A stretch of DNA of 64,000 bases, from the NCBI RefSeq assembly GCF_009831455.1, contig NZ_WOWO01000001.1, forward strand, positions 1 through 64,000, written 5' to 3'. The notes under the pieces were generated by a model. It had not been told where the DNA came from. It saw only the letters and a program-made list of their open reading frames with translations, and ran no database searches. The first letter of the stretch is position 1. The number at the start of each line of letters is the position of its first letter. A program made the position numbers and the translations under genes. This DNA is from Salinirussus salinus. Lineage in GTDB: Archaea; Halobacteriota; Halobacteria; Halobacteriales; Haloarculaceae. This document shows positions 1-64,000 of this stretch, in pieces.

Positions 1-1500
1 ATCATGCAACAAGCGGACGTTCCCATCGTCCCCGGCACGACTGACCCTGTCGAGGAGCCCGAGGAAGTCGTCGAGTTCGGCGAGGACAACGGCTGGCCCG
101 TCGCCATCAAGGCCGAAGGTGGCGGCGGCGGCCGCGGCATGAAAGTCGTCCGCGACCCCGATGAAGCAGAGGACCAGCTCGAAAGTGCCAAACGCGAGGG
201 TGAGGCTTACTTCGACAATGATTCCGTCTACCTCGAGCGCTACCTCGAAAATCCCCGCCACATCGAGGTCCAGATCCTCGCCGACCACCACGGCAACGTC
301 CGCCACCTCGGCGAACGCGACTGTTCACTCCAGCGCCGCCACCAGAAAGTCATCGAGGAAGGCCCTTCGCCCGCACTCACTGACGACCTCCGGGAAGAGA
401 TCGGCGAAGCCGCCCGCCGCGGCGTCCGCGAAGCCAATTACTACAACGCCGGGACTGTCGAGTTCCTCGTCGAGGACCGCGACCGCGAGGACGGCGAACT
501 CCTCGACGTCGGCGACGACTTCTACTTCCTCGAAGTCAACACCCGCATCCAGGTCGAACACTGTGTCACCGAACAGATCACCGGCATCGACATCGTCAAA
601 TGGCAACTCCGGGTCGCCCAGGACGAGGAGGTCACCTTCGCCCAAGACGACGTCGAGATCGACGGCCACGCCATGGAGTTCCGGATCAACGCCGAGAACG
701 CCGCCGACGACTTCGCGCCGGCGACGGGTGGGACCTTAGAAACATATGATCCCCCAGGGGGCGTCGGAGTCCGCATGGACGACGCCCTCCGGCAGGGCGA
801 CGACCTCGTGACCGACTACGACTCGATGATCGCCAAACTCATCGTCGACGGCGAGGACCGTCAGGAGGTCATCGAGCGGGGCAAACGCGCGCTCGCGGAG
901 TACGAGATCGAGGGCATCCACACGATCATCCCGTTCCACCGGCTGATGCTCGAGGACGATGCCTTCGTCGCCGGCCACCATACCACGAAATATCTCGACG
1001 AGGAACTCGACCCCGAGCGCATCGACGAAGCGCAGGAACGGTGGGGGAAAGAAATCGAGTCGGCGGCCGAGGACGACGAAGAGGTCACCGAGCGCATCTT
1101 CACCGTCGAGGTCAACGGCAAACGCTTCGAGGTCGACCTCGAAGAGCGCGGGGCGCCCGCGCTCGACCTCGGCACCGTCGACACCAGCGGCGGGGGCGGT
1201 GGCGGCCAGCGCCCGGACCGGGCCGGCCCCGACTCCGGCGAGAGTGGCGGCGGGGGCGGCGGCGGTGGGTCCACGGCGACCGCCGCCGGCCAGCAGGTCA
1301 CCGCGGAGATGCAGGGCACCGTCTTGGACGTGAACGTCGCCGAAGGCGACGGGGTCGAGGCGGGCGACGTCCTGCTGGTGCTCGAAGCGATGAAGATGGA
1401 AAACGACATCGTCGCCGAATCCGGCGGCACCGTCACCGAAGTGGCCGTCGGCCCCGACCAGAGCGTCGACATGGGCGACCCGCTCGTCATTATCGATTAG
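1..1500 (+). CDS. Acyl-CoA carboxylase alpha subunit: biotin carboxylase plus biotin carrier domain (5' partial)
   Basis: Carries out ATP-dependent carboxylation of biotin and carries the carboxyl-biotin to a carboxyltransferase such as the two encoded downstream (acetyl-, propionyl- or similar acyl-CoA carboxylase). The frame is open to the left window edge, and about the first hundred residues of a normal biotin carboxylase are missing, so the ATG at 4 is an internal methionine. Visible parts are the ATP-grasp glycine-rich loop ([12 protein letters not shown]), the catalytic [14 protein letters not shown] segment, the C-terminal biotin carboxylase domain, a Gly/Ser-rich linker near residues 395-425, and a biotinyl domain with EAMKMEN, whose lysine codon is at 1393-1395. 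Codon use is GC-rich, unlike the gene that follows. Family assignment is secure; the acyl substrate is not determined. Confidence 0.95.
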
Positions 1501-1639
1501 ACTGGACGACCAGAAGGAGGTTCACCTCCCACACCGTCGAAGCAGCAGGAGAGGTCTTCGGATAAGAGAGCTATACACTTCGAAACGGACACTCTCTGTA
1601 GGCTGGTCGGATGGTCCTGCGACCGGGGATAACCATAGA

Positions 1640-1648
1640 TTTATATTT
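1640..1648 (+). promoter_or_regulatory. TATA box for acyl-CoA synthetase 1
   Basis: TTTATATTT lies about 26 nt upstream of the ATG at 1670, the spacing expected for an archaeal TATA box and a leaderless transcript. It favours ATG 1670 over the in-frame GTG at 1661. Confidence 0.65.
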
Positions 1649-1669
1649 TGTGGGGGGACAGTGAGTCGC

Positions 1670-3373
1670 ATGCGATCCGCTGGCAAGAGCCACGAGCCGG
1701 TAACGATGGAGTTTGACGACCGCCCGCTCAGTGAGCAGACGATGAACAGCATTCTCGAGAATCGTGCAACACACCTCGGGGACGCGCCGTTCATTCGGTA
1801 CGGTCCTGAGGAACGGGATGTCTCATTCGCTGAAATGGATGAGACAGCGAATGCGATCGGAAACTCCCTCCTCGACCTAGACATCGCGCATCAAGCGAAA
1901 ATTTCGGTCATGGTCCGCCACCCGCTCCAAACGCTGTTTGCGATGTTTGGAATCCACAAAGCTGGTGGTGTGTATTGTCCGATCAACTTTGAGTACAAGG
2001 GTGATGCACTCTCATACCAGCTCAACGATACGAACCCCGAGGTGCTGATCATCGAGGACCAGTATGTAGAGCGGCTGAATAATATCGCTGATGACCTCAC
2101 AACGGACCCGGAGATCGTCGTCTATGAGACCGATCACCCAAGCAGCCAGCTGGATGCCTCGTTTGAGTCACGGACGTTCCAGTCGATGACCACCGGCGAC
2201 AAAACGTCCCCAGAAGTGGACCTGACCTGGGATGATGAGGCCAGCATCATCTATACCTCCGGGACGACAGGGCGCCCGAAGGGCGTGGTCTTGCCGCACC
2301 GCTGGATCTTTGCGAACTACACCTTCATCTTCAGTCAGACACTGAACGAGGAGGATGTGGTCCACACGTCGCTCCCGCTATACCACGTTGGTGGCGTCTA
2401 TGCTGATATCACGTCAGCGCTGGTCGCCGGCTCGAGCGTCGGCCTTTGGGACCGGTTCAGCCCTGACTCGTTCTGGGATCGCATCGAGAAGTACGGTGCA
2501 ACAAGCGTGACATTCATCTCGGTGATGTGGACCTGGCTCGTGAAACAAGAAGAGCAAGAAGACGATCACCGGAACACGATCAACAAAGTGAGCGTGATCC
2601 CGCTGCCAGACAACCATGCTGAAATCGCGAAGCGGTTCTCATTTGACTTCGTGTTAGCGGGCTTCGGCCAGACGGAGTCAGGGATCCCCGTCGGAGGCTT
2701 CATTCACACCGCACAAGGGGAACATGCGACGCCGGCGGACTTACGGAAGGGAATGCGACCCGACGAGGTGATTAGCCAGTGTGAACAGCTTGGTGTCCCG
2801 GTGGTCGATGAAGCTCCGGGTGGGCGATACATGTCGAAGCCGATGGACCGGTATATGGAAGCGACCGTCCTGGACGACCACGATGAGCGCCTCCCCCCGG
2901 GCGAAGTGGGGGAATTCGCAGTCCGGTCCAAAATGCCCGGTATCCTGATGAAAGAGTACTATAACAAACCCGGAAAGACGGTGGATGCCTGGCAAAACCT
3001 TTGGTTCCACACAGGAGACGCCGCGTATCGAGATGAGAATGACAATTTCTACTTCGTCGATCGTATTGGCGACGTCATTAGGCGGCGTGGTGAGAATATC
3101 TCCTCAATCCAAGTGCAGGATGCAGTCACGGCATACGACCTCGTCAATGAAGCGGCCGTGTTCCCGGTCCCTGCCGAAGAGGGGGGCGAGGACGCGATCG
3201 CAGTCGCAATCGAGACCGACCGGAAAGACGAATTCTCCGAACAAGGACTGCGCGACCACCTTGCTGACCGATTGCCGGAGTTTATGCACCCAGACCACGT
3301 CAAGGTCATAGACGAGATCCCGACCACGGAGACGAACAAGCGGGAAAAATACAAACTCCGGGAGCAGTTCTGA
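1670..3373 (+). CDS. AMP-forming acyl-CoA synthetase (CaiC/long-chain-type), copy 1
   Basis: Adenylates a carboxylic acid with ATP and joins it to CoA. ANL-superfamily motifs appear in order: the P-loop YTSGTTGRPKGVVLPH near residue 195, GFGQTES, a YNKP-to-WFHTGD segment, RRGENISS, and the C-terminal catalytic lysine region TTETNKREKYKL. At 567 residues the protein is a normal length. It overlaps nothing and sits 25 nt before a carboxyltransferase gene, so the pair is probably co-transcribed and would activate and then carboxylate the same acyl group (inference). It is closely similar to the copy at 7221-8927. GC content is visibly lower than in the preceding biotin carboxylase. The acid substrate is unknown; short-chain, branched or carnitine-like acids are all possible. 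Confidence 0.9.
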   Translation: MRSAGKSHEPVTMEFDDRPLSEQTMNSILENRATHLGDAPFIRYGPEERDVSFAEMDETANAIGNSLLDLDIAHQAKISVMVRHPLQTLFAMFGIHKAGGVYCPINFEYKGDALSYQLNDTNPEVLIIEDQYVERLNNIADDLTTDPEIVVYETDHPSSQLDASFESRTFQSMTTGDKTSPEVDLTWDDEASIIYTSGTTGRPKGVVLPHRWIFANYTFIFSQTLNEEDVVHTSLPLYHVGGVYADITSALVAGSSVGLWDRFSPDSFWDRIEKYGATSVTFISVMWTWLVKQEEQEDDHRNTINKVSVIPLPDNHAEIAKRFSFDFVLAGFGQTESGIPVGGFIHTAQGEHATPADLRKGMRPDEVISQCEQLGVPVVDEAPGGRYMSKPMDRYMEATVLDDHDERLPPGEVGEFAVRSKMPGILMKEYYNKPGKTVDAWQNLWFHTGDAAYRDENDNFYFVDRIGDVIRRRGENISSIQVQDAVTAYDLVNEAAVFPVPAEEGGEDAIAVAIETDRKDEFSEQGLRDHLADRLPEFMHPDHVKVIDEIPTTETNKREKYKLREQF

Positions 3374-3398
3374 CGGCCGCCCCTATTGAACCTACATC

Positions 3399-5030
3399 AT
3401 GACCAAGGATTCGACTCACCCCAAGATCGAGGACCGGCGCGAGCTAGATACAGACGCACTGTTGGAACGGGTCCAAGCCGCCAAACGCGACATCACAGAC
3501 GAGGCGCGTCCAAAGCAAGTCAAAAAACAACACGAGAACGGAAAACTCACCGCCCGGGAACGCCTCGAGTACCTGTTCGATGGTGGCACATACATGGAAT
3601 TCGGGCAGCTCGCTGCTCCGCATCCCGCAACACCGGAAATCCATGACTGGGAGCGTGAGGATGCTCCAGCTGATGGGGTCGTAACGGGGATTGGTGACGT
3701 CGACGGGCGACCTGTTGGTGCTGGGGCGATGGATTTCACCGTCAAAGGCGGTTCATTGGGACATACCGGTGCCTACAAAATACGACGAATCGCAGAACTG
3801 GCCTCCAGACGCGGCTTCCCGTTTGTACTCTTACACGACAGCGGCGGACACAGGATCCAGGAAGGCCTCGACGCGCGACCATACGCCTACGGCGATCCAA
3901 CAGGACCAACTGGAATCTTCACCCTCCAGTCGAAACTGTCTGGGTGGGTCCCGCAGATCTCCGCCATGATGGGACCGGGATTCGCGGCGTCGACAAACTA
4001 TGCAGCAACATCTGATTTTGTCCCAATGGTCGAGGGAACGTCGACGATGGGTGTCGCCGGCCCGGCGCTCGTCGAGGCAGCATTGGGCGTGGATCTCACC
4101 AAAGAGGAGATCGGCGGCGCGCGGTTCCAGACCGTTGAAACCGGGATGGCCGACCGGATGTTGGAGGATGACAAGGCCTGTCTCGATGCGATCAAGACGT
4201 TTCTCTCGTATTTCCCGTCAAATGCCAATGAACAGCCACCCGTGCAGAGCACGTACACCGCTCCAACCGAGGAAGAACGCGAGAATCTGTTGGAAACCAT
4301 CCCCACAAACACAAAGAAGGGATACGATATCTACGAGATCGTCGCGGGGATCATCGACCGGAAATCCTTCTTCGAACTCAAGCCAGAGTATGCGCGCAAC
4401 ATCGTGACGGGCTTCGCGCGGTTGGAAGGACAGCCCGTTGGAGTGCTCGCTAACAACCCGCGGATCATGTCCGGGACGTTCGACGTGCCTGCCTGCGACA
4501 AGGCAGCGCATTTCATCAGCATGTGTGACGCATTCGACCTGCCACTGGTGTTCCTCATGGACGCACCCGGCGTGTTACCTGGCCCAGATTCGGAGCGACA
4601 AGGGATCGCTCGCCACTCGGGAAAAGTCCTATTCGAAGTCAATCGCGCAACGGTACCGAAACTGAGCATCGCCCTCCGGCGGGGGTACGGATTCGGGTAT
4701 GTCCTCATGGCCGGCGGCCGGTCAACATACAATGATTTAACGGCCGTCTGGCCAACCGCCGAGATTGCAGCGATGGGGATCGAGGGCGCCGTCGACATCG
4801 CCTACCGACGGGAAGTCGAGGCCGCTGACGATCCCGAGCAAAAACGCGAGGAGCTCATCCAGAAATTCATCAACCGAACCGGGGCAATCCGAGCCGTCGA
4901 GCACTTTGGGGTCGACGCTGCCCTCGACCCGCGAAACACTCGGGACTGGCTGCTGCAAGCGCTCCGATACTCCAAAGCAGACTACTCGGAAACGTGGCCA
5001 CCGAAGAAACACGATATCAACCCGATCTGA
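3399..5030 (+). CDS. Acyl-CoA carboxylase carboxyltransferase (beta) subunit, copy 1
   Basis: Transfers the carboxyl group from carboxybiotin to an acyl-CoA. The 543-residue protein shows the two fused crotonase-like halves of the PccB/AccD5/MccB family: an N-terminal QHENGKLTARERLE motif, the oxyanion-forming glycines around GGSLGHTGAYK and SGGHRIQEG in the first half, and PGVLPGPDSERQGIARHSGK with RRGYGFGYVLMAGG in the second. It ends with the usual WPPKKH-type tail. The start is the ATG 25 nt after the acyl-CoA synthetase stop. It probably partners the biotin carboxylase/BCCP at the window start. Propionyl-, methylcrotonyl- and geranyl-CoA specificity cannot be separated by eye. Confidence 0.92.
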   Translation: MTKDSTHPKIEDRRELDTDALLERVQAAKRDITDEARPKQVKKQHENGKLTARERLEYLFDGGTYMEFGQLAAPHPATPEIHDWEREDAPADGVVTGIGDVDGRPVGAGAMDFTVKGGSLGHTGAYKIRRIAELASRRGFPFVLLHDSGGHRIQEGLDARPYAYGDPTGPTGIFTLQSKLSGWVPQISAMMGPGFAASTNYAATSDFVPMVEGTSTMGVAGPALVEAALGVDLTKEEIGGARFQTVETGMADRMLEDDKACLDAIKTFLSYFPSNANEQPPVQSTYTAPTEEERENLLETIPTNTKKGYDIYEIVAGIIDRKSFFELKPEYARNIVTGFARLEGQPVGVLANNPRIMSGTFDVPACDKAAHFISMCDAFDLPLVFLMDAPGVLPGPDSERQGIARHSGKVLFEVNRATVPKLSIALRRGYGFGYVLMAGGRSTYNDLTAVWPTAEIAAMGIEGAVDIAYRREVEAADDPEQKREELIQKFINRTGAIRAVEHFGVDAALDPRNTRDWLLQALRYSKADYSETWPPKKHDINPI

Positions 5031-5401
5031 CAAGGCAGTCGGTGATCATTGACCACGGGTTGGAGACAGGGGTCACTGGATGAAAGCCGTTTCGAGAACG
5101 GTGGCTGCCCGGGGGATACCCCCGGGAAGCGGCGGGATAGTAACCGATCGTCCAAACGGCTGGCGTCAGTGGACAAGTCAACGGGCTGGATTGGTAGTGA
5201 CGTAACCGGACGATCGGCATATGGACTGACTTCCAATCATTACTTAAAGGTTTTGTTATTCCATGCCTCATCTGCGTGGAGGTCGGAGCAGCCGGAATGA
5301 GCCATGTCATAGAAAGCGTCTCAAACAGTGTTTCAGACAGGCCCTACAGCGGGCAGATTGGGGCGACGGAGAGGGAACAACTTGGGCGGAGTGAATCGGC
5401 T
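5031..5401. other. Intergenic gap between the convergent carboxyltransferase genes
   Basis: No convincing gene. The stretch holds a strong GC hairpin (5108-5126) and one AT-rich patch around 5240-5256 that could be a stray TATA element. A 43-codon ORF at 5263-5394 has no recognisable similarity and an unusually basic composition for this genome, so it was not called. Confidence 0.6.
5108..5126. repeat. Perfect GC-rich inverted repeat (hairpin)
   Basis: Eight-base arms CCCGGGGG and CCCCCGGG are separated by ATA. It lies 78 nt after the stop of the upstream carboxyltransferase and between convergent genes, so a transcript-end or RNA-stability role is possible, but no T-run follows it. Confidence 0.5.
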
Positions 5402-7000
5402 CTAGATCGGATTGATCCCGTGCTTCTTCGGTGGCCAGGACTCTTCGTGGGGTGTTTCTGACCGTGTTAGCGCATTCATGATCCACTCTCGCGTTTCGGG
5501 TGGGTCGATTGCGGCATCGATTCCGAAGCCCTCGACGGCCCGGATCGCCCCGGTCTGATTGATGAACTTCTGGATGAGTTCCTCGCGTTTTTCGTCGGGG
5601 GCATCCGCTGCTTCAATTTCACGCCGGTAGGCGATGTCGACGGCCCCCTCAATCCCCATCGCCGCGATTTCCGCCGTCGGCCACGTGACGGTGAGTTCGT
5701 TATCCGTTGTGCGTCCGCCCCCCATCATCACGACACCGAATCCATATCCTCGCCGGAGGACGACGCTTACCTTCGGCACTGTCGAGCGATTGATCTCGAA
5801 CATGACCTTCCCGGAATGGCGTGCGATTCCCTGTTCTTCGGAGTCAGGGCCCGGCAACGTGCCGGGGACGTCCATGAGGAAGATCAGTGGCAGGCCGAAC
5901 GCGTCACACATACTGATGAAGTGTGACGATTTATCGCATGCAGGCACGTCGATCGTCCCTGCTTTGATCCGTGGGTTGTTTGCGATGACGCCAACGGGTT
6001 GCCCTTCCATGCGGGCGAAACCGGTCACGATGTTGCGAGCGTACCGTGGCTTGAGTTCGAAAAACGAGCCCTGATCGATGATCCCGGCGATCACGTCGAA
6101 GATATCGTACCCCTCCTTGGGGTTTGTCGGGATAATCCGGCCCAGCTGGTCCACCGCTTCCTGTGAGGGGGCCTCGTATCGCGATTCAGTTGGCGGGTTT
6201 TTATTCGCGTTCTGGGGCAGGTACGACAGGAACATCTTGATTCCATCCAGGCATGCTTTGTCATCCTCGTAGACGACGTCTGCCATGCCTGTCGTGGCTG
6301 TCTGGAAGTCGGGCCCGCCCAGCTCTTGTTTGGTGATGTCCACACCTAAGGCTGCACGGACGAGCGACGGCCCCGCGACACCCATCGTCGACTTGTCCGC
6401 GACCATGGGAATGAAGTCGCAAGACGCAGCGTAATTCGTGGGTGCTGCGAACCCAGGCCCCATCATTGCGGCAATTTGGGGAGCCCAACCCGAGAGTTTC
6501 GTTTGGTACTGGAAGTCACCGGTCTTTGGGAATGGGCGTGCGTCAAGTCCCTCCTGGATACGATGGCCGCCACCATCATGTAGGAAAATCAGCGGGTAGC
6601 CCCGACGAAGGGCCAGTTCTCCGACCCGGTGAACTTTTTCGCCACCTGTGTGCCCGATCGAGCCGCCCTTGACGGTGAAATCTGTCGCGGCAACGGCGAC
6701 GGGACGTCCGTCAATTTCGCCCAACCCAGTCACGACGCCGTCCGCGGGGGCATCCTCACGACCCCAATCAGCTGTTTCCTCTGTTTCAGGAGCAGGGGCT
6801 GCTAACCGACCAAATTCATCAAACGTTCCCTCATCACAAAGATAAGAGACCCGCTCACGGGCGCTCAGCTTTCCCGCCTCGTGTTGCTTGTTGATCGCTT
6901 CTTGTCTGTGTTCATCTAAGAGCTCTTCCTTTGCTTCCTGGAGTCGACGCCGAAGTTCTTCTGTGTCAAGCTGTCTTCGATCCTCAAGATTCTCCGTCAT
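5402..7000 (-). CDS. Acyl-CoA carboxylase carboxyltransferase (beta) subunit, copy 2
   Basis: Close paralog of the gene at 3399-5030, in inverted orientation. It has the same landmarks: QHEAGKLSARERV, GGSIGHTGGEK, GGGHRIQEG, PGTLPGPDSEEQGIARHSGK, RRGYGFGVVMMGGG and a terminal WPPKKHGINPI. The start is taken as ATG at 7000 (MTENLEDRR); an in-frame TTG three codons upstream is less likely. It is divergent from acyl-CoA synthetase copy 2, so the two probably have separate promoters in the 220-nt gap. Two carboxyltransferases with one visible biotin carboxylase suggest that one alpha subunit serves two acyl-CoA specificities (inference). Confidence 0.92.
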   Translation of the reverse strand: MTENLEDRRQLDTEELRRRLQEAKEELLDEHRQEAINKQHEAGKLSARERVSYLCDEGTFDEFGRLAAPAPETEETADWGREDAPADGVVTGLGEIDGRPVAVAATDFTVKGGSIGHTGGEKVHRVGELALRRGYPLIFLHDGGGHRIQEGLDARPFPKTGDFQYQTKLSGWAPQIAAMMGPGFAAPTNYAASCDFIPMVADKSTMGVAGPSLVRAALGVDITKQELGGPDFQTATTGMADVVYEDDKACLDGIKMFLSYLPQNANKNPPTESRYEAPSQEAVDQLGRIIPTNPKEGYDIFDVIAGIIDQGSFFELKPRYARNIVTGFARMEGQPVGVIANNPRIKAGTIDVPACDKSSHFISMCDAFGLPLIFLMDVPGTLPGPDSEEQGIARHSGKVMFEINRSTVPKVSVVLRRGYGFGVVMMGGGRTTDNELTVTWPTAEIAAMGIEGAVDIAYRREIEAADAPDEKREELIQKFINQTGAIRAVEGFGIDAAIDPPETREWIMNALTRSETPHEESWPPKKHGINPI

Positions 7001-7220
7001 TGGTTGCAACCCCGGGACTGGACGTGTGCAAACGTCTGGGGATGAGCCGAGCAGCGGCCATCTGCGTCTTGTTGAATCGAGACACTATTCGAGAGTCTCA
7101 CACTCGTGGTTGTCGGCGACATCGTAGGGGAGTCGTCAAGGGGGGCAATAAAAATTGTTCCACCCCCTCAGACGAGCGGCACCGGTAGTTTTATCACCAG
7201 CTGGTTTGGTATCGCAACGC

Positions 7221-8927
7221 ATGGCGGAACCTGATACAGAGATCCCTGCGATCACTGCTAAGTTCGACGACGAGCCACTTCATCAGCAAACGATGAATTC
7301 GGTCCTTGAAAATAGGGCCGAACAAATCGGGTCAGAGCCGTTCATTCAGTATGGACCTGAGGAGCGGACTGTCACGTTTGCGGAAATGAATGACGTGGCG
7401 AACGCGATCGGAAATGGGCTCGTTGATGCCGGTATCCGCCACGAAGAGAAAGTGTCGGTGATGATGCGCCACCCGCTCGAAACGTTGTTTGCGATGTTTG
7501 GGATTCACAAAGCTGGCGGCGTGTATTCGCCGATCAATTTCGAGTACAAGGGAGATGCACTCTCCTACCAGCTCAACGATACGGATCCCGAAGTGCTGTT
7601 TATTGAAGACCGATATATTGAACGCCTCAATCACATTGTCGACGATTTGGAGTCATTGCCGACGGTGGTCATCCATGACACCACATCGGAAGAAGCGTCG
7701 TTGAACAGTGATTTTGAGCAGCTGTCCTTCTCTGACCTGAAGAACGCAGCAACCGATAATCCTGGTGTTGAGACATCGTGGAGCGACGAAGCATCTATTG
7801 TGTATACCTCAGGAACAACGGGACGGCCGAAGGGTGTAGTGCTTCCCCACCGCTGGATATTCGCGAATTACACCTTATTCTTCGGGCAAACACTGAATGA
7901 AGACGACGTGGTCCATACCTCACTACCGCTCTATCACGTGGGTGGTGTCTACGCCGACATTACCTCTGCCCTCGTTTCCGGATCGGAGGTCGCACTGTGG
8001 GACCGGTTCAGCCCGCACGATTTCTGGGATCGGATCGACAAATATGGAGCGACGAAAACGATCCTATTGTCGGTGATGATGCCGTGGCTCATGAAGCAGC
8101 CGGAGAAACCGGATGATCATGAGAATCCGCTGAAGATGGTCCATATGCAGCCGCTGCCAGATAACTATGATGAGCTAGCCGAACGGTTTGGCTTCGATAT
8201 TGTGACTGCTGGCTTTGGCCAAACAGAGTCCGGTAACCCTCTGGCGGGACTCATCCACGCGAGCAAGGACGCAACACCAACCGACTTGCTGGAAGGCACC
8301 CACCCGGATGAAATAATCCAGACTGCAGAGGATCTCGGTGTCCCTGTAGTGGACGACCTTTCCGAGGATCGATATATGGGGCAGGAAGTGTTCTTCATGG
8401 AAGCGGAGGTCCTCGATGAAAATGACGAGGCACTCCCACCCGGGGAAGTCGGTGAACTCGCGTTCCGGCCCAAACAAGCGGGCATCCTGCTGAAAGAGTA
8501 CTACAACAAGCCGGAGAAGACTGTCAACGCATGGCGAAACCTTTGGTTCCACACAGGGGACGCTGCCTACAAAGACGAAGACGGCAATTTCTACTTTGTC
8601 GACCGGATCGGTGACGTGATCAGACGGCGGGGTGAAAACATCTCATCGATGCAGATCCAGGACACACTGAATGCTCATGACAAAGTCGGGCAGGCTGCAG
8701 TCTTCCCAGTCCCGGCTCCTGAAGGGGGAGAAGACCAGATCGGCGCGGCCATCGAACCAGCGGACCCCGATGACTTCTCGAAAGCAGATCTGACGCCGCA
8801 TCTCGATGAGAATCTTCCGGACTTCATGCATCCTGATGAGCTGTTGGTCGTCGACGAACTGCCAACGACTGAAACCAATAAGATCGAGAAGTACAAACTC
8901 CGCCAGCAGATAACCGGCGACGACTAA
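7221..8927 (+). CDS. AMP-forming acyl-CoA synthetase (CaiC/long-chain-type), copy 2
   Basis: Paralog of the synthetase at 1670-3373, collinear along its length and sharing long identical segments such as the P-loop YTSGTTGRPKGVVLPHRWIF. Other motifs are GFGQTESG, WFHTGDAAYKDEDGNF, RRGENISS and PTTETNKIEKYKL. The open frame reaches back to 7155, but ATG 7221 was chosen because a TTTTAT element at 7189-7194 lies about 28 nt upstream and the N-terminus then matches the paralog. The product has 568 residues. It probably supplies CoA thioesters to carboxyltransferase copy 2, which is transcribed divergently. Substrate unknown. Confidence 0.9.
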   Translation: MAEPDTEIPAITAKFDDEPLHQQTMNSVLENRAEQIGSEPFIQYGPEERTVTFAEMNDVANAIGNGLVDAGIRHEEKVSVMMRHPLETLFAMFGIHKAGGVYSPINFEYKGDALSYQLNDTDPEVLFIEDRYIERLNHIVDDLESLPTVVIHDTTSEEASLNSDFEQLSFSDLKNAATDNPGVETSWSDEASIVYTSGTTGRPKGVVLPHRWIFANYTLFFGQTLNEDDVVHTSLPLYHVGGVYADITSALVSGSEVALWDRFSPHDFWDRIDKYGATKTILLSVMMPWLMKQPEKPDDHENPLKMVHMQPLPDNYDELAERFGFDIVTAGFGQTESGNPLAGLIHASKDATPTDLLEGTHPDEIIQTAEDLGVPVVDDLSEDRYMGQEVFFMEAEVLDENDEALPPGEVGELAFRPKQAGILLKEYYNKPEKTVNAWRNLWFHTGDAAYKDEDGNFYFVDRIGDVIRRRGENISSMQIQDTLNAHDKVGQAAVFPVPAPEGGEDQIGAAIEPADPDDFSKADLTPHLDENLPDFMHPDELLVVDELPTTETNKIEKYKLRQQITGDD

Positions 8928-8942
8928 GTGTAGTCTCCTGGT

Positions 8943-9311
8943 ATGTCCAAGCACATGGAGTCAGACCGAGTGTGTCGCGTGAGTGGTAACCCAACCTCCG
9001 AAGAGAGTGCGGTGATCGTCTCGGTCGTGCGGTCAGTAACTGGACAGATCGCACAAGCCCAAGCACTGGACGGCGACGATCAGACCGCCGGTGACGAATT
9101 CGCGGATCCCTCTGAATCACACCCCGATACGCAAAGCAAGGACAGAAAGTCGACGCGGGAGAGGTTGGAGCACCAGCGGGTGTGTCCAATCTGCAACCAA
9201 CGGTACGACTCCAAGTATACACTGAACAACCAACGTCGTATCTTCACCGCAGAAAAGTCCGTCATTTGCTTTGATAGGGACAACGACGCCGTCTACCAAC
9301 ATTCACAGTAG
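8943..9311 (+). CDS. Small CPxC-containing protein of unknown function
   Basis: A 122-residue reading frame starting 15 nt after acyl-CoA synthetase copy 2. The N-terminal third is ordinary, the middle is acidic and polar (residues 35-75), and a CPIC knuckle followed by basic and aromatic residues (near residues 80-98) could bind one half of a zinc site or act as a dimeric zinc knuckle. A lone later Cys (FxICF) is present. No signal peptide or membrane segment. I do not recognise a family. The close spacing to the upstream gene and the haloarchaeal acidic profile favour a real gene, but an antisense frame overlaps its start, so confidence is moderate. Confidence 0.5.
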   Translation: MSKHMESDRVCRVSGNPTSEESAVIVSVVRSVTGQIAQAQALDGDDQTAGDEFADPSESHPDTQSKDRKSTRERLEHQRVCPICNQRYDSKYTLNNQRRIFTAEKSVICFDRDNDAVYQHSQ

Positions 9312-9350
9312 CCGGGAAAGAGACGCGCGGATGTGATTCAAGCCGACAGC

Positions 9351-9368
9351 ACCCGCCTGGAGGCGGGT
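9351..9368 (+). terminator. Candidate terminator hairpin
   Basis: Eight-base arms ACCCGCCT and AGGCGGGT flank GG and are followed within ten bases by a T-rich patch (TATTTTGTT). It lies 40 nt after the small CPxC gene and before the Liv operon promoter, so it probably separates the two transcription units. Confidence 0.45.
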
Positions 9369-9463
9369 CAAGAGGTATTTTGTTGGCCGATGGTCCAAGT
9401 CCATCTTCCGTGGCTGTGAGTCCAACCACACTACGTTAGCGGTTTTCACAAATTTTACGAAAC

Positions 9464-9471
9464 AATTATAT
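9464..9471 (+). promoter_or_regulatory. TATA box of the first Liv-type transporter operon
   Basis: AATTATAT puts the expected transcription start near 9495, downstream of an in-frame ATG at 9487. This supports ATG 9529 as the true start of the binding-protein gene, with a leader of about 35 nt. Confidence 0.55.
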
Positions 9472-9528
9472 GCCCTCCCGGGACAGATGGTACACAGCGG
9501 CGCGCCAAAGCATACCAAGGTCATAACT

Positions 9529-10812
9529 ATGGTTAAAGATGAACTCACCCGGCGGCGGGCACTGCAGACGCTCGGCGCCACTGGCACGCTCGGACTGACA
9601 GGGATCTCTGGATGCGTTGGACTTGGAGGCAGTGGGGGCTCCGGTGGGGATGGTGGAACGATCACCATCGGAGAGCTGAATCCCCTCTCAGGCCAGGCAT
9701 CAGTGTATGGGCAACCGGAACATCAAGGGCTCATGGTCGGAGTCGAGGACCGTGGTGAATTCGAGGTTGACGGGTCCACATACAGCTTTGAGGTGACTTC
9801 GACTGACGACCAGTGTACGAACCAGGAAGGCGTCAACATTATCAGGAGATATACACAGCAGGAAGGAATTCGCTTCATCGCTGGGTCACTGTGTAGTAAC
9901 GTTAACCAAGCAGTGGCCTCAATTGTTGACCAGGAAAACGTTTTACAGTTCATCCACGGTTCATGGGCGCAGGCACTATCATATGGCCGTGATAACGTCT
10001 TCCGCAACTCCTATACTGGGGCCCAAACTGATCCCGCGTTCGTTGAATTAGCCCAGTCCGAAGGCTGGGATAAGGTTGCCATGATTGGGGACGAAAAACA
10101 CCCCTCGATTCTCGACAGCCATGAGCGGCTCGCAGAAGCGCTCCCGGAGGCTGGTATTGAGGTCGAGGTCATCTGGTATGAACGAGGGCAGGAAGACTAT
10201 TCCACACAAGTTCAGCGTGCCAGCTCGTTTGAACCAGATGCACTGGAGGTCGCTGGGTATACCGGAGACGTCTACTCCGCAATCAGCCAGGCAATCGACC
10301 TCGGCATGGATGTCCCGATCGTCGAACTATCGAACTCATCCGAAGGGGCAATCCGGGGTGCTGTCGATGATATTAGCAAGTACGAAGGGGTGATGCCTCT
10401 GGGCGCTGCCCTGTCACCGGCTATCGCTGAGTCCGGGCATGAACCGGGGGAAAACTTCGTCGACAAGGTTCAAGACGAATTCGGCAGCGATGTCCCGTGG
10501 CACGTTGGCGGCGCTCATTATGACATGGTGTTTGCGCTCTCGACGGCCATGCAGAACGCTGGAACTGTTGAAGATATTGACGCCATTCGGGAAGAGCTAC
10601 TGAATCTGACCATCGACGAGGCACTGAGTGACGCGCCAATCGGTGGGCCGGCGCAACTGTATACGCCAGTCCCCGAAGAACGTCTCTACGACGACCACGG
10701 CCAATCATGGTTCCCGAGTCTGCTCCGACAATGGCAGGATGGGGACCTCAACGTGATCGACACTGTTGAACTCTCGTCTGTGCCTGCTTACCCAGAGTCA
10801 CTGACTGAATAG
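9529..10812 (+). CDS. Branched-chain-amino-acid-type ABC transporter substrate-binding lipoprotein (LivK-like), TAT-exported
   Basis: Captures a small solute outside the cell for the permeases encoded next. The N-terminus has a twin-arginine signal (TRRRALQTLG), a hydrophobic stretch and a lipobox ending ISGC, then a Gly/Ser-rich tether before the mature domain begins ITIGELNPLSG. The fold is the periplasmic-binding type I (amide/BCAA) class. The start was set at ATG 9529 (MVKDEL) rather than 9487 because the TATA box would place transcription initiation after 9487 and because it leaves a standard-length signal. First gene of a five-gene operon running to 14213. The ligand is not readable; amino acids, urea or short acids are all family options. 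Confidence 0.92.
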   Translation: MVKDELTRRRALQTLGATGTLGLTGISGCVGLGGSGGSGGDGGTITIGELNPLSGQASVYGQPEHQGLMVGVEDRGEFEVDGSTYSFEVTSTDDQCTNQEGVNIIRRYTQQEGIRFIAGSLCSNVNQAVASIVDQENVLQFIHGSWAQALSYGRDNVFRNSYTGAQTDPAFVELAQSEGWDKVAMIGDEKHPSILDSHERLAEALPEAGIEVEVIWYERGQEDYSTQVQRASSFEPDALEVAGYTGDVYSAISQAIDLGMDVPIVELSNSSEGAIRGAVDDISKYEGVMPLGAALSPAIAESGHEPGENFVDKVQDEFGSDVPWHVGGAHYDMVFALSTAMQNAGTVEDIDAIREELLNLTIDEALSDAPIGGPAQLYTPVPEERLYDDHGQSWFPSLLRQWQDGDLNVIDTVELSSVPAYPESLTE

Positions 10813-10846
10813 AACTGGGATCTAGGCATACATACAGCATTTCAAC

Positions 10847-11731
10847 ATGGTTGCAGAAACACTGTCGTACTTGTTTCAGTTGGTATTCAACGGGATGGTC
10901 AACGGTAGCCTCTACGTCCTCATCGCGCTTGGCCTCACCCTCATGTTCGGCGTGTTTGGGATCCCGAACTTCGCCCACGGCCAGGTGTACATGATCGGGG
11001 CTTACGTTACGTGGTTAGCGGCGGGCATTGGAGCCTCTTTCTGGCTTGCTGTCTTGGCAGCGGTGTTAACGACTGCTGCTCTCGGCGTAGCGATGGATCG
11101 GGCAACCTATGCTCCAGTCAAAGCCCGAACTGGCGGTGGAATCTCTCTCTTATTGGTCGCATTCGCGTTATATGAACTGTTAGGTGGGACTGCAGAATTG
11201 CTCTGGGGTCCAACCGGTCGGAGCATCCAGTTCCCGATTACCGGACGAGCAGAGGTCTTCGGGCTGGTTCTGACCTATGACCGGATCTTCATCATCGTGT
11301 CCACACTCCTCTTCATCCTCGGGATCCATCTGCTGGTCCAGCGGACGAAGTTCGGAAAAGCACTTCGGGCACTGAGTCAGGATGAAGAGAAGGCCACGAC
11401 GTTGGGGATCAACAGCACTCGGATCTCCGTGATGACATTCGCGATCGGAAGTGGTCTTGCCGGGGTCGCTGGTGCCTTCATCGGTGCAATTTACGGATTA
11501 AACCCGTATATGGGACTGGAGCCGGTTCTGAAGGCATTTGTCATCGTCGTCGTCGGCGGGATGGGTAGCGTCGTCGGTGCGATTTTCGGCGGCTACCTCC
11601 TTGGGATCGGCGAGGCAATTACGACTGGGTACCTGCAAAGTGAATTCTCGACAGTGCTGACGTTCGCGCTGCTGTACGTGTTGCTGCTTGTTCGCCCGCA
11701 CGGTATCTTTGGTGAACCGGAGGAGCGATAA
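10847..11731 (+). CDS. Liv-type ABC transporter permease (LivH-like)
   Basis: Integral membrane permease of 294 residues, with about eight hydrophobic segments and the family start FNGMVNGSLYVLIALGLTL followed by IPNFAHGQ. The cytoplasmic loop contacting the ATPases includes the LRALSQDEEKATTLGI region. It forms the translocation pore with the LivM-like protein whose gene starts 2 nt after this stop. Ends with the usual RPxGIFGE motif. Confidence 0.93.
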   Translation: MVAETLSYLFQLVFNGMVNGSLYVLIALGLTLMFGVFGIPNFAHGQVYMIGAYVTWLAAGIGASFWLAVLAAVLTTAALGVAMDRATYAPVKARTGGGISLLLVAFALYELLGGTAELLWGPTGRSIQFPITGRAEVFGLVLTYDRIFIIVSTLLFILGIHLLVQRTKFGKALRALSQDEEKATTLGINSTRISVMTFAIGSGLAGVAGAFIGAIYGLNPYMGLEPVLKAFVIVVVGGMGSVVGAIFGGYLLGIGEAITTGYLQSEFSTVLTFALLYVLLLVRPHGIFGEPEER

Positions 11732-11733
11732 TT

Positions 11734-12762
11734 ATGAGTGCAGCAACCACCAGCCGCCTGACATCCGCGTTCTCGTTCACCAGGGCCGTTGTCTGGGCGA
11801 CGCTGATTTTCCTCGCTGCGATTCCACTCCTGTTCATGAACGGATTGGCAACCGGGTACACCCTTCACATCTTCATTCTCGTCTTGGTGTACAGCCTGCT
11901 TGCGACGTCGCTGAACCTCTTGGTCGGCTATACCGGTCCGGAATCATTCGCACACGGAGCGCTGTTTGGCATTGGCGGATACGCCACCGGGATCCTCGCA
12001 CTCGAGTTCGGGGTACCAGTCTTTGCCGGGATTTTGCTAGGCGCTCTGGCGGCAGTCGCAGCTGCCTTCTTCATTTCACTCCCCAGCCTTCGATTGAAGG
12101 GGATCTATTTCGCAATCCTCACCATTGCTTTCCAGGTCATCTATCAGGATTCGCTATTGATATTCTCCGACATCACTGGCGGGATTAATGGATTGGCTGG
12201 AGTGCCATCTATCCCCGGTGTGTTTGGGCTTGACTCAGCCGTCGTTGACTACTACGTCGTGATGATTGCGTGCGTCGGCTCAATCTACCTGCTCTACCGG
12301 ATTATTAATTCGGGACTCGGCGACACATTCAAGATGATCAAACAAGACGAGGAAGTCGCAAAGCACCTCGGATACAACACGACTCGGTACAAAATCCTCT
12401 CATTCGTGATATCGGCGTTCTTTGCTGGGTTAGCCGGCGGGCTCTTTGCACAGCACAATGCCTTCGTCGGATTGACCCTGTCAAACCTCTTCATTTCATT
12501 CCAAATCTTCGTCTTCGTCATTGTTGGTGGAGCTGGATACTTCTGGGGCCCGATCGTTGCGGCTGTCTTTATCACATATCTTGAAGAATTGTTATCCCTC
12601 GCATCCGTCTATTCGCGCGTGCTCACGGCGCTTATGTTGCTCATTGTGATTGTATCAATACCGAATGGTATTGCAAGTATATCGTGGCGTGAACATATCC
12701 ATTCGGCCGGCCATCGCGTCGGTCTTCTATCGAAAGCTAATAGGGATGATCCAAATGCTTAG
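11734..12762 (+). CDS. Liv-type ABC transporter permease (LivM-like)
   Basis: Second permease, 342 residues, with about nine to ten transmembrane segments. Typical LivM features are NLLVGYTGPESFAHGALFGIG, SLRLKGIYFAILT and the loop MIKQDEEVAKHLGYNTTRYK. Its last eight bases overlap the ATG of the LivG-like gene, indicating translational coupling. The C-terminal tail after the final membrane helix is short and basic. Confidence 0.93.
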   Translation: MSAATTSRLTSAFSFTRAVVWATLIFLAAIPLLFMNGLATGYTLHIFILVLVYSLLATSLNLLVGYTGPESFAHGALFGIGGYATGILALEFGVPVFAGILLGALAAVAAAFFISLPSLRLKGIYFAILTIAFQVIYQDSLLIFSDITGGINGLAGVPSIPGVFGLDSAVVDYYVVMIACVGSIYLLYRIINSGLGDTFKMIKQDEEVAKHLGYNTTRYKILSFVISAFFAGLAGGLFAQHNAFVGLTLSNLFISFQIFVFVIVGGAGYFWGPIVAAVFITYLEELLSLASVYSRVLTALMLLIVIVSIPNGIASISWREHIHSAGHRVGLLSKANRDDPNA

Positions 12763-13489
12763 GCTAGAAAATGTGCGTAAATCGTTTGGCGCGATCGAGG
12801 CGCTGGACGACGTGAGTCTGTCGGTTGACAACGGTTCAATCAACGGTCTTATTGGTCCGAATGGTGCTGGTAAGACAGTCCTCTTCAATGTCATCACTGG
12901 TCGCTACAAACCTGATTCTGGCCACATATATTTCAAAGATACAGATGTAACTAGCAAACCGACATATGAGCGTGCACGTATGGGCATCGCCCGTGGATTC
13001 CAAGAGCTTCGACTCTTCCCGGAACAATCAGTTATCGAGAATCTGATGATTGCTGCCCAACCAAAACCTATCCGCCATAATATCAAGACGGTGTTCTCGA
13101 ATCGACAAAGCGATGACATCCGGGAGCAAGCAGAAGCTATTCTGACGGAGCTTGAGATCCACGATAAAAAAGACATCACCGCCGGCGAAATGTCGTTCGG
13201 GCAGCAGAAGCTGGTTCAATTTGGGATGTTACTCATGGTTGAACCAGAATTGATTATGCTTGATGAGATCATGGCCGGCGTGAACCCAAACCTCACAGAG
13301 AGAATGAAAGAGTACGTAAGAGAGTACAATGACCGGGGGACGACGTTTCTGATCGTCGAACACGACGTCCCATCGATAATGGAGTTGTGTGATCAAGTGA
13401 CGGTGCTCAATTCAGGCCGGCGTCTTACTACGGGTACACCGGCTGAAATCCGTGAAAACGAGGAGGTTATCGAGGCCTACCTCGGGTGA
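12755..13489 (+). CDS. Liv-type ABC transporter ATPase 1 (LivG-like)
   Basis: Nucleotide-binding subunit with Walker A GPNGAGKT, a degenerate signature EMSFGQQK in place of LSGGQ (common in LivG proteins), Walker B LIMLDEIMAGVNP and switch histidine VEHD. ATG 12755 is preferred because it gives the standard MLRLENVRKSFG N-terminus and overlaps the livM stop; an in-frame ATG at 12746 is the alternative. The open frame running further back to 12650 lies inside livM and is not part of this gene. Confidence 0.92.
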   Translation: MLRLENVRKSFGAIEALDDVSLSVDNGSINGLIGPNGAGKTVLFNVITGRYKPDSGHIYFKDTDVTSKPTYERARMGIARGFQELRLFPEQSVIENLMIAAQPKPIRHNIKTVFSNRQSDDIREQAEAILTELEIHDKKDITAGEMSFGQQKLVQFGMLLMVEPELIMLDEIMAGVNPNLTERMKEYVREYNDRGTTFLIVEHDVPSIMELCDQVTVLNSGRRLTTGTPAEIRENEEVIEAYLG

Positions 13490-13493
13490 TACA

Positions 13494-14213
13494 ATGCTAG
13501 AACTAGAAAATATCCACACAGGTTACGGGCCAATCAAAGTCCTCAACGGCGTCGATCTTGAGGTCGGTGACTCCGAAATAACTGGGATTATTGGCCCGAA
13601 CGGTGCCGGGAAGTCCACCTGCTTCAAAGCAATCTTCGGACTGATCGATACGTGGGAGGGCGATATCCGCTTCCACGGTGAGTCGATCACGGAGATGCGC
13701 TCGGACCTGATCCTCAAAAAGGGGATCTGCTATGTCATGCAAGGCCGTCATATCTTCCCGAAACTCACTGTCAGGGAAAATCTCGAAATGGGTGGGTATT
13801 CACTGGAGAGCTCCGAGGAGATCGAGGAGAATATCGAGTCGGTTTATGAGACCTTTCCAGCGCTCCGTGAGAAAAGCTCAGCCCAAGCTCGGTTGCTGAG
13901 TGGTGGTCAACAGAAGATGTTAGAGTTGGGGATGGCGTTGATGGTCGATCCTGATCTGTTGCTACTGGACGAACCATCCCTGGGGCTAGCACCCGCAATC
14001 CGGTCAGACATGTTCGATATCATTACCGACTTGACGGAGAAAGAGGACCTCTCTATCCTGGCGATTGAGCAAAATATCCGAGAGCTGCTCGAGATTGCCG
14101 ACCGCGCATATGTTCTGGAGCAGGGATCTGTGAGAATGTCCGGCGGTGGCCAGGAATTGTTGCACAACGAGGAAGTGATCGACCTCTACCTCGGAGCCGT
14201 CGCCCAGGGCTAA
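13494..14213 (+). CDS. Liv-type ABC transporter ATPase 2 (LivF-like)
   Basis: Second nucleotide-binding subunit, 239 residues, with Walker A GPNGAGKS, canonical signature LLSGGQQK, Walker B LLLLDEPSLGLAP and a Q-loop in VMQGRHIFPKLT. The start is ATG 13494, 4 nt after the livG-like stop, giving the typical MLELENIHTGYG opening. It completes a full SBP-H-M-G-F operon. A short T-run after the stop (around 14220) may end the transcript. Confidence 0.92.
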   Translation: MLELENIHTGYGPIKVLNGVDLEVGDSEITGIIGPNGAGKSTCFKAIFGLIDTWEGDIRFHGESITEMRSDLILKKGICYVMQGRHIFPKLTVRENLEMGGYSLESSEEIEENIESVYETFPALREKSSAQARLLSGGQQKMLELGMALMVDPDLLLLDEPSLGLAPAIRSDMFDIITDLTEKEDLSILAIEQNIRELLEIADRAYVLEQGSVRMSGGGQELLHNEEVIDLYLGAVAQG

Positions 14214-14391
14214 GCCATACCTTTTTCGGCACCTGATTGAGGGGTCGATGGCCGGGTGCAACAACTTTCGTTGCAATCGATAGACCCCGTATGGCGCTAC
14301 TCAATTCAGCCGAAAAAGACGCCGTAGCGACGATAGAACATCCTTTGAGCCACGAGCCTGGATACTGGTTCCCGTGGATCTTGTGGCGGTA

Positions 14392-14784
14392 TTACTTATC
14401 GACTCGGTGGCCACCAATGAACAGATCATCTGCGGGTCTATCGAGCTCCTCAGTGTAACGCTCGTGGTATTCCATCAACTGGAAGAGCGCTCCGGTGGGA
14501 TTTTGGGGCGAGACGAATGCCTCTGTCCAGCCCTCGAATTCTTTGTAGTCGATTACGCTGATGCCCTGGGCTTCGAGAGTCTTGATAACCGTGTCGATAT
14601 CTCCCACTTCGAGGGTGACGTGGTGAAGTCCGGGTCCTTCCTCGTCGAGGAATTTTGTGAGAAACGACCCATCGGCCACAGGCTCGATCAATTCGAGTCG
14701 TGAGGCACCACCTAGCGTGTAGTACACCCAGCGGAACCGACCCTCGACGGTGCCATCAGCAAGCTTGTCACAGCCCAAAGCCAA
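14392..14784 (-). pseudogene. N-terminally truncated VOC/methylmalonyl-CoA-epimerase-like gene
   Basis: Encodes the C-terminal two thirds of a vicinal-oxygen-chelate protein: GRFRWVYYTLGGASRLELIEP followed by EGPGLHHVTLEVGDID and NPTGALFQLMEYHE, which match epimerase or glyoxalase family core strands and metal ligands (H in LHH, E in LIELxE-type positions). The first beta-alpha-beta-beta-beta unit with its metal-binding H is absent. The frame upstream has no ATG or GTG before a stop at 14821-14823, only TTG at 14784 and CTG. No missing half was found in another frame. It borders an AT-rich gap. Either a remnant or a gene with an unusual TTG start; a remnant is more likely. Confidence 0.6.
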
Positions 14785-15193
14785 CAGTACTGGCTCGGCT
14801 GCAATGATAACAATATGACTTTATTATATTAATAAGAAATTTATATCTTAGCATAGTATTTGGCACCGGCCACAACGTCCCGATAGCAATCTACAGATCT
14901 TGCGCGATGAAGACGTATAGAGCACTACTTGCGTAGGATACGTATCACGGGAGGAAAACGAACTCGTGGCGTCTAGAATACCCGTATTTTTAGCAAAATG
15001 ACTTAGATAAACATATTTAATCAGTATTTCTCTATTTAGTCGTATAAAAAACAATTATACAGAAAATAATGGGGCGAACGTATAATTTTTCGGCACGGCC
15101 GACCAAAAATAAAAGAAGATAGACTAAAAATATATATTCATTCGTATATTTTAGGTGTATGGCGACCGCTATCTGCTGTGTCCGAAGGCGTCG
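14785..15193. other. AT-rich intergenic gap
   Basis: About 400 nt, markedly AT-rich compared with both flanks, with several TATA-like runs and the hexamer CGTATA recurring four or more times. No gene, tRNA or clear inverted repeat was recognised. It marks a sharp composition change between the lower-GC transporter region and the GC-rich catabolic island. Confidence 0.6.
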
Positions 15194-16270
15194 TCAGGCG
15201 GTCGCTGTCTCCCCGATCGTAGCGGCGAGTTCAGGTAAGACGTCCTCCCCGACGTCTTCGATGTACCCGACTGTCCTGAGAACGGACCACCACGACATCG
15301 AGACGCCGCTCCCGCCGTGACCGTAATTGTGGATGACGTTGCCGTCCTTTTCGATCCGCATCCCCTTGGTCCGATAGGGCCTGAACCCGTGCTTGGCTCT
15401 GATCGCGTCCCTGTCGACGTCGACATAGTCGCTCATGATGTCTTTGTTGACCGTGTACAGACGTTCCGGGATCGTCTCACCGTCGATCGTCATGGGCTGC
15501 TCCGGGGATTCACCTGTCCACTCGCCATCGTGCATGTCCCCCATCAAGTAGGACCCGCCAAAGAGGACGGTGTCCTTCCGGGGGTACATGTACGCATAGT
15601 GGGTATAGTCCGTCGGCGTGTACGTGTACGAGAACGGGAGCGGTTCCTGTCCGTCGTACGGCACCTGGAGGATGTGGCCCTTGACGGCCTTCATCGACTC
15701 ATCGCCGAACAGTTCTCTGCTGCCGTACCCCGAGCAATTGAAAACCGTCTGTCCTCGAAACGCGTCCAGTTCGTCGGGCGTGACGGTCCGCCGTTCGACT
15801 TCACCGCCCAGCGCGAGGTACGCGTCGTACAACTGTGGGATGTACTCCGGCATCTCGACGAAATACTCCTTGCAGACGTAGCCGCCACGGATCGCGTGGC
15901 CAGAACGGGACGGGATGTCGCCGTCGTAGGCCGTTGCGTCCTGAACGTTCATGCGTGCTGGATTGGGTTCGGGGTGCTCCTCTTCGTACACGTAGTAGTG
16001 TCTGTGTTTCCGCACCGGAACCCCGTCTGCCTCATAGAACGGCTCGAACGTCGCCTCGGCCTGTCTGATGAGGTCGTCTTCGGAATACTCCGATTCCACC
16101 TGGACCGGGTAGACCGACGCAGCAGCGTAGTCCGTGCAGACGGTCGGAATATCCGGGCCGTCGATGTATGCGACCGAGTCGCTGACCAGCGTCGTATCAT
16201 GACCCAAATACTGGAGAAGTACGCCTGTTGACAATCCCTGCACACCGCCGCCTATGATTGTACACTCCAT
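15194..16270 (-). CDS. FAD-dependent oxidoreductase, D-amino-acid oxidase (DAO) family
   Basis: Oxidises an amine, typically a D-amino acid, sarcosine or glycine, producing an imine and hydrogen peroxide. The N-terminus is an FAD-binding Rossmann motif (IIGGGVQGLSTGVLL). The middle has an NCSGYGSRELF segment, and the C-terminal NYGHGGSGVSMSWW is the classic DAO/D-aspartate-oxidase FAD-contacting motif, preceded by GFRPYR, which in the family binds the substrate carboxylate. 358 residues, normal length. A TATA-like TTTAGAAT near 16292-16299 on this strand places the ATG as a leaderless start. In this island it may oxidise an amino-acid-like breakdown product; the RidA protein encoded nearby would remove reactive imines (inference). 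Confidence 0.85.
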   Translation of the reverse strand: MECTIIGGGVQGLSTGVLLQYLGHDTTLVSDSVAYIDGPDIPTVCTDYAAASVYPVQVESEYSEDDLIRQAEATFEPFYEADGVPVRKHRHYYVYEEEHPEPNPARMNVQDATAYDGDIPSRSGHAIRGGYVCKEYFVEMPEYIPQLYDAYLALGGEVERRTVTPDELDAFRGQTVFNCSGYGSRELFGDESMKAVKGHILQVPYDGQEPLPFSYTYTPTDYTHYAYMYPRKDTVLFGGSYLMGDMHDGEWTGESPEQPMTIDGETIPERLYTVNKDIMSDYVDVDRDAIRAKHGFRPYRTKGMRIEKDGNVIHNYGHGGSGVSMSWWSVLRTVGYIEDVGEDVLPELAATIGETATA

Positions 16271-16476
16271 ATCCCGTACAGAAGATCTTCCATTCTAAAC
16301 CTTGCGCTTTCCCCGCCATTTGTCTGATTATTTTCGGAAATTGTTGCAACTCTCTGCAAACCGGCCGTCTCCGGGGCTGGTCCGATGACCGCCCGATCAT
16401 GAGGCGGCTTAGTTTGAAAATATCACATTTGCTCTAAATCGCGAGCCGGGACGGAGCGGGGGCTTTCGACCGCAGT

Positions 16477-17094
16477 TCACAAATCCGCCCGAGTATCGAT
16501 GTCCTTCCGAACACCCGGGTCTCCGGTGGCGACCAGCGCCGTGTCCGGCGCTGACTTGATTATCGCTCGTCCACCGGTATCCCCCGAAGTGGTGGCCAGG
16601 CGCTGGAAATACTGCCGGCCGAATACCACGGGATTTCCTCGCTGTCCCTCGAACGCAGCGACCACGGGGTCACCTGTACCGGCACCGAAGGCGTCGACGA
16701 GCAGGTCGATGGTCGAGGGTCGCACGTCGGGCATATCGCCCAGCGCAAAGAGCGCCCCGTCGACCGACGGCCCCACCGCCTCGATACCACACCGAACGGA
16801 ACTCGCCTGGCCGGCGGCGTACGCCTCGTTCTCGACGAACGAAACTCGACAGTCGTCAACTTCGGACCGGACGGCAGCAGCCTCATAGCCCAGCACGACC
16901 ACGACGTCCGAGAGCACCTCGCAGACCGCTTCGACGGCACGCCGGACCACCGCTTTCCCGTCGAGCGTCGCGAGGAGCTTGTTCTGCTCTCCGAACCGCG
17001 AACTCGTGCCGGCCGCCAGGACAATACCTGCCACCCGAGGTGATTCACCCGGGTCGAACGGCGGCTCGACTGGTTCGGTCGTCAACTCCGACAT
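16477..17094 (-). CDS. mocA: MobA/MocA-like nucleotidyltransferase (molybdenum cofactor cytidylyltransferase)
   Basis: Predicted to convert molybdenum-molybdopterin plus CTP to the molybdopterin cytosine dinucleotide cofactor needed by xanthine-dehydrogenase-family enzymes. The N-terminal nucleotide-binding signature is LAAGTSSRFGEQNKLL, with ALGDMPDVRP providing the metal-binding aspartate and RGNPVVFGRQYF near the C-terminus. 205 residues. Its ATG overlaps the stop of the xdhC-like gene by one base (TAATG), so the two are translationally coupled. Its place beside XdhC and close to a molybdenum hydroxylase supports the cofactor role over other NTP transferases. Confidence 0.85.
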   Translation of the reverse strand: MSELTTEPVEPPFDPGESPRVAGIVLAAGTSSRFGEQNKLLATLDGKAVVRRAVEAVCEVLSDVVVVLGYEAAAVRSEVDDCRVSFVENEAYAAGQASSVRCGIEAVGPSVDGALFALGDMPDVRPSTIDLLVDAFGAGTGDPVVAAFEGQRGNPVVFGRQYFQRLATTSGDTGGRAIIKSAPDTALVATGDPGVRKDIDTRADL

Positions 17095-18239
17095 TATCCT
17101 GTCGGCCCGGACCGGTCGTGGATGGGTGCTCCCCGGTCCCGCAAGTGACCCGGAGCGCGGCCGTTGTGGACGGCAAGCACCTCCGAAACGATACTCACCG
17201 CGATCTGGTACGGCTCGCCACCCCCGAGATCCAGCCCGATCGGGGTGTACACCCGCTCGAGCTCGGCGTCGGTCAGCGTACGCCCCTCCGTCGCGAGCGC
17301 GTCGATAATCTCACGAAACCGGTCCTCAGGCCCCATCAACCCGATGTACGGCACGGGCGTTTCCAGGAGCGCTTCTACCGCGAGCCTGTCGTCCACGGCG
17401 TTGTGGCTCATCACTACCGCGTAGGTGTCTGTATCGAACGCCAGTGACTCGTCCAGCCGGGGTGCGGACGCTGACACGACACGGTCGGCCCGCGGGAACG
17501 CCTCTTCGGTTGCCCGGCCGCCACGGAACGGGACGACCGTGACGCTGAACCCTGCCCGGGTGGCGAGCTCGGTGACGGGGCGGATGTCGATCCCGCTCCC
17601 GAATATGTAGAGCGACGGCGGGGTCAACACTGGGTCGAGGAAGACCCGACAGTCGCCACCCCCGGGGGCCGAAACCGTAACCGTCCTGGCGCGTCCGTGG
17701 TCGAGAACCTCCCGTCCTTGCTGGCCGACGGCGTCACACAGCCAGTCCGGGACGTTCTCGACCGCCGCGAGGTCACCGTCGGGGGCATATCCTCGCTCGC
17801 CGACCGACACCGCCGGGGCATCGCTCCCGACGGCCGTCACCGCGAGGCCGTCGTCGCCGGCCCGGTACCCATCCAGGAGTGGTCCAAACCGGTCGTCGAG
17901 TGGCTCTACCAGGAGGTCGATGACACCGTTACACCCGAGTCCCAGTCCCCACTGCTCGTCGTCAGTGAGGTCGAACCGCTCCACCCGGGATTGCCCCGAC
18001 TTCCGGACGGCAGCTGCGATGTCCTCGACCTCCGACTCGAGACAGCCCGCAGTGACACTCCCGGCAGTCCCGTCCCCGGTCAACAGCATCTTCGCCCCGG
18101 GACGCCGGTAGGCGTTCCCCTCGACGGCAACGACGGTCGCAACGGCTGCGGGCGTGCCCGCGTCCAGCGCCTCGGCCATCCGCCGAAGGACTGCCGGTCC
18201 GGACAGACTCCAGTCAGCGGTTCCGTCCTTCAGATCCAT
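17094..18239 (-). CDS. xdhC: XdhC/CoxI-family molybdenum cofactor maturation protein
   Basis: Binds molybdenum cofactor, supports its sulfuration and hands it to xanthine-dehydrogenase-type enzymes. The 381-residue protein has the XdhC/CoxI N-terminal domain (TVVAVEGNAYRRPGAKMLL, GSVTAGCLESEVE, GLGLGCNGVIDLLVEP) and a C-terminal Rossmann-like domain (LYIFGSGIDIRPV and VMSHNAVDDRLAVEALL, then YIGLMGPEDRF). It is the first gene of a two-gene unit with mocA. An inverted repeat at 18300-18315 sits next to a likely TATA element upstream. The molybdo-enzyme served is probably the one encoded at 21625-24078 and 28743-30127. Confidence 0.92.
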   Translation of the reverse strand: MDLKDGTADWSLSGPAVLRRMAEALDAGTPAAVATVVAVEGNAYRRPGAKMLLTGDGTAGSVTAGCLESEVEDIAAAVRKSGQSRVERFDLTDDEQWGLGLGCNGVIDLLVEPLDDRFGPLLDGYRAGDDGLAVTAVGSDAPAVSVGERGYAPDGDLAAVENVPDWLCDAVGQQGREVLDHGRARTVTVSAPGGGDCRVFLDPVLTPPSLYIFGSGIDIRPVTELATRAGFSVTVVPFRGGRATEEAFPRADRVVSASAPRLDESLAFDTDTYAVVMSHNAVDDRLAVEALLETPVPYIGLMGPEDRFREIIDALATEGRTLTDAELERVYTPIGLDLGGGEPYQIAVSIVSEVLAVHNGRAPGHLRDRGAPIHDRSGPTG

Positions 18240-18299
18240 CTATCTTCCCTCTGCGGACGCCTCGAGGCTGGTTCCGGACGACCGTGACGGCTGTACAAA

Positions 18300-18315
18300 C
18301 AGACTAATCTGTCTG
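18300..18315. promoter_or_regulatory. Inverted repeat beside the xdhC promoter
   Basis: CAGAC and GTCTG arms are separated by six bases. On the minus strand the repeat abuts GGTTTATC, a plausible TATA element that would give a leader of about 50 nt for xdhC. That is the position of many archaeal repressor operators, but the arms are short. Confidence 0.35.
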
Positions 18316-18382
18316 ATAAACCAGTACATGCGTTTTGTTCTAAGCACATGAAGTAAAAACTACACGGATTCGGGTCGGAACA

Positions 18383-18763
18383 TCATTCGCCGGTTTCGAC
18401 GACCATGACGAGTTCGATAGTCGCGCCGGCCGGGAGTGCCTCCACCTCGATGACGTCGCGTGCCGGATACTCCTCCTCGAAGTACTCGGCGTAAGCTTCG
18501 TCCATCTCCCCGAAGTCCTCTACATCGGTGAAGTAGGCTGTCGTCTTCACGACGTCGTCGAACCCACGGTCGGCCTCCGCGAGGATCGCTTCGAGATTTC
18601 GCATGATTCGGTGGGTCTTCTCCGCCACGCTTCCCTCGACCAGGTCGCCGTCGGGAGTCATCGGGACCTGGCCCGCGGTGAACAGGAAGCCGTTGGCCTC
18701 GACGCCGTGGGAGTACGCCTGCTCTTCGGGGGGTGCCGCCGGGCTGGAGTGAAACTGTGGCAC
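18383..18763 (-). CDS. RidA family (YjgF/UK114) enamine/imine deaminase
   Basis: Hydrolyses reactive enamine or imine intermediates to ketones plus ammonia. The C-terminal catalytic signature is present as ARDVIEVEALPAGATIELVMV (the family arginine in ARxxIEV) with FTAGQVPM and RIMRNLEAILAEA earlier. The open frame extends to 18874, but a GTG at 18763 gives a 126-residue protein beginning MPQFHSSPAAPP, the usual RidA length and start; the upstream extension is basic and unlike the family. It lies between the cofactor genes and the first Rieske operon. Useful beside an amino-acid oxidase that releases imines (inference). Confidence 0.88.
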   Translation of the reverse strand: MPQFHSSPAAPPEEQAYSHGVEANGFLFTAGQVPMTPDGDLVEGSVAEKTHRIMRNLEAILAEADRGFDDVVKTTAYFTDVEDFGEMDEAYAEYFEEEYPARDVIEVEALPAGATIELVMVVETGE

Positions 18764-18946
18764 GGTCGAAGCGTCGCGCAGTCGTAAGAAAAGGGTTTGG
18801 ACAGACACAGAACACGCCGGCACTCTCCCAGAGTGTGCCGTTCGGATGTGGGCCATCGGCGAACTGCTGAGCAACGGACGATCGGCTCCTACGAGTTCAC
18901 CTGACTCGAAGACCGCGGGCCGGTAGCGGGGTCGTCGCTACTGCCC

Positions 18947-19444
18947 TCAGATTGCACCCTCTGTCGGTGTATCCTCCGGACCGAAGGGGGTACGGAACCA
19001 CTTCGAGAAGTCGAAGGTGTCGTCGATTTTCACAACTTCCCGCAGCGTCTGTGGACCGAGGACCGTCCCCACTCCACGCTCCGGGGCGACGAAACACACG
19101 CCGGGCCCGTTCTCTGTCTCAACTTTCGAGACACCGACGCCGGAGTATTCGCTCGCGATCCGGGTGACGGTGCCATCGTGGTCCGCGTCGATTTCGTACG
19201 CGGAGACCGGGTCCGTCAGCACTGCCTCGGGGGTGTCGACGAGTTCGCTCAGTCGGTCGCCAGTTCGCTGCCAGGCGATACTCTCCAGCAGGAGGGCGTC
19301 GAGCTTGATGGCCTCGTCGCCGGTTGCTATCTCGAGCCGTTCCCCTTTCGAGATGAGCTTGTGTAACGTCACTGGAGGGCCAGTGCCTGCCAGTTCCATC
19401 AGGTAGACCCGCTCCGCCGCGCCCGTCGCGATGTCATCGCTCAT
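18947..19444 (-). CDS. Uncharacterised third protein of Rieske oxygenase operon 1
   Basis: 165 residues, no signal peptide, membrane segment or motif that I recognise. It starts 2 nt after the beta-subunit stop, so it is translated with the oxygenase. It is clearly homologous to the protein at 38571-39044, which has the same position in the second Rieske operon. Shared blocks are a KLIS/KLVS segment followed by LDALLLES/LDAMLLEG and a WQ pair, a VLG segment about 30 residues from the end, and a terminal WFRTPFGPE/WFRTPTGPE. The product could be a small structural or assembly subunit, or a substrate-handling partner. Function unknown. Confidence 0.8.
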   Translation of the reverse strand: MSDDIATGAAERVYLMELAGTGPPVTLHKLISKGERLEIATGDEAIKLDALLLESIAWQRTGDRLSELVDTPEAVLTDPVSAYEIDADHDGTVTRIASEYSGVGVSKVETENGPGVCFVAPERGVGTVLGPQTLREVVKIDDTFDFSKWFRTPFGPEDTPTEGAI

Positions 19445-19446
19445 CG

Positions 19447-19980
19447 TTACAGGAGCGGGAGGGTGATGTTGTCGGTGCTGACGATGCTGTCGTCGAGATA
19501 CACCGTCCGGTCGGCGATGCGGAACCCGTCGTCGGTGTCACGGAGCGTCGTCTCCCGCTGTGCCGAGATGGTATCGTTGTCCGCCGTGTCGCCCTTGCTC
19601 CGGTAGACGTGCTGGTTATTTATGACGTCGTACCCCTCCTCGGTCTCGGTGACGTAGACGTTCCCCAGGACGTGGCGGACCCGGGACCGCGGGTTTTCCG
19701 CCCACGCGTACTCCTTTTTCAATCGGGTGACTCGTTCCCGGACCATCGTGTGCCCGTTCTTGATGTAGTAGCCATCCTCGCTGAACTCCGGGTGCTCCGT
19801 CCCCGGATGCGTGTAGCTCCGGATCGGAGCGCGAATGCTGAAATCCTCCGTGAGGAGCCCGAACCACTCCTCAAGGGCGAACCGGTCGAGCAGGTCCGCC
19901 TCGTAGTACAGAAACTGCTCGACCTCCCGTTGTGTCTCCGGCGAGACCCCGCCGGCGGACGGGGGGGTCATCTCATTCAT
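19447..19980 (-). CDS. Aromatic-ring-hydroxylating dioxygenase beta subunit 1 (SnoaL/NTF2-like)
   Basis: Small structural subunit of a Rieske non-heme iron oxygenase. Family features are EVEQFLYYEADLLD, EEWFGLLTEDFSI, a basic RVTRLKKEYAWAENPRSRVRH block near the middle and a C-terminal strand ending IADRTVYLDDSIV. Three close ATGs are possible (19989, 19980, 19971); 19980 overlaps the alpha-subunit stop in a coupled arrangement and was chosen. About 177 residues, typical of biphenyl or phenylpropionate dioxygenase beta subunits. Closely related to the gene at 39047-39586. Confidence 0.9.
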   Translation of the reverse strand: MNEMTPPSAGGVSPETQREVEQFLYYEADLLDRFALEEWFGLLTEDFSIRAPIRSYTHPGTEHPEFSEDGYYIKNGHTMVRERVTRLKKEYAWAENPRSRVRHVLGNVYVTETEEGYDVINNQHVYRSKGDTADNDTISAQRETTLRDTDDGFRIADRTVYLDDSIVSTDNITLPLL

Positions 19981-21373
19981 CGTTTCCATCCCCGTTCGGC
20001 TGCGGTCGTCCCTTGGACATCTGCCTGTACCAGGCCCGGAGGAGCCCCCGGGAGTGGCGCTCGTCGTAGTAGCCGCCGTACTCCGTGACCTCGGCCGGCC
20101 CGAACATCGGGTCCTCGGGGTCCTCCAGCCCGTCGCTCATCCCCTCCATGCCCTGTTGCATGTTCCCGGATGTCTTCCGTGTCTCCAGTGTGACCGACTT
20201 GCTCGACTCGGAGATCCCGTTCCAGATGGACAGGTCGTCGGATTCGAAGGCCCCGCCCGGGCTGAGGCTCTCCCAGCCGCGGTAGGACCGCTCCATGAAC
20301 TCCTCGTCGTCCTCCAGCTCCTTGGGCACCAGCCACCAGCTGATGACCTCGGTCTCGCCCGGACCCCTGGGTTGCCACTTCCGGATACAGGCCCACGGCC
20401 CGCCCCAGCCGCCGGCCTGGACCGCGTGGATGATCGTCGTGTTCGGGAAGATCGTCCCGAAGTAGTACAGCGACTGGCTGAACAGTTCGATCTGCTCCTC
20501 GCTCAACTCCGGGTTGAAGTGGTCCCGGAGCTTCTCCGGGTACCCCATCAGCGTGTCGGTGTCGTAGCTGACCATCAGGCTCAGTGACCCGGCGTAGTTC
20601 CCCTCCTCGTCTTCCGCGACCGCGAGGTGGTTGTACTTCCCTTTCCGCTCTTCCATCGGTGGCAGTTCTTCCCAGGGACCCCGGTCGATGTTCTCGGCCT
20701 CGAACCCCGCCTGGTGTGTCGTCAGCACGTGGTAGTTGTCGCCGGCGAAGTTGTCGGCGGAGGTCTTCCAGTCGTGGTCGGACTCCCACCGGTGAGCGTC
20801 GGTGACGACGGTCATCCCCTCCTCCGTGATGTCGAACATCACGTCGAGGTAGTAGGTGAGGTCCCCCAACGATTCCTCGAGCGGGGGACCCTCGTCGACG
20901 ATACGGCCGAAAATAAGTCCCTTGTAGGTGTCCAGATACGCCTCCTCCAGGCTGACGTCGTCGGTGTCCAGGGCCTGGTAGGACTCCCCCATGTGTGGCA
21001 TCCCCTGGAGCTCCCCGTTGTTCTTGTACGTCCAGCCGTGGTACGGACACCGGAAGTGTGAGGTGTTTCCCTTGTCGGCCGTGCAGAACTGGGCGCCCCG
21101 GTGCTGACAGCTGTCGAGAAACGCGTGTAACTCGCCGGTCTCGTCGAGTGTCAGGATGTAGGGGTCCTCGCCGATGTGTCGCCGCACGTAGTCCCCCGGC
21201 TCTGCGAACTCCGACGTGTGCCCGAGGTAGTTCCACGAACGCGTGAAGACCCGCCGGAGCTCCTCGTGGTATACCGACTCGTCGTTGAGGATCTTCAGCG
21301 GGAACTCCCCGTTCTCCAAGTCGGCGCCCGTCTGTTCGATCAGTCGCTCTGCGTGGGACAGCGATTTCGCCAT
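19973..21373 (-). CDS. Rieske aromatic-ring-hydroxylating oxygenase alpha subunit 1
   Basis: Catalytic subunit that uses O2 and electrons from a ferredoxin to hydroxylate a ring or other substrate. The N-terminal Rieske 2Fe-2S site is C89/H91 with C109/H112. The catalytic domain has N208, D212 bridging to the Rieske site, and iron ligands H215 and H220 in DNFAGDNYHVLTTH. The start is ATG 21373 (MAKSLS), because a TATTTAT-type box at 21397-21406 would place transcription initiation there; the frame extends further but inside the promoter. 466 residues. The alpha-beta composition points to the classic ring dioxygenase class, but demethylases and other substrates are possible. No reductase gene is adjacent; a Rieske ferredoxin is at 46907. 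Confidence 0.93.
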   Translation of the reverse strand: MAKSLSHAERLIEQTGADLENGEFPLKILNDESVYHEELRRVFTRSWNYLGHTSEFAEPGDYVRRHIGEDPYILTLDETGELHAFLDSCQHRGAQFCTADKGNTSHFRCPYHGWTYKNNGELQGMPHMGESYQALDTDDVSLEEAYLDTYKGLIFGRIVDEGPPLEESLGDLTYYLDVMFDITEEGMTVVTDAHRWESDHDWKTSADNFAGDNYHVLTTHQAGFEAENIDRGPWEELPPMEERKGKYNHLAVAEDEEGNYAGSLSLMVSYDTDTLMGYPEKLRDHFNPELSEEQIELFSQSLYYFGTIFPNTTIIHAVQAGGWGGPWACIRKWQPRGPGETEVISWWLVPKELEDDEEFMERSYRGWESLSPGGAFESDDLSIWNGISESSKSVTLETRKTSGNMQQGMEGMSDGLEDPEDPMFGPAEVTEYGGYYDERHSRGLLRAWYRQMSKGRPQPNGDGNDE

Positions 21374-21396
21374 GGCGAAACCAAGCTGGCAGATCA

Positions 21397-21406
21397 TAAA
21401 TAACTA
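21397..21406 (-). promoter_or_regulatory. TATA box of Rieske operon 1
   Basis: On the minus strand the sequence reads GTTATTTATG about 27 nt upstream of ATG 21373, consistent with a leaderless message for the alpha-beta-third-protein operon. Confidence 0.6.
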
Positions 21407-21624
21407 CGGCTTTTGTCAACATACTCTGCATCTCTTTCACAAAATTATTGATCAGATATCGACTACCTGGCCCCGGATCCGAACGAGTACAGTCCTGTCT
21501 CGGGCAGCCAGGTGCCGGTGCCCGGCCGCGCACAGCGTCTGTCCCGCCGGAGCGGCCCGGGGGCCCGCTGGCTCAGCTGGGCAGAGTCACAAATAAGCCC
21601 AGGTAAGAGACGGCCGGTCCCGCC

Positions 21625-24078
21625 TCAGAGTTCCCGCAACCCTTCCTCGGCGAGTTCGGGCAGAACCCGATGTGCCGCCAGCGGCAGGTCGTGAAACCGG
21701 ACCCCAGTGGCGTCACAGACCGCGTTGGCCACGGCGGCGCTCGTCGGAACGAGCGGGCACTCGCCGACACCCTTCTGCCCGTGAGAGGTTGTCGGGTCGG
21801 GGTTTTCGAGTTCCTCGATGTTCGTGATCATGGGCACGTCGAGCGCCGACGGGAGGTGGTAGTTCGCCATCGAACCGTTCAACAGGGCCCCGTCCTCGTC
21901 GTAGGCGTACTCCTCGTACAGCGTCTCCCCGAGCCCCTGAGCGATGGCACCCTGGACCTGCCCCTCGATGAGCTTGGGGTTGATCGCGTTCCCGATGTCC
22001 TCGCAGATCGCCACGTCGACGACGTCGACGTCGCCGGTTCTGGGGTCGACGTCGACGAGGACGGCCAGCGCGCCGAACGTGTAGCTGTGAGCGACGTTTC
22101 CCCGGCCGGTGTCCGGGTCGACGAACTCGACCTCCTGGCTCTGGTACTTGCCGCGGCCGACAAGCGAGATGCCTCCCTGAAGTGGCTCCGGCCGCTCCTC
22201 TTCAGGGCCGAGCGTCTCCGGGTTGCCGAGCATGGCGACGTTCGCCAGCTCCTCGATGGGCATGCTCGTCTCCGGGTCGGTGGTGTCGACGGCCGCTCCC
22301 TCGCTGAGTTCGATGTCCCCTGGATCGGTCCCGAGCAGGTGCCCAGCCACCGCTTTCAGGGTCTCCGCGAGGTCTTCGGCGGCCCGGGCGGCGGCGCTCC
22401 CGCCGATGATCGTCCCGCGGTCGGCCCAAACGCCCAGGCCCTCTGGGGTGGCGTCGGTGTCGCCACGGACGGCGTCGACTCGCTCCAGGGGGACACCGAG
22501 CGTGTCGGCGACCAGTTGGTTGATCCCGGTCTCGGTGCCCTGGCCGATACTGGCGACGGCCGTCAGCACCGTCACGTCGCCATTCCGATTCATCTTCACC
22601 ACGGCCTCGTCGAAGTCGCCGCCGGAGGCGCTTTTGTTCCCGCCGCGTTTCATGATGGTTCCCATCCCGACGCCGCGGAGCTTGCCGTCCCGGGTCCGCG
22701 TCCCGCCGCGGTGCTCGTCCCAGTTGATCATCTCCCGGGTCCGCTCGAGACACGTGACCATGTCCGCGTTGCGCCAGATGTGGCCCGCCGCCGAGCGCAT
22801 CGGCATCTCCTCCTGTCGCGGGGTGTTCCGGAGCCGGAGTTCGACGGCGTCCATGCCGAGTTCCTCGGCGGCCATCTCGACCAGCTGCTCGCGCATGAAG
22901 GTTACCTGCGGGTCGCCGAAGCCACGCACCGCGGTCGTCGGCATCAGGTTCGTGTAGACGACCGTCGCGTCCCAGTTCTGGTTCGGGATTTTGTACGGCC
23001 CCTGTCCGCAGTTCGTCGAGGAGTACGCGACGGCGACGCCGTATGCGGCACACGCACCGGTGTCCTGGACGAGGTCGACGTCGATGCCGACGATGTCACC
23101 GTCCTCGGTGACGCCGAGCCGCCCCGACAGCTGTTCGGAGGCGCGGCCGCGGCCGGCCTGGAACTCCTCGCGGCGGTCGAGGACGTGTTTGACCGGCCGC
23201 TCGGTTGCCATCGAGAGCAGCGCCGCGCAGACCTCGAAGGGGTACGGGTCGAGCTTGATACCGAAGCCACCGCCGACGTCGGGGAGTCTGCAGACGATGT
23301 CGCCCTGGTCGAGCCCCTCGATCACCTGCGCGAGTTCGACCGAGAGGAGGTGGGGCATCTGCGTCGAGGAGGTGAGCTCGAGTTTCCCGCTGCCGGGGTT
23401 GTACTCGGCGATACAGCCGTGTGGCTCGAGCGGAGCGGGCGTCGTCCGGTTGGTCTCGAAACTCCCCTCGACGACGACGTCGGCGTCGGCCATCGGGTCC
23501 TCGTGGTCGCCGGCGACGACCCGGCCGGTCCAGGCCACGTTCCCGTCGGTGTCGGCCTCCGGGTCGGCGTTCAGGTCCGGGTGGACGACCGGCGCACCCT
23601 CCGCGAGAGCCTCGTCGACCGACGTGACCGCGTCCACGGGCGCGTACTCGACTTCGACCAGATCCGCGGCTTCGCGTGCCGTCTCCCGGGCGTCGGCGAG
23701 GACGACCGCCACTTCCTGGCCGGCGTAGACCACCCGCTCGTCGGCGAGCACCACCTCGTCGTCGAGCATGTAGCCGTACGGCTCGTCGACGTACTCCGCG
23801 ATGTCCGCGTGCGTCCAGACGAGTTCGACGCCGGGATGGGCCTCGGCGGCGGCCGTATCGATGTCGACGAGCCGGGCGCTCGCGTGCTCGCTGCGCACGA
23901 AGTACGCGTGGAGCATGTCCTGGGTTGCGATGTCGTCGACGTACTCCCCGTGGCCAGTGACAAAGCGCCTGCCGTCGTAGCTGTTGGCGCGCTCGCCGAC
24001 CCACTCCCCGTCGCGCTCCCCGGCCTCACGCTCCTCGGCGTCCGACACCCCGGCCGGGCGGGACTGCTGTTTGCTCAC
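21625..24078 (-). CDS. Xanthine-dehydrogenase-family molybdopterin-binding large subunit
   Basis: Molybdenum hydroxylase subunit that inserts a water-derived oxygen into a C-H bond of an N-heterocycle or aldehyde. 817 residues. Landmarks are an N-terminal ald_xan_dh domain (RFVTGHGEYVDDI, GVELVWTHADI), cofactor-binding DVGGGFGIK, TTAVRGFGDPQ, ASIGQGTETGINQ and the active-site glutamate in GQKGVGECPLVP. The active-site loop is AVRGFGDPQ, not the AYxCSFR of true CO dehydrogenase, so CO oxidation is unlikely. The start is a GTG. The small FAD and 2Fe-2S subunits are not adjacent but at 28743-30127 on the opposite strand. A perfect 14-bp palindrome lies in the promoter at 24145. Confidence 0.92.
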   Translation of the reverse strand: MSKQQSRPAGVSDAEEREAGERDGEWVGERANSYDGRRFVTGHGEYVDDIATQDMLHAYFVRSEHASARLVDIDTAAAEAHPGVELVWTHADIAEYVDEPYGYMLDDEVVLADERVVYAGQEVAVVLADARETAREAADLVEVEYAPVDAVTSVDEALAEGAPVVHPDLNADPEADTDGNVAWTGRVVAGDHEDPMADADVVVEGSFETNRTTPAPLEPHGCIAEYNPGSGKLELTSSTQMPHLLSVELAQVIEGLDQGDIVCRLPDVGGGFGIKLDPYPFEVCAALLSMATERPVKHVLDRREEFQAGRGRASEQLSGRLGVTEDGDIVGIDVDLVQDTGACAAYGVAVAYSSTNCGQGPYKIPNQNWDATVVYTNLMPTTAVRGFGDPQVTFMREQLVEMAAEELGMDAVELRLRNTPRQEEMPMRSAAGHIWRNADMVTCLERTREMINWDEHRGGTRTRDGKLRGVGMGTIMKRGGNKSASGGDFDEAVVKMNRNGDVTVLTAVASIGQGTETGINQLVADTLGVPLERVDAVRGDTDATPEGLGVWADRGTIIGGSAAARAAEDLAETLKAVAGHLLGTDPGDIELSEGAAVDTTDPETSMPIEELANVAMLGNPETLGPEEERPEPLQGGISLVGRGKYQSQEVEFVDPDTGRGNVAHSYTFGALAVLVDVDPRTGDVDVVDVAICEDIGNAINPKLIEGQVQGAIAQGLGETLYEEYAYDEDGALLNGSMANYHLPSALDVPMITNIEELENPDPTTSHGQKGVGECPLVPTSAAVANAVCDATGVRFHDLPLAAHRVLPELAEEGLREL

Positions 24079-24144
24079 GGTACCACCACTGGCTGGGTCG
24101 CAGGCGGACCCCAGGGTGACTGCTGCATTGTCCTACGACCGTGT

Positions 24145-24158
24145 GGTCCGGCCGGACC
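24145..24158. promoter_or_regulatory. Perfect palindrome in the molybdo-hydroxylase promoter (operator candidate)
   Basis: GGTCCGGCCGGACC is a perfect 14-bp palindrome. It directly follows a minus-strand TATA-like AAGTATTATTCC (24159-24170), so it would lie between the TATA box and the transcription start of the large-subunit gene, the classic place for a repressor. Confidence 0.45.
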
Positions 24159-24256
24159 GGAATAATACTTGCGCGTGTCATCCCCTGTCGGTGGGGACTG
24201 GAGCGGCCCACCGCGATTCTTGCCCACACCGACCGCGAGACCGACTGACGCCGGCA

Positions 24257-25804
24257 TCAGTACCGCCGCTCGACCCAGTCGGTCTCGCGCTCGAACGCGT
24301 CGGCTGCGGCGAGGACGACCTCCTCGTCGAAGTGACTCCCCACGAGCATCAGCCCGACCGGCAACCCCGTCTCGTTTCTGCCACAGGGCACCGAGATGGC
24401 GGGGTGACCGGTCATGTCGAACGGCATCGTGTTCCGGGTCCGCCCTTTCTTTCCCTGGGCCCGGTTGACCGCCTCCTTGCGGCCGATGTCCTCCTCGAGC
24501 TCGAACGCGGTCATCGGTGTGGTCGGCATCGCCAGCACGTCGAACGTCTCTAGCTTGTCGTCGTACGCGTCCCGTAGCTTCGGACGGAGGTTCGACGCCT
24601 TCCCGTGGTACCGGCCGTAGTACTCCTGTTTGAGGTACTGTCCCAGGATGCACTTCAGCTTCGCCGTCGGCGCGAACTCCTCGGCCTGGGCCCGGCGGGC
24701 CTTGCCGAAGGCCGCCGCGAGGTCGGTGTCGTAGTGGCCGTCCGCGAAGTAGCCGGTGCCGTCGGCGTCCCACATGACCGCCGTCTCCTCGTTCTCGACG
24801 GCGAGCCAGACGAAGAAGCCGTCGACGTGCCACGGGATCGAGACCTCCTCCGCGGTCGCCCCGAGGGCCTCGAGTTCGGCGACGGCGTCCCGGACCCCGG
24901 CGTTGACTGCCTCCTCGCCGCCCTCGAACTCGAAGGCCTCGCGCACCACGCCGACCTGCAGCCCGTCGACCCCTTCGCCGACCGCCCCGAGGTAATCCCC
25001 GACCTCGACCTCGCCCTGGCGGGGGTCTTTCGGGTCTTTCCCCGCGATCGCCTGCAAGGTTCGTGCGGCGTCCGGCACCGTCCCCGCCATGGGGCCGACG
25101 TGGTCGAAGGAGTGGCCCAGCGGGGCGACGCCCCGAAAGGAGACCAGCCCGTGCGTCGGTTTGAAGCCGACACAGCCACTCCAGGAGGCCGGCGTCCGGA
25201 GCGAGCCGGCCTGGTCGGTACCGATGGCCACGTCGACCATGTCGGTCGCGACGGCGACCGCAGACCCGCTCGAGGACCCCCCCGAGAGGTAGCCGTCGTC
25301 GAAGGGGTTCAACACGGGTCCGAACGCCGACATCTCCCCGCTGCCCGAGACGGCCATCTCGCTCATGTTCGTCTTCGCGGTGACCGTCGCGCCCTCTTCG
25401 AGGAGTCGCTCGACCACCGCGGCGTCGTAGGCCGGCTGGTACCCCTCCAGAACCTTCGAGCCGTTGGTCATCTCGACGCCCGCGACGGCGACGTTGTCCT
25501 TGACGCCGACCTCGTAGCCGTCCAGCAGCCCGCCGTCTTCGGACTCGACGTGACAGACCGTGACCACCGCGTTCTTCGGGTCTTCCTCGGCGGTCGCCCG
25601 GTAGCCGGGGTCCCGGCGGGCGGGGACACGGTCCATGCTCCGGTCGGAGAGCTCGTCGATCCGCTTGCAGTACCCCATCTTCTCGGCGGCGAGGTCCCGG
25701 AAGTCCTCGACCTCCTCCTCGCTCAGGTTCATGTGGTACTGTTCGGCGATGTCGCGGACGTCCTCACGCGTGGGTGGCCTGAGGGTTGGGGGCAGATGAG
25801 TCAC
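24257..25804 (-). CDS. Amidase-signature family amidase, copy 1
   Basis: Hydrolyses a carboxamide to acid plus ammonia. The Ser-cisSer-Lys triad regions are visible: VKDNVAVAGVEMTNGS with the lysine, GSGEMSAFGPVLNP and the glycine-serine stretch YLSGGSSSGSAVAVATDMVD carrying both serines and the nucleophile region GTDQAGSLRTPASW. 515 residues from GTG 25804, which is favoured because a TTTATC element near 25831-25838 lies 27 nt upstream and the start then matches the second amidase. Divergent from the ureohydrolase gene at 25977. Could be a GatA-like stand-alone amidase; substrate unknown. Confidence 0.9.
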   Translation of the reverse strand: MTHLPPTLRPPTREDVRDIAEQYHMNLSEEEVEDFRDLAAEKMGYCKRIDELSDRSMDRVPARRDPGYRATAEEDPKNAVVTVCHVESEDGGLLDGYEVGVKDNVAVAGVEMTNGSKVLEGYQPAYDAAVVERLLEEGATVTAKTNMSEMAVSGSGEMSAFGPVLNPFDDGYLSGGSSSGSAVAVATDMVDVAIGTDQAGSLRTPASWSGCVGFKPTHGLVSFRGVAPLGHSFDHVGPMAGTVPDAARTLQAIAGKDPKDPRQGEVEVGDYLGAVGEGVDGLQVGVVREAFEFEGGEEAVNAGVRDAVAELEALGATAEEVSIPWHVDGFFVWLAVENEETAVMWDADGTGYFADGHYDTDLAAAFGKARRAQAEEFAPTAKLKCILGQYLKQEYYGRYHGKASNLRPKLRDAYDDKLETFDVLAMPTTPMTAFELEEDIGRKEAVNRAQGKKGRTRNTMPFDMTGHPAISVPCGRNETGLPVGLMLVGSHFDEEVVLAAADAFERETDWVERRY

Positions 25805-25976
25805 ACCCCTACCTGAGAACAACCAGTTGATAAATCCTTGCGTCGGGGCCGATATCGCGGGACGAAACGGAAGCCGAGACTCTCCGTGACCCTCCCAGCG
25901 GTGCTGTCACGGCGAGACTCCGAAGCGTTACCTCTGCGCACAGACTTTTGCCGGTGCCACCCGAATCCGGAGTCGA

Positions 25977-26990
25977 ATGACGGCCAAGCGCCCCCAGACC
26001 CCGTTTCTGGACACCGGAGTCGCGTCGTTTCTGAACGCCACGCAGGTCGACCCCTACGAGCCCGGCGCGCTCGCCGAAGCCGGCGTCGACGTCGGCGTCG
26101 TCGGCTTTCCCTTCGACGGCACCTGCATCAGCCGGACGGGCGCGAACATGGGCCCGCGGGCGGTCCGCGAGGCCAGCGCCCAGACCCGCATGTACCACTT
26201 CGAGTACGACACCGACCTCCGGGACCACTACACCGTCGCGGACTGTGGCGACGTGCCGGTCGTCCCCGGCAACGCCGCCGACAGCCTCGACCGCGGCGCC
26301 GACCTTCTCGGACGGGTCCTGGAGGCCGGCGCGATGCCGGTGATGCTCGGCGGCGACCACGTCACGACGGTCTCGGGCGTGCGCGCGCTCGGAGAGCACG
26401 CCGATGACCCCGGGCTGGTGCTCGTCGACACGCACTTCGACACCGCCGAGGCGGTCGCGGGCGAGCGGTACAACCACTGCTGCCCTATTGCCCGGGCCGT
26501 CGACGAAGGCGGGTTCGACCCCGAGAAGATCAGCATCATCGGGCTGAGCGCCCCGACCAACCCGCGCGAGGAACTCGAGGTCGCACTCGAGCAGGGGATG
26601 AACCTCTACTCGCTGGACGAGGTCGCCCGGCGGGGCGCGGCCACGGTCGCTCGGGAAGCGACCGCGCGAGCAAACGCCGGGAGCGACGCCGTCTACCTCA
26701 CCCTTGACATCGACGTGCTGGACGCCGGCGCGGCGCCGGGGACCGGCGTCCCCACCAACGGCGGGCTCTACACGCGGGAGCTACTCCAGATCCTGGGCGT
26801 GGTCGCCAGCGAGGGGGTCGACGCCGTCGACGTCGTGGAGACCTCGCCACAGCTCGACCCCGCCGGCGTGACCCCGCGGATGGCCGTCCGGTCGGTCGTC
26901 GACATCCTTGCTGCCAACGCCATCGGCGAGGCACACGGCGTCGGGATGGGGACGGCCGCCGCGGCAAACTGCAAGCGGTCGCGGGAGTAG
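25977..26990 (+). CDS. Arginase/agmatinase-family ureohydrolase
   Basis: Predicted dimanganese hydrolase that releases urea or an equivalent from a guanidino compound, or splits a related amidino/formimino bond. All six metal ligands are present: H128 in GGDHV, D151, H153 and D155 in DTHFDTA, and D244 and D246 in TLDIDVLDAGAAPGTG. 337 residues. The substrate loop after the second metal motif reads YNHCCPI, unlike the HGTPF of agmatinase or SGNxHGM of arginase, so the substrate may differ (guanidinobutyrate, guanidine, formiminoglutamate or something new). It is flanked by two amidase genes facing it from both sides, which suggests a shared nitrogen-release role. Confidence 0.88.
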   Translation: MTAKRPQTPFLDTGVASFLNATQVDPYEPGALAEAGVDVGVVGFPFDGTCISRTGANMGPRAVREASAQTRMYHFEYDTDLRDHYTVADCGDVPVVPGNAADSLDRGADLLGRVLEAGAMPVMLGGDHVTTVSGVRALGEHADDPGLVLVDTHFDTAEAVAGERYNHCCPIARAVDEGGFDPEKISIIGLSAPTNPREELEVALEQGMNLYSLDEVARRGAATVAREATARANAGSDAVYLTLDIDVLDAGAAPGTGVPTNGGLYTRELLQILGVVASEGVDAVDVVETSPQLDPAGVTPRMAVRSVVDILAANAIGEAHGVGMGTAAAANCKRSRE

Positions 26991-27024
26991 CGAACGCGAC
27001 TGAGGTGACAGCGCCGCTCCAGTC

Positions 27025-28521
27025 TCAGCGCATCCCCTCGAGCGCCTTGCCCGCCTCGAGCACACGCCTGTCCGCGAAGTGCTCCCCGACGAACATCACA
27101 CCCACCGGCAGCCCGTCGCCCGGCTCGACTGGCACCGAAAGGGCGGGGTGGCCGGTGGCGTTGAACGGGCAGGTGTTGGCGAGACAGCCCCAGGCGTCGT
27201 CGAGGAAGGCGTGGATGTCCTGGTCCGGGACGTACTTGTTGGGGAGCTGTGGCGTCGTCGGCATGGCGAGCACGTCGACCTCCGCGAGCAGGTCGTCGTA
27301 CGCGGCCGTCAACTCCGTGCGGAGGTTCATCGCCCTGGCGTAGTACGCCGAGTGGTACTGGTCGGCGGTGTAGGCCCCGAGCAGGAGATTGTACTTGTAG
27401 CTGGGCGGGAAGTCACCGCCCTGTGCGCGCCGGAACTTCCCGAAGGTCTCGACCCAGTCGGTGTTGTACCAGCCCTGCCAGTTGTGGCCGACCCCCTCGC
27501 CGCGGAACGCCGCGACGGTCCCCTCCGCGAGCGCGACCGTGTAGATGTCGGCAGCGTCGTCGTGGAGCGGCAGCGAGACCGGCTCGACCGTCGCGCCGGC
27601 TGCCTCGAGGGCGTCCAGTCCCTCACGGACCCGCTCGTTGACGGGGGCCTCGGCCTCCGGACGGGTGAACCCCTCCTCCAGCACGCCGACGGTCAGGCCA
27701 TCGGCCTCGCCGTCCAGGCGGGTGTACTGTGATACGGGCACTTCGTCGGGCTGGCGGGGATCCCGGGGGTCCTTGCCGGCCATCACCGATAGCGCTCGGC
27801 CGGTCGTCTCGACGTCTCGAGTGAGAGGACCGACGTGGTCGATGGTGTTCTCGATGCCGGCGATCCCCGTGTACGGCACCAGCCCGTGGGTGGGTTTGTG
27901 TCCGACCACGCCACACCAGGCGGCCGGGACGCGGATGCTCCCGCCCTGGTCGGCGCCGACCCCGAGGTCCGCCTCCCCCTCGGCGACGGCGATGGCGCTG
28001 CCGCCGCTTGACCCGCCGGAGAGATACTCGGGGTCGTGCGGGTTCAGCGTCGGCCCGAACGCGCTGGAGTGGCCGTTGCCGGTGAAGGCCATGTCGTCCA
28101 TGTTGGTCTTGCCGACCACCCGACCGCCGGCCGCGAGCAGGCGCGTGACCACCGTCGCGTCGCTTGCAGGGACGTAGCCCTCCAGTACCTGCGACCCGCA
28201 GGTCATCTCGACGCCCGCGACGGCGACATTGTCCTTCACCGCGATGTCCCACCCCGCGAGCGGGCCAGTCTCCGCCGTCTGGACCTCACACCGCGTAACC
28301 CAGGCGTTGTACGGGTCCTCGTAGGCGACCCGGCGGCCGCCCGTGACTTCGCGGTCCGGCGATGGCCGGGGGCTCCCGGCGTGCTCGCGGACCGTCTGGT
28401 AGGCGCTCAGGCCGTCGGCGATGCGCTCGCGAAAGGCCGTGACCTCCGCGTCGGTGAGGTCGAGGTGAAGCTGTTCGCCCAGCTCCCTGACCTCGCGCTC
28501 TGTCGGCGCTCGGAGCTGCAT
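27025..28521 (-). CDS. Amidase-signature family amidase, copy 2
   Basis: Paralog of the amidase at 24257-25804, also on the minus strand, and convergent with the ureohydrolase, whose stop is 34 nt away. Catalytic regions are AVKDNVAVAGVEMTCGS, YLSGGSSGGSAIAVAEGEADLGVGADQGGS and SVPVEPGDGLPVGVMFVGEHF at the end. 498 residues from ATG 28521, normal for the family. Shared N-terminal pattern PTEREVRELGEQLHLDL with copy 1 indicates a duplication followed by divergence, so the two probably accept different amides. Confidence 0.9.
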   Translation of the reverse strand: MQLRAPTEREVRELGEQLHLDLTDAEVTAFRERIADGLSAYQTVREHAGSPRPSPDREVTGGRRVAYEDPYNAWVTRCEVQTAETGPLAGWDIAVKDNVAVAGVEMTCGSQVLEGYVPASDATVVTRLLAAGGRVVGKTNMDDMAFTGNGHSSAFGPTLNPHDPEYLSGGSSGGSAIAVAEGEADLGVGADQGGSIRVPAAWCGVVGHKPTHGLVPYTGIAGIENTIDHVGPLTRDVETTGRALSVMAGKDPRDPRQPDEVPVSQYTRLDGEADGLTVGVLEEGFTRPEAEAPVNERVREGLDALEAAGATVEPVSLPLHDDAADIYTVALAEGTVAAFRGEGVGHNWQGWYNTDWVETFGKFRRAQGGDFPPSYKYNLLLGAYTADQYHSAYYARAMNLRTELTAAYDDLLAEVDVLAMPTTPQLPNKYVPDQDIHAFLDDAWGCLANTCPFNATGHPALSVPVEPGDGLPVGVMFVGEHFADRRVLEAGKALEGMR

Positions 28522-28742
28522 GGGCTTTCTGTGTCCGTCGCCGGCATAGTGGTTGGGGTGGCTCCGCCGGCCACCCGGCTGTCCCCGCTACCCCCCGGCT
28601 CCGGCCTTCGCCAGACGCGTGTCCTGAGAGGGCTTGCTGGCAACGTTTGCATTCTCGGCAACGCTTACGCCGGAATCGGTCGGGACGAGCCAGTGCGGGA
28701 GGGTCAAATATAGGTACCCCCGGAACGAGAAACGGATGTCCG
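28522..28742. other. Divergent promoter region between amidase 2 and the molybdo-hydroxylase FAD gene
   Basis: About 220 nt with no gene. An AAATATAG element at 28705-28712 is a plausible TATA box for the rightward FAD-subunit gene, with a short leader. No strong palindrome was seen. Confidence 0.5.
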
Positions 28743-29609
28743 ATGCCTAGCCTGAAACACGCCGCTCCGGCGACAGTGGAGGGTGCGTGCTCGCTGCTTG
28801 CGGAACACGGCGACGAGGCCGCAGTCCTCTCCGGTGGACAGAGCCTCGTCCAGGAGGTCCGCCAGCACGCCGCATCCTTCGACGTCGTCGTCGACATCAA
28901 CGGGATCGAGAACCAGTCCTACATCGAACGCGATGGGGACCAACTTCGGTTCGGCTGTCTGGTCAGACACGCCGATATCGAACACTCCGAGCTGGTCGCC
29001 GAGGCGAACCCGACACTCGCAGACGCGGCGGGGTCGATCGGCGACGTCCAGGTGCGCAACCGCGGCACCTTCTGTGGCGCGGTCGCCCAGGCGGAACCGG
29101 CCGGCGACCCACCGACAGTCCTCACCCTGTTCGACGCCGACGTCGTGGTGGTCGGCACCGGCGGCGAGCGCGTCGTCAGCGGACGGGAGTTCTACGAGGC
29201 CCCCCGCGAGACCGCGCTCCGGCCCGACGAACTGGTCCGGGAACTCCGGTTCCCGATTCTCGGCGATGGGACGGGCGCTGCATACGAGAAGTGGACGCCG
29301 GCCGAGGGGTCGTACCCGGTCGCCGCGGTCGGCGCGCTGGTCGAACTCGAGGAGGGGACCGTCTCCGACGCCCGTCTGGTCACCGGCGCGCTCGAGGGCG
29401 GTCCAACGCCGATGCCCGGGGCGGCCGCGGGGCTGGTCGGCGAGGAACCGACCGACGACTCTCGGACTGTGGCCGCGCGGACGCTCGGCGAGAACGCCGA
29501 GCCCGAGGCGGACTTCGAAGGGTCGACGGAATTCAAGTCCGAACTGGCGGCGACGATGGCCAAGGACGCCCTCGACACCGCCGTCGAGCGGGCGCGGGGG
29601 GCGGAGTGA
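28743..29609 (+). CDS. Molybdo-hydroxylase FAD-binding medium subunit (CoxM/XdhB-like)
   Basis: Carries FAD and passes electrons from the 2Fe-2S subunit to an acceptor in a xanthine-dehydrogenase-family complex. FAD-PCMH motifs are VLSGGQSLV in the N-terminal subdomain and GSIGDVQVRNRGTFCGAVAQAEPAGD in the second, followed by the CO_deh_flav_C domain. 288 residues. ATG 28743 gives the family-typical start MPSLKHAAPATVEGA. Its stop is 2 nt before the 2Fe-2S subunit gene. The catalytic large subunit is presumably the separate gene at 21625-24078, the only one in the window. Confidence 0.9.
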   Translation: MPSLKHAAPATVEGACSLLAEHGDEAAVLSGGQSLVQEVRQHAASFDVVVDINGIENQSYIERDGDQLRFGCLVRHADIEHSELVAEANPTLADAAGSIGDVQVRNRGTFCGAVAQAEPAGDPPTVLTLFDADVVVVGTGGERVVSGREFYEAPRETALRPDELVRELRFPILGDGTGAAYEKWTPAEGSYPVAAVGALVELEEGTVSDARLVTGALEGGPTPMPGAAAGLVGEEPTDDSRTVAARTLGENAEPEADFEGSTEFKSELAATMAKDALDTAVERARGAE

Positions 29610-29611
29610 CG

Positions 29612-30127
29612 ATGGCCAGTGCGGACGAGCCGCCTGTCCCCGAATCGGAGGTCTCGGTCAGCCTCACGCTGAACGGGAGCGAGGTGACCCGGACTGTCGA
29701 GGCCGGGACGCTACTCTCGACGTTTCTCCGCGAGGGGGAGTTTCTGACCAGCGTCCACCGGGGCTGTGAGAGCACGCGCTGTGGCGCCTGTACCGTGTTG
29801 CTCGACGGCGACCCGGTGAAATCGTGCAACGTGCTCGCCGTCCGGGCCGACGGGAAGGAGCTCACGACGGTCGAGGGGCTGGCCGACGACGACGGGAGTC
29901 TCCACCCCGTCCAGCAGTCCTTCTGGGACACCCACGGGCTGCAGTGTGGCTACTGCACTCCGGGGATGGTGCTCAACGCCGTCTCGCTACTCGAAGAGAA
30001 CGACGACCCCGGCGTCAACGAGATCCGGGAACGGATCTCCGGAAACATCTGCCGGTGTACGGGGTACACGAAGATCGTCGAGAGCGTCAAGAACGCAGCA
30101 GCCGACGCAGACACGGACGGGAAGTAG
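29612..30127 (+). CDS. Molybdo-hydroxylase 2Fe-2S small subunit (CoxS/XdhC-type ferredoxin)
   Basis: Electron-transfer subunit with two 2Fe-2S clusters. Plant-type cluster cysteines are C52, C57, C60 and C72 (GCESTRCGAC then SC). The second cluster is C112, C115, C147 and C149 (QCGYCTPGM and ICRCTGY). 171 residues from ATG 29612, immediately after the FAD gene, with a short acidic N-terminal extension before the ferredoxin domain typical of haloarchaea. A longer frame running back to 28787 is a shadow inside the FAD gene. It completes the L-M-S set with the distant large subunit. Confidence 0.93.
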   Translation: MASADEPPVPESEVSVSLTLNGSEVTRTVEAGTLLSTFLREGEFLTSVHRGCESTRCGACTVLLDGDPVKSCNVLAVRADGKELTTVEGLADDDGSLHPVQQSFWDTHGLQCGYCTPGMVLNAVSLLEENDDPGVNEIRERISGNICRCTGYTKIVESVKNAAADADTDGK

Positions 30128-30186
30128 CTGAGGACGTCAGGGAGAGTGGGATATTCGAGGTGCCGGTCCCATGCTCCCCGGACGAC

Positions 30187-31203
30187 TCAGGCGTCCAGTT
30201 CGTCGATGACGCCCTCGGAGAACAGCTCGAGACTGTCGAGCTCGCCGCGCTCCTCGTTCTCGAAGGCGAGCAGCCCGAAGTGGTCGACTCCCGACTCCCG
30301 AAGTCTGGCGACGTGAGCCCGGCACTCGTCGGGGGTACCGGCGATGGCGAACTGTTCGGTGACCGGGCGGGGGATCGCTTCGCGGAGTTCACGCGGCGAG
30401 CAGTCCGGGATGTCGTCGATGGCCTTGACCCGCTCGGCGAGGTCGGCGTCGATCCCGATGGCCTCCAGCGCGGGCAGGGGCGTCTTGTCGACGATCCGTC
30501 CGACGAGCGGGTTGACCCCGTCGAGGGCTACCTCGCGGTCGTCGGCGACCGAGAGAAACGCCCAGCAGACCAGGTCGACCTCCTCCATCGAGCGCCCGGC
30601 CTTCTCGGCGCCCGCTGCGACGTTCTCTCTGGCGTAAGCCATTCCCTGGACGCTTGCCAGCCCCGCCCCCGCGAGCACGCCGTCGCCGCGGAAGCCGCCG
30701 AGACCGAGCATCCCCGGGCCCCGGCCGGCGACGTAGACCGGCACCTCCGAGACTGGAGCGACGTCGAGGTCGGCGCCGTCCAGCGCGAACTCCGGCCGGT
30801 CCACGTGAACGGTCTCGCCGTCCAGAAGCCGGTTGGTGGCCTCGATGGCGTCGCTGAGGGTTCCGACCGGGTCTTCCTGGTCGTACCCCAGGGGGTCCAG
30901 GGCAATTCCGGAGCCGCCGCCAAAGCCGAGCCACGCCCGGCCGTCCGAAACCCGGTCGAGCGTGGCGACCGCCGCCGCGGTCATCGCGGGGTGGCGCGTG
31001 TACGGGTTGGTGACGCCCGGCCCCAGACCGAGGTCTGTCGAGTTGCGGGCCGCAAGCGTCAGTAGCGAGTAGGTGTTGTGGTTCAGCCGTTCGTCGCCGA
31101 CGAGGAGGTTGTCGTAGCCGAGGTCACCGTCGATCCGTCTGGCGGCCTCGGCCACGTAACCCGGGTCGGCGTGATTGGCGAGACTCGCCGTGAAGGTGGG
31201 CAT
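30187..31203 (-). CDS. LLM-class F420-dependent oxidoreductase (luciferase-fold)
   Basis: Probable F420- (or flavin-) dependent hydride-transfer enzyme with a TIM-barrel luciferase-like fold. Similarity to methylene-H4MPT-reductase-like proteins is seen in MPTFTASLANHADP, LGLGPGVTNPYTRHPAMTAAAVATLD and GRAWLGFGGGSG, and the C-terminal segment has IAGTPDECRAHVARLRESGVDHFGLL. 338 residues from ATG 31203. Convergent with the 2Fe-2S subunit gene and divergent from the binding-protein gene. Its role in the island could be a redox step on the pathway or an unrelated F420 reaction; substrate unknown. Confidence 0.85.
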   Translation of the reverse strand: MPTFTASLANHADPGYVAEAARRIDGDLGYDNLLVGDERLNHNTYSLLTLAARNSTDLGLGPGVTNPYTRHPAMTAAAVATLDRVSDGRAWLGFGGGSGIALDPLGYDQEDPVGTLSDAIEATNRLLDGETVHVDRPEFALDGADLDVAPVSEVPVYVAGRGPGMLGLGGFRGDGVLAGAGLASVQGMAYARENVAAGAEKAGRSMEEVDLVCWAFLSVADDREVALDGVNPLVGRIVDKTPLPALEAIGIDADLAERVKAIDDIPDCSPRELREAIPRPVTEQFAIAGTPDECRAHVARLRESGVDHFGLLAFENEERGELDSLELFSEGVIDELDA

Positions 31204-31359
31204 ACACGACCCACCGGCTGACGGACACATGTACCTTTCGAGGCCCTGTCATCGTTCGGGTGACGGGTGGACGATCACTCGTTCAATAACGCAATCGGGT
31301 AGACAGTACCGGGGTTATTTGCGCGTCAGGTTCGCCAATCGGCAATAATTACGCACAAA

Positions 31360-31367
31360 ATTTAAAA
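31360..31367 (+). promoter_or_regulatory. TATA box for the BMP-family binding-protein gene
   Basis: ATTTAAAA lies about 34 nt upstream of ATG 31398, giving a leader of only a few nucleotides. Confidence 0.5.
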
Positions 31368-31397
31368 GGGGTGACCCATCACTGATAGACGGAACGA

Positions 31398-32558
31398 ATG
31401 GAGTCACGACGCTCGATACTCAGGAAAGCGGGAGCAGCAAGTGTAGCTATCACAGCCGGACTCGCAGGCTGTACCGGCGGTGACGATTCCGGCGATGGTG
31501 GGTCCACCGATGGCGGCGGCGGTGGCGGTGGTGGGTCCGGTGACGACACAGTCACCGCGGCCTACGTGTACAACGAGCCGATCTCGGACCTCGGCTGGGT
31601 CCACACCCACGAGGTCGTCCGGCAGTCGCTCGTCGACGAGCTGGACTGGTACGAGACCCAGGTCGTCGAGGACGTCGCGCCGTCGGAGGCGGAGTCGACC
31701 TTCGAAACACTCGCCGAGGAGGGTGTCGACGTGGTCGAGGCCGCGACGTTCGACTACGGAACCCCGGCGGCAGCGGTCGTCCAGGAGTACGACGACATCT
31801 ACATCGAGACGCCCCGGATGGTTCCCGTCGAGGGGTACGAGGGAGCGCAGCTCGGCTACTACCTCGGCCAGCTCGAGGACGCCTGCTACGCGACGGGTGT
31901 GGGTGCCGGAATGTTGACCGAATCGGACGTGCTCGGCTACGTGATGCCCTTCTCGATCGCGAGTACGGTCACGGAGCTCAACGCGCTCATGCAGGGGGTC
32001 AGAAGCGTCAACGAGGACGCGACGATCATCGTCCGGTTTACCGACACCTGGTACGACCCGGCCGCCGAGCGACAGGCCGCAGAGGCGCTGGTCGACGAGG
32101 GCGCCGACGTGCTCGGGTACCGGGTGAGTACTCCGACGACGATGGAGGTCGCTGCGGAAAACGACGTCTGGAGTTACGGCTACGCCGACTCCTTCGTCGA
32201 CACCGACATCGCCTACGACAAGTACATCACGAGCAGGATGTGGGATTGGACGCCGTTCTACCGGCAGACAGCCGAGGCCGCCCGCGAGGGGTCCGCGGGC
32301 GACCTCGACCGGTTCAACGTCGAGGGCTTCCGGGGCAACTACTTCGGCTTCGCCGAGGGCGGTGTCACCCTGGACGACTACGGCTCGGGGGTCCCCTCGG
32401 ACGTGGCGGACGCGATGGACGAGGCGGTCAGCCAGCTCGAGAACAACGACCTGACCGGGTCGGACATTTTCGAGGGGACCCAGTACAGCGACATGTCGGC
32501 CTACGAGCGCGTCTCGACGGCGTCGGAGTACGTCGACGGGATCCAGGCGAACAACTGA
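31398..32558 (+). CDS. BMP-family ABC transporter substrate-binding lipoprotein, TAT-exported
   Basis: Extracellular capture protein of the BMP/PnrA class, usually for nucleosides, purines or autoinducer-like compounds. Twin-arginine-type signal (SRRSILRKAG), hydrophobic core, lipobox LAGC and a Gly/Asp-rich tether precede the mature domain beginning TVTAAYVYNEPISDLGW. Later BMP features include FETLAEEGVDVVEA and YGYADSFVDTDIAYDKYI. 386 residues. No transporter gene is adjacent; the matching permeases (41154-43278) and two-domain ATPase (47864-49501) lie 9 and 16 kb away, so this looks like a scattered single system. Confidence 0.9.
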   Translation: MESRRSILRKAGAASVAITAGLAGCTGGDDSGDGGSTDGGGGGGGGSGDDTVTAAYVYNEPISDLGWVHTHEVVRQSLVDELDWYETQVVEDVAPSEAESTFETLAEEGVDVVEAATFDYGTPAAAVVQEYDDIYIETPRMVPVEGYEGAQLGYYLGQLEDACYATGVGAGMLTESDVLGYVMPFSIASTVTELNALMQGVRSVNEDATIIVRFTDTWYDPAAERQAAEALVDEGADVLGYRVSTPTTMEVAAENDVWSYGYADSFVDTDIAYDKYITSRMWDWTPFYRQTAEAAREGSAGDLDRFNVEGFRGNYFGFAEGGVTLDDYGSGVPSDVADAMDEAVSQLENNDLTGSDIFEGTQYSDMSAYERVSTASEYVDGIQANN

Positions 32559-32678
32559 GGCGACCGGCGCGGTCGACTCACCTGTTTGCGGTCCGAACGC
32601 CCACGAGCGGCCGGTCCGTATCGCGCGTCCACCGCGCCCGGCGGCAGGTTTATGCCCGGAAGCGGCAAACTGGGGGCG

Positions 32679-34106
32679 ATGCCAGAGCTCCTCATCGAGG
32701 GCGGCACAGTGGTAACGCAAAACGCCGACCGGGAGGTCATTCGCGACGGCGCCGTGGCCATCGAGGGCGACCGGATCATCGCCGTCGGGACGACCGCCGA
32801 CCTGAACGACCGGTACGACCCCGACCGGCGGCTCGACGCCTCGGGCACGGCCGTCATCCCGGGGCTGGTGAACCCTCACACCCACGTCTCGGACATCCTG
32901 CTCCGGGGCAGCTGTGGCACCGACCGGGGGCTGTACGACTGGCTGTTCAACGTCAAACAGCCCGGGATCGCACGGATGACCGCCGAGGAGCACGAACTCG
33001 CCGCGGCGCTGTACTGCGCGGAGGCGCTCTCGGCCGGCGTCACCACCTTCGTCGAGAACGACGCCGAAATGCTGCTCGGCGAGACCGACGCGATGACCGC
33101 GAAGTTCGATGCCTACGAAGCGGCCGGGCTCCGGAGCATCTACGCCCGTGGGATCCGTGACCTGCCGGTGGACGACGACTTCCAGGGGCTAGTCGACCGC
33201 GTCGCCGGGCGCGACCCCTCGGTCGAACACCCCGACCAGGAGCGGTACGTCGAACCGCTCGAGGACTGGCTCGAGGAGCTCGCACGGCTGCACGACGACT
33301 ACCACGGAAGCGCCGACGGCCGCCACGAAATCTGGGTCGCGCCGGTCGTCATCGAGGGGATGACCGACGAGGGGCTCCGGGAGGCCTACCGCTTTGCCGC
33401 CGCCCGCGACGTGATGACCACTATCCACACCGCGGAGGCTCCCGGACAGGCCGAGGGGTGGCTGTCGCCGGTCGAACACCTGCGGAACGTCGGTTCGCTG
33501 GGCGAACACGCCCTCCTCGCTCACTGTGTCCACATCGACGAGCGGGATGTCCGCCTGCTCGGGGAGACTGACACCCGGGTGGCACACAACATCGCCTCGA
33601 ACATGGCGCTTGGCAACGGCTTCGCCCCGGTGGGGGCGATGCGCAGCCACGGTGTCACCGTCGGGCTCGGGACGGACAACGCCATCCTCAGCGACACTGT
33701 CAACCCGCTGGCCGACCTCCGGCTGGCTGCGATGGCTCACAAGGGCCACCACACCGACCCCGGCGTCCTCCCGGCGGAGGCGGCCCTCGATATGGTCACC
33801 ATCGAGGCCGCCCGGTCGATGCGGAAAGGCGAGGAACTCGGCTCGCTGGAGGCCGGCAAGCGGGCCGACGTGGTCGTGCTCGACCTCGACCTGCCACACC
33901 TCACCCCCGTCCCGGATGCCGTCAACGCGGTCGTCTACCAGACGCTGGGTTCGGAGGTCGAAACGGTCCTCTGTGACGGGGAGGTCGTCGTCGAGGGCGG
34001 GGTCCCCACCGGCGTCACAGAGGCCTATCCCGACCTCCACGCACGGGCGACGGCGGCCGCGGAGCGCATCGTGGAGGCCTCGGGGATCGCCGAAGGCGAA
34101 CGCTGA
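32679..34106 (+). CDS. Amidohydrolase, guanine-deaminase/chlorohydrolase/SsnA-like
   Basis: Zinc-dependent hydrolase that deaminates or dechlorinates a ring, as in guanine, cytosine, methylthioadenosine or triazine deaminases. Metal ligands are HTH in PHTHVSD, H in TIHTAEAPGQ, H in LLAHCVHIDE and D in GLGTDNAIL. Starts with the typical beta-sandwich MPELLIEGGTVVTQNADREV. ATG 32679 is 29 nt downstream of GGTTTATG, giving a leaderless message; 32652 is an alternative start. 475 residues. Convergent with hyuB. A natural early step in breakdown of an amino-substituted heterocycle (inference). Confidence 0.88.
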   Translation: MPELLIEGGTVVTQNADREVIRDGAVAIEGDRIIAVGTTADLNDRYDPDRRLDASGTAVIPGLVNPHTHVSDILLRGSCGTDRGLYDWLFNVKQPGIARMTAEEHELAAALYCAEALSAGVTTFVENDAEMLLGETDAMTAKFDAYEAAGLRSIYARGIRDLPVDDDFQGLVDRVAGRDPSVEHPDQERYVEPLEDWLEELARLHDDYHGSADGRHEIWVAPVVIEGMTDEGLREAYRFAAARDVMTTIHTAEAPGQAEGWLSPVEHLRNVGSLGEHALLAHCVHIDERDVRLLGETDTRVAHNIASNMALGNGFAPVGAMRSHGVTVGLGTDNAILSDTVNPLADLRLAAMAHKGHHTDPGVLPAEAALDMVTIEAARSMRKGEELGSLEAGKRADVVVLDLDLPHLTPVPDAVNAVVYQTLGSEVETVLCDGEVVVEGGVPTGVTEAYPDLHARATAAAERIVEASGIAEGER

Positions 34107-34119
34107 ACAGCGCCGGTGT

Positions 34120-36309
34120 CTACAGCGAGAGCCGGCTGACCAGCGCCGGGTCCTCCCGCTTTGCCACCTCGGTGTCGAGCAGCGTCCCACACTCCGGGCA
34201 GAGGAACTTCCGGAGGCAGTACTCCGCGGAACCGCCGGTCGCCGTGCCCGCCGCCGAGAGCGACTCCTCGGCGACGGCCACCTCGCCCTTCCAGTGGTCG
34301 TCCGCGCGACCGACGGGGATACCACAGCCCTCACACGCGGCGTAGGGGACGTCCTCGCCGTCGACCTCGACGGCTACGTTCGCGCCCAGCCGGTAGGGGG
34401 TGGACTCGGTGTCCTCGGGAGCAGCAGCGGCGGCGTCCGCCTCCGCCGGCAGGTCCGCCGCCTCGAGGCGCTCGCGGTAGCGGTCCTCGCGGGCCTGCTG
34501 GGCCGACCCGGTGATGGTGCCCTCGTCGTCGACGGGAACGCAGTAGACCTCCCGGGCCGTCTCCGGGGCGACCTTCCCTTCTGCGACGTCCTCGGCGACC
34601 GACTCGGGCTCCCGGTCCAGCGGGTCGCCGTACCCGCCGCTGCCGGGCAGCCGGACGTGGAACGCGTCGTCGTCCCCGAGGGTGTCGACCCCCCAGCGGA
34701 CGTGTTCGGGCTCCGGCAGTGACTCCTCGGTCGGCGGGAAGGGGCCGTCCCCGGAGAGGTCGGCGTCCCGGTAGGTGGCGTAGTCGACGTTCGCACCCGG
34801 GTAGCCGCCGAAGACTCCCGTCGAGTGGGGGAGGTCGATCCCCCGTCCCATGGTCACGACGTCGAGCTTCTCGAAGTCCTCCTCGGCAGCGGGTGTGACG
34901 GCGAACTCGTGGCCGAGCCCGCCGCGGTGTTCGCCGGCACCGCCGGAGTCCGCGACGAACCGGCGGTAGAGGTACAGCAGCGGGAGCACCGCCTCGTGGC
35001 GCTCGGCGTTGCCCCACCGCGCGACGATGTTGACCACCTCGCCGCCGAGGTCGACGCCGTCGTCGAAGGCCCGCGCGCCGCCGGCGCCGGCGAAGGTGTC
35101 GGTCAGCGCCTCGACCTGCGTGCCGTCCCCGTGGTCGATCTCCAAGGCGATGTGACAGTGGGCGCCGTGCCAGACGCCGGTCGCGCGGTCGGCGTAGGCC
35201 TCGCTGGCGCCGAGTAACTTCGAGACCGCGAGCGTCGACAGCGAGTTACACATCTGGAGTGTTCCGATCGTCGCGATGGAGATCGGTGCCGGTCGCTCGG
35301 CGTTGACGATCGTCCCCTTCGGGGCGTCCACGTCGATGGCACGGAAGATCCCGTCGTTCCAGGTCATGTCGTGACAGAGCAGCGGCAACAGGGGCGCGAT
35401 GACGCCACCAACCGTCCCGATCTCCGTGCAGTTGAACCCCACCTCGCTCTGTTCGTCGGTGCCGGCGAAATCGAACCGCAGCGAGTCGCCCTCCTTCTCG
35501 AGGGCGAGCTGGACGGTAAACGAACGGTCCTCGCTGGCCGAATCGAGGTACTGGCGTTCCTCCCACCGGCCGTCCGGGAGTTCCCGCAGCCGCTTGCGGA
35601 GTTTCTTCTCGGACTGCTCGATGAGCTGTTCGCCGACGTACTCGACGGTCTCCGGGGAGTACTCGTCCATCAGCCCCTGGAGGCGGTCCTTGGCGACGTT
35701 GTTGGCGGCGATCTCCGAGCGGAGGTCGAGTTCGACCATCCCCGGGTCACGGCTCATGTTCAGGATCGTCTCCAGAACGTCGTCGCGCATCTCTCCACCT
35801 TCGATCAGCTTCATCCCCGGCGTCTGGAACCCCTCGTGGAAGATGGTCGTCGCGTTCGGCGAGAACCCTCCAGGGTCGACGGCGCCGATGTCGGCCACGT
35901 GGACGAAACTCGCCGAGAACGCCTGGAGTTCGCCCTCGTAGAAGATCGGACAGATGATGTAGACGTCCGGCGGGTGTAGCGCCGCCGTGTACGGGTCGTT
36001 GAGGATGAACATGTCGCCCTCCTCGATGTCGCCCTCGAAGCGGTCGATGATGTGTTTGGTCGCCTCCGAGGCACCCAGGTAGTGGTGCAGAAATCCCACC
36101 CCGCCGGTCAGCAGCGAGCCGTCTTTGGTGTACAGCGCGACCATCAGGTCGTGGCCCTCGTTGGTGTTCGGGGCGCCGGAGACGCGCTTGAGCGCCTCGA
36201 CGGCCTCGTCGGTGACCCGCACCAGCCGGTGTTTGATGATCTGGAAGGTGACCGGGTCCAGCCCCTCCACGCTCAGGTCGATGTCGTCGGTCGGTTCAGT
36301 GTCACTCAT
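34120..36309 (-). CDS. Hydantoinase B/acetone-carboxylase-alpha-like subunit with C-terminal zinc-ribbon extension
   Basis: One half of an ATP-dependent HyuAB-type complex (hydantoinase, oxoprolinase, caprolactamase, acetone or acetophenone carboxylase). 729 residues, longer than a standalone HyuB. The core is typical (DPVTFQIIKHRLVRVTDEA, IEEGDMFILNDPY, FVHVADIG, GGLGHEF). The last 100 residues add a domain with two CxxC pairs (CEGCG and CPECG) separated by a conserved WKGEV segment, resembling the acetone carboxylase gamma subunit. This raises the chance that the complex is a carboxylase rather than a hydantoinase. Its ATG overlaps the hyuA-like stop by eight bases. Confidence 0.85.
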   Translation of the reverse strand: MSDTEPTDDIDLSVEGLDPVTFQIIKHRLVRVTDEAVEALKRVSGAPNTNEGHDLMVALYTKDGSLLTGGVGFLHHYLGASEATKHIIDRFEGDIEEGDMFILNDPYTAALHPPDVYIICPIFYEGELQAFSASFVHVADIGAVDPGGFSPNATTIFHEGFQTPGMKLIEGGEMRDDVLETILNMSRDPGMVELDLRSEIAANNVAKDRLQGLMDEYSPETVEYVGEQLIEQSEKKLRKRLRELPDGRWEERQYLDSASEDRSFTVQLALEKEGDSLRFDFAGTDEQSEVGFNCTEIGTVGGVIAPLLPLLCHDMTWNDGIFRAIDVDAPKGTIVNAERPAPISIATIGTLQMCNSLSTLAVSKLLGASEAYADRATGVWHGAHCHIALEIDHGDGTQVEALTDTFAGAGGARAFDDGVDLGGEVVNIVARWGNAERHEAVLPLLYLYRRFVADSGGAGEHRGGLGHEFAVTPAAEEDFEKLDVVTMGRGIDLPHSTGVFGGYPGANVDYATYRDADLSGDGPFPPTEESLPEPEHVRWGVDTLGDDDAFHVRLPGSGGYGDPLDREPESVAEDVAEGKVAPETAREVYCVPVDDEGTITGSAQQAREDRYRERLEAADLPAEADAAAAAPEDTESTPYRLGANVAVEVDGEDVPYAACEGCGIPVGRADDHWKGEVAVAEESLSAAGTATGGSAEYCLRKFLCPECGTLLDTEVAKREDPALVSRLSL

Positions 36310-38413
36310 CGTTGCCCTCCTCGATACCGATCCGGATGTTCTTGTACCGGTCCATCCGCGCCACGTCGCCGGGGTTGACGACGATGGTCGTCACCGGCGT
36401 GAGGATGACCCCTGGCTCCGTTATCTCGTCGCCGGGCGTCAGCTCCTCGAAATCGTACAGGCTCGCATCGACCCGCCCGCCCGCCGCCTCGAAGTGCATC
36501 TCCTTGCTCCCCAGGCGGGCGCGGGTCGGGTTCGACTCGCTGACCGGGTGTTCCTTCAGGTCAGGCGTCGTCAGCGGCCCGACGCCGCGGACGCGGAATT
36601 CGGTCATCTCGATGCCGCCCTCCTTGAACGCCGACCCCTCGCCGTACCGCTGCTCGTACAGCTCCTCGAACCGGTCGACCGTCGCGTCGATGTCGGCCTG
36701 CGTGAGCTGGCCCGCCGCCTCGACGGGCGTCAGGAGTTCGTGGACCTGGCGCTGGTAGCGCATGCTGATAGAGCGCTCCAGGCGGATCTCCTCCGCGTCG
36801 AACCCCTCGGATGCGAGCTTCTCCCGCGCCGTCGCCGAGAGGTCGCCGAACACCTCGTTGACCTCGTCGACGCCGAAGGGCGGTTCCATCCCCTTGACGT
36901 CCAGGTGCTCGTGGGTCACGTCCGTCGAGAGCAGGCCAAGCGCGCTGTTGACCGACGCCGTGTGGGGCACCAGTACCTCCGGAATATCCAGCTCGCGGGC
37001 GTAGGAGGCCGCGTGCATCCCCGCGGCACCGCCGATGGCGACCAGCGTGAACTTCCGGGGGTCGATGCCCTTCTCGACGGTGGTCTCACGCAGCAGGTCC
37101 GCGATGATCGAGTTGATCAGCTTGTAGATGTCCGCAGCAGCTTCCTCGGTGGACTTGCCCAGCGGGCCTGCGACCTGCTCGTCGAAGACCTCGTACGCCC
37201 GGTCGGCGTCCATCTCCTTGCCCCCGCCCAGGAAGTACTCCGGCGCGAAATACCCCTGGACGAGGTCCACGTCGGTTACCGTCGGCCGGTCGCCCCCCCG
37301 GCCGTAACAGGCCGGCCCGGGGTCCGAGCCGGCACTCTCCGGGCCGACCTGCGGGACGTTCGTCCCCTCCTCCAGCGAGATGATGCTCCCGCCCGCGACG
37401 GCGATGGAGTGGATGTCCCGTTTCGGGAACTGGTAGTGGTGGCGGCCCACCATCGGCTCGTCGGCGTACTCGATCCGGTTGTCATCGATGACGCCGACCT
37501 TGAACGTCGTCCCGCCCATGTCCGTCGAGATGATGTTGTCGACCCCGCGCCTGTTGGCGACGAACTGGCTGCCCAGCAGGCCGCCGACGGGTCCCGACTC
37601 CATCAGCCCGACCGGTCGCTCGATGGCGTCCTGTCGAGTCACGAGCCCGCCGTGAGAGAACATCAACAGCAGGAGCCCGTCGAAGCCGTACTCCGTGAGC
37701 GTCGTCTGCAGGTTCGTGAGATACTCCTCCGCCGTCGGCCCCAGATAGGCGTTGAGCACTGTCGTCGACGTGCGCTCGTACTCGCCCATCGTCGGCGAGA
37801 CGTCGCTTGACACCGAGACGTACAGGTCGGGATAGTGCTCGGCGAGCAGGTCTTTCACCCGCCGTTCGTGTGCCGGCGAGCGAAACGACCAGAGCAGACA
37901 CGTCGCGACGGACTCGACTCCGTCCTCGACGAGTCCGTCGACGGCCTCCAGCACCTCCTGGTCGTCGAGTTCCTCGACGACCTGGTCGCGGTAGGCCCGC
38001 TCGGAGAGCCCCTCGACCCGCGTGCGCGGGATCAGCGGGTCCGGCTTGTCCGAGTTGATGATGTCTTTGACCTGCTCGAACGGGAGCCCGGACCACCGGC
38101 CGTACCCCCCGCGGGTAGCGTGCAGCGTCTCCTCGAAGCCCGCGGTCGTCAGCAACCCGGTTTCGGCTCCCTCGCGCTCGAACAGGGCGTTCTCCCCGAC
38201 AGACGTCGCGTGGAGAAACAGGTCGGTGTCCCCGAGCAGTTCCTCGAGACCGACCTCCATGTTCCCGGTGGCGTCGGACAGGGAGTCGAAGATGCCCTGC
38301 GAGAAGTCGGGGTAGGTCGTCAGGTCCTTCCCGATGGTTACACGGCCCGATTCGTCCATGACTGTCGAATCTGTACACGTGCCGCCGATATCGGTCCCGA
38401 TTCGGTAGCCCAT
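36302..38413 (-). CDS. Hydantoinase A/acetone-carboxylase-beta-like subunit
   Basis: ATP-binding half of the HyuAB-type complex, of the actin/hexokinase fold. 703 residues from ATG 38413 (MGYRIGTDIGGTCTDS). Nucleotide-binding motifs are DIGGTCTD, LMESGPVGG, STDMGGTTFKVG and AIGGAAGMHA, with the family PGPACYGRGGDRPT segment. The frame continues upstream but this ATG gives the canonical start. It is co-transcribed with the hyuB-like gene. Known relatives open hydantoins or lactams, or phosphorylate ketones for carboxylation; which applies here cannot be decided from sequence. Confidence 0.88.
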   Translation of the reverse strand: MGYRIGTDIGGTCTDSTVMDESGRVTIGKDLTTYPDFSQGIFDSLSDATGNMEVGLEELLGDTDLFLHATSVGENALFEREGAETGLLTTAGFEETLHATRGGYGRWSGLPFEQVKDIINSDKPDPLIPRTRVEGLSERAYRDQVVEELDDQEVLEAVDGLVEDGVESVATCLLWSFRSPAHERRVKDLLAEHYPDLYVSVSSDVSPTMGEYERTSTTVLNAYLGPTAEEYLTNLQTTLTEYGFDGLLLLMFSHGGLVTRQDAIERPVGLMESGPVGGLLGSQFVANRRGVDNIISTDMGGTTFKVGVIDDNRIEYADEPMVGRHHYQFPKRDIHSIAVAGGSIISLEEGTNVPQVGPESAGSDPGPACYGRGGDRPTVTDVDLVQGYFAPEYFLGGGKEMDADRAYEVFDEQVAGPLGKSTEEAAADIYKLINSIIADLLRETTVEKGIDPRKFTLVAIGGAAGMHAASYARELDIPEVLVPHTASVNSALGLLSTDVTHEHLDVKGMEPPFGVDEVNEVFGDLSATAREKLASEGFDAEEIRLERSISMRYQRQVHELLTPVEAAGQLTQADIDATVDRFEELYEQRYGEGSAFKEGGIEMTEFRVRGVGPLTTPDLKEHPVSESNPTRARLGSKEMHFEAAGGRVDASLYDFEELTPGDEITEPGVILTPVTTIVVNPGDVARMDRYKNIRIGIEEGNDE

Positions 38414-38570
38414 GAGGCTTGTCGTGCGTGTCGAAGTAACGCTCTCGCATAACTCTGTGGATTCCTGCACGTTTGGCAAGAATTGGTTGGGAAGTGCGGA
38501 CATGTGGCCGGTTGTGGGGTGGTCCCTCCGGTCGGGTCCGTGGCCCGGACACGTCCCAACCGCAACGGGA

Positions 38571-39044
38571 TTACAGCGGCTGTTCGGGGCCGGTCGGCGT
38601 CCGGAACCACCGGGACAGCGCGGCCGTGTCGTCGACCGTCGTCAGCGCTGCCAGCGTCGGGAGCCCGAGCACCGAGACGCCCTTCTCCGAAGCGATCTGG
38701 AATGCCTCCGTGTCTCCGGTCCCGACCGTCCCTACCTGGACCGTCGTGTACTCGTTGGCGACCGTGAACCCCTCGGCCGGTTCGACCGGCCGCCCGCGAT
38801 AGGAGCTGGCTTCGTCGGCCAGCACTGGGCCGGGTTCCTCGACGAACTCGGCGAGGTCGCTGGCGTCCTCCTGCCAGGAAACTCCCTCCAGCAACATGGC
38901 GTCGAGCCGGAGCTGGTCCTCACCGTGTTCGAGCAAGAGCAACTCCCCCATCGAGACGAGCTTCGTCGCGATTACCGTCCGGCTGCCGTCCCCGAGTGCT
39001 ATCGCGTGAACCCGGGCGGACCCGGGCGTGTGTCTCGGCGGCAT
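38571..39044 (-). CDS. Uncharacterised third protein of Rieske oxygenase operon 2
   Basis: 157 residues, paralog of the protein at 18947-19444. Shared landmarks are the KLVSMGE region, LDAMLLEG followed by a WQ pair, VLGLPTL near the end and the terminal WFRTPTGPE. It starts 2 nt after the beta-subunit stop, exactly as in operon 1. No signal peptide, membrane helix, cysteine cluster or known domain. The retention of position, spacing and motifs in both operons argues that it acts with the oxygenase. Function unknown. Confidence 0.8.
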   Translation of the reverse strand: MPPRHTPGSARVHAIALGDGSRTVIATKLVSMGELLLLEHGEDQLRLDAMLLEGVSWQEDASDLAEFVEEPGPVLADEASSYRGRPVEPAEGFTVANEYTTVQVGTVGTGDTEAFQIASEKGVSVLGLPTLAALTTVDDTAALSRWFRTPTGPEQPL

Positions 39045-39046
39045 GG

Positions 39047-39586
39047 TCAGAGTAACACGATGGTGAGATTCTTCAGGTCGATCACGCTGTCGTCGAAGTA
39101 CACCACGCGGTCGGCGATCTTGAGGTCGTCGCCGACCCGTCTGAGGGTGGTCTCCCGCTGTGCGGAGAGCGTCTCGCTATCGGTGGCGTCGCCGTAACTC
39201 CGGTAGACCTGCTGGTTGTTGAGGACGGTGTACTCCTCGCCCTCGACCTCCGTCACGCGGACGTTACCGATGACGTGACGCACACGCGAGCGCGGGTTCT
39301 CCGCCCAGGCGTACTCCTTGCCAAGCCGGGTCACCCGCTCTCTCAGGATGTCGTACTCGTTGTAGAGGTAGTAGCCGTCCTCGCTGAACTCCGGCTGGTC
39401 GGTCCCCGGGTGTGTGTGTCGCCGGATCGGCGCAGTGATCCTGATGTCCTCGGTGAGCAACTCCAGCCACTCCTCCAGCCGGAAGCTGTCAAGCAACTCC
39501 GCTTCGGTGTAGAGTAGCTGTTCGACCTCGTGTTGGAGGGCTGGCGAAACCGTCGTCTCGGTGTCGACGGGTTCGCTCTCACTCAT
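39047..39586 (-). CDS. Aromatic-ring-hydroxylating dioxygenase beta subunit 2 (SnoaL/NTF2-like)
   Basis: Structural partner of alpha subunit 2. Has the same family pattern as beta subunit 1: LQHEVEQLLYTEAELLDSF, EEWLELLTEDIRI, an identical EYAWAENPRSRVRHV block and a C-terminal KIADRVVYFDDSVI strand. 179 residues from ATG 39586, which overlaps the alpha stop by eight bases; a further start at 39601 is less likely. Strong similarity to the gene at 19447-19980 shows that the whole three-gene operon was duplicated. Confidence 0.9.
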   Translation of the reverse strand: MSESEPVDTETTVSPALQHEVEQLLYTEAELLDSFRLEEWLELLTEDIRITAPIRRHTHPGTDQPEFSEDGYYLYNEYDILRERVTRLGKEYAWAENPRSRVRHVIGNVRVTEVEGEEYTVLNNQQVYRSYGDATDSETLSAQRETTLRRVGDDLKIADRVVYFDDSVIDLKNLTIVLL

Positions 39587-40964
39587 CGGTTTCGCTCCCA
39601 TCCAGCTCGGGCCGCCCCATGGACATGTACCTGTGCCAGTGTTTCAGGTGGTTTCGGGCGCCGGCTTCGCTGTAGTAGCCGCCGAAGCGCTGGACCTCTG
39701 CCGGCCCGAACAGCGGGTCATCAACCGTCTCGAGGTCGTCGCTCATCCCCTTCAGGCCCTGCTCCATGTTGCCGACCGTCTCGTTGAGTTCCAGGGTGAC
39801 CGAGTCGGTGGAGTCTGCGATCCCGGCCCAGACCGACAGGTCGTCGGCCTCGAACGTCCCGCCAGGACTCGTCGTCTCGAATCCGTGGTAGGCTCGCTCC
39901 ATGAACTCCTCGTCGTCGGCCAGCTCCTTGGGGACGAGCCACCAGCTCATGATCTCCGTCTCGCTCGGGCCGCGGGGGACGAACGTCCGGATCTGGACCC
40001 AGGGACCGCCCCAGCCGCCGCCCGAGATGGCGTGGTTGATGTTGGTGTTGGGGTACAGCGTCGAGAAGAAGTAGACCGACTGGCTGAACAGCTCGCGCTG
40101 TTTGCCGGTCAGGTCGGAGTTGTAGTGGTCGGTGACCTCGTCGGGATATCCCATGTGGGTGTCCGTGTCGTAGTTGACCAGAAAGCTCAGCGAGGCGTTT
40201 TCGGTCACGGCGAGGTGATTGTAGTCGCCTTTCCGCTCCTGTGCCGAGGGGAGGGTCTCCCAGGGACCGGCTTCCCCCAGGTCTTCGGACTCGAAGACCG
40301 CCTGGTGGGTCGCGAGGACGTGGTAGTTGTCGCCGCCGAAGTTCTGTGCGGGGGTCTTCCAGTTGTGGGGCGCGACCGAGCGGTGCGGGTCGGCCACGAC
40401 CGTCATCCCCTCCTCGGTGAGGTCGACGAGCAGGTCGAGATACCAGGTGAAGTCCCCGAGATACTCCTCCAGGGAGGGGCCCTCGTCGACCAGCCGGCCG
40501 AAGATGAGTCCGTTGTAGCGTTCGACGGTCGCCTTCTCGAGTCTGATCTCGTCGGGGTCCAGGTCCTGGTATGACTCCTCCTTGTAGGGCATCCCCTGGA
40601 GCTCGCCGTCGTTCCGGTAGGTCCAGCCGTGGTAGGGGCACCGGAAGTGGGTGGTGTTTCCCTTGTCAGCGGTGCAGAACTGGGCGCCCCGGTGTTTGCA
40701 GGCGTCGAGCAGCGCGTGGTACTCCCCGTCACGGTCGTAGGTCAGGATGTACGGGTCACCCGCGATGTACCGGCGGGCGTAGTCCCCCGGCTCCTGGAAT
40801 TCGGAGGTGTGGCCGATGTAGTTCCACGTGCGACTGAACAACCGCCGCAGCTCCTCCTCGTAGATGGCGTCGTCGCTGTATATCTGGAACGGGAATTTCC
40901 CCTTTCCGATCTTTTCGCCGGTTTGCTCGATTAACTGTTCGGTTTTATCCGCCGACTGGGCCAT
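39579..40964 (-). CDS. Rieske aromatic-ring-hydroxylating oxygenase alpha subunit 2
   Basis: Catalytic subunit of a second Rieske oxygenase. Rieske ligands are C89, H91, C109 and H112; iron ligands H215 and H220 follow N208 and D212 in NFGGDNYHVLATH. These positions are numerically identical to alpha subunit 1, so the two align without gaps through the catalytic core. 461 residues from ATG 40964, 28 nt downstream of a CATATATG box. Its catalytic machinery is intact. The divergence between the two copies suggests two substrates or two successive steps. No dedicated reductase is adjacent. Confidence 0.93.
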   Translation of the reverse strand: MAQSADKTEQLIEQTGEKIGKGKFPFQIYSDDAIYEEELRRLFSRTWNYIGHTSEFQEPGDYARRYIAGDPYILTYDRDGEYHALLDACKHRGAQFCTADKGNTTHFRCPYHGWTYRNDGELQGMPYKEESYQDLDPDEIRLEKATVERYNGLIFGRLVDEGPSLEEYLGDFTWYLDLLVDLTEEGMTVVADPHRSVAPHNWKTPAQNFGGDNYHVLATHQAVFESEDLGEAGPWETLPSAQERKGDYNHLAVTENASLSFLVNYDTDTHMGYPDEVTDHYNSDLTGKQRELFSQSVYFFSTLYPNTNINHAISGGGWGGPWVQIRTFVPRGPSETEIMSWWLVPKELADDEEFMERAYHGFETTSPGGTFEADDLSVWAGIADSTDSVTLELNETVGNMEQGLKGMSDDLETVDDPLFGPAEVQRFGGYYSEAGARNHLKHWHRYMSMGRPELDGSETDE

Positions 40965-40987
40965 ACCGTCTGCTTGTCCGGGCCGTG

Positions 40988-40996
40988 CATATATGT
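40988..40996 (-). promoter_or_regulatory. TATA box of Rieske operon 2
   Basis: The minus strand reads ACATATATG around 28 nt upstream of ATG 40964, implying a leaderless transcript. Confidence 0.6.
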
Positions 40997-41121
40997 TTTC
41001 CTGGCGCGGTCACCCCGGCCGAGCAGCCGGGTGGGACACGAGGCTCCGCTTGATACGATGTTGTAGATCGTGAAGCGATCTGGGTGAACAGTGGACGGAA
41101 AATACTGGTCGGGCGGCAAGA

Positions 41122-41129
41122 CTTTTAAT
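41122..41129 (+). promoter_or_regulatory. TATA box of the BMP-type permease operon
   Basis: CTTTTAAT lies about 28 nt upstream of ATG 41154. This picks that ATG over the in-frame GTG at 41091, which lies upstream of the promoter. Confidence 0.55.
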
Positions 41130-41153
41130 CCCTGTACAGAAAGTTGGCCATCA

Positions 41154-42287
41154 ATGGCAAACGTCAGCGTCGAATTGACGCCACGGACACGGACACCACG
41201 GTGGTTCGGGATGGCGGTACAGGGGTTGACGGTGGTTGCCGCACTGGCTGTCGCTGCTCTCGCACTCGTGGCCGTCGACGCGAATCCCGTCACGGTGTAT
41301 TCCGAGATGTTTCTGGGTGCGTTCAGCGACCCGTTACAGGCAAGCCGGGTTTTCAACAGGAGCGCACCGCTGATCCTCGCCGGACTTGCGGTGTATATTC
41401 CGCTCAGAAGCGGGCTCTACAATATCGGCGCCGAGGGGCAACTCATCGTCGGCGGACTCGTGACGGTGTGGGTCGGTACCCGCCTGCCCGAGGCGATGGG
41501 CGTCGGGGCCGAGGGGGCGGTCGTGTTCCTGGCCGCACTGGGGGTCGCGGTGCTGGCCGGGGTTGCCTGGGTGTACGTCCCCGTCTACCTGTACAACAAG
41601 TACGAGGTCAACGAGATACTGACGACACTCATGCTCGTGTTCACCGCTGAGCGGGTGAGCGCGTACCTGATCTCCGGCCCGCTCCAGGCGGGCGGGGGCG
41701 GGTTCCCGAGAACCGGGTCGATAGCCTTCGACCTGCCGACCCTCTTTGGCACCCGGATCGACGTGGGGATCGTGTTCGCGCTGCTCGCAGTCGCGGGGAC
41801 GTGGCTGGTGATCAACCGGACCCGCCTGGGCTACGAGGTCGTCCTCTCGGGGTCCAACGAAGGAGTCGCCGAACAGACCGGGATCGGGACGAAGAAGATC
41901 ACCTTCTTCGTGTTCACCTTCGCCGCAGCACTCGCCGGCCTCGCCGGGTTTATCGAGGTGGCCGGCAACCAGTCGAGCCTGACCATCGGCTGGCAGCCCG
42001 GCTACGGCTGGACGGCGATCCCGATAGCGCTGCTCGGTCGGCGGGGAGCGGTCCAGACAATGCTCGCCGGGTTCATGTTCGGATTCATCTTCGTGGGGGC
42101 GTCGACGGTCGAGACGACGCTGGGCGTCCCCGCGGCGATCTCACAGATGATCGAGGCGTTGATCATCCTCTTTCTGATCAGCGGTGAGGTGCTCAAGACC
42201 CACCGGCTCGACCTCGTGCTCGGCAGGTGGTCGCTGCGGGAGTCGGTCGGGAAACTGGCGCGGGTCGGGAGAGCCGGGGGGAACTGA
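41154..42287 (+). CDS. BMP/nucleoside-type ABC transporter permease 1
   Basis: Integral membrane permease of the BPD_transp_2 class found with BMP-type binding proteins. 377 residues with about eight to ten transmembrane segments. Family landmarks are RSGLYNIGAEGQLIVGG near the front, EVNEILTTLMLVF in the ATPase-contact region and GYGWTAIPIALLGR toward the end. First gene of a two-gene operon; the second permease starts 1 nt after this stop. Ends with a basic cytoplasmic tail. The partner binding protein and ATPase are elsewhere in the island. Confidence 0.9.
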   Translation: MANVSVELTPRTRTPRWFGMAVQGLTVVAALAVAALALVAVDANPVTVYSEMFLGAFSDPLQASRVFNRSAPLILAGLAVYIPLRSGLYNIGAEGQLIVGGLVTVWVGTRLPEAMGVGAEGAVVFLAALGVAVLAGVAWVYVPVYLYNKYEVNEILTTLMLVFTAERVSAYLISGPLQAGGGGFPRTGSIAFDLPTLFGTRIDVGIVFALLAVAGTWLVINRTRLGYEVVLSGSNEGVAEQTGIGTKKITFFVFTFAAALAGLAGFIEVAGNQSSLTIGWQPGYGWTAIPIALLGRRGAVQTMLAGFMFGFIFVGASTVETTLGVPAAISQMIEALIILFLISGEVLKTHRLDLVLGRWSLRESVGKLARVGRAGGN

Positions 42288-42288
42288 C

Positions 42289-43278
42289 ATGGGGGACGTC
42301 GTCCTCGTCGCCGGCCTCACCGAGTCGTTCGTCACGGGTCTCATCGGCGCGACAGTCACCGCCTCGACGCCGCTCATCCTGGCTGCACTCGGCGAGGTCG
42401 TCGCCGAGCGGGCGGGAATGTTGAACCTGGGGGTCGAGGGGATCATGCTACTCAGCGCGCTCTTCTCGTTCATGGTTGCGCTGACCACCGGCAGCCTGTT
42501 TCTGGGCTTTCTGACCGGCGTTGTCGTCGGGGTCGTCGCCGGCCTGTTGCACGCCTTCCTGACGGTCTCGCTGAAAGCGGACCAGGTGATAAGCGGCATC
42601 ATGATCACACTGCTCGGGGCCGCGGTGACGGCCTTCGTCGGCGACGACTGGGCGAGCCGGAGCATCGACGGCCTCGAGAAGACGTACTTCCCGGTCATCG
42701 GTGAACCGCTCTCGGCTATCCCGCTGGTCGGAGAAGCGTTGTTTTACTCGACGCCGACGGCCTTCCTCGCAGTCCTGCTCGTCCCCGTGGTGTGGTACGG
42801 CCTCTTCCGGACGAACCTCGGCCAGGAGATCATCGCGGTCGGCGAGGACCCCGAGGCCGCCGACACCGTCGGCGTCCCGGTGTTCCGGATCCGGTATGGC
42901 GTGACGGTCTTCGGGAGCGCGATGGCCGGACTGGCCGGCGCCCACCTCATCCTCGCGTGGATCAACCAGTGGTCCACGGGGATGACTTCGGGGCTGGGCT
43001 GGGTGGCCATCGCGCTGGTGATCGTCAGCCGCTGGCGCCCCTTCTACGCGCTCGGGGTGGCGTTCATCTTCTCCTCGCTCAACGCCTTACAGATCCGAGT
43101 CCAGGGGCTGGAGCTCGGCGACGGGCTGGTCGGGGGGCTGTTGCTCGACCCGGCTTTCATCTCCATCTACCCCTACGTCGCGACGATCGTCGTCCTGGCG
43201 TGGGTTTCGCGCAACGAGCTGGATGAACGGCTCGGGAGACCGGAAGCGCTTGCCAGCCCGTACACCCGGGAGGAGTGA
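42289..43278 (+). CDS. BMP/nucleoside-type ABC transporter permease 2
   Basis: Second permease of the pair, 329 residues. Typical segments are STPLILAALGEVVAERAGMLNLGVEGIML, KADQVISGIMITLLGAA and the long conserved LGWVAIALVIVSRWRP region near the end. ATG 42289 begins just after the permease-1 stop; the open frame continuing back to 42184 lies inside permease 1. Heterodimerises with permease 1 to form the pore. Confidence 0.9.
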   Translation: MGDVVLVAGLTESFVTGLIGATVTASTPLILAALGEVVAERAGMLNLGVEGIMLLSALFSFMVALTTGSLFLGFLTGVVVGVVAGLLHAFLTVSLKADQVISGIMITLLGAAVTAFVGDDWASRSIDGLEKTYFPVIGEPLSAIPLVGEALFYSTPTAFLAVLLVPVVWYGLFRTNLGQEIIAVGEDPEAADTVGVPVFRIRYGVTVFGSAMAGLAGAHLILAWINQWSTGMTSGLGWVAIALVIVSRWRPFYALGVAFIFSSLNALQIRVQGLELGDGLVGGLLLDPAFISIYPYVATIVVLAWVSRNELDERLGRPEALASPYTREE

Positions 43279-43297
43279 GCGACACGGGAGGACCGTT

Positions 43298-44044
43298 TCA
43301 CCTGAACGAGAGCCCACCGTCAGGGTGGAGTGTGCTCCCGGTGATGAACGACGCCTTCTCGCTGGCGAGATACTCGACGGCGTCAACGACGTCTTCCGGC
43401 CGACCGTTGTGCGGGAGACACTGCGACTCGGTCACGCTGTCGAGGTACTCCTGGTCGAGCTGTTTGCTCGCCTCCGAGGTGACCAGACCGGGCGCGACTG
43501 CGTTGACCCGGACCCCTTCCTCGCCCACCTCGGTTGCGAGCGCGCGGGTCATCGCCGGTAAGGCCCCCTTCGACGTGACGTAGTGGGGGTAGCCCGTGAT
43601 CCCCCCGTACATTACTGCCGAGGAGATGTTGACCACGCTGCCGCTCCCCTGCTCGGTCATGTAGGGAAGGACCTGCTGACAGCAGATGAATACGCCGGTG
43701 GTGTTGACCTCGAGCACGTCGCGCCACTCCTCGACCGGGATCTCGTCGTAACTCCGGTCGCGTTCGGGAACCAGCGGTGCGTAGACCGCTGCGTTGTTGA
43801 CGAGCACGTCGATCGACCCGAACTCCTCGTGTGCCCGGTCGGCCAGCGCCGCGACTGCCTCCGTGTCGGTGACGTCGGTCTCCACGCCAACCGATTCGGT
43901 CTCGAGGTCGGCGGCCGTCTCCTCCGGTGCCTCGACGTCCGCGACGACCACGTTTGCCCCGTGCGACGCGAACCGGTGTGCGAGTGATTCGCCGATCCCG
44001 TTCGATCCGCCCGTAACGATCACTGTATTGTCTTCAAAGTGCAT
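43298..44044 (-). CDS. SDR-family oxidoreductase
   Basis: NAD(P)-dependent short-chain dehydrogenase/reductase, 248 residues. Cofactor motif VTGGSNGIGES, structural NNAAVY, catalytic serine in NISSAVMYG and the YxxxK pair in YVTSKGAL, with a C-terminal GSTLHPDGG. An aspartate after the second beta strand (VVADVEAP) favours NAD over NADP. A minus-strand AATTATGC element near 44072-44080 places the ATG as a leaderless start. Convergent with permease 2. Could dehydrogenate a dihydrodiol made by a Rieske dioxygenase, or reduce a ketone (inference); substrate unknown. Confidence 0.9.
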   Translation of the reverse strand: MHFEDNTVIVTGGSNGIGESLAHRFASHGANVVVADVEAPEETAADLETESVGVETDVTDTEAVAALADRAHEEFGSIDVLVNNAAVYAPLVPERDRSYDEIPVEEWRDVLEVNTTGVFICCQQVLPYMTEQGSGSVVNISSAVMYGGITGYPHYVTSKGALPAMTRALATEVGEEGVRVNAVAPGLVTSEASKQLDQEYLDSVTESQCLPHNGRPEDVVDAVEYLASEKASFITGSTLHPDGGLSFR

Positions 44045-44161
44045 TTATATTCAATCTTTCTGCTTTGTTCTGCATAATTGTTTTCATACTGTCCGAATGG
44101 TGTAAAGATTGAATGACACGAAACGGGGGCTGTTGTCGAATCTAAGCTCCTGTGGACCTCG

Positions 44162-45607
44162 CTACAGGACGCCGTCCAGACTGATGGCCACGTTCTTGCT
44201 CTGTGTGAATGTCTCGATGGCCTGCATCCCCTTTGCGCGGCCCAGACCACTCTCCTTGTACCCGCCCGAGACGGCCGCCGGTGACAGCACCGGATAGTCG
44301 TTGACCTGGACGGTCCCGCTCTCGAGGCTGCCGGCGACGCTGTGGGCCGTCGCGAGGTCCGTGGTCCAGACGAGATTCGAGAGGCCGTAGCGGGTGTCGT
44401 TGGCCCGCTCGACAGCCTCTTCCGGGGTGTCGAACTCGTAGACGGTGATGACGGGGCCGAACACCTCCTCACAGGAGACCCGTGCGTCGTCGTCGACCCC
44501 GGCGATGAGTGTCGGTGCGTAGAAGTTCCCCGGCTCGCGCGGGACCTCGCCGCCAGTCAGAACCCGTCCACCCTGTCGGCGAGCGTCCTCGACGAACTCC
44601 GCGACGGTGTCCCTGGCTGACGGGGAGATGACTGGCCCCATGTCCGGGTCGGCGATCCCCGGGCCGACCTCCATCGCCTCGACCCGTGCGACGACACGGT
44701 CGAGGAAGTCGTCGTACACTCCCGACTGGACGAAAAGGCGGGTCGGGGCGAAACAGATCTGGCCGGCGTTGTTGAACGTCTCGATGACGCTGGCGACGGC
44801 TCCCTCGAGGTCCGCGTCCTCGAAGACGATGTTCGCGCCCTTCCCGCCCAGCTCCAGGTGGACGTCGCTGACGTGCTCGGCAGCCGACTGCATCACGTTC
44901 TTTCCAGTGGTGGTCGACCCGGTGAACTCGATGGCGTCGACCCGGTCGTCGGTGACCAGCGGGTCTCCCGTGCCCGACCCGCTCCCCGTGACGGTGTTCA
45001 CGACGCCCGCGGGAAAGCCGACCTCGTGGGCCAGTTTCGTCAACTCGAGCAGGGAGAGCGGCGCCCGGGAGGGAGCCTTGGCCACGACGGTGTTCCCGGC
45101 CGCGAGCGCCGGTGCGAATCCGCGAGCAGCGAGCGCGATCGACGCGTTCCAGGGAACCACCTGTGCGGTCGTGCCGTACGGCTCGCGGAGGGTGTAATCG
45201 AGGTAGGAGCCGTCGTTGGCCAGCGGTATCTGCCGTCCCTCGATTTTGTCCGTGAGACCAGCGTAGTACTCGAAGAGCCCGGCTGCCCCCTCGACGTTGT
45301 CGTGTGACTCGCTCAGCGGCCGGCCGACCTCCATCGTCTCGGTCGCCGCCAGCCTGTCGGCGTCCTCGCGGATCCGGTCGGCGAGCGCCCTGAGCAGGTG
45401 TCCCCGCTCGACTGCATCGTGCGCTCGCCACTCGTTCTCGACCGCGACGGCCGACTCCAGCGCAGCGTCGACCCCTCTCGGCCCCGCCTCCGGGATGGTT
45501 GCGATCTCCTCGTTCGTCGACGGGTCCCGGACAGACACGTTCCGGTTCGGCTGTCGCGGTTCACCGTCGACGAAATATCCGTACCTGTTCGGGATCTCGG
45601 CAGCCAT
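44162..45607 (-). CDS. Aldehyde dehydrogenase (NAD(P)+)
   Basis: Oxidises an aldehyde to an acid. 481 residues with a complete ALDH core: FAPALAAGNTVVAKAPS, GSTTTGKNVM for cofactor binding, catalytic Glu in LELGGKGAN, catalytic Cys in NNAGQICFAPTRLF, and FGPVITVYEFDTPEEAV. A TATA-like ATATAAGT near 45634-45643 on the minus strand fits a leaderless ATG. Broadly similar to betaine-, muconate-semialdehyde- and succinate-semialdehyde-type dehydrogenases, so the aldehyde cannot be named. Downstream of, and probably co-regulated with, the SDR gene. Confidence 0.92.
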   Translation of the reverse strand: MAAEIPNRYGYFVDGEPRQPNRNVSVRDPSTNEEIATIPEAGPRGVDAALESAVAVENEWRAHDAVERGHLLRALADRIREDADRLAATETMEVGRPLSESHDNVEGAAGLFEYYAGLTDKIEGRQIPLANDGSYLDYTLREPYGTTAQVVPWNASIALAARGFAPALAAGNTVVAKAPSRAPLSLLELTKLAHEVGFPAGVVNTVTGSGSGTGDPLVTDDRVDAIEFTGSTTTGKNVMQSAAEHVSDVHLELGGKGANIVFEDADLEGAVASVIETFNNAGQICFAPTRLFVQSGVYDDFLDRVVARVEAMEVGPGIADPDMGPVISPSARDTVAEFVEDARRQGGRVLTGGEVPREPGNFYAPTLIAGVDDDARVSCEEVFGPVITVYEFDTPEEAVERANDTRYGLSNLVWTTDLATAHSVAGSLESGTVQVNDYPVLSPAAVSGGYKESGLGRAKGMQAIETFTQSKNVAISLDGVL

Positions 45608-45758
45608 TGTTCGTTCAGCCGTTCAGCGCCGGTGACTTATATTTTGGTGTATCGGGACAAAACCCGCCATCTGTCTCGATATATCTCCAAACGAATCAGA
45701 CACGTGCATCTTTTGACTGTCCCGTAACCTTGATGTAAATCGCCGGGGATCGTCAGGC

Positions 45759-46904
45759 ATGTCAGTCCCGGAGCGGGAAGCCGCCAGTTCGGTGTCGGAT
45801 CTCGACGTCGTCGTCAGCGCCGACGAACACATCAGCGAGGAGGTATCGGACTTCTTTCCGTACATTGACGAGTCGACCTACGGCGGCATCAAGCGGGTGA
45901 TCGAGCAGGCCAGCGAGCCGTGGCGGGAGGTCTTCTCGGTCACGCCGCCGCTGCCCCCGTTCTCGAACACGCCGATGGCCTCGGACTACAGCGGCGCCGG
46001 GAACGTCATGGCCAAGGCGGGGGACAAACTCGAGACGAAGCTGATGCGCCTCGACGAGTTCGACATCGATTACGCGGTGCTCAACCCGACGCTGATGGTC
46101 GCGCTGCCGACGGTGAACAATCCACAGGCCGCCGCGGCGCTCGTCGACGGTTACAACGAGTGGGTCTACGAGACGTTCGTCGCCGAGTCCGACCGGCTGT
46201 CGATGGCGATCGTCGTACCGGGACAGAAGCCACGGATGGGCGCCGAAGAGATCGAGAAGTGGGGCACCAAGGACGGGGTCGTCGCCGTCCAGGTCGGCGC
46301 GACCGGCCACCGGATCCCCGTCAGCCACGAGTGGTGGGACCCGATCTACGCGGCCGCCGAGGAGACGGGGCTGCCCGTAAAGTACCACAGCTCGTTCCCG
46401 GCGATGAGCCACGCCTTCCCGCTCCAGCACCGCTGGCACGAGCTGTTCGCCCAGGACAAGGTCGTCGCTCACCCGTTCTCGCACATGTGGAACCTCACGA
46501 AACTCCTCTACGAGGGGGTCCCCCAGAAGTTCCCGGACCTCGAGTTCGTCTTCCAGGAGGCTGGTATCGGCTGGATCCCCTACTGGCGGATGCGCCTCGA
46601 CAGATACCACCTCGCGCTCGGCCAGGAGATGCCGATGCTCGACAAGCTCCCGACGAAGTACATCAACGACCGCTTTTACTTCACGACCCAGCCCGTCGGC
46701 CACTCGGACAGAAACGACGAGCACATCGCCTGGATGGCGAAAATGGCCGGCCCCGAGAACCTGATGTACTCCGCCGACATTCCACACACCGACTTCGACG
46801 CGCCGGAGGAACTGTTCACGCCGATCAAGTCCCGGCTGGAGCCCGACGAGGTCCGGGGGATGATGGGAGAGACTGCGATGGACGTCTTCGGGCTGGGTGA
46901 CTGA
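45759..46904 (+). CDS. Metal-dependent amidohydrolase-2 family protein (ACMSD/decarboxylase-like)
   Basis: TIM-barrel metal enzyme of the Amidohydro_2 family, which includes aminocarboxymuconate-semialdehyde decarboxylase and gamma-resorcylate decarboxylase as well as hydrolases. 381 residues. Likely ligands are E and H in SADEHISEEV near the start, H in KYHSSFPAMSH, H in VAHPFSHMWN and a late aspartate in YSADIPHTDFDAPEE. First of a tight three-gene unit with a Rieske ferredoxin and an orphan protein. A ring-cleavage-product decarboxylase role would fit an oxygenase island, but hydrolysis is equally possible. Confidence 0.82.
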   Translation: MSVPEREAASSVSDLDVVVSADEHISEEVSDFFPYIDESTYGGIKRVIEQASEPWREVFSVTPPLPPFSNTPMASDYSGAGNVMAKAGDKLETKLMRLDEFDIDYAVLNPTLMVALPTVNNPQAAAALVDGYNEWVYETFVAESDRLSMAIVVPGQKPRMGAEEIEKWGTKDGVVAVQVGATGHRIPVSHEWWDPIYAAAEETGLPVKYHSSFPAMSHAFPLQHRWHELFAQDKVVAHPFSHMWNLTKLLYEGVPQKFPDLEFVFQEAGIGWIPYWRMRLDRYHLALGQEMPMLDKLPTKYINDRFYFTTQPVGHSDRNDEHIAWMAKMAGPENLMYSADIPHTDFDAPEELFTPIKSRLEPDEVRGMMGETAMDVFGLGD

Positions 46905-46906
46905 GG

Positions 46907-47260
46907 ATGGGGCAACACCGGGTCGCATCCACCGACGAGATCGACGACGGAGAGCGAGTCCTGCTTGAGGTCGACGGCATCGAGGTCGCCGTGTTCCGCA
47001 CGAACGGGGAGTTCCACGCGGTGTTGAACTACTGTGTTCACCAGTCAGGTCCGCTGTGTGAAGGGTCGCTCGCAGGAAAGATGGTCGCCGAACCGCCGGA
47101 GTTCACCTGGGAGTACGACGACGAACCCCGGGTCGTCACCTGTCCGTGGCACAACTGGAAGTTCGACATCCAGACGGGCGAGAACATCCGGGACGACACC
47201 TACAGGGTCCCGACGTTCGAGACCGTCGTCGACGATGGCGACGTCTATGTCGTGACGTAA
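46907..47260 (+). CDS. Rieske 2Fe-2S ferredoxin
   Basis: 117-residue electron carrier with a single Rieske cluster: C43 and H45 in CVHQSGPLCEG, C79 and H82 in CPWHNWKFD. No catalytic iron domain, so it is a ferredoxin, not an oxygenase. It starts 2 nt after the amidohydrolase stop. The insertion between the two cluster halves is somewhat long. It is the only ferredoxin-type Rieske protein in the window and is the obvious electron donor for the two oxygenases (inference); no ferredoxin reductase was seen. Confidence 0.9.
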   Translation: MGQHRVASTDEIDDGERVLLEVDGIEVAVFRTNGEFHAVLNYCVHQSGPLCEGSLAGKMVAEPPEFTWEYDDEPRVVTCPWHNWKFDIQTGENIRDDTYRVPTFETVVDDGDVYVVT

Positions 47261-47266
47261 CCGACG

Positions 47267-47662
47267 ATGGGAGAGGACCCGCCACGGCCGGCCGACGCAC
47301 CGGCCGGGTTCGACGACGCCGACCCCTACGCCGACGCCGACGCCGACCTCTCGACGTACCCCGAATGGTGGCGCCAGAACGCCGAAGCGTTTCGGGATCA
47401 TGACATGCGCCCGTACCGCCCGCCACAGTTCGCCGACGGCACGCTCGTTCCCGAGTTGCTCTGGCGACTCGAGTCCGAGCTGTGTGTCGAGATCACGTTG
47501 CGCAAGTACATCGGTGCCGACGCCGACGAGTCGTGGACGCTGCTCGTCGACGACAGGCCCGTCGCCGAGTTCACCCGCGTCCGCAACGAGGAGGGCCGCT
47601 CCGTCTACTCGATGACCGGTGAAGCGTTCGAACGACTGGTTGCCGACGCTGCCGACCGGTGA
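47267..47662 (+). CDS. Uncharacterised 131-residue protein in the amidohydrolase-Rieske unit
   Basis: Starts 6 nt after the Rieske ferredoxin stop. A proline/aspartate-rich N-terminus (residues 1-30) with a DADPYADADAD acidic run is followed by YPEWWRQN and MRPYRPPQFADGTLVPELLWRLESEL, then a compact alpha/beta-looking end (SWTLLVDDRPVAEFTRV). No known domain, cysteine cluster or membrane segment is recognised. Tight coupling suggests it acts with the amidohydrolase or the ferredoxin. Function unknown. Confidence 0.7.
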   Translation: MGEDPPRPADAPAGFDDADPYADADADLSTYPEWWRQNAEAFRDHDMRPYRPPQFADGTLVPELLWRLESELCVEITLRKYIGADADESWTLLVDDRPVAEFTRVRNEEGRSVYSMTGEAFERLVADAADR

Positions 47663-47863
47663 CCGGCGGCCGGCGCCGTCGTCGTGTCCCCCTCTCCCGG
47701 GCGACACCAGACAGCGACGAGCTCCGAACACTGCCGGAGACGATGTCGCTCTGTCCGGCTTTCGGAGTGGATACTGGACGCATATGGCAGTGTGTGGTTA
47801 ATTTCTGTGGCTGTTTTCGCAGGCAACGGTAGGTTTTTGCCCCCCGATGGTGTGGGATCGCCC

Positions 47864-49501
47864 ATGAGTGCTCCCGACGATATTCTCGAGATGGAGGGGA
47901 TCTACAAGGCGTTCCCGGGCGTCGTCGCCAACGACCACATCGATTTTTCCGTCCGTCGGGGGGAGATCCACGGCCTCCTCGGTGAGAACGGGGCAGGCAA
48001 GAGCACGCTGATGAAGGTCCTGTTCGGGCTCTACAACGCCGACGACGGGATGGTCCGGTACGACGGCGAGCTGCTGGAGGTCGACTCGCCACAGGACGCG
48101 ATCGACGCCGGCCTCGGGATGGTTCACCAGCACTTCCAGCTCATCCCGAAGCTGACCGTAACCGAGAACGTCGTGTTGGGCTTGCGGGAGTCGTACCCGG
48201 CGTTTCACGAGGGGACGGAGGGAACCCTTGGCAGCCTGTTGGGACTGGGACCGGTCCAGCGCCTCGGGCGCCTGCTGACCTACGACAGGGGACTGGAGAG
48301 CGAGCGGGTCGCGGAGGTCGCGGCGGAGTACGGCATCGACATCGACCCCGACCGGAAGGTCGGCGACCTGGACGTCGGCGAACAGCAGCGGGTCGAGATC
48401 CTGAAGGCGCTGTACCGCGACGTCGACCTGCTCGTGCTCGACGAGCCGACGGCGGTGCTGACCCCGACCCAGATAGAGCGGCTCTTCGAGACGCTCCGGA
48501 CGCTCGTCGACCGGGGATTGACCGTCGTCATCATCACCCACAAACTCGACGAGGTGACGGAAATCACCGACCGGGTGACGGTCCTTCGCGAGGGGAAGCG
48601 AGTCGACACCGTGGAGACCGCGGGGGTCGACGAGTCCGACCTCGCGTACATGATGGTGGGTCGCGAGGTGATCCACGACATCGAGGCGACCGACGCCGAG
48701 GTCGGGGACCCGGTACTGACGGTCTCGGGCGCTCGAGCGGAGAACGACAGGGGGGTCGAAGTGCTGTCGGGGGTCGACCTCACGGTTCGCGAGGGGGAGG
48801 TCCTCGGCCTCGCGGGCGTGAGCGGTAACGGCCAGCGCGCGCTGAGCCAGTGCATTGTCGGAACCCGGGACCTGACGGAGGGGTCGGTGACGCTGGATGG
48901 GGAAGCGATCGACGACGTCCCGACGCGACGGCGCATCGAGGCCGGACTGTCGGTCATCCCGTCGGACCGCCACGAGGAGGGGTGTGCACCAGACCTGAGC
49001 ATCCTGCACAACGCCATCGTCAAAGACTACTGCTCGGAACGGTTCCAGCGAGGGCCGATGGGCGTCGGGATGGACTACGATGCCGCCCGAGAGCACGCCG
49101 AGTCGCTGGTCGAGGAGTACGACGTGCGCGTGCCCGGTGTCGACGTCGACGCCGGCAATCTCTCCGGGGGAAACCTCCAGAAACTCATCCTGGGCCGGGA
49201 ACTGGACCGCGAGCCCTCGGTCCTCGTCGCCAACCAGCCCACGCGGGGGCTGGACGTCGGGGCGATAGAGGAAGTGCGCAAGCAGATCCTCGAACAGCGG
49301 GCGGCGGGGACAGGTGTCCTCCTCGTCTCCGAGAAATTCGACGAGATCATGGAGCTGAGCGACCGGATCGCGGTGATCTACGAGGGGGAGATCGTCCACG
49401 AGGTCGACGCCGACGACGCCGACCGCGGCGACGTCGGGCTCTACATGAGCAGCGGAACCGCCGCCGAGACACAGGCCCCAGCGCCGTCAGCCGGCGATTG
49501 A
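47864..49501 (+). CDS. BMP/nucleoside-type ABC transporter ATPase with two ABC domains
   Basis: Drives the permease pair encoded at 41154-43278. 545 residues in two halves. Half one has Walker A GENGAGKS, a degenerate signature DVGEQQRVEI and Walker B LLVLDEPTAVLTP. Half two has a degenerate Walker A (GVSGNGQRA), a good signature LSGGNLQKLILGRE and the QPTRGLDVGAIE segment. This asymmetry is the norm for ribose/nucleoside-type ATPases. Starts at ATG 47864, 29 nt after a GGTTTTTG element; an open frame reaching back to 47684 lacks family similarity. Separated from its permeases by 4.6 kb of enzyme genes. Confidence 0.92.
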   Translation: MSAPDDILEMEGIYKAFPGVVANDHIDFSVRRGEIHGLLGENGAGKSTLMKVLFGLYNADDGMVRYDGELLEVDSPQDAIDAGLGMVHQHFQLIPKLTVTENVVLGLRESYPAFHEGTEGTLGSLLGLGPVQRLGRLLTYDRGLESERVAEVAAEYGIDIDPDRKVGDLDVGEQQRVEILKALYRDVDLLVLDEPTAVLTPTQIERLFETLRTLVDRGLTVVIITHKLDEVTEITDRVTVLREGKRVDTVETAGVDESDLAYMMVGREVIHDIEATDAEVGDPVLTVSGARAENDRGVEVLSGVDLTVREGEVLGLAGVSGNGQRALSQCIVGTRDLTEGSVTLDGEAIDDVPTRRRIEAGLSVIPSDRHEEGCAPDLSILHNAIVKDYCSERFQRGPMGVGMDYDAAREHAESLVEEYDVRVPGVDVDAGNLSGGNLQKLILGRELDREPSVLVANQPTRGLDVGAIEEVRKQILEQRAAGTGVLLVSEKFDEIMELSDRIAVIYEGEIVHEVDADDADRGDVGLYMSSGTAAETQAPAPSAGD

Positions 49502-49538
49502 CCGAACGGCCGGAATCCCCGGGGACGCGGGCGGTCGG

Positions 49539-50981
49539 TCACTCCCCCAGCGCGTGCCAGGAGAGCCGCGGGTTCCGGGCCGCGTCGGTCTGGTCGACCC
49601 GGCGGACTGCCGTCGCTGCCGGCGCGTCGGCGAGCGACCCGTCGGATGCATCGGCGACGGCGTTGAACGCTTCGGCGAGCTGGTCGAGGGTACGCTTGCT
49701 CTCGGCCTCCGTGGGCTCGGTCATCAGCGCCTCGGGAACGATCTCGGGCCACTTGGTCGTCGGCGGGTGGACGCCGTAATCGAGCATCCGCTTGGCCACG
49801 TCGGCGGCGTCCTGGTCGCCGGCGCTGGCGACGAACTCGTGGTGGAAGGGGCCGAAGGGGACATCGTAGTCGACCTGCTCGGCGAGGTAGTTGGCATTCA
49901 GGACGGCCTTCGCGCTGGCGTCGCGCAACCCTTCGTCGCCCAGCCGGCTAATATACGCGTGGGCCTTCAGCAGCACGAGCCAGTTGCCCATCGCTCCGTG
50001 GACCTTGCCTACCGTGTGCTCGGGCTCGAACAGTTCGTACTCCGGACCAGCACTGCTGTCGTCGACCTCCCGAACGCGGGGTGTCGGCAGGAAGGGAGCG
50101 AGTTCCTCGACGACGCCGATGGGGCCGGCGCCCGGGCCGCCGCCGCCGTGGGGCGTCGCGAAGGTCTTGTGGACGTTGTAGTGCATGATGTCAAAGCCCA
50201 TGTCGCCCGGACGAGCCCGCCCCAGCAGCGCGTTCAGGTTCGCGCCGTCGTAGTACAGCAGGCCGCCGGCGTCGTGGACGATCCTGGCGATCTCCTCGAT
50301 GTCGCGCTCGAACAGCCCCAGCGTGTTCGGGTTCGTGAGCATCAGCGCCGCCGTCTCCTCGCCCACCGCCGCTTTCAGAGCGTCGAGGTCTACGCGGCCG
50401 TCCTCGGCGCCCGGGAGTTCGACCACGTCGTAGCCGGCCATAGCGGCGCTGGCGAAGTTGGTGCCGTGGGCGCTGGCAGGGACGACTACCTCTGCCCGCG
50501 AGTCGCCGTCGCCGTTGTGTTCGTGGTACGCTCGGGCGACGAGGATACCCGCGAACTCACCGGCCGCGCCCGCCGGCGGCTGCAGCGAGACGGCGTCCAT
50601 CCCGCCGATCCGCGCCAGGTAGTTCTGGAGTTCGTCGTACACCTGTAGCGTGCCCTGGAGGCTCTCCGCCGGGCGGTCCGGGTGTGTCTCCGCCTGGGGG
50701 AGGGCGGCCACGTCCTCGAGGAACGTCGGGTTGTACTTCATCGTACACGAGCCGAGCGGGTAGGGCCCGCTATCGATGCTGTAGTTCATCTGTGAGAGAC
50801 GGGTGTAGTGACGGGCGAGCTCCGGCTCCGACGGCGCCGGCAGTTCCAGCGAATCCCGAGTCAGGTCGTCGGGGAGCGCACTTTCGGCCGTCGAGACCGT
50901 GGTGGTGTCTTTCTCCGAGAGGAGCGGTTCCGTCCCGCTCGACCCGTCCTCGCTCCAGCGCGCCTGTCTGTGTTCCCCCAT
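49539..50981 (-). CDS. gcvPB: Glycine dehydrogenase (decarboxylating) subunit 2, P-protein C-terminal half
   Basis: With GcvPA, decarboxylates glycine and loads the aminomethyl group on lipoyl-GcvH. 480 residues. The PLP lysine is K272 in MHYNVHKTFATPHGGGGPG, preceded by YYDGANLNA; the N-terminus has SQMNYSIDSGPYPLGSCTMKYNP. Last gene of the H-PA-PB operon, overlapping the gcvPA stop by one base (TGATG). Convergent with the ABC ATPase gene. A short Ala/Asp-rich region near residues 445-455 is less conserved. Confidence 0.95.
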   Translation of the reverse strand: MGEHRQARWSEDGSSGTEPLLSEKDTTTVSTAESALPDDLTRDSLELPAPSEPELARHYTRLSQMNYSIDSGPYPLGSCTMKYNPTFLEDVAALPQAETHPDRPAESLQGTLQVYDELQNYLARIGGMDAVSLQPPAGAAGEFAGILVARAYHEHNGDGDSRAEVVVPASAHGTNFASAAMAGYDVVELPGAEDGRVDLDALKAAVGEETAALMLTNPNTLGLFERDIEEIARIVHDAGGLLYYDGANLNALLGRARPGDMGFDIMHYNVHKTFATPHGGGGPGAGPIGVVEELAPFLPTPRVREVDDSSAGPEYELFEPEHTVGKVHGAMGNWLVLLKAHAYISRLGDEGLRDASAKAVLNANYLAEQVDYDVPFGPFHHEFVASAGDQDAADVAKRMLDYGVHPPTTKWPEIVPEALMTEPTEAESKRTLDQLAEAFNAVADASDGSLADAPAATAVRRVDQTDAARNPRLSWHALGE

Positions 50982-52372
50982 CAGCCGAGCACCCCCTCCA
51001 CCGCCGAGACGAGGTCGTCGGTCCGGTGTTCGTTGGCCTCGGTCACACAGACCTGGAGTTCGTCGGCGTCAAGCGGGTGGACTGCCAGCCCCCGACCCCG
51101 GAGGGTGGCTGCGACTCGCTGGGCGTCGGGGTCGACCCGCATCTTGAACTCGCGGAAGTGGTGGCAGTCGCGCACCGGTGCCTCGACCCCGTCGATGGCG
51201 TCCAGTCTCTCGGCGAGGGTCTCCGCCCGACGGTGACACTGTTCGGCGAGGGACAGCACCCCCCCGGGGCCGAGGGAGGCAGCGTGGATGGCTGCCCGCA
51301 ACGCGACCCAGGCCTGGTTCGTGCAGATGTTCGAGGTCGCACGCTCGCGGCGGATATGTTGTTCACGGGTCTGGAGTGTCAGGGTGTAGGCCCGCCGGCC
51401 GTCCTCGTCTTTCGTTGCGCCGACCAGTCGGCCCGGAACCTGCCGCAGGAATTCCTCGCGACACGCGAAGAGCCCGAGCCCCATCCCGTGTGCGGCGGGC
51501 AACCCGAGTACGCTCGCGTCACCGACGACGACGTCGGCACCGACGGCCGCGGGCTCCTGCAACAGCGAGAGTGCCACGGTATCGCTTCCCAGACAGAACA
51601 GGGCGCCGTACTCGTCGGCGAGGGTGCCCACCTCCGAGAGGTGTTCCTCGACGACCCCCTCGACGGTCGGGTTCTCCGCGTAGACCATCGCGGTGTCCTC
51701 TGAGAGCGCTGCTGCGAGGGTTTCCGGGTCGACCATCCCGTCGACGGTCCCGACAGTCTCGACCGTGAGGTCGGTCCCGGCGGTGTAGTTCTCCAGAACC
51801 TCGCGGAACTCCCGCCGGAGGTACGACGGCACGAGAACCGTCGACCCCTCGACAGCCCTGACTCGCGCAGCGAGCGTCGCAGCCTCGCCCAGCGCCGTCG
51901 CCGCGTCGTACATCGAGCAGTTGGCGACAGGCAGCCCGGTCAGCTCTACCAGCAGGGATTGGTACTCGAACAGGGCCTGGAGAAAGCCCTGCGTGACCTC
52001 GGGCTGGTACTGGGTGTAGGAAGTGAGAAACTCCGAGCGGTCGGCGAGGTGGTCGACCAGCGAGGGGACGTAGTGCTCGTAGTGCCCCCGCCCGAGAAAC
52101 TCGGTCAGCGAATCGTTCCGGGAAAGGGCCCCGGTAACCTCCCGTACCACTTCCTGCTCAGAACGGGACTCGATACCGAACGTGTCCCCGAACCGTAGCG
52201 GTGCCGGAATGTCGAACAGGCTCTCGGGGTCGTCGACGCCCACCGCATCGAGCATCGCCTCGGTGTCGACTGTCGGTGCGAACGGGCTTCCCGCCTTGGT
52301 CCCGAACGGCCGGGCACGGTCGGAGCGGCTGGCGCGGTCGCTGTGGTCGCGACGGGAGGAGTTCCCGACCAT
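50981..52372 (-). CDS. gcvPA: Glycine dehydrogenase (decarboxylating) subunit 1, P-protein N-terminal half
   Basis: Non-PLP-lysine half of split P-protein, 463 residues. Recognisable by [67 protein letters not shown] and the terminal [21 protein letters not shown]. The first 25 or so residues, rich in Arg/Ser/Asp, extend beyond the usual start, so translation may begin later. Follows gcvH by 2 nt. Needed with GcvPB, GcvH, GcvT and a lipoamide dehydrogenase for glycine cleavage; the last two are not in the window. Confidence 0.95.
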
Positions 52373-52374
52373 GG

Positions 52375-52749
52375 TCAGACCTGCTCCCGGTACTGTGCAG
52401 CGGTGAGGAGGTGGTCGGTCCCCTCGTCGGGGTCGAACGCCACCAGCCAGCCAGCCCCGAACGGCTCTTCGTTGACCAGCTCTGGCTGGTCACGAAGCCT
52501 GTGGTTCGTTTCGACTACCGTCCCGGTGACGGGAGCGTACAGGTCGGAGACGGCCTTGATGCTCTCGATGACGCCGAAGGCACTCCCGCGCTGGGACGTC
52601 TCGCCCTCGGCCGGCAGGTCGACGAAGACGATGTCGCCGAGTTCGTCCTGCGCGAAGTCGGTGACCCCGACCCGGACGGTACCGTTGTGTTCGTCAGTCC
52701 ATTCGTGCGTCTCTGCGTACCGGAGGTGCTCCGGGACGTCGAATTCCAT
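52375..52749 (-). CDS. gcvH: Glycine cleavage system H protein
   Basis: Lipoyl carrier of the glycine cleavage system, 124 residues from ATG 52749 (MEFDVPEHL); a GTG four codons upstream is an alternative. The lipoylation site is K65 in [15 protein letters not shown], and the N-terminal RYAETHEWT segment is typical. First gene of the gcvH-gcvPA-gcvPB operon, in which gcvT is absent. A TATA-like element inside an inverted repeat at 52882-52899 may be the promoter, with a leader of about 110 nt. Confidence 0.95.
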
Positions 52750-52881
52750 TGTTCCAGTCACTTATCGTGTGTGTCCAGGACCCGGTGGCCGACGGCTACT
52801 TCCCCGGCGGTCCGGCCACAGACTTGGACGGCCACGTCGTTCCCGAATCGATACACGTCGCGTCGCCACACCAGAGTACTA

Positions 52882-52899
52882 GCAGGATATTAAGCCTGC
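52882..52899 (-). promoter_or_regulatory. Inverted repeat containing a TATA-like core upstream of gcvH
   Basis: GCAGG and CCTGC arms flank ATATTAAG. Read on the minus strand the core CTTAATAT could be the gcv operon TATA box, so a protein binding the arms would block it. This gives a gcvH leader of about 110 nt. Confidence 0.4.
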
Positions 52900-53048
52900 G
52901 GATTCTTGTCTTTTCAGTGATATTTGGGGATCGATCGTGTTGACTGTCCCCGGCCGTGGGGCGGTTCGTCTCTCCGCTGGGCCAGTCGACTACACGGCAG
53001 CGTCGAGAGCCGGGAGTCGCGGGTCGGGGACGACCGCGGGCCGCGACG

Positions 53049-53072
53049 TTCCCCACGATGGGGAATATTCCC
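53049..53072. promoter_or_regulatory. Overlapping palindromes upstream of the IclR gene (operator candidate)
   Basis: TTCCCC and GGGGAA arms around ACGAT (53049-53065) overlap the perfect 12-bp palindrome GGGAATATTCCC (53061-53072). A further GGGGAA occurs at 53227. IclR proteins bind palindromes in such positions, so self-control or control of gcvH is plausible. Confidence 0.4.
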
Positions 53073-53301
53073 GGAATATCGCGGTGTCGTGACTACGCCC
53101 CGCTGCAACAACTCGAAATTGTCGGGGCTTCTCCAGCTCGCCAAAGTGACTGCCCGACAAAAAACGAGATATACGAATATGTACCCACACATCTTCTACT
53201 TCTAGTAGTTTCACCGCTCCTATGTTGGGGAACGATCTTTCCGGAGGCAAATTTTCGCAACGTGGGCAGGGTTAAGCTCCCGAGTCGAAACGTATCACGT
53301 A

Positions 53302-54051
53302 ATGCCAAACGGGTCCGAAAATATGCGAAAGACGACAAAAACCTCGCTGGCCGTAACGGAGGCGATAAACGACCTCAGCGGCGCGACGCTGTCAGAGCTG
53401 TCAGACTACACCGGGCTCGCGACCAGTACAGTACACACGCATCTCCAGACCCTGGAACAGCTCGAGTACGTGGTCGAGATCGACGGCGAGTACAGGCTCG
53501 GTCTCAAGCTTTTCCATCTTGGGGAAAACGCGCGAATGCGCGACAGCCGGTATCGCCTGGCGAGGCAGACCGCCACGGAACTCGCAGACGTCGTGAACGA
53601 GGAGGTGAACTTCTCGGTGGAGGAGTACGGGCGGTCAGTGGTGCTGTTCGACGAACTCGGCGGCACTACACACGGGGAGTTTCAAGTGGGCCGGTACTTC
53701 GACATGCACAGTTCTGCCAGTGGCAAGGCGATGCTGGCGGAGTTCAGCGAGGCGCGCGTGTGGGAGATCGTCGAAGACAGAGGGCTGCCCGGGTACACAG
53801 ACAACACGATCACTGACCCGGAAGAGCTGTTTGCTGAGTTGTCGACCATCCGCGAGCAGGGGTACGCTGTAAATCGCCAGGAAGAGTTGGAGGGGCTTCG
53901 GGCAGTCGGAATGGCGGTCACCGAAACCGATGGGTCGGTATTCGGGGCACTGGACATTTCCAGCCCCTCATACCGACAACCGGCCGACGAAGAAGTCGCT
54001 GGTCAACTCCGGCCTTTCGTCCAGGAGCTGGAGGCAGCCATACGTGAATAG
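53302..54051 (+). CDS. IclR-family transcriptional regulator
   Basis: Likely controls part of the catabolic island in response to a pathway metabolite. 249 residues. N-terminal winged helix-turn-helix (residues 15-70, LSELSDYTGLATSTVHTHLQTLEQLEYV) and C-terminal IclR effector domain (RDSRYRLARQTATELADVVNEEVNFSV; FDMHSSASGKAMLAEF; EELEGLRAVGMAV; FGALDISSPSYR). ATG 53302, about 30 nt after TTAAG, fits a leaderless start. It is the only transcription factor seen in the window. Repressor or activator action cannot be told from sequence. Confidence 0.93.
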   Translation: MPNGSENMRKTTKTSLAVTEAINDLSGATLSELSDYTGLATSTVHTHLQTLEQLEYVVEIDGEYRLGLKLFHLGENARMRDSRYRLARQTATELADVVNEEVNFSVEEYGRSVVLFDELGGTTHGEFQVGRYFDMHSSASGKAMLAEFSEARVWEIVEDRGLPGYTDNTITDPEELFAELSTIREQGYAVNRQEELEGLRAVGMAVTETDGSVFGALDISSPSYRQPADEEVAGQLRPFVQELEAAIRE

Positions 54052-54075
54052 TCCGTAAGGATCAACGCCGGTGCT

Positions 54076-54112
54076 CAGCCGCGTTGAAACGATCGTTTCA
54101 AGCAATCGGCTG
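54076..54112. repeat. 18-bp perfect palindrome nested in longer inverted arms
   Basis: TTGAAACGATCGTTTCAA (54084-54101) is a perfect palindrome, flanked by CAGCCG (54076) and CGGCTG (ending 54112), which also pair. It lies 24 nt after the IclR stop, so a folded transcript end is one reading; a protein-binding site is another, given the near copy at 54129. Confidence 0.6.
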
Positions 54113-54128
54113 AAGAGTTGCCCACAGA

Positions 54129-54146
54129 TTGAAAAGATCGCTTCAA
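54129..54146. repeat. Near copy of the 18-bp palindrome
   Basis: TTGAAAAGATCGCTTCAA differs from the palindrome at 54084 in two positions and is spaced 45 bp from it, start to start. The outer TTGAA and TTCAA arms are kept. Two related sites at a fixed spacing look like a pair of operators or recombination sites. Confidence 0.5.
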
Positions 54147-54275
54147 ATGAGCTCACTGCTGGTTCGCTCCAGATTATACAGGGCGCCGTTGGAGTAGATT
54201 TCCTTACAGGTGAAGTACGGGAATATTTAGCGTCCACAACAAACCGAGACGCTGACTGGAAGGTTCGGTGTGCGC

Positions 54276-56351
54276 TTAGCTGAACTCCGCCGTGTACGTG
54301 GTAACTCTGTCCGAGAGCACCTCTGTTTCCTCGACAGCTGCCGCATCCTTCAGGAGCAGTGCCGTCACGAGAAACTCGACGTCCGAACGGTCCGTTATAT
54401 ATCGCAGCAGATCTGCCAGCCGTTGGGCGTCAATCATCTCAACCGAATCGATGAGCAAGAACGGGATCTTCTCATCGATATCGTGGACGAGATAGCCCGC
54501 CAAGGCCACGACGAGCCCGATGATCTCCCGCTCCGACTCCGAGAGGGTATCGACGGTATCCTCATATACGGCGCCGTCTTCCCCTTCGCGAACGATATGT
54601 AAATCAAACATCGACTCCTCGCCGTGGTCAGCACTTGTCTTACGTTCGACCCAGACGCGAGCGATATTTCGGTATTCGAGTTTCTCGACTAGGTCCTCGA
54701 GCATCTCGTTGACCGTCTCAACAAGCTGTGTCTCCAACCGGTCGATCTGGCCACGAAGCTGCTCTAAATCATCGCTGAGCGCGCTCAGTTCCTGCTCTTT
54801 TCGCTCTCGCTCTTCGCGGAGTGACTCGATTTCCTCGATTTCGTCGGTTATCTGTTCCAGCTTGGATTCAACACGGCCTCGCTCACGTTCAAGTTCAGTC
54901 AGGCGCTGGTGCGTTTCAACGAACTCGCTCGGTTCGTCCTCCTCTTCTGTCTCGAGCTGACTCAGTTCCGCCTCCACATCTGCAATGTCTGCTTCCAGGT
55001 CAGCAATATCCTTTTGGAGGTCATCCCGGTCGGCCTCAAGCGTCACCAATTGTTCCTCATGCATCTCGAACCGGTCTGCGATTTCCTCACGCCGGGCCTG
55101 AAGATCAGCATAGGTGTCCCGTTTTGACTGGTAGTCAGACCGCTCATCGCGCAATTCCTCGAGTCGCTGGTCAATCGCTGTCACCTCCTCGCGTTGGTCC
55201 TGGATCAGCCCGCGGAGAGTTTCGATGCGCTCGGTAATTCGGTCACGTTCGACTTCCGTCCCGCACGTCCAGCATTCGACCTGTTGTGAGCTCGGGTCGA
55301 GGGCCGCGGTAAGGTCATCGCTCGCTTCGAGCCCCGGGACGTCAAGATTTCCTTGTGAGATAGTTTCATTGACCTCGACCACTGTCTGCAGGTCTTCGAT
55401 CGCCGTTTGAAGATTCCGCCGCTGCGACTCTAGACGATTGATTTCGGTACTGAGCCGGTCGATCTCTCCATCCAGTTGGTCGACGTCAGTGAACTCCCCA
55501 AGTTCTTCCTCGATCTCCTCGCGCTCTGAGCGGAGCTCGCGTTGCTCCTGTTTCCTGAAGTCGATCTTACGCTCGATCGTATCTAACTCGTCTTCCAGGT
55601 CCCGCAGGTCGCCGCGGCGGTCCTCTAACGTCTCGCGAAGCCCAGCGACTTCCTGTGACTCCTCTTCTGCTGGCTCAAGGTCATTCGCTCGTGCTTGTAC
55701 CTCCTCGATTTCCACCTCCAGCTCTTCGAGCTCTCCGAGTAGTCGCTGCCGGTCCTCTTCGAGTGCCGGAAGCTCCCGTTCGCGCCGTTCGATGCGCTCG
55801 ATGTCGGACTCCAGGTCGGATTTCTGGTCCTGTTTGCGTCGGATCTCTCGGCGGATCGCGTCGGTATCGACCGGGCGCATCAGCAGCTCTCGAAGCTCTT
55901 CCCCCTGTGCAACAGCATGACGGGCAGGATTATCGGCGAACAGCGCAACAAACGTATCAACAAGCTCTGGTTGGTCACAGTAGGGCTCGCCCCCGAGTGT
56001 ATACTCGGTTGCTGTTTCGGCGTAGGTACGGGTGTACTGCGCATCGCCGATGGTGAGTTCGACTGAACCGTCTGCTGCATCAGTCTTGAGGGAGGCGGCG
56101 GAGTCATTGCCTCCAAGTGCGGCAGCGAGTGAGCGAAGAAGCGACGTCCGATTCGTCGCGTTTTCACCTGCAAGGAGCGAGATACCGGGGGTGAATTCGA
56201 ACTCGAGTTCTTCGATGCCACCCAGGTTATCGACGTGGAGAGTGGCGCTGTCACCGACGGAGCCGGGGTCCAGCGCTCTCTGCTCATCGCCGTCGGTGTC
56301 AGTGTCGCTCGCTTGGCCGCTTGCTGAAGCCGTGTGTTCGGACTCAGACAT
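54276..56351 (-). CDS. Archaea-specific SMC/Rad50-related coiled-coil ATPase
   Basis: Large chromosome-structure or repair-type ATPase, 691 residues, with an N-terminal head half, a long Glu/Arg/Leu-rich coiled coil broken by a CxxC hook (C360 and C363 in ECWTCGTEVE), and a C-terminal head half. Walker A is atypical: GENATNRTS (residues 62-70) has Arg where Lys is expected, a variant I associate with the haloarchaeal SMC-related family. The C-terminal signature is LSESEREIIG, and Walker B is PFLLIDSVEMID with Ser in place of the usual catalytic Glu. Sits 78 nt downstream of the RdfA-like gene, same strand. May have reduced ATP hydrolysis; cellular role uncertain. Confidence 0.82.
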   Translation of the reverse strand: MSESEHTASASGQASDTDTDGDEQRALDPGSVGDSATLHVDNLGGIEELEFEFTPGISLLAGENATNRTSLLRSLAAALGGNDSAASLKTDAADGSVELTIGDAQYTRTYAETATEYTLGGEPYCDQPELVDTFVALFADNPARHAVAQGEELRELLMRPVDTDAIRREIRRKQDQKSDLESDIERIERRERELPALEEDRQRLLGELEELEVEIEEVQARANDLEPAEEESQEVAGLRETLEDRRGDLRDLEDELDTIERKIDFRKQEQRELRSEREEIEEELGEFTDVDQLDGEIDRLSTEINRLESQRRNLQTAIEDLQTVVEVNETISQGNLDVPGLEASDDLTAALDPSSQQVECWTCGTEVERDRITERIETLRGLIQDQREEVTAIDQRLEELRDERSDYQSKRDTYADLQARREEIADRFEMHEEQLVTLEADRDDLQKDIADLEADIADVEAELSQLETEEEDEPSEFVETHQRLTELERERGRVESKLEQITDEIEEIESLREERERKEQELSALSDDLEQLRGQIDRLETQLVETVNEMLEDLVEKLEYRNIARVWVERKTSADHGEESMFDLHIVREGEDGAVYEDTVDTLSESEREIIGLVVALAGYLVHDIDEKIPFLLIDSVEMIDAQRLADLLRYITDRSDVEFLVTALLLKDAAAVEETEVLSDRVTTYTAEFS

Positions 56352-56429
56352 GGATGATGAGTGGCACTATGCGAGCACCGCACTTAGAAGGTCCGGTGCG
56401 TGAGGGGCTCCATGCCGGGATATGATGAG

Positions 56430-57089
56430 TCAGGCCTGACAGTCACAGCCACCGCTGGCAAGGAGTTCATCGAGCCGATATGTGGTGGAACACTCCCGGC
56501 ATTCGACGCGCGTGCTGAAGACGCCGAAGTCGCCACCGGAAAGGAGTCCCCGCTCAGCAGCCCGCTCTAGCGCACTCGCGACGGCGGTTTCGTACTGTTG
56601 CTCGTAGGTTTGCAGCGCGTCTTCGAGCTCTTGAACGGTCTCGATCGACCCGCGGGAGGTGGAGACATCGAGATGGTCCTTGAGGTGTTTCCTGATCGTT
56701 TCGTGTGAGGTGTAGTCGGTGCGCAGCCGGTCGATATCGAGGTGGCCGGCCATGGCCTCCCGGATCTCGTCACGGCGGCCGATGTCGAGGTCGTCGCTGT
56801 TCTCCAACGCGGCATAGACAGTCCCCGGTTCGGCATCAAGCTCAACCCCGGCTGCACTGAGCGCGACAGCGGTCACCCGCTCGTTGAGATACGCCGCGAG
56901 TTCGTGAAGAGTCGCGTCGTTCTGCTCGCGACGCCGCCGGAGTTCGGCGTCGAGACCCTCCAGTCCGTACGCTTCAGCGACACGCTCGACTTTACAGCAC
57001 GCGTTATCCGCCGTCGGAGCGGTGCCGGTCACAGCAGGGCAGGAGTCCTGAGTAGGTGCCCGTTCACTGCCGGAACGTGTGTCGTTCAT
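56430..57089 (-). CDS. RdfA-like protein (haloarchaeal rod-determining-factor family)
   Basis: 219 residues. The segment CCKVERVAEAYGLEGLDAELRRRRE followed by LHELAAYLNERV, a DYTSHETIRKHLKDHL block and a C-terminal CRECSTTYRLDELLASGGCDC zinc-ribbon-like tail match my memory of RdfA, linked to cell-shape control in Haloferax. The N-terminal 30 residues are low-complexity. The conserved pairing with an SMC-related ATPase supports the assignment. Whether it shapes cells here or has another role is unknown; several copies per genome are common. Confidence 0.7.
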   Translation of the reverse strand: MNDTRSGSERAPTQDSCPAVTGTAPTADNACCKVERVAEAYGLEGLDAELRRRREQNDATLHELAAYLNERVTAVALSAAGVELDAEPGTVYAALENSDDLDIGRRDEIREAMAGHLDIDRLRTDYTSHETIRKHLKDHLDVSTSRGSIETVQELEDALQTYEQQYETAVASALERAAERGLLSGGDFGVFSTRVECRECSTTYRLDELLASGGCDCQA

Positions 57090-57876
57090 TAGTACCAGCC
57101 AGGCCGGCCAGCGGTTTTTGACTTTCTATCATTCGGAGATAGGCACTGTGGCGGGATCGTTCGCGCGACGACAGGCCATGAGTTGCAGCTACACCTTCAC
57201 AACTACCATAAAAAATACACCAAAATTATAGTAAATATTAGATATGACGATTTCCAACGCAGACAGTCGGTTTGAAGTATAAATATTTTAATTTTGAGCG
57301 GCTATCACTTTACTATATCTTATTTTAAACACGAAATACGAACATAACTCTCCTCGATGCAATCTCTGATAAAAATTATACTAGACTCTTATCCCTGGTC
57401 GCTCCGGAGTGTCACACCTCCCCCATCGACGGCACCTTACCCGGATCCGAGACGGCTTTTGGGCGTAGAGATGTTCACCAGGAGATACTGATCCAGCAAT
57501 AGAGCCCGAACATACAAAAAATACTATGAACTAACTACCGAAATAATGATATATCGTCTCCGCCGCAACCGTGCCAAAGTGAGCAGGTCGCTCTCTAGTG
57601 CGCAGGTTCCCCGGCAGACATCAGAGGTCTGCCCGGCGCACCCCGCTACACCAGCCGGAGTAGTTGTCAGTTAGCATGCCTCACACAGACGCACGCTTTG
57701 ATACCACGTCGCAGTGGCCAGAAACCGCGTACCAATAACACACTAAGGACGTTATTACTTGCCGATTCACTCTACTCTATTGCCTACACCTCGCTTTCGC
57801 AGCCGATTCCGATCCGTGGCGGGCCTGTTCCAGAAGTGAGTTCTACAGCTCCCCGGTCGGAGGGCCGCGTCGACCC
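57090..57876. other. Long AT-rich gap with a structured hairpin
   Basis: About 790 nt with no convincing gene. 57200-57560 is strikingly AT-rich for this genome, with TATA-like runs in both directions. A two-part hairpin sits at 57598-57641. No transposase, tRNA or direct repeat bounding the region was found. It may be a remnant of an inserted element or a regulatory/origin-like AT-rich zone. Confidence 0.55.
57598..57641. repeat. Two-stem hairpin in the AT-rich gap
   Basis: Outer arms GTGCGC and GCGCAC (57598-57603, 57636-57641) enclose inner arms GGCAGAC and GTCTGCC (57613-57619, 57627-57633) around a 7-nt loop. It could be a small structured RNA, or the subterminal hairpin of a lost mobile element. 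Confidence 0.45.
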
Positions 57877-58911
57877 TCAGTCCCCGTCGGACTCGTCGCT
57901 GCTCCGGAGGTCTCCGACAGTGTCCCAGACCGACCGGCCCTCTCCGGTGAGCGCGCCGGCGATCCCCGAGGGGAAGAAGAGGACGAACAGGACGTAGACG
58001 ATCCCGAGGATGATCGGCCATCCCTCGATGATGCCGGTGAGCATCTCCCGGGCGCCCAGCAGGAAGGCCGAACCCAGCGCGGCCCCCCAGAGCGTCCCCA
58101 TTCCGCCGATCAGCGTCACCAGCAGCGCGTCACCGCCGGTCGACCAGTGCAGCAGGTCCGGCGTGACGATACTGAGGAACAGTCCCTGCAACATCCCGGC
58201 GACGCCGGCGAAAAAGCCCGCGACGATGAACACCGCCAGCTTGTAGCGGAACGTGTTGTAGCCGAGGAACTGGGCGCGCTCCTCGTTCTCCCGGATGATG
58301 ACGAGCACCCGGCCCAGCGGGGAGTTGACGAGCCGCCACATCGCCAGAAACGAGAGGACGACGGCGAAGAAAGTCAGGTAGTAGAAGGTTACGTAGTCCG
58401 ATAGCGGCAAGCCGAGGAGGTCCGGACGGAAGACCAGCAACCCGTTGTCGCCGCCCGTGATCGCCGTCGTCTCGAACACGAAGTAGTACCCGACCATCGA
58501 CAGCGCGAGCGTCAGCATGGCGAAGTAGACGCCCGACTGCTGGAAGGCGAGATACCCCGTCAGGACCGAGACCACGACCACTGCGACCAGCGCGAGCACC
58601 ACCGCGACGGGAAGGGACACGCCCGCCTCGGGGATCCCGGGGAGCGGACGCCCCGCCATCGCGATCCCCATCACGTAGGCCGCGGTCCCGAACGGCAGCG
58701 CGTGGCCGAAGGAGATCACGCCGGTGTAGCCGATCAGGAGGTCGTAGCTGGCCGCGAAGACCAGAAAGAGCATGAACTCGACGACCAGTCCCGACTCGTA
58801 GCTCCCCAGGAACTGCGGGAGGGCTGCGAAGACTGCGAGCAGGACGGCGAACCCGAACAGCCGGACGCGCCGCGAGCCGAGGCCGAGGCGCTGACCGAGG
58901 CCGACCGCCAT
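57877..58911 (-). CDS. Liv-type ABC transporter permease (LivM-like), second system
   Basis: 344 residues with about ten transmembrane segments; YDLLIGYTGVISFGHALPFG, YLAFQQSGVYFAMLTLALSMVGYYFVFETT and the ATPase-contact loop IIRENEERAQFLGYNTFRYK are typical LivM features. Its ATG overlaps the livH-like stop by one base. Probably works with the livH-like gene upstream and the divergent ATPase pair. C-terminal tail is acidic. Confidence 0.92.
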   Translation of the reverse strand: MAVGLGQRLGLGSRRVRLFGFAVLLAVFAALPQFLGSYESGLVVEFMLFLVFAASYDLLIGYTGVISFGHALPFGTAAYVMGIAMAGRPLPGIPEAGVSLPVAVVLALVAVVVVSVLTGYLAFQQSGVYFAMLTLALSMVGYYFVFETTAITGGDNGLLVFRPDLLGLPLSDYVTFYYLTFFAVVLSFLAMWRLVNSPLGRVLVIIRENEERAQFLGYNTFRYKLAVFIVAGFFAGVAGMLQGLFLSIVTPDLLHWSTGGDALLVTLIGGMGTLWGAALGSAFLLGAREMLTGIIEGWPIILGIVYVLFVLFFPSGIAGALTGEGRSVWDTVGDLRSSDESDGD

Positions 58912-59789
58912 CAGTGCTCCACCCCCTCAGTCCCGAACAGACCGGCCGGACGCACGAGCAGGACGGCGATCATCAGCGCGAAGATGATGATCGACGAGAA
59001 CTCGGGGACGTAGAAGTTCCCGAACGACTGTGTCAGGCCGGCGAGCAACGCGCCGACGACCGAGCCCTTGAAACTCCCAAGCCCGCCGATGACGACGACG
59101 ACGAAGGCCTCGATGACCATCTCCGTCCCCATCGCCGGATAGGCCGACATCATCGGGCCGGCCGCGACCCCGCCGATGGCAGCCATTCCCGCCCCGACCG
59201 CGAACATGATCGTGAACGCACGCTTGACGTTGACGCCGCTGGCCTCGGCCATCGTTCGGTTGTCGGTTCCCGCACGCACCACCAGTCCGTACCGGGTCCG
59301 CTGCAGGAAGAGGTAGACGCCGACGGCGACGACTGCCCCGAGCGCGATGACGAACAGGCGGTAAGCCGGGAAGGCGGCGCCGGCGACGTTGAAGATCCCC
59401 TCTGCCCACGAGGGCGTCGCAAAGGAGAGCGCGTTCGGTCCCCAGATGAGGACGACCGCCTCGTCGAGGATGAGCGCGATCCCGAAGGTGAGCAGGATCT
59501 GGTACAGCGGGTCGCGTCCGTAGAGCGGCCGGAGGGTGAGAAACTCCATCACGATGCCGATCGCCGCGACGAAGAAGGGGGCGACCAGCAACGCGAGGAA
59601 GAACACCCCGGTGCTGTCGAACACCACGAGCCCGAGGTAGGCCCCGATCATGAACAGCGACCCGTGAGCGAAGTTGACCACTCCCATCAGCCCGAAGATG
59701 AGAGACAATCCCGAGGCAACGAGCAACAGTAACATCCCGATCGCGAGTCCGTTCAGGACTATCCCTGTTATCGCACTAACTGACGTCAT
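58911..59789 (-). CDS. Liv-type ABC transporter permease (LivH-like), second system
   Basis: 292 residues, eight or so membrane segments. Family features: LNGLAIGMLLLLVASGLSLIFGLMGVVNFAHG, ILLTFGIALILDEAV and FKGSVVGALLAG, ending RPAGLFGTEG. First gene of the H-M unit, transcribed away from the ATPase pair, with a shared AT palindrome in the 113-nt divergent gap. Confidence 0.92.
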   Translation of the reverse strand: MTSVSAITGIVLNGLAIGMLLLLVASGLSLIFGLMGVVNFAHGSLFMIGAYLGLVVFDSTGVFFLALLVAPFFVAAIGIVMEFLTLRPLYGRDPLYQILLTFGIALILDEAVVLIWGPNALSFATPSWAEGIFNVAGAAFPAYRLFVIALGAVVAVGVYLFLQRTRYGLVVRAGTDNRTMAEASGVNVKRAFTIMFAVGAGMAAIGGVAAGPMMSAYPAMGTEMVIEAFVVVVIGGLGSFKGSVVGALLAGLTQSFGNFYVPEFSSIIIFALMIAVLLVRPAGLFGTEGVEH

Positions 59790-59821
59790 CGGTCTTCCTG
59801 GGGCAAGAACGGGGGGATGGT

Positions 59822-59829
59822 TAAATTTA
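59822..59829. promoter_or_regulatory. Palindromic TATA element between divergent Liv genes
   Basis: TAAATTTA reads the same on both strands. It is about 36 nt from the livH-like ATG and 75 nt from the livG-like ATG, so one element could serve both directions. Confidence 0.4.
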
Positions 59830-59902
59830 TGGGAACCCCACCTGAGCGTGGTTGTAGGATGAGTCGACGTGCCAGACCCACGCAGTCCGGAGGACCCAGA
59901 CC

Positions 59903-60646
59903 ATGAGTCTCCTCGAGACTGAGGGACTGACCAAGCACTTCGGCGGTGTAACGGCGGTACAGGACGTCGACCTCTCGGTCCCCGAGGGCGAGATCACGTC
60001 GCTCATCGGCCCGAACGGGGCCGGGAAGACGACGCTTTTCAACATGCTGACCGGCTCGCTCGAACCCTCCTCGGGCGAGGTCCGGTTCCAGGGCGAGGAG
60101 ATCACCGGCCTCCCGCCGGAGGAGATCGCCCGGGAGGGGGTCGCCAGGTCCTTCCAGATAACCAACGTCTTCGAGGGCGTCTCGGTGCTCGAGAACGTCC
60201 GCGTGGCAGTCCAGGCCCGCCACCGCGGCGGCTGGAACTTTTACCAGGATGCGGACAACAAGCAGGAGTACATCGACGAGGCGATGGAGATCCTGTCGAC
60301 GGTCGGGCTCGCAGAGCAGCGCGACCAGCAGGCGAGCGCGCTCTCCCACGGGGCGAAGCGCTCGCTCGAGATCGGGATCACGCTCGCGACCGGCCCCGAC
60401 CTACTCCTGCTCGACGAACCGGCCGCCGGAATGAGCCAGGTGGAGATAGAGGAGCTGCTCGACCTCGTTGACGACCTGGCCAGGGAGTACACGATCATGC
60501 TCGTCGAACACAACATGGACATCGTGATGAACATCTCGGATACGGTTACCGTGCTGCACAACGGCGCGATCATCTCCACCGGGCCGCCGGAGACGGTGCG
60601 CGCGGACGAGTCAGTACAGGAAGCGTACCTCGGGGGTGGAGCCTGA
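59903..60646 (+). CDS. Liv-type ABC transporter ATPase 1 (LivG-like), second system
   Basis: 247 residues. Walker A GPNGAGKT, degenerate signature LSHGAKRSLEIG, Walker B LLLLDEPAAGM and switch H in VEHNMD. Start at ATG 59903 (MSLLETEGLTKHFGG). Stop overlaps the next ATG by one base, so the two ATPases are co-translated. Confidence 0.93.
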   Translation: MSLLETEGLTKHFGGVTAVQDVDLSVPEGEITSLIGPNGAGKTTLFNMLTGSLEPSSGEVRFQGEEITGLPPEEIAREGVARSFQITNVFEGVSVLENVRVAVQARHRGGWNFYQDADNKQEYIDEAMEILSTVGLAEQRDQQASALSHGAKRSLEIGITLATGPDLLLLDEPAAGMSQVEIEELLDLVDDLAREYTIMLVEHNMDIVMNISDTVTVLHNGAIISTGPPETVRADESVQEAYLGGGA

Positions 60647-61341
60647 TGGCCCCGCTCCTGTCGGTCGACGGGATCGACACCTACTACGGGCAGAGCCAGG
60701 CGCTCCACGACGTCTCGCTGTCCGTGGACGAGGGGGAAGTCGTCACGGTGCTCGGCCGGAACGGGGCGGGGAAGACGACGACGCTGCGCAGCATCGTCGG
60801 GATCGCGCCGCCGCGGCACGGCCGTATCGAGTACGGCGGCGAGGACATCGTCGGGATGTCAACACACGACATCATCCAGCGCGGCATCGGGTACGTCCCG
60901 GAGGACCGCCAGGTGTGGTCGACGCTGACCGTCGCCGAGAACCTCGAGGTTCCCGCCGGACGGGGCGGCGACTGGACGCTCGAGGACGCCTACGACCTGT
61001 TCCCGACGCTCGACGACCTCCGCGAGGCCAGAGCCGGGACGCTCTCGGGTGGCGAACAGCAGATGCTCGTCATCGCGCGCGGACTGCTGGGCGGGACGGA
61101 CCTGCTCCTGCTGGACGAACCCAGCGAGGGGCTGGCGCCACAGATCGTCTCCGACGTCCGGGACGCGATCGTCGACCTGAAAGACGACCTGACGATCCTG
61201 CTCGTCGAGCAGAACGTGAACCTGGCCCTCGACGTCGCCGACCGCGTCTTCGTGCTGGCAAACGGGGAAGTCGTCCACCAGAGCAGAGCCGACGACCTCG
61301 ACGCCGACGACCCCGCGATCCGCGAGCACGTCGCCGTCTGA
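60646..61341 (+). CDS. Liv-type ABC transporter ATPase 2 (LivF-like), second system
   Basis: 231 residues with Walker A GRNGAGKT, signature LSGGEQQMLVIARGL, Walker B LLLLDEPSEGLAP and terminal IREHVAV. Completes the ATPase pair. Convergent with the binding-protein gene at 61474; the 130-nt gap has a GCCAGC/GCTGGC hairpin at 61407-61421 but no T-run. Confidence 0.93.
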   Translation: MAPLLSVDGIDTYYGQSQALHDVSLSVDEGEVVTVLGRNGAGKTTTLRSIVGIAPPRHGRIEYGGEDIVGMSTHDIIQRGIGYVPEDRQVWSTLTVAENLEVPAGRGGDWTLEDAYDLFPTLDDLREARAGTLSGGEQQMLVIARGLLGGTDLLLLDEPSEGLAPQIVSDVRDAIVDLKDDLTILLVEQNVNLALDVADRVFVLANGEVVHQSRADDLDADDPAIREHVAV

Positions 61342-61406
61342 GGACCCGTCGCTCTCGTATCCTTCCTCTCGCCGTCCGCGTGCGTGCACGCTCGAGAACA
61401 CTCGCC

Positions 61407-61421
61407 GCCAGCGCCGCTGGC
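61407..61421. repeat. Short hairpin between convergent Liv genes
   Basis: GCCAGC and GCTGGC arms around GCC. Possible transcript-end structure; weak evidence. Confidence 0.3.
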
Positions 61422-61473
61422 TCCCCGCTAATGGGTCTTCGCGGCCGGCGCGAAAGAACGTCTCCGGCCCGGC

Positions 61474-62793
61474 TCAGATGTTACAGCCCGTCTCCTCGCA
61501 GGGACGGGAGTTCTCGCCGGCCGGGTGCTTCATGAAGATCTCGGGGATGGGGTAGTCGAATTCGGTTCCCTCCGGGTCCACGAGCTGGGACGACCAGACG
61601 TTGTTGGTCGCCTGGTGGTCACACGCCCGGACCGTCATCTCGCCTTTCGGGCCGGTGTAGGAGACTCCCTCGAGTGCCGACACGAGGTCGTCGGCTCCGG
61701 TCGACCCGGCGTTGACGGCAGCCTTCGCGAGGAAGCGCATCCCCATGTACGACGTACAGGAGTAGGTGCTTGGGTCCGAGCCGTCGCTCACGTCCCGGTA
61801 GTCGCTGACGAACCGCTCGTTCTGGTCGTTTCCGGTCTGCTCGCTGGTGAGTGCCGCGTGGTAGGGGACGCCGCCGTAGTTCCCGGTCGCGGCCTCGCCG
61901 GCTCCCTGTGCCACGATGGTCGTCTGGTTGGTGATGACGTCCATCTGGTCTTTGAGGCCGAAAGAGGCGATCTGCTTTGCGGACCTAACGCCGTCGGTGC
62001 CCGAGGCCCGGACGACGAGGAAGTCGGCGTCCGTACTGGCGACCTGCTGGATGTACGTGGAGTAGTCCGTCGCGCCCAGTTCGGGCCACACCTGCTCGAC
62101 GACCTCGCCGCCGTTCCGTTCGGCCACCTCGACGAACGCCCCGACGCTCTCGCGGCCCCACGAGTAGTCCGCGCCCATCGTGGCGAATTTCGTCCCCAGG
62201 TTCTCCATCGCCCACTCGGCGTTGGGTTTCTGGTTCTGGTAGGTGTGGGTGTTTGCCCGGAAGGTGTACCCGTTACAGTTCTCGCCGGTCAGCGATTCCG
62301 CGGTCGAGACCGTGATCATGAACGGGACCTCCTGTTGTCTGGCGTAGTTGCCTACCGCGTTGGCGACCGACGAACTCGCGGTCCCGATGAGTGCGTCAAT
62401 ATCCTCGTTCTGGACGAGTTCCCTCGCCTGGCGCAGGCCGACCTCGGGGTCGAGCTGTGTGTCCCGCTCCACCAGGTCGACCGAGACGCCGACGTCCTCG
62501 TCTTCCATGTGCTGGAGCGCCACCTCCACACCGTTACTGCTATCCTCGCCGATCGCGGAGTACGGTCCGCTCACCGAGAACAGCCCCCCGATGGTCAGTT
62601 CGAGGTTGCCGTCTCCGCCACCGCCGCCACCGCCACCACCGCCGCCGCCACCGCCACCACCGCCGTTGTCGCCGCCGTCACCGTCGTCGCCGCTCGTACA
62701 CCCGGCCAGGCCGACGAGCCCGCCAGCGAGCACTCCGGTTCCGACTTTGGACATAACCTCCCGTCGAGACTGCCGCGAATTGCCTCGTGACAT
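61474..62793 (-). CDS. Liv-type substrate-binding lipoprotein 1, TAT-exported, with polyglycine tether
   Basis: Extracellular solute-binding protein for the transporter at 57877-61341. 439 residues. Twin-arginine-type signal (SRREVMSKVG), lipobox LAGC, then a tether with 17 consecutive glycines (62614-62664) before the mature PBP-I domain starting LELTIGGLFSVSG. The family features EVGLRQARELV and FATMGADYSWGRESV are clear. Ends ETGCNI, with late cysteines that may form disulfides. A TTTATG element near 62820-62827 on the minus strand supports ATG 62793. Strong tandem similarity to the next gene. Confidence 0.93.
   Translation of the reverse strand: MSRGNSRQSRREVMSKVGTGVLAGGLVGLAGCTSGDDGDGGDNGGGGGGGGGGGGGGGGGDGNLELTIGGLFSVSGPYSAIGEDSSNGVEVALQHMEDEDVGVSVDLVERDTQLDPEVGLRQARELVQNEDIDALIGTASSSVANAVGNYARQQEVPFMITVSTAESLTGENCNGYTFRANTHTYQNQKPNAEWAMENLGTKFATMGADYSWGRESVGAFVEVAERNGGEVVEQVWPELGATDYSTYIQQVASTDADFLVVRASGTDGVRSAKQIASFGLKDQMDVITNQTTIVAQGAGEAATGNYGGVPYHAALTSEQTGNDQNERFVSDYRDVSDGSDPSTYSCTSYMGMRFLAKAAVNAGSTGADDLVSALEGVSYTGPKGEMTVRACDHQATNNVWSSQLVDPEGTEFDYPIPEIFMKHPAGENSRPCEETGCNI
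62614..62664 (-). repeat. Glycine-codon (GGC/GGT/GGA) run in the lipoprotein tether
   Basis: Seventeen glycine codons in a row after the lipobox. The run is mixed in third-base use, so it is not a pure microsatellite, but it could vary in length by slippage or unequal exchange. Confidence 0.7.
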
Positions 62794-62970
62794 GTACTTT
62801 CATACCTCAACGGAGCTATTCATAAAGCTTTGGCATCGTTCCCGTGCCGGCTGGGCCCGCTGAGGCTCCTCTGACCTAGTCTCGCGGGGCGGGCGTCGCG
62901 GCCGGCCCCGCTGCACGCCCGTCCCCGTCGGCCATCCCTGGCGCCGGCCGGGAGAGCGACTCGGGTATCG

Positions 62971-64000
62971 TCACAGGTCACACGGGCTCTCTCCGCAGGG
63001 CCGGAGGTTCGTCCCGGGCTCGGAGATGGTGAGGATCTCGCGGGTCGGGAAGTCCTTCTGCCCCCACCACCCCTCCTTGCTCTCGACGGCCCTGGAGATG
63101 GCGATGTTGCGCGTCGCCTGGTGGTCACACTCCCGGAGCGTCGACTCGCCGGACGGGCCCTGGATACTCATCCCCTCGAGCGCCGAGGCGAGCGCCGACG
63201 TGTCCGCCGACCCGGCGGTCGCCTCCGTCTCGGCAGCCGCCTTGGCGGCGAGCATCGTCGCCTCGAACGCGGTCACGGACCAGGTGTCCGGCACTGCCCC
63301 GTCGTTTTGCTGCATGTACTCCCGGACGAACGCCCGGTTGGCCTCGGTGTCCATCTCGAAGTAGTAGCCCGCGCCGTAGGTCCCCACAGCCGCCTGCCCG
63401 GCCCCGCTCATCACGTCGACCGAGTTGAGGATCAGGACGTCCATCTGGTCTTTGAGGCCGAAGGAGGCGATCTGGTTGGTCGACCGCACCGCGTCGGTCC
63501 CGGCCGTCCGGACGACGAGGAAGTCGGCGTCCGTACTGGCGACCTGCTGGACGTACGTGGAGTAGTCCGTCGCGCCCAGTTCGGGCCACACCTGCTCGAC
63601 GACCTCGCCGCCGTTCTGTTCGGCCACCTCGACGAATCCCCCGACGCTCGAACGCCCCCACGAGTAGTCCGCGCCCATCGTGGCAAAGCGGGTCCCGATG
63701 TTCTCCATCGCGTACTCGGCGAGGCCCTTCGTGTTCTGGTACGTGCTGCCGATCGTCCGGAACGTATACCCGTTGCAGTCCTCGCCGGTCAGTGGCTCCG
63801 CCGCCGCCCCCGTGATGATGAGCGGCGTCTGGGTCTGGGCAGCGTGTGACGCGACGCCCGCCGCGACGGCGGAACTGTTGGTCCCGACTAGCACGTCGAC
63901 GTCTTCCTGGCCGGTGAGCTCCCTGGCCCGTCGCAGTCCGGTAGCGGGGTCTAGCTGGGTGTCCAGGATCCCCGCGTTCTCGACCTCGACGCTCCCCTCG
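62971..64000 (-). CDS. Liv-type substrate-binding protein 2 (5' partial at window edge)
   Basis: C-terminal 340 or so residues of a second PBP-I binding protein; the frame is open to base 64000, so the signal peptide lies outside the window and the GTG at 63894 is internal. Parallels the neighbour throughout: DTQLDPATGLRRARELT, FATMGADYSWGRSSVGGF, ATDYSTYVQQVAS and a C-terminal cysteine pair (LRPCGESPCDL). Exactly 1500 bp separates matching bases, and a 129-bp block is nearly identical (62008-62136 against 63508-63636). Probably gives the same permease a second ligand specificity. Confidence 0.92.
   Translation of the reverse strand, partial: EGSVEVENAGILDTQLDPATGLRRARELTGQEDVDVLVGTNSSAVAAGVASHAAQTQTPLIITGAAAEPLTGEDCNGYTFRTIGSTYQNTKGLAEYAMENIGTRFATMGADYSWGRSSVGGFVEVAEQNGGEVVEQVWPELGATDYSTYVQQVASTDADFLVVRTAGTDAVRSTNQIASFGLKDQMDVLILNSVDVMSGAGQAAVGTYGAGYYFEMDTEANRAFVREYMQQNDGAVPDTWSVTAFEATMLAAKAAAETEATAGSADTSALASALEGMSIQGPSGESTLRECDHQATRNIAISRAVESKEGWWGQKDFPTREILTISEPGTNLRPCGESPCDL

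Follow-up and report, generated by a model that had tools for sequence, protein, structure and literature searches.

Two paralogous Rieske oxygenase operons

The window (the whole 64-kb stretch of DNA analysed here) carries two operons on the minus strand, each encoding a Rieske oxygenase alpha subunit, a beta subunit and a small third protein in that order, and our reading of the open reading frames gave the same coordinates as a first-pass annotation made from the letters alone. The features are as follows.

16477..17094, minus strand: MobA-like NTP transferase (MocA-like; PF12804)
17094..18239, minus strand: XdhC-type molybdenum hydroxylase maturation factor, downstream of operon 1 (PF13478, PF02625)
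18947..19444, minus strand: third protein of operon 1, 165 aa, two-domain, PhtU-like (two HMM matches; AF2 pLDDT 85.7)
18986..19165, minus strand: its predicted C-terminal beta4-alpha repeat and conserved W-F-x-T-P-x-G-P tail, residues ~94-153 (AF2 strands 94-97, 102-110, 113-120, 125-129; helices 131-138, 144-150)
19268..19414, minus strand: its predicted N-terminal beta4-alpha repeat, residues ~11-59 (AF2 strands 11-18, 25-31, 35-41, 44-49; helix 50-57)
19447..19980, minus strand: Rieske oxygenase beta, operon 1 (PF00866, E 6e-27)
19973..21373, minus strand: Rieske oxygenase alpha, operon 1, 466 aa (PF00355, E 3e-19; PF00848, E 9e-14; ligands present; longer start possible)
21625..24078, minus strand: molybdenum hydroxylase large subunit, directly upstream of operon 1 (PF20256, PF02738, PF01315)
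34120..36309, minus strand: hydantoinase/oxoprolinase B (PF02538, E 3e-118)
36302..38503, minus strand: hydantoinase/oxoprolinase A (PF01968, PF05378, PF19278)
38571..39044, minus strand: third protein of operon 2, 157 aa, two-domain, PhtU-like (HMM matches at residues 43-76 and 91-155)
39047..39586, minus strand: Rieske oxygenase beta, operon 2 (PF00866, E 1e-29)
39579..40964, minus strand: Rieske oxygenase alpha, operon 2, 461 aa (PF00355, E 2e-19; PF00848, E 1e-12)

The beta genes can start at an outer or an inner ATG (19989 or 19980 in operon 1, ending at 19447; 39601 or 39586 in operon 2, ending at 39047). With the inner ATGs the junctions described in the first-pass annotation hold, namely an 8-base alpha/beta overlap and a 2-nt gap between beta and the third gene in both operons. 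The operon 1 alpha gene has an alternative open ATG at 21397, 24 bases upstream of 21373.

Both alpha subunits have C89, H91, C109, H112, H215 and H220, identical to the ligand numbering reported before, and both have D212, normally the bridging Asp; the third iron ligand, missing from the earlier list, is expected in a conserved E-x-D-D-L motif, near residue 379 in operon 1. The betas had been called SnoaL-like, and they are beta genes, but the best Pfam family is PF00866 (Ring_hydroxyl_B) and the SnoaL_4 match is weaker. With CxH...CxxH, a 2-His iron site and a Ring_hydroxyl_B beta, both enzymes are alpha-beta Rieske ring-hydroxylating oxygenases.

Between the operons the alphas are 63%, the betas 67% and the third proteins 39% identical (E 6e-28 for the last), bearing out the homology claimed earlier for the third proteins. 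A search of the genome placed its full-length alphas and third genes in these two operons only. The two alphas are sisters in the alpha tree (SH-aLRT 97), which argues for a lineage-specific duplication, so that the matching layout is not chance, and excludes that two different operons were recently acquired.

The gene for hydantoinase/oxoprolinase A begins 67 bp past the operon 2 third gene, with which it is probably co-transcribed, and overlaps hydantoinase/oxoprolinase B by 8 bp. Since the neighbours include a molybdenum hydroxylase, amidases and hydantoinases, the substrates of the window oxygenases are probably N-heterocycles.

The third proteins are a fused variant of the PhtU family

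No Pfam or NCBIfam match above chance was obtained for the window third proteins, 25 family members or 7 bacterial members; the third protein has no sequence match in the PDB, which holds no chain of the PhtU-like family. The statement that these proteins match nothing known thus stood for the family databases but not for the literature on actinobacterial phthalate operons, in which phtU is an ORF of unknown function after phtAb (PMC10134610, PMC10434107, PMC4964388). A single-domain HMM matches third protein 1 twice (residues 32-74 and 86-159, iE 6e-8 and 2e-8) and third protein 2 twice (iE 3e-5 and 4e-7), and it finds two domains in nearly all haloarchaeal third proteins. Judged by sequence, the window third proteins are therefore a fused tandem duplicate of a PhtU-like protein that has one domain and ~65-110 aa; with two repeats and lengths of 165 and 157 aa they lie outside that size range and are classed as a fused variant, distinct from PhtU itself, of an already named but functionally unexplained family. 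They share with PhtU a homologous domain (NEF..TRNGxRL..LELEALTWQ) and the position directly after beta. They differ from it in having two fused domains instead of one, 2-nt gaps, roughly 30% identity, and a location outside any phthalate operon, in an apparent N-heterocycle gene island.

Two haloarchaeal operons encode a single-domain third protein, and their alphas lie near the base of the haloarchaeal group in the alpha tree; together with the two-domain HMM matches, this supports the duplication. Close pairs of third genes have a dN/dS of 0.05-0.33; this purifying selection rules out a spurious ORF. The protein evolves faster than alpha. No fusion of the third domain to alpha or beta was seen in the loci read.

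The single-domain form, directly after beta, is widespread in Actinobacteria and also occurs in Geobacillus (Bacillota), Thermus, Thermomicrobium, Thermoplasmata and Nitrososphaerales, so that the haloarchaeal class first proposed was too narrow. In strain MBM, named in PMC10134610, both full phtU copies directly follow beta. The same paper describes A. keyseri as being without phtU; we found a phtU-like ORF there between the beta and ferredoxin genes, which corrects that statement. Third genes accompany alpha-beta relatives in A. keyseri, RHA1, R. opacus B4 and Geobacillus JF8, and in pht/pad operons they come alongside ferredoxin and reductase genes, not instead of them as had been supposed.

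The pht, pad and phd enzymes are type V ring-hydroxylating oxygenases (PMC2358900). PhtAaAb, PadAaAb and PhdAB resemble the window enzymes in having alpha and beta subunits, a Rieske cluster and mononuclear iron, and Rhodococcus NarAaAb is a further relative; the haloarchaeal alphas form their own branch, ~35-40% identical to pht/pad alphas. A tblastn search of the 64-kb window found no type V [3Fe-4S] ferredoxin or GR-type reductase, which could be encoded elsewhere in the genome, and searching the window with phthalate-operon proteins (dihydrodiol dehydrogenase, ferredoxin, reductase, decarboxylase) returned only a distant SDR.

The third gene is strictly linked to alpha-beta oxygenase genes

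The profile search proposed in the first-pass annotation showed the third gene immediately downstream of 26 of the 29 beta genes (PF00866) in 293 Halobacteriales genomes. In one genome of this order the third gene adjoins alpha, and beta is inverted. One haloarchaeal alpha-beta pair has no third gene in six frames of 14 kb, and another has none nearby, with a single-domain copy ~10.5 kb away. Contigs of named genomes, searched with the third-protein alignment alone, yielded 80 loci; beta lies directly upstream on the same strand in all 79 that have upstream sequence, and start and stop of the beta and third genes overlap by 4 bases in 63 of these. In the actinobacterial order of Rhodococcus globerulus (121 genomes), each of the 19 copies has a beta gene within 8 kb, in most cases directly adjoining. 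Scattered occurrence elsewhere in genomes was ruled out, as nearly all matches fall inside Rieske clusters; one weak first-round match, in a genome region with no Rieske genes, was lost with a better profile and dropped as spurious.

A strictly kept neighbour of alpha-beta genes whose homologs are not found elsewhere is well founded as a functional partner or accessory protein of the oxygenase, and to this extent the earlier proposal stands. Genomes with at least two such operons usually have one third copy per operon (six examples), which suits a partner dedicated to one oxygenase more than a shared factor.

Predicted fold of the third protein

The AF2 model of window third protein 1 (pTM 0.80) consists of two beta4-alpha repeats. 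A single domain modelled alone reached only pLDDT 76 and pTM 0.55; this lower confidence would fit a need for a partner, and the haloarchaeal two-domain fusion points to a dimer as the working unit. The predicted fold is nearest to the PC4/PUR/Whirly class, with moderate scores: the closest structures are Pur-alpha, Borrelia PurA, PC4, MoSub1 and Whirly, PUR/PC4/Sub1 entries fill the top ranks, and the best structural Z is 5.8 (5fgo, 3.3 A over 60 residues), in a range (<8) where, the tool warns, similarity may reflect a common arrangement. With Foldseek the two-domain model reached E 0.002 and the single domain E 0.2. The whole-model VIA-align list held mostly unrelated beta proteins with Z <4, and only its PUR rows were used. 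The likeness lies in the predicted beta4-alpha topology and in tandem repeats arranged as in Pur-alpha repeats I-II; the gene context, an enzyme operon, sets the third protein apart from the class.

Proteins of this fold class are known chiefly for binding nucleic acids, and the third protein might accordingly be read as a nucleic-acid-binding regulator of its own operon. We consider this unlikely. Beyond the moderate scores, its sequence does not match the PC4 or PurA families, and many of the clusters already hold separate IclR and GntR transcriptional regulators. Over 66 single-domain members, almost all of them bacterial, the core has a median pI of 5.7 and a net charge of -1; ssDNA-binding members of the fold differ in this, and the lack of a basic core does not favour nucleic-acid binding.

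A candidate assembly or stabilisation factor

We propose, with about an even chance of being right, that the third protein is a dimeric assembly or stabilisation factor of the alpha-beta oxygenase; its role, its dimerisation and its binding to alpha or beta are what we infer. The window comprises two paralogous alpha-beta Rieske non-heme-iron oxygenase operons, each with a PhtU-family protein after beta. PhtU would be a small beta4-alpha protein of PC4/PUR-like fold, the bacterial single domain acting as a dimer and most haloarchaea having two copies in one chain as a built-in dimer. Made right after beta from the same mRNA, this dedicated, non-catalytic partner would bind alpha and/or beta and aid alpha3beta3 assembly, cluster loading or stability, staying outside the purified catalytic core. 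Counting against this reading are the oxygenases solved without the protein, the activity of the N12 enzymes described below, the two haloarchaeal pairs that have no third gene nearby, the association of the fold class with nucleic acids, and the faster evolution of the third protein relative to alpha.

The first-pass annotation had also suggested an obligate third subunit, which is doubtful. Two oxygenases from operons carrying the third gene, Rhodococcus naphthalene dioxygenase (2b1x) and a phthalate 3,4-dioxygenase (9jp5) that is all but identical to the pad enzyme of RHA1, have solved structures with no chains other than alpha and beta. This makes an obligate catalytic subunit unlikely, and two of the 29 haloarchaeal pairs have no third gene nearby.

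Rather improbable, in our view, is an electron-transfer adaptor on the oxygenase that aids ferredoxin docking. It would explain why the bacterial third gene is found with type V oxygenases, which use a [3Fe-4S] ferredoxin (classification in PMC2358900), and NahAcAd of Geobacillus JF8, where a third ORF lies between nahAd and nahB, is inactive alone in E. coli (PMC7023095). However, the third gene also occurs in operons where no ferredoxin gene is near (Mycolicibacter, haloarchaea, the window), and Hydrogenibacillus N12 NarAaAb and NarA2B2 show activity in E. coli when alpha and beta are combined with nothing but foreign electron carriers, the third protein not being supplied (PMC11176777). The N12 activity weighs against a need for PhtU as such only if the N12 operons carry the gene.

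Least probable is a third subunit that binds stably to the mature oxygenase yet can dissociate, uncloned and hence lost in recombinant work: no PhtU-like chain is in the PDB despite two solved oxygenases from such operons, even if translational coupling to beta in most operons and one copy per operon would suit it.

Returning to the assembly factor, we propose more tentatively that a large branch of alpha-beta Rieske oxygenases in bacteria and archaea may have in the PhtU family a conserved component that went unnoticed, a PC4/PUR-fold dimer repurposed for assembly or control and mostly left out of recombinant work. Oxygenases of this branch act on phthalates, polycyclic aromatics and probably N-heterocycles, and their expression is difficult. 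A PhtU-like protein, conserved in archaea as well as in several bacterial phyla, is perhaps a missing ingredient, and part of a well-studied oxygenase system may have been overlooked: the gene is unmentioned or uncloned in the publications consulted, as is the case for the third ORF of Geobacillus JF8 (PMC7023095).

Two copies of the alpha-beta-third operon in the window

Both operons were found as the first-pass annotation had described them, with alpha subunits carrying Rieske and Ring_hydroxyl_A domains, beta subunits of the Ring_hydroxyl_B family (PF00866) and a small third protein (165 and 157 aa) for which a family search returned no match. The Rieske and iron ligands have the same residue numbers in the two alphas, and with inner start codons both operons show the 8-base alpha/beta overlap and the 2-nt gap before the third gene. 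Identity between the operons was 63% for alpha, 67% for beta and 39% for the third protein. Neither a further full alpha nor a further third gene was found in the Salinirussus salinus genome and, because the two operons are sisters on the alpha tree (SH-aLRT 97), we conclude that the whole set was duplicated within this lineage.

Linkage of the third gene to alpha-beta oxygenases

The third proteins belong to a family that goes with alpha-beta Rieske oxygenases. A search of 293 Halobacteriales genomes with a profile of the two window proteins detected relatives in 24; at the loci read, alpha and beta adjoined nearly all of these relatives. A deeper profile marked 29 places. In the reverse search, PF00866 picked out 29 beta genes, spread over 23 of the same 293 genomes, and the third gene lay directly downstream of 26. 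At one other (genome G022, locus L044) beta is inverted away from alpha and the third gene still stands beside alpha, convergent with it, a natural rearrangement parting beta from the third gene. The remaining two beta genes (G223:C33 and G273:C7) have no third gene nearby. On the former contig none was found in any of six frames across 14 kb; on the latter an alpha-beta pair without a third gene of its own has an 80-aa single-domain homolog (L122 17419-17694) ~10.5 kb away; this homolog is encoded on the opposite strand, follows an MFS transporter gene and is possibly an unlinked partner of the pair. Profile searches found no third gene with the single-component GbcA-like Rieske alphas of the same genomes.

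Nor is the family limited to haloarchaea, the range first proposed for it, which was too narrow: Actinobacteria, Thermoplasmata, Geobacillus and Thermus also carry it. The third-protein alignment, used to scan 84,980 species, yielded 80 loci, mostly actinobacterial and two from Thermoplasmata. Beta was directly upstream on the same strand at all 79 loci having upstream sequence (the 80th, L131 from Nitrososphaerales, begins at a contig edge), and at 63 of these 79 there is a 4-base overlap between the beta stop and the third start. Among plasmid records, the gene occurs in phthalate operons (Arthrobacter keyseri 12B, Rhodococcus jostii RHA1), in the naphthalene-type operon of R. opacus B4, and in Geobacillus JF8 and Thermus oshimai, with a match by sequence alone in Thermomicrobium; no plasmid of a proteobacterium appeared in the list of organisms. 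Across 121 genomes of the R. globerulus order, every one of the 19 third-gene copies had a beta gene no more than 8 kb away, and most of the 56 beta genes lacked such a copy. The third gene thus marks a branch of alpha-beta oxygenases.

A named family and its annotation

In actinobacterial phthalate clusters the ORF downstream of phtAb is called phtU, of "unknown function" (PMC10134610, PMC10434107, PMC4964388). The family is thus already named yet unexplained, and the window form is a new two-domain variant. Strain MBM, the strain of PMC10134610, has two full copies, each after beta in its clusters. The same paper describes the A. keyseri cluster as lacking phtU, but pRE1 carries a phtU-like unnamed ORF between beta and ferredoxin (L203 5929-6267). 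For Geobacillus JF8 the published account gives two ORFs upstream of nahB (PMC7023095); in the sequence record a third small ORF sits between nahAd and nahB. A few plasmid records (H53 and H59; Thermus thermophilus, Rhodococcus opacus) label the small protein 'dihydrodiol dehydrogenase', evidently a wrongly transferred name, since the protein is far too short and a genuine dehydrogenase gene often follows.

Domain structure and predicted fold

A single-domain HMM found two domains in nearly every haloarchaeal third protein. Two haloarchaeal operons, L134 and L059, encode single-domain forms, and their alphas split off close to the base of the haloarchaeal branch; a single-domain ancestor, followed by duplication and fusion in haloarchaea, would be the simplest history. 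AlphaFold2 predicted two beta4-alpha repeats for a window protein (pLDDT 85.7, pTM 0.80) and one such unit for a single domain (pLDDT 76, pTM 0.55). Fold searches ranked Pur-alpha, Borrelia PurA, PC4 and MoSub1 highest with moderate scores (best Z 5.8). As single-domain members have a slightly acidic core (pI 5.7), we did not count this likeness as evidence of nucleic-acid binding.

Role of the third protein

The third gene is strictly linked to the oxygenase genes, translationally coupled and present once per operon, all of which suggests that its product partners the oxygenase itself and bears out that part of the original proposal. We infer binding, dimerisation and a role as an assembly or stabilising factor, a reading to which we give about an even chance. 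The solved oxygenases from operons with a third gene, 2b1x and 9jp5 (the latter essentially identical to RHA1 Pad), contain only alpha and beta chains, no PDB chain matches the family, and Hydrogenibacillus N12 enzymes showed activity in E. coli with no third protein present (PMC11176777), although N12 operons may not encode it. These observations argue for an assembly or stabilising factor, for a dissociable subunit or for a docking aid, the last two of which we favour less; they argue against an obligate catalytic subunit, so the obligate subunit originally proposed is probably wrong.

Gene neighbourhood and likely substrates

On the minus strand, operon 1 belongs to a row of genes that includes a molybdenum hydroxylase, XdhC and a MocA-like protein, and operon 2 leads on into the genes for hydantoinase A and B. 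A search of the window for a type V ferredoxin or reductase found none. The molybdenum hydroxylase genes are:

21625-24078, Mo-hydroxylase large subunit
28787-30127, Mo-hydroxylase Fe-S subunit

Taken with two amidases, an arginase-family protein, an amidohydrolase and transporters encoded close by, this setting makes N-heterocycles the likely substrates of the window oxygenases. The island around both operons (15194-45607) looks like N-heterocycle or nucleobase catabolism; it also holds XdhC, the MocA-like protein, two amidases, the arginase-family protein, the amidohydrolase, hydantoinase A/B, a luciferase-like monooxygenase, a PnrA-like binding protein and two permeases.

Two haloarchaeal alphas from other loci (L039 8171-9688 and L053 8423-9964) end in a Cys/Gly-rich tail of repeated 'GCGS' units, for example GGGCGSAKTDGCGSAKTDGCGS, which is missing from most other alphas.

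Follow-up and report, generated by a model that had tools for sequence, protein, structure and literature searches.

A HyuB-like protein of haloarchaea with a fused acetone carboxylase gamma-like domain, in a lineage placed by sequence outside the ketone carboxylases and the gamma-less hydrolases

Among enzymes made of a HyuA-like ATPase and a HyuB-like metal subunit, section 7 of PMC5214803 separates the Hyd type from the ketone carboxylases by the number of genes, whether gamma is present and how long the subunits are, and in that section Weidenweber et al. describe gamma as absent from any Hyd complex. Where, then, does one place a pair of adjacent genes in which the HyuB-like product itself ends in something like a gamma subunit? 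Such a pair lies in the stretch analysed here (the window: 64,000 nucleotides at the start of contig NZ_WOWO01000001.1 of Salinirussus salinus, assembly GCF_009831455.1). An earlier note on this DNA had suggested that the pair might be a ketone carboxylase and not a hydantoinase.

The features that bear on this question are collected in Table 1. The two genes overlap by 8 bases (hyuA ORF 36302-38413, hyuB ORF 34120-36309, both on the reverse strand), and the longest ORF for hyuA opens at 38503. All three Hydantoinase_A domains of Pfam are matched in HyuA, which has the phosphate motifs P1 DIGGTCTD and P2 DMGGTTFK, and the Hydantoinase_B match in HyuB has an E value of 2.8e-118. Between the HyuB core and the tail domain lie an arm and linker, variable in length among the nine fused tails aligned. 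Gamma-less HyuBs at 20 haloarchaeal loci are mostly about 540-610 aa by ORF length (a few ORFs are longer, where the mechanical start is too far upstream), and relative to these the C-terminal extension is about 120-190 residues.

Table 1. Features of the window around the hyuA and hyuB-gamma genes
Feature	Position	Strand	Basis or remark
XdhC-type factor	17094-18239	-	
Molybdenum hydroxylase large subunit	21625..24078	-	
Second amidase-signature protein	24257-25822		
Amidase-signature protein	27025..28521	-	above NCBIfam PRK07235 cut-off
Molybdenum hydroxylase medium subunit	28647-29609	+	
BMP-family substrate-binding lipoprotein, nucleoside-type ABC importer	31398..32558	+	
ATZ/TRZ-type amidohydrolase	32586..34106	+	likely ATG 32679; adjoins hyuB 3' end
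HyuB-gamma fusion protein, 729 aa	34123..36309 (stop codon 34120-34122)	-	ORF; Pfam Hydantoinase_B residues 18-563
Fused gamma domain, residues 640-729, Acetone_carb_G-like	34123..34392	-	sequence, predicted fold, 9/9 conservation
Gamma-domain landmark residues Cys659, Cys662, Cys704, Cys707; Trp673-Lys674; Arg700			
C-terminal arm and linker from HyuB core to gamma, residues 564-639	34393..34620	-	alignment of nine tails
HyuB metal-site tetrad Asp54, His112, Asp115, His137 (predicted)	35899..36150	-	sequence comparison
HyuA-like ATP-binding subunit, 703 aa	36305..38413	-	ATG at 38413; ORF, Pfam, motifs
Lys ending HyuA second phosphate motif DMGGTTFK	37499..37501	-	Asp there in CapA, AcxB, ApcC
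Small protein, 157 aa, between dioxygenase beta gene and hyuA	38571..39044	-	no NCBIfam match
Rieske ring-hydroxylating dioxygenase, beta and alpha	39047-39601 (beta), 39579-40964 (alpha)	-	upstream of hyuA
Two ABC permeases of importer	41091..43278	+	
Importer ATPase	47684-49501		

What is the tail? On its own it scores slightly above the cut-off of 21 bits for PF08882 (Acetone_carb_G): the final 129 aa reach 21.8 bits and the final 90 aa 23.2 bits. The domain search proposed in the earlier note does find the gamma family. The full-length protein scores 17.8 bits, below the cut-off, and no match emerged when the genome that contains the window was scanned with PF08882; a standard annotation run or Pfam scan may thus overlook the fused domain, which haloarchaeal 'hydantoinase B' annotations hide. 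The fused copy of genome G265 reaches 42.3 bits, and PF08882 is matched by all 13 of the tails and short gammas. When six fused tails are aligned with seven separate short ORFs (alignment A1), six columns are invariant, of which four are Cys, one is Lys and one is Arg; a search with the profile of A1 ranks the Apc gamma 5l9w_C (9.6e-13) and the Acx gamma 5m45_C (4.6e-9) far above zinc fingers. In an AlphaFold2 model the tail has a pLDDT of 81.5 (a model of all 729 aa, from four input sequences, has a mean pLDDT of 34.9, and the usable model covers the tail only), and the Foldseek ranks 1-5 for it are Acx and Apc gammas. Its structural matches to these give Z 6.4-6.8 over 81-83 residues (5svb_F: Z 6.8, rmsd 2.7, 81 aligned; 5l9w_C: Z 6.7, rmsd 2.6, 81 aligned), the next unrelated chain being at 4.4. 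The four predicted zinc cysteines, the Trp-Lys pair, the Arg and a DTE motif are kept in all nine fused copies known to us, one of which has C-x-C in place of C-x-x-C, as in Acx gamma. Of the segment WKGEV, formerly described as conserved, W-K is present in every fused copy and G-E-V is not kept.

A zinc ribbon of other descent, resembling gamma by convergence, might be suspected from the marginal PF08882 score of the window protein and from the weak zinc-ribbon families that also match the tail. Against this stand the profile matches to both Apc and Acx gammas, the gamma subunits that head the structural matches, and the gamma ORF at the equivalent place in unfused relatives (see below); the idea seems to us extremely improbable, and sequence and predicted fold have already refuted it. 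On the same two grounds the tail, whose two CxxC pairs had suggested as much from the start, is a domain of the acetone/acetophenone carboxylase gamma family. Weak structural matches were also seen between gamma and Mis18 and cereblon domains (Z 3.5-4.4); these might hint at cyclic-imide binding, and were set aside as too weak.

Fused HyuB-gammas were found at nine loci in six genomes, the window's included, all of them haloarchaeal, named bacterial records being covered via plasmids and via a pattern scan of contigs that finds close relatives only. Full-length relatives occur in Halorubrum kocurii, Natrarchaeobius chitinivorans, Salinigranum salinum, G265 and a plasmid of Halorientalis marina (Natrarchaeobius has three HyuB-gammas and Salinigranum two). 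An order-wide search of 392 genomes with A1 gave gamma-like matches in 45, among which open-frame length and sequence revealed the fused form only in G000, G265 and G377; the tail search of plasmids gave one match, in Halorientalis, and the pattern scan of genome contigs three loci. The fused tail is the only gamma-like match to A1 in the window genome.

The nine fused HyuBs make up a single clade (100/100), even with every column after the GGYGDP motif removed. For each of their best unfused HyuB relatives (G043, G265:C3, G250, G254, G238 and G270, at 30-38% identity), hyuB is followed immediately by a PF08882 ORF, a separate gamma gene of ~95 aa, and the named short-gamma examples carry the annotation 'acetone carboxylase subunit gamma'. 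Because gamma is a separate gene directly after hyuB in these nearest relatives, the long protein is best explained by gene fusion, and because all fused HyuBs belong to one clade a single fusion is the simplest history. Judging from gene order and phylogeny, hyuA and hyuB-gamma almost certainly represent a three-gene hyuA-hyuB-gamma system reduced to two genes by one fusion within the haloarchaea, and to this extent the earlier idea of a two-gene version of a three-subunit system agrees with the arrangement in the nearest unfused relatives. The gamma, HyuA and HyuB families were already known; we rate their HyuB-gamma fusion as a new variant, no report of which was found in the open-access papers searched (titles, and abstracts where given).

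To which side of the family does this lineage belong? The HyuB tree has 64 rows and was made from the body only, with columns after GGYGDP cut; the group labels (ACX, APC, HYU and short-gamma) were assigned by us according to gene order, lengths and whether a gamma ORF is present. One branch (100/100) parts 28 rows (20 haloarchaeal and five bacterial gamma-less HyuBs, L076, CapB and N-methylhydantoinase) from 36 gamma-bearing rows (nine fused, seven short-gamma, 11 Acx-type and seven Apc-type HyuBs, AcxA and ApcD). The fused and short-gamma rows group together at 94/84, and the Acx and Apc rows at 100/98; the window HyuB is outside the gamma-less hydrolase clade at 100/100, and outside the ACX and ACX+APC clades. 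The HyuB of L076 (G193, labelled UNK) groups with the gamma-less rows; this locus has an incomplete gamma-like ORF some 4 kb upstream, on the opposite strand. Three HyuB sequences that are second copies next to haloarchaeal Acx operons were kept out of the 64-row trees and included in a 56-row tree, and L075, whose HyuB is broken, was left out of the trees and still counted in the survey of gene context.

The HyuA tree (63 rows, four Apc alpha' subunits being left out) unites the Acx and Apc rows with their references at 100/99, and the gamma-less rows with CapA and N-methylhydantoinase at 100/99. The fused clade (100/100) falls between the two groups, weakly beside the gamma-less clade (75/79). 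AU tests on a 52-row HyuA tree rejected neither a grouping with the carboxylases (p 0.382) nor one with the hydrolases (p 0.464), and a grouping of HyuB with the hydrolases was likewise not rejected (p 0.445, on an earlier alignment with two errors in one reference). Trees and AU tests together lead us to place the fused lineage outside both named groups: on its position in the trees, the enzyme belongs neither with the Acx/Apc ketone carboxylases nor in the clade of gamma-less hydrolases. This supports one expectation of the earlier note, that HyuA would not group with true hydantoinases (the trees held no oxoprolinase reference). The proposed switch to ketone carboxylation is not supported, since HyuA is just as firmly outside the Acx/Apc clade and the AU tests favour neither side.

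The metal-site tetrad of HyuB corresponds to Asp41, His99, Asp102 and His124 of CapB, for which residue roles are described in PMC8453981, and it is kept in all nine HyuB-gamma copies. The first metal position is Asp in 9/9 fused copies and Glu in 12/12 Acx-type rows. Both phosphate-motif Asp residues and the PGP adenosine motif are kept in each of seven fused-lineage HyuAs, and all seven have Lys at the residue equivalent to CapA Asp302, which is aligned in PMC8453981 with Lys281 of the Apc alpha' subunit. This Lys was considered as a sign of a carboxylase and dropped: it is also present in L076 and in the gamma-less HyuAs L102 (from the window's own genome), L187 and L188 (both bacterial), and the haloarchaeal Apc alpha' rows have Asp in 4/4. 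As it occurs in gamma-less HyuAs, nothing is concluded from it.

Of the nine fused loci, eight encode an amidase or ATZ/TRZ amidohydrolase no more than 8 kb from hyuB (the amidohydrolase homologue at five, an amidase at six); none of 10 short-gamma or 20 gamma-less haloarchaeal loci does. For an AMP ligase, ECH, ACAD or thiolase within the same distance the counts are 1/9 fused, 6/10 short-gamma and 1/20 gamma-less loci, and two further short-gamma loci have an acetoin-type dehydrogenase E1/E3; acetoacetate decarboxylase and butanediol dehydrogenase annotations also occur at the short-gamma sister loci. The query proteins came from the window, L036, L071-L073 and L159, and since some of the queries are from the window itself and the fused loci share ancestry, these counts describe a pattern and not independent events, and P values calculated from them overstate independence. 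Near five bacterial gamma-less loci, an amidase, M20 aminoacylase or carbamoylsarcosine amidohydrolase was found in four, and near five annotated gamma-bearing ones in none (the bacterial loci were picked from match lists, and one further gamma-bearing locus has no annotation). The window also has two Rieske dioxygenases; its BMP-family lipoprotein has homologues, and homologues of both importer permeases adjoin hyuB-gamma in G265. The only fused locus without amide genes is that of Halorientalis, where SDR-hyuA-hyuB-gamma is accompanied by an AMP-binding ligase, enoyl-CoA hydratases and MaoC. Two specific pathways were considered and rejected: a vitamin B6 pathway, as matches to B6-transporter and pyridoxal-dehydrogenase profiles are all far below cut-off, and a Rut-like pyrimidine pathway at the Salinigranum locus, where neither the LLM protein nor the hydrolase reaches 1e-20 against any Rut model.

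A role in amide or N-heterocycle catabolism seems probable from these surroundings. Our favoured reading, to which we give about an even chance, is of an ATP-dependent ring-opening enzyme in such catabolism, with gamma kept as a structural clamp. In relatives, according to the accounts in PMC5214803, PMC8453981, PMC5543143 and PMC12250083, phosphorylation of the substrate is attributed to the HyuA-like subunit and the intermediate is proposed to pass via a tunnel to the HyuB-like metal site, while the gamma zinc is probably structural and the role of gamma unclear. By extension, the HyuA studied here (ASKHA fold) may use ATP to phosphorylate the enol or iminol form of a substrate carbonyl; the activated intermediate would then travel through a HyuA-HyuB tunnel to the Asp-His-Asp-His site, where the ring of an N-heterocyclic lactam or imide would be opened by water; the amidases and the amidohydrolase encoded nearby would release the nitrogen. 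The gamma domain would act, by analogy with Apc, as a zinc-stapled clamp on the C-terminal arm of HyuB. In Apc, the HyuB-like subunit wraps its C-terminal arm around gamma (PMC5214803), and this embrace makes the arm a natural join for a fusion, which would render a 1:1 stoichiometry of gamma and HyuB permanent. On the chemistry itself the balance is about level between hydrolytic ring opening and its alternatives in carboxylation. Against ring opening stand the place of the fused HyuBs on the gamma-bearing side of the 100/100 branch and the CoA context in Halorientalis.

To our knowledge, every characterised gamma-bearing member of the family is a ketone carboxylase; because of this, and because the short-gamma sisters and the Halorientalis locus have ketone/CoA contexts, carboxylation is the main rival. 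In that case a compact version of the three-subunit enzymes, using ATP and bicarbonate to carboxylate a ketone or another enolisable substrate, would have been recruited into a cluster for the breakdown of a nitrogenous compound, where an SDR, dioxygenase or molybdenum hydroxylase supplied the ketone intermediate. The gamma domain itself, the position in the HyuB tree and an SDR beside hyuA-hyuB in both Halorubrum and Halorientalis would all fit. Yet the fused loci with amidase or amidohydrolase neighbours, eight out of nine and the window's among them, have none of the CoA genes searched for, which also tells against the switch of pathway envisaged at the outset. Moreover, Acx traits are missing (the metal ligand is Asp instead of Glu, and the adenosine motif reads PGP where Acx has V-G), as is an Apc alpha' subunit, so that we consider this carboxylase possible rather than probable.

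Two further readings are less likely. Urea carboxylase and allophanate hydrolase follow a 'carboxylate, then hydrolyse' logic, using biotin, and a biotin-independent ATP/bicarbonate carboxylase might do something similar for an N-heterocycle, lactam or amide, carboxylating it at O, N or the alpha carbon so that neighbouring amidases could cut the activated product. The bicarbonate dependence of caprolactamase and the carboxylation mechanism (C) proposed for it (PMC8453981) give this some footing, and such an enzyme, if real, would bring the hydrolases and carboxylases of the family together and account for the presence of gamma in an amide pathway; the reading is nevertheless rather unlikely. 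Quite improbable, too, is that gamma is a functionless relic on an ordinary lactam or hydantoin hydrolase descended from a carboxylase. Compared with the window protein, each of eight copies is indeed less similar in gamma (42-67% identity) than in the HyuB body (64-88%), but the four Cys, W-K, Arg and DTE are retained by every copy across the six genomes, over that range of body identity.

Together with its short-gamma sisters, the fused lineage makes the step between hydrolysis and carboxylation, and the role of gamma, addressable on a two-gene enzyme, and HyuB-gamma may blur the line between enzymes that carboxylate ketones and those that degrade nitrogen compounds. How far does it depart from the known systems? 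AcxABC of Xanthobacter autotrophicus (PDB 5m45/5svb/5svc) likewise combines a HyuA-like ATPase, a HyuB-like metal subunit and a four-Cys zinc gamma, which the window tail matches in profile and fold; however, Acx gamma is a separate protein of 168 aa, the metal ligand is Glu (AcxA Glu89) where the window protein has Asp54, the adenosine motif has V in place of the P of PGP, and Acx is a separate clade in both trees. ApcABCDE of Aromatoleum aromaticum (PDB 5l9w) shares the C-x-x-C pairs of gamma (a chain of 129 aa in Apc) and the Asp-His-Asp-His site, but has a second ATPase, alpha', and epsilon, the gene order apcABCD(E) and a clade of its own. No second HyuA of the alpha' kind was found in the 64-kb window, where ORF reading gives a single HyuA, and the NCBIfam scores for ApcC and ApcD (362 and 191) compare with a cut-off of 1500.

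In having two genes, the same metal tetrad and the same phosphate motifs, the pair resembles CapAB caprolactamase of Pseudomonas jessenii (PDB 6yra) and other ATP-dependent lactam and hydantoin hydrolases, among which OplA/OplB is described as hydrolysing valerolactam (PMC11033972). CapA and CapB also give its top NCBIfam scores (497 and 226 bits, both far below the cut-off of 1000), but CapAB has no gamma, and the window subunits are outside the clade of CapAB and N-methylhydantoinase (HyuA 100/99, HyuB 100/100). Nearest in HyuB (94/84) are the haloarchaeal hyuA-hyuB-short-gamma loci (for example on plasmids of Natronosalvus halobius, Haloterrigena alkaliphila and Haladaptatus pallidirubidus), which share the short gamma and differ in having it as a separate gene, in a ketone/CoA context. 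The Hyd criterion of PMC5214803, two genes hydAB and no gamma, is contradicted by a pair that has the two genes with a gamma fused to one of them. With the gene number of Hyd, the gamma of Acx and Apc and a tree position within neither group, the fused lineage breaks the published rules of classification, and by those set out in section 7 of that paper HyuA/HyuB-gamma is none of Acx, Apc and Hyd.

The numbers of the two subunits do not always correspond: Natrarchaeobius has three HyuB-gammas (HyuB-like proteins with a fused acetone-carboxylase-gamma-like domain) against two HyuAs of the fused type (the ATP-binding partner), and Salinigranum has two against one. Several HyuB-gammas may share one ATPase. 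Orphan genes are listed in the table. Near three haloarchaeal acetone-carboxylase-like operons (L077-L079), a second HyuB-like gene lies a few kilobases away, and in the tree it groups with the first HyuB of those operons.

Locus L075 (G214:C7) is decayed: no hyuA was seen there and only a remnant of hyuB is left, but the separate short gamma ORF, adjoining a Rieske dioxygenase alpha-beta pair, is still intact.

Genes of the window and of related loci
Feature	Location	Position	Strand
Orphan*	L152	8551-10737	
Orphan*	L153	6649-8811	
Orphan*	L181 (L035 copy)		
Orphan*	L118	9923-12037	
Decayed locus with hyuB remnant (short ORFs, 149 and 80 aa) and intact short gamma ORF	L075	6869-7866	
Small protein, 157 aa, directly after Rieske alpha-beta pair	window	38571-39044	-
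Small protein, 165 aa, directly after Rieske alpha-beta pair	window	18947-19444	-
Glycine cleavage genes adjoining HyuB-gamma cluster	window	49539-52761	-
*HyuB-gamma without adjoining hyuA; one is an orphan hyuA.

The two small window proteins resemble each other by eye; the 157-aa protein had no match in the NCBIfam search, nor the 165-aa protein in that of Pfam. Among the glycine cleavage genes, gcvPB scores above its NCBIfam cut-off, and its two neighbours, on reading, resemble gcvPA and gcvH. The pathway of the window cluster may yield glycine.

His99 of CapB (the HyuB-like subunit of caprolactamase), a metal ligand, aligns with Gln in two of three bacterial acetone-carboxylase-type HyuB rows (L182, L186, L191) of the alignment as computed, in which misalignment is possible. 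Among the weak structural matches to the AlphaFold2 model of the gamma tail (window 34123-34392) are domains of the Mis18/Yippee type and the thalidomide-binding type of cereblon (Z 3.5-4.4), which rank below the gammas of acetone and acetophenone carboxylases; elsewhere, the Mis18/Yippee/cereblon fold binds cyclic imides.
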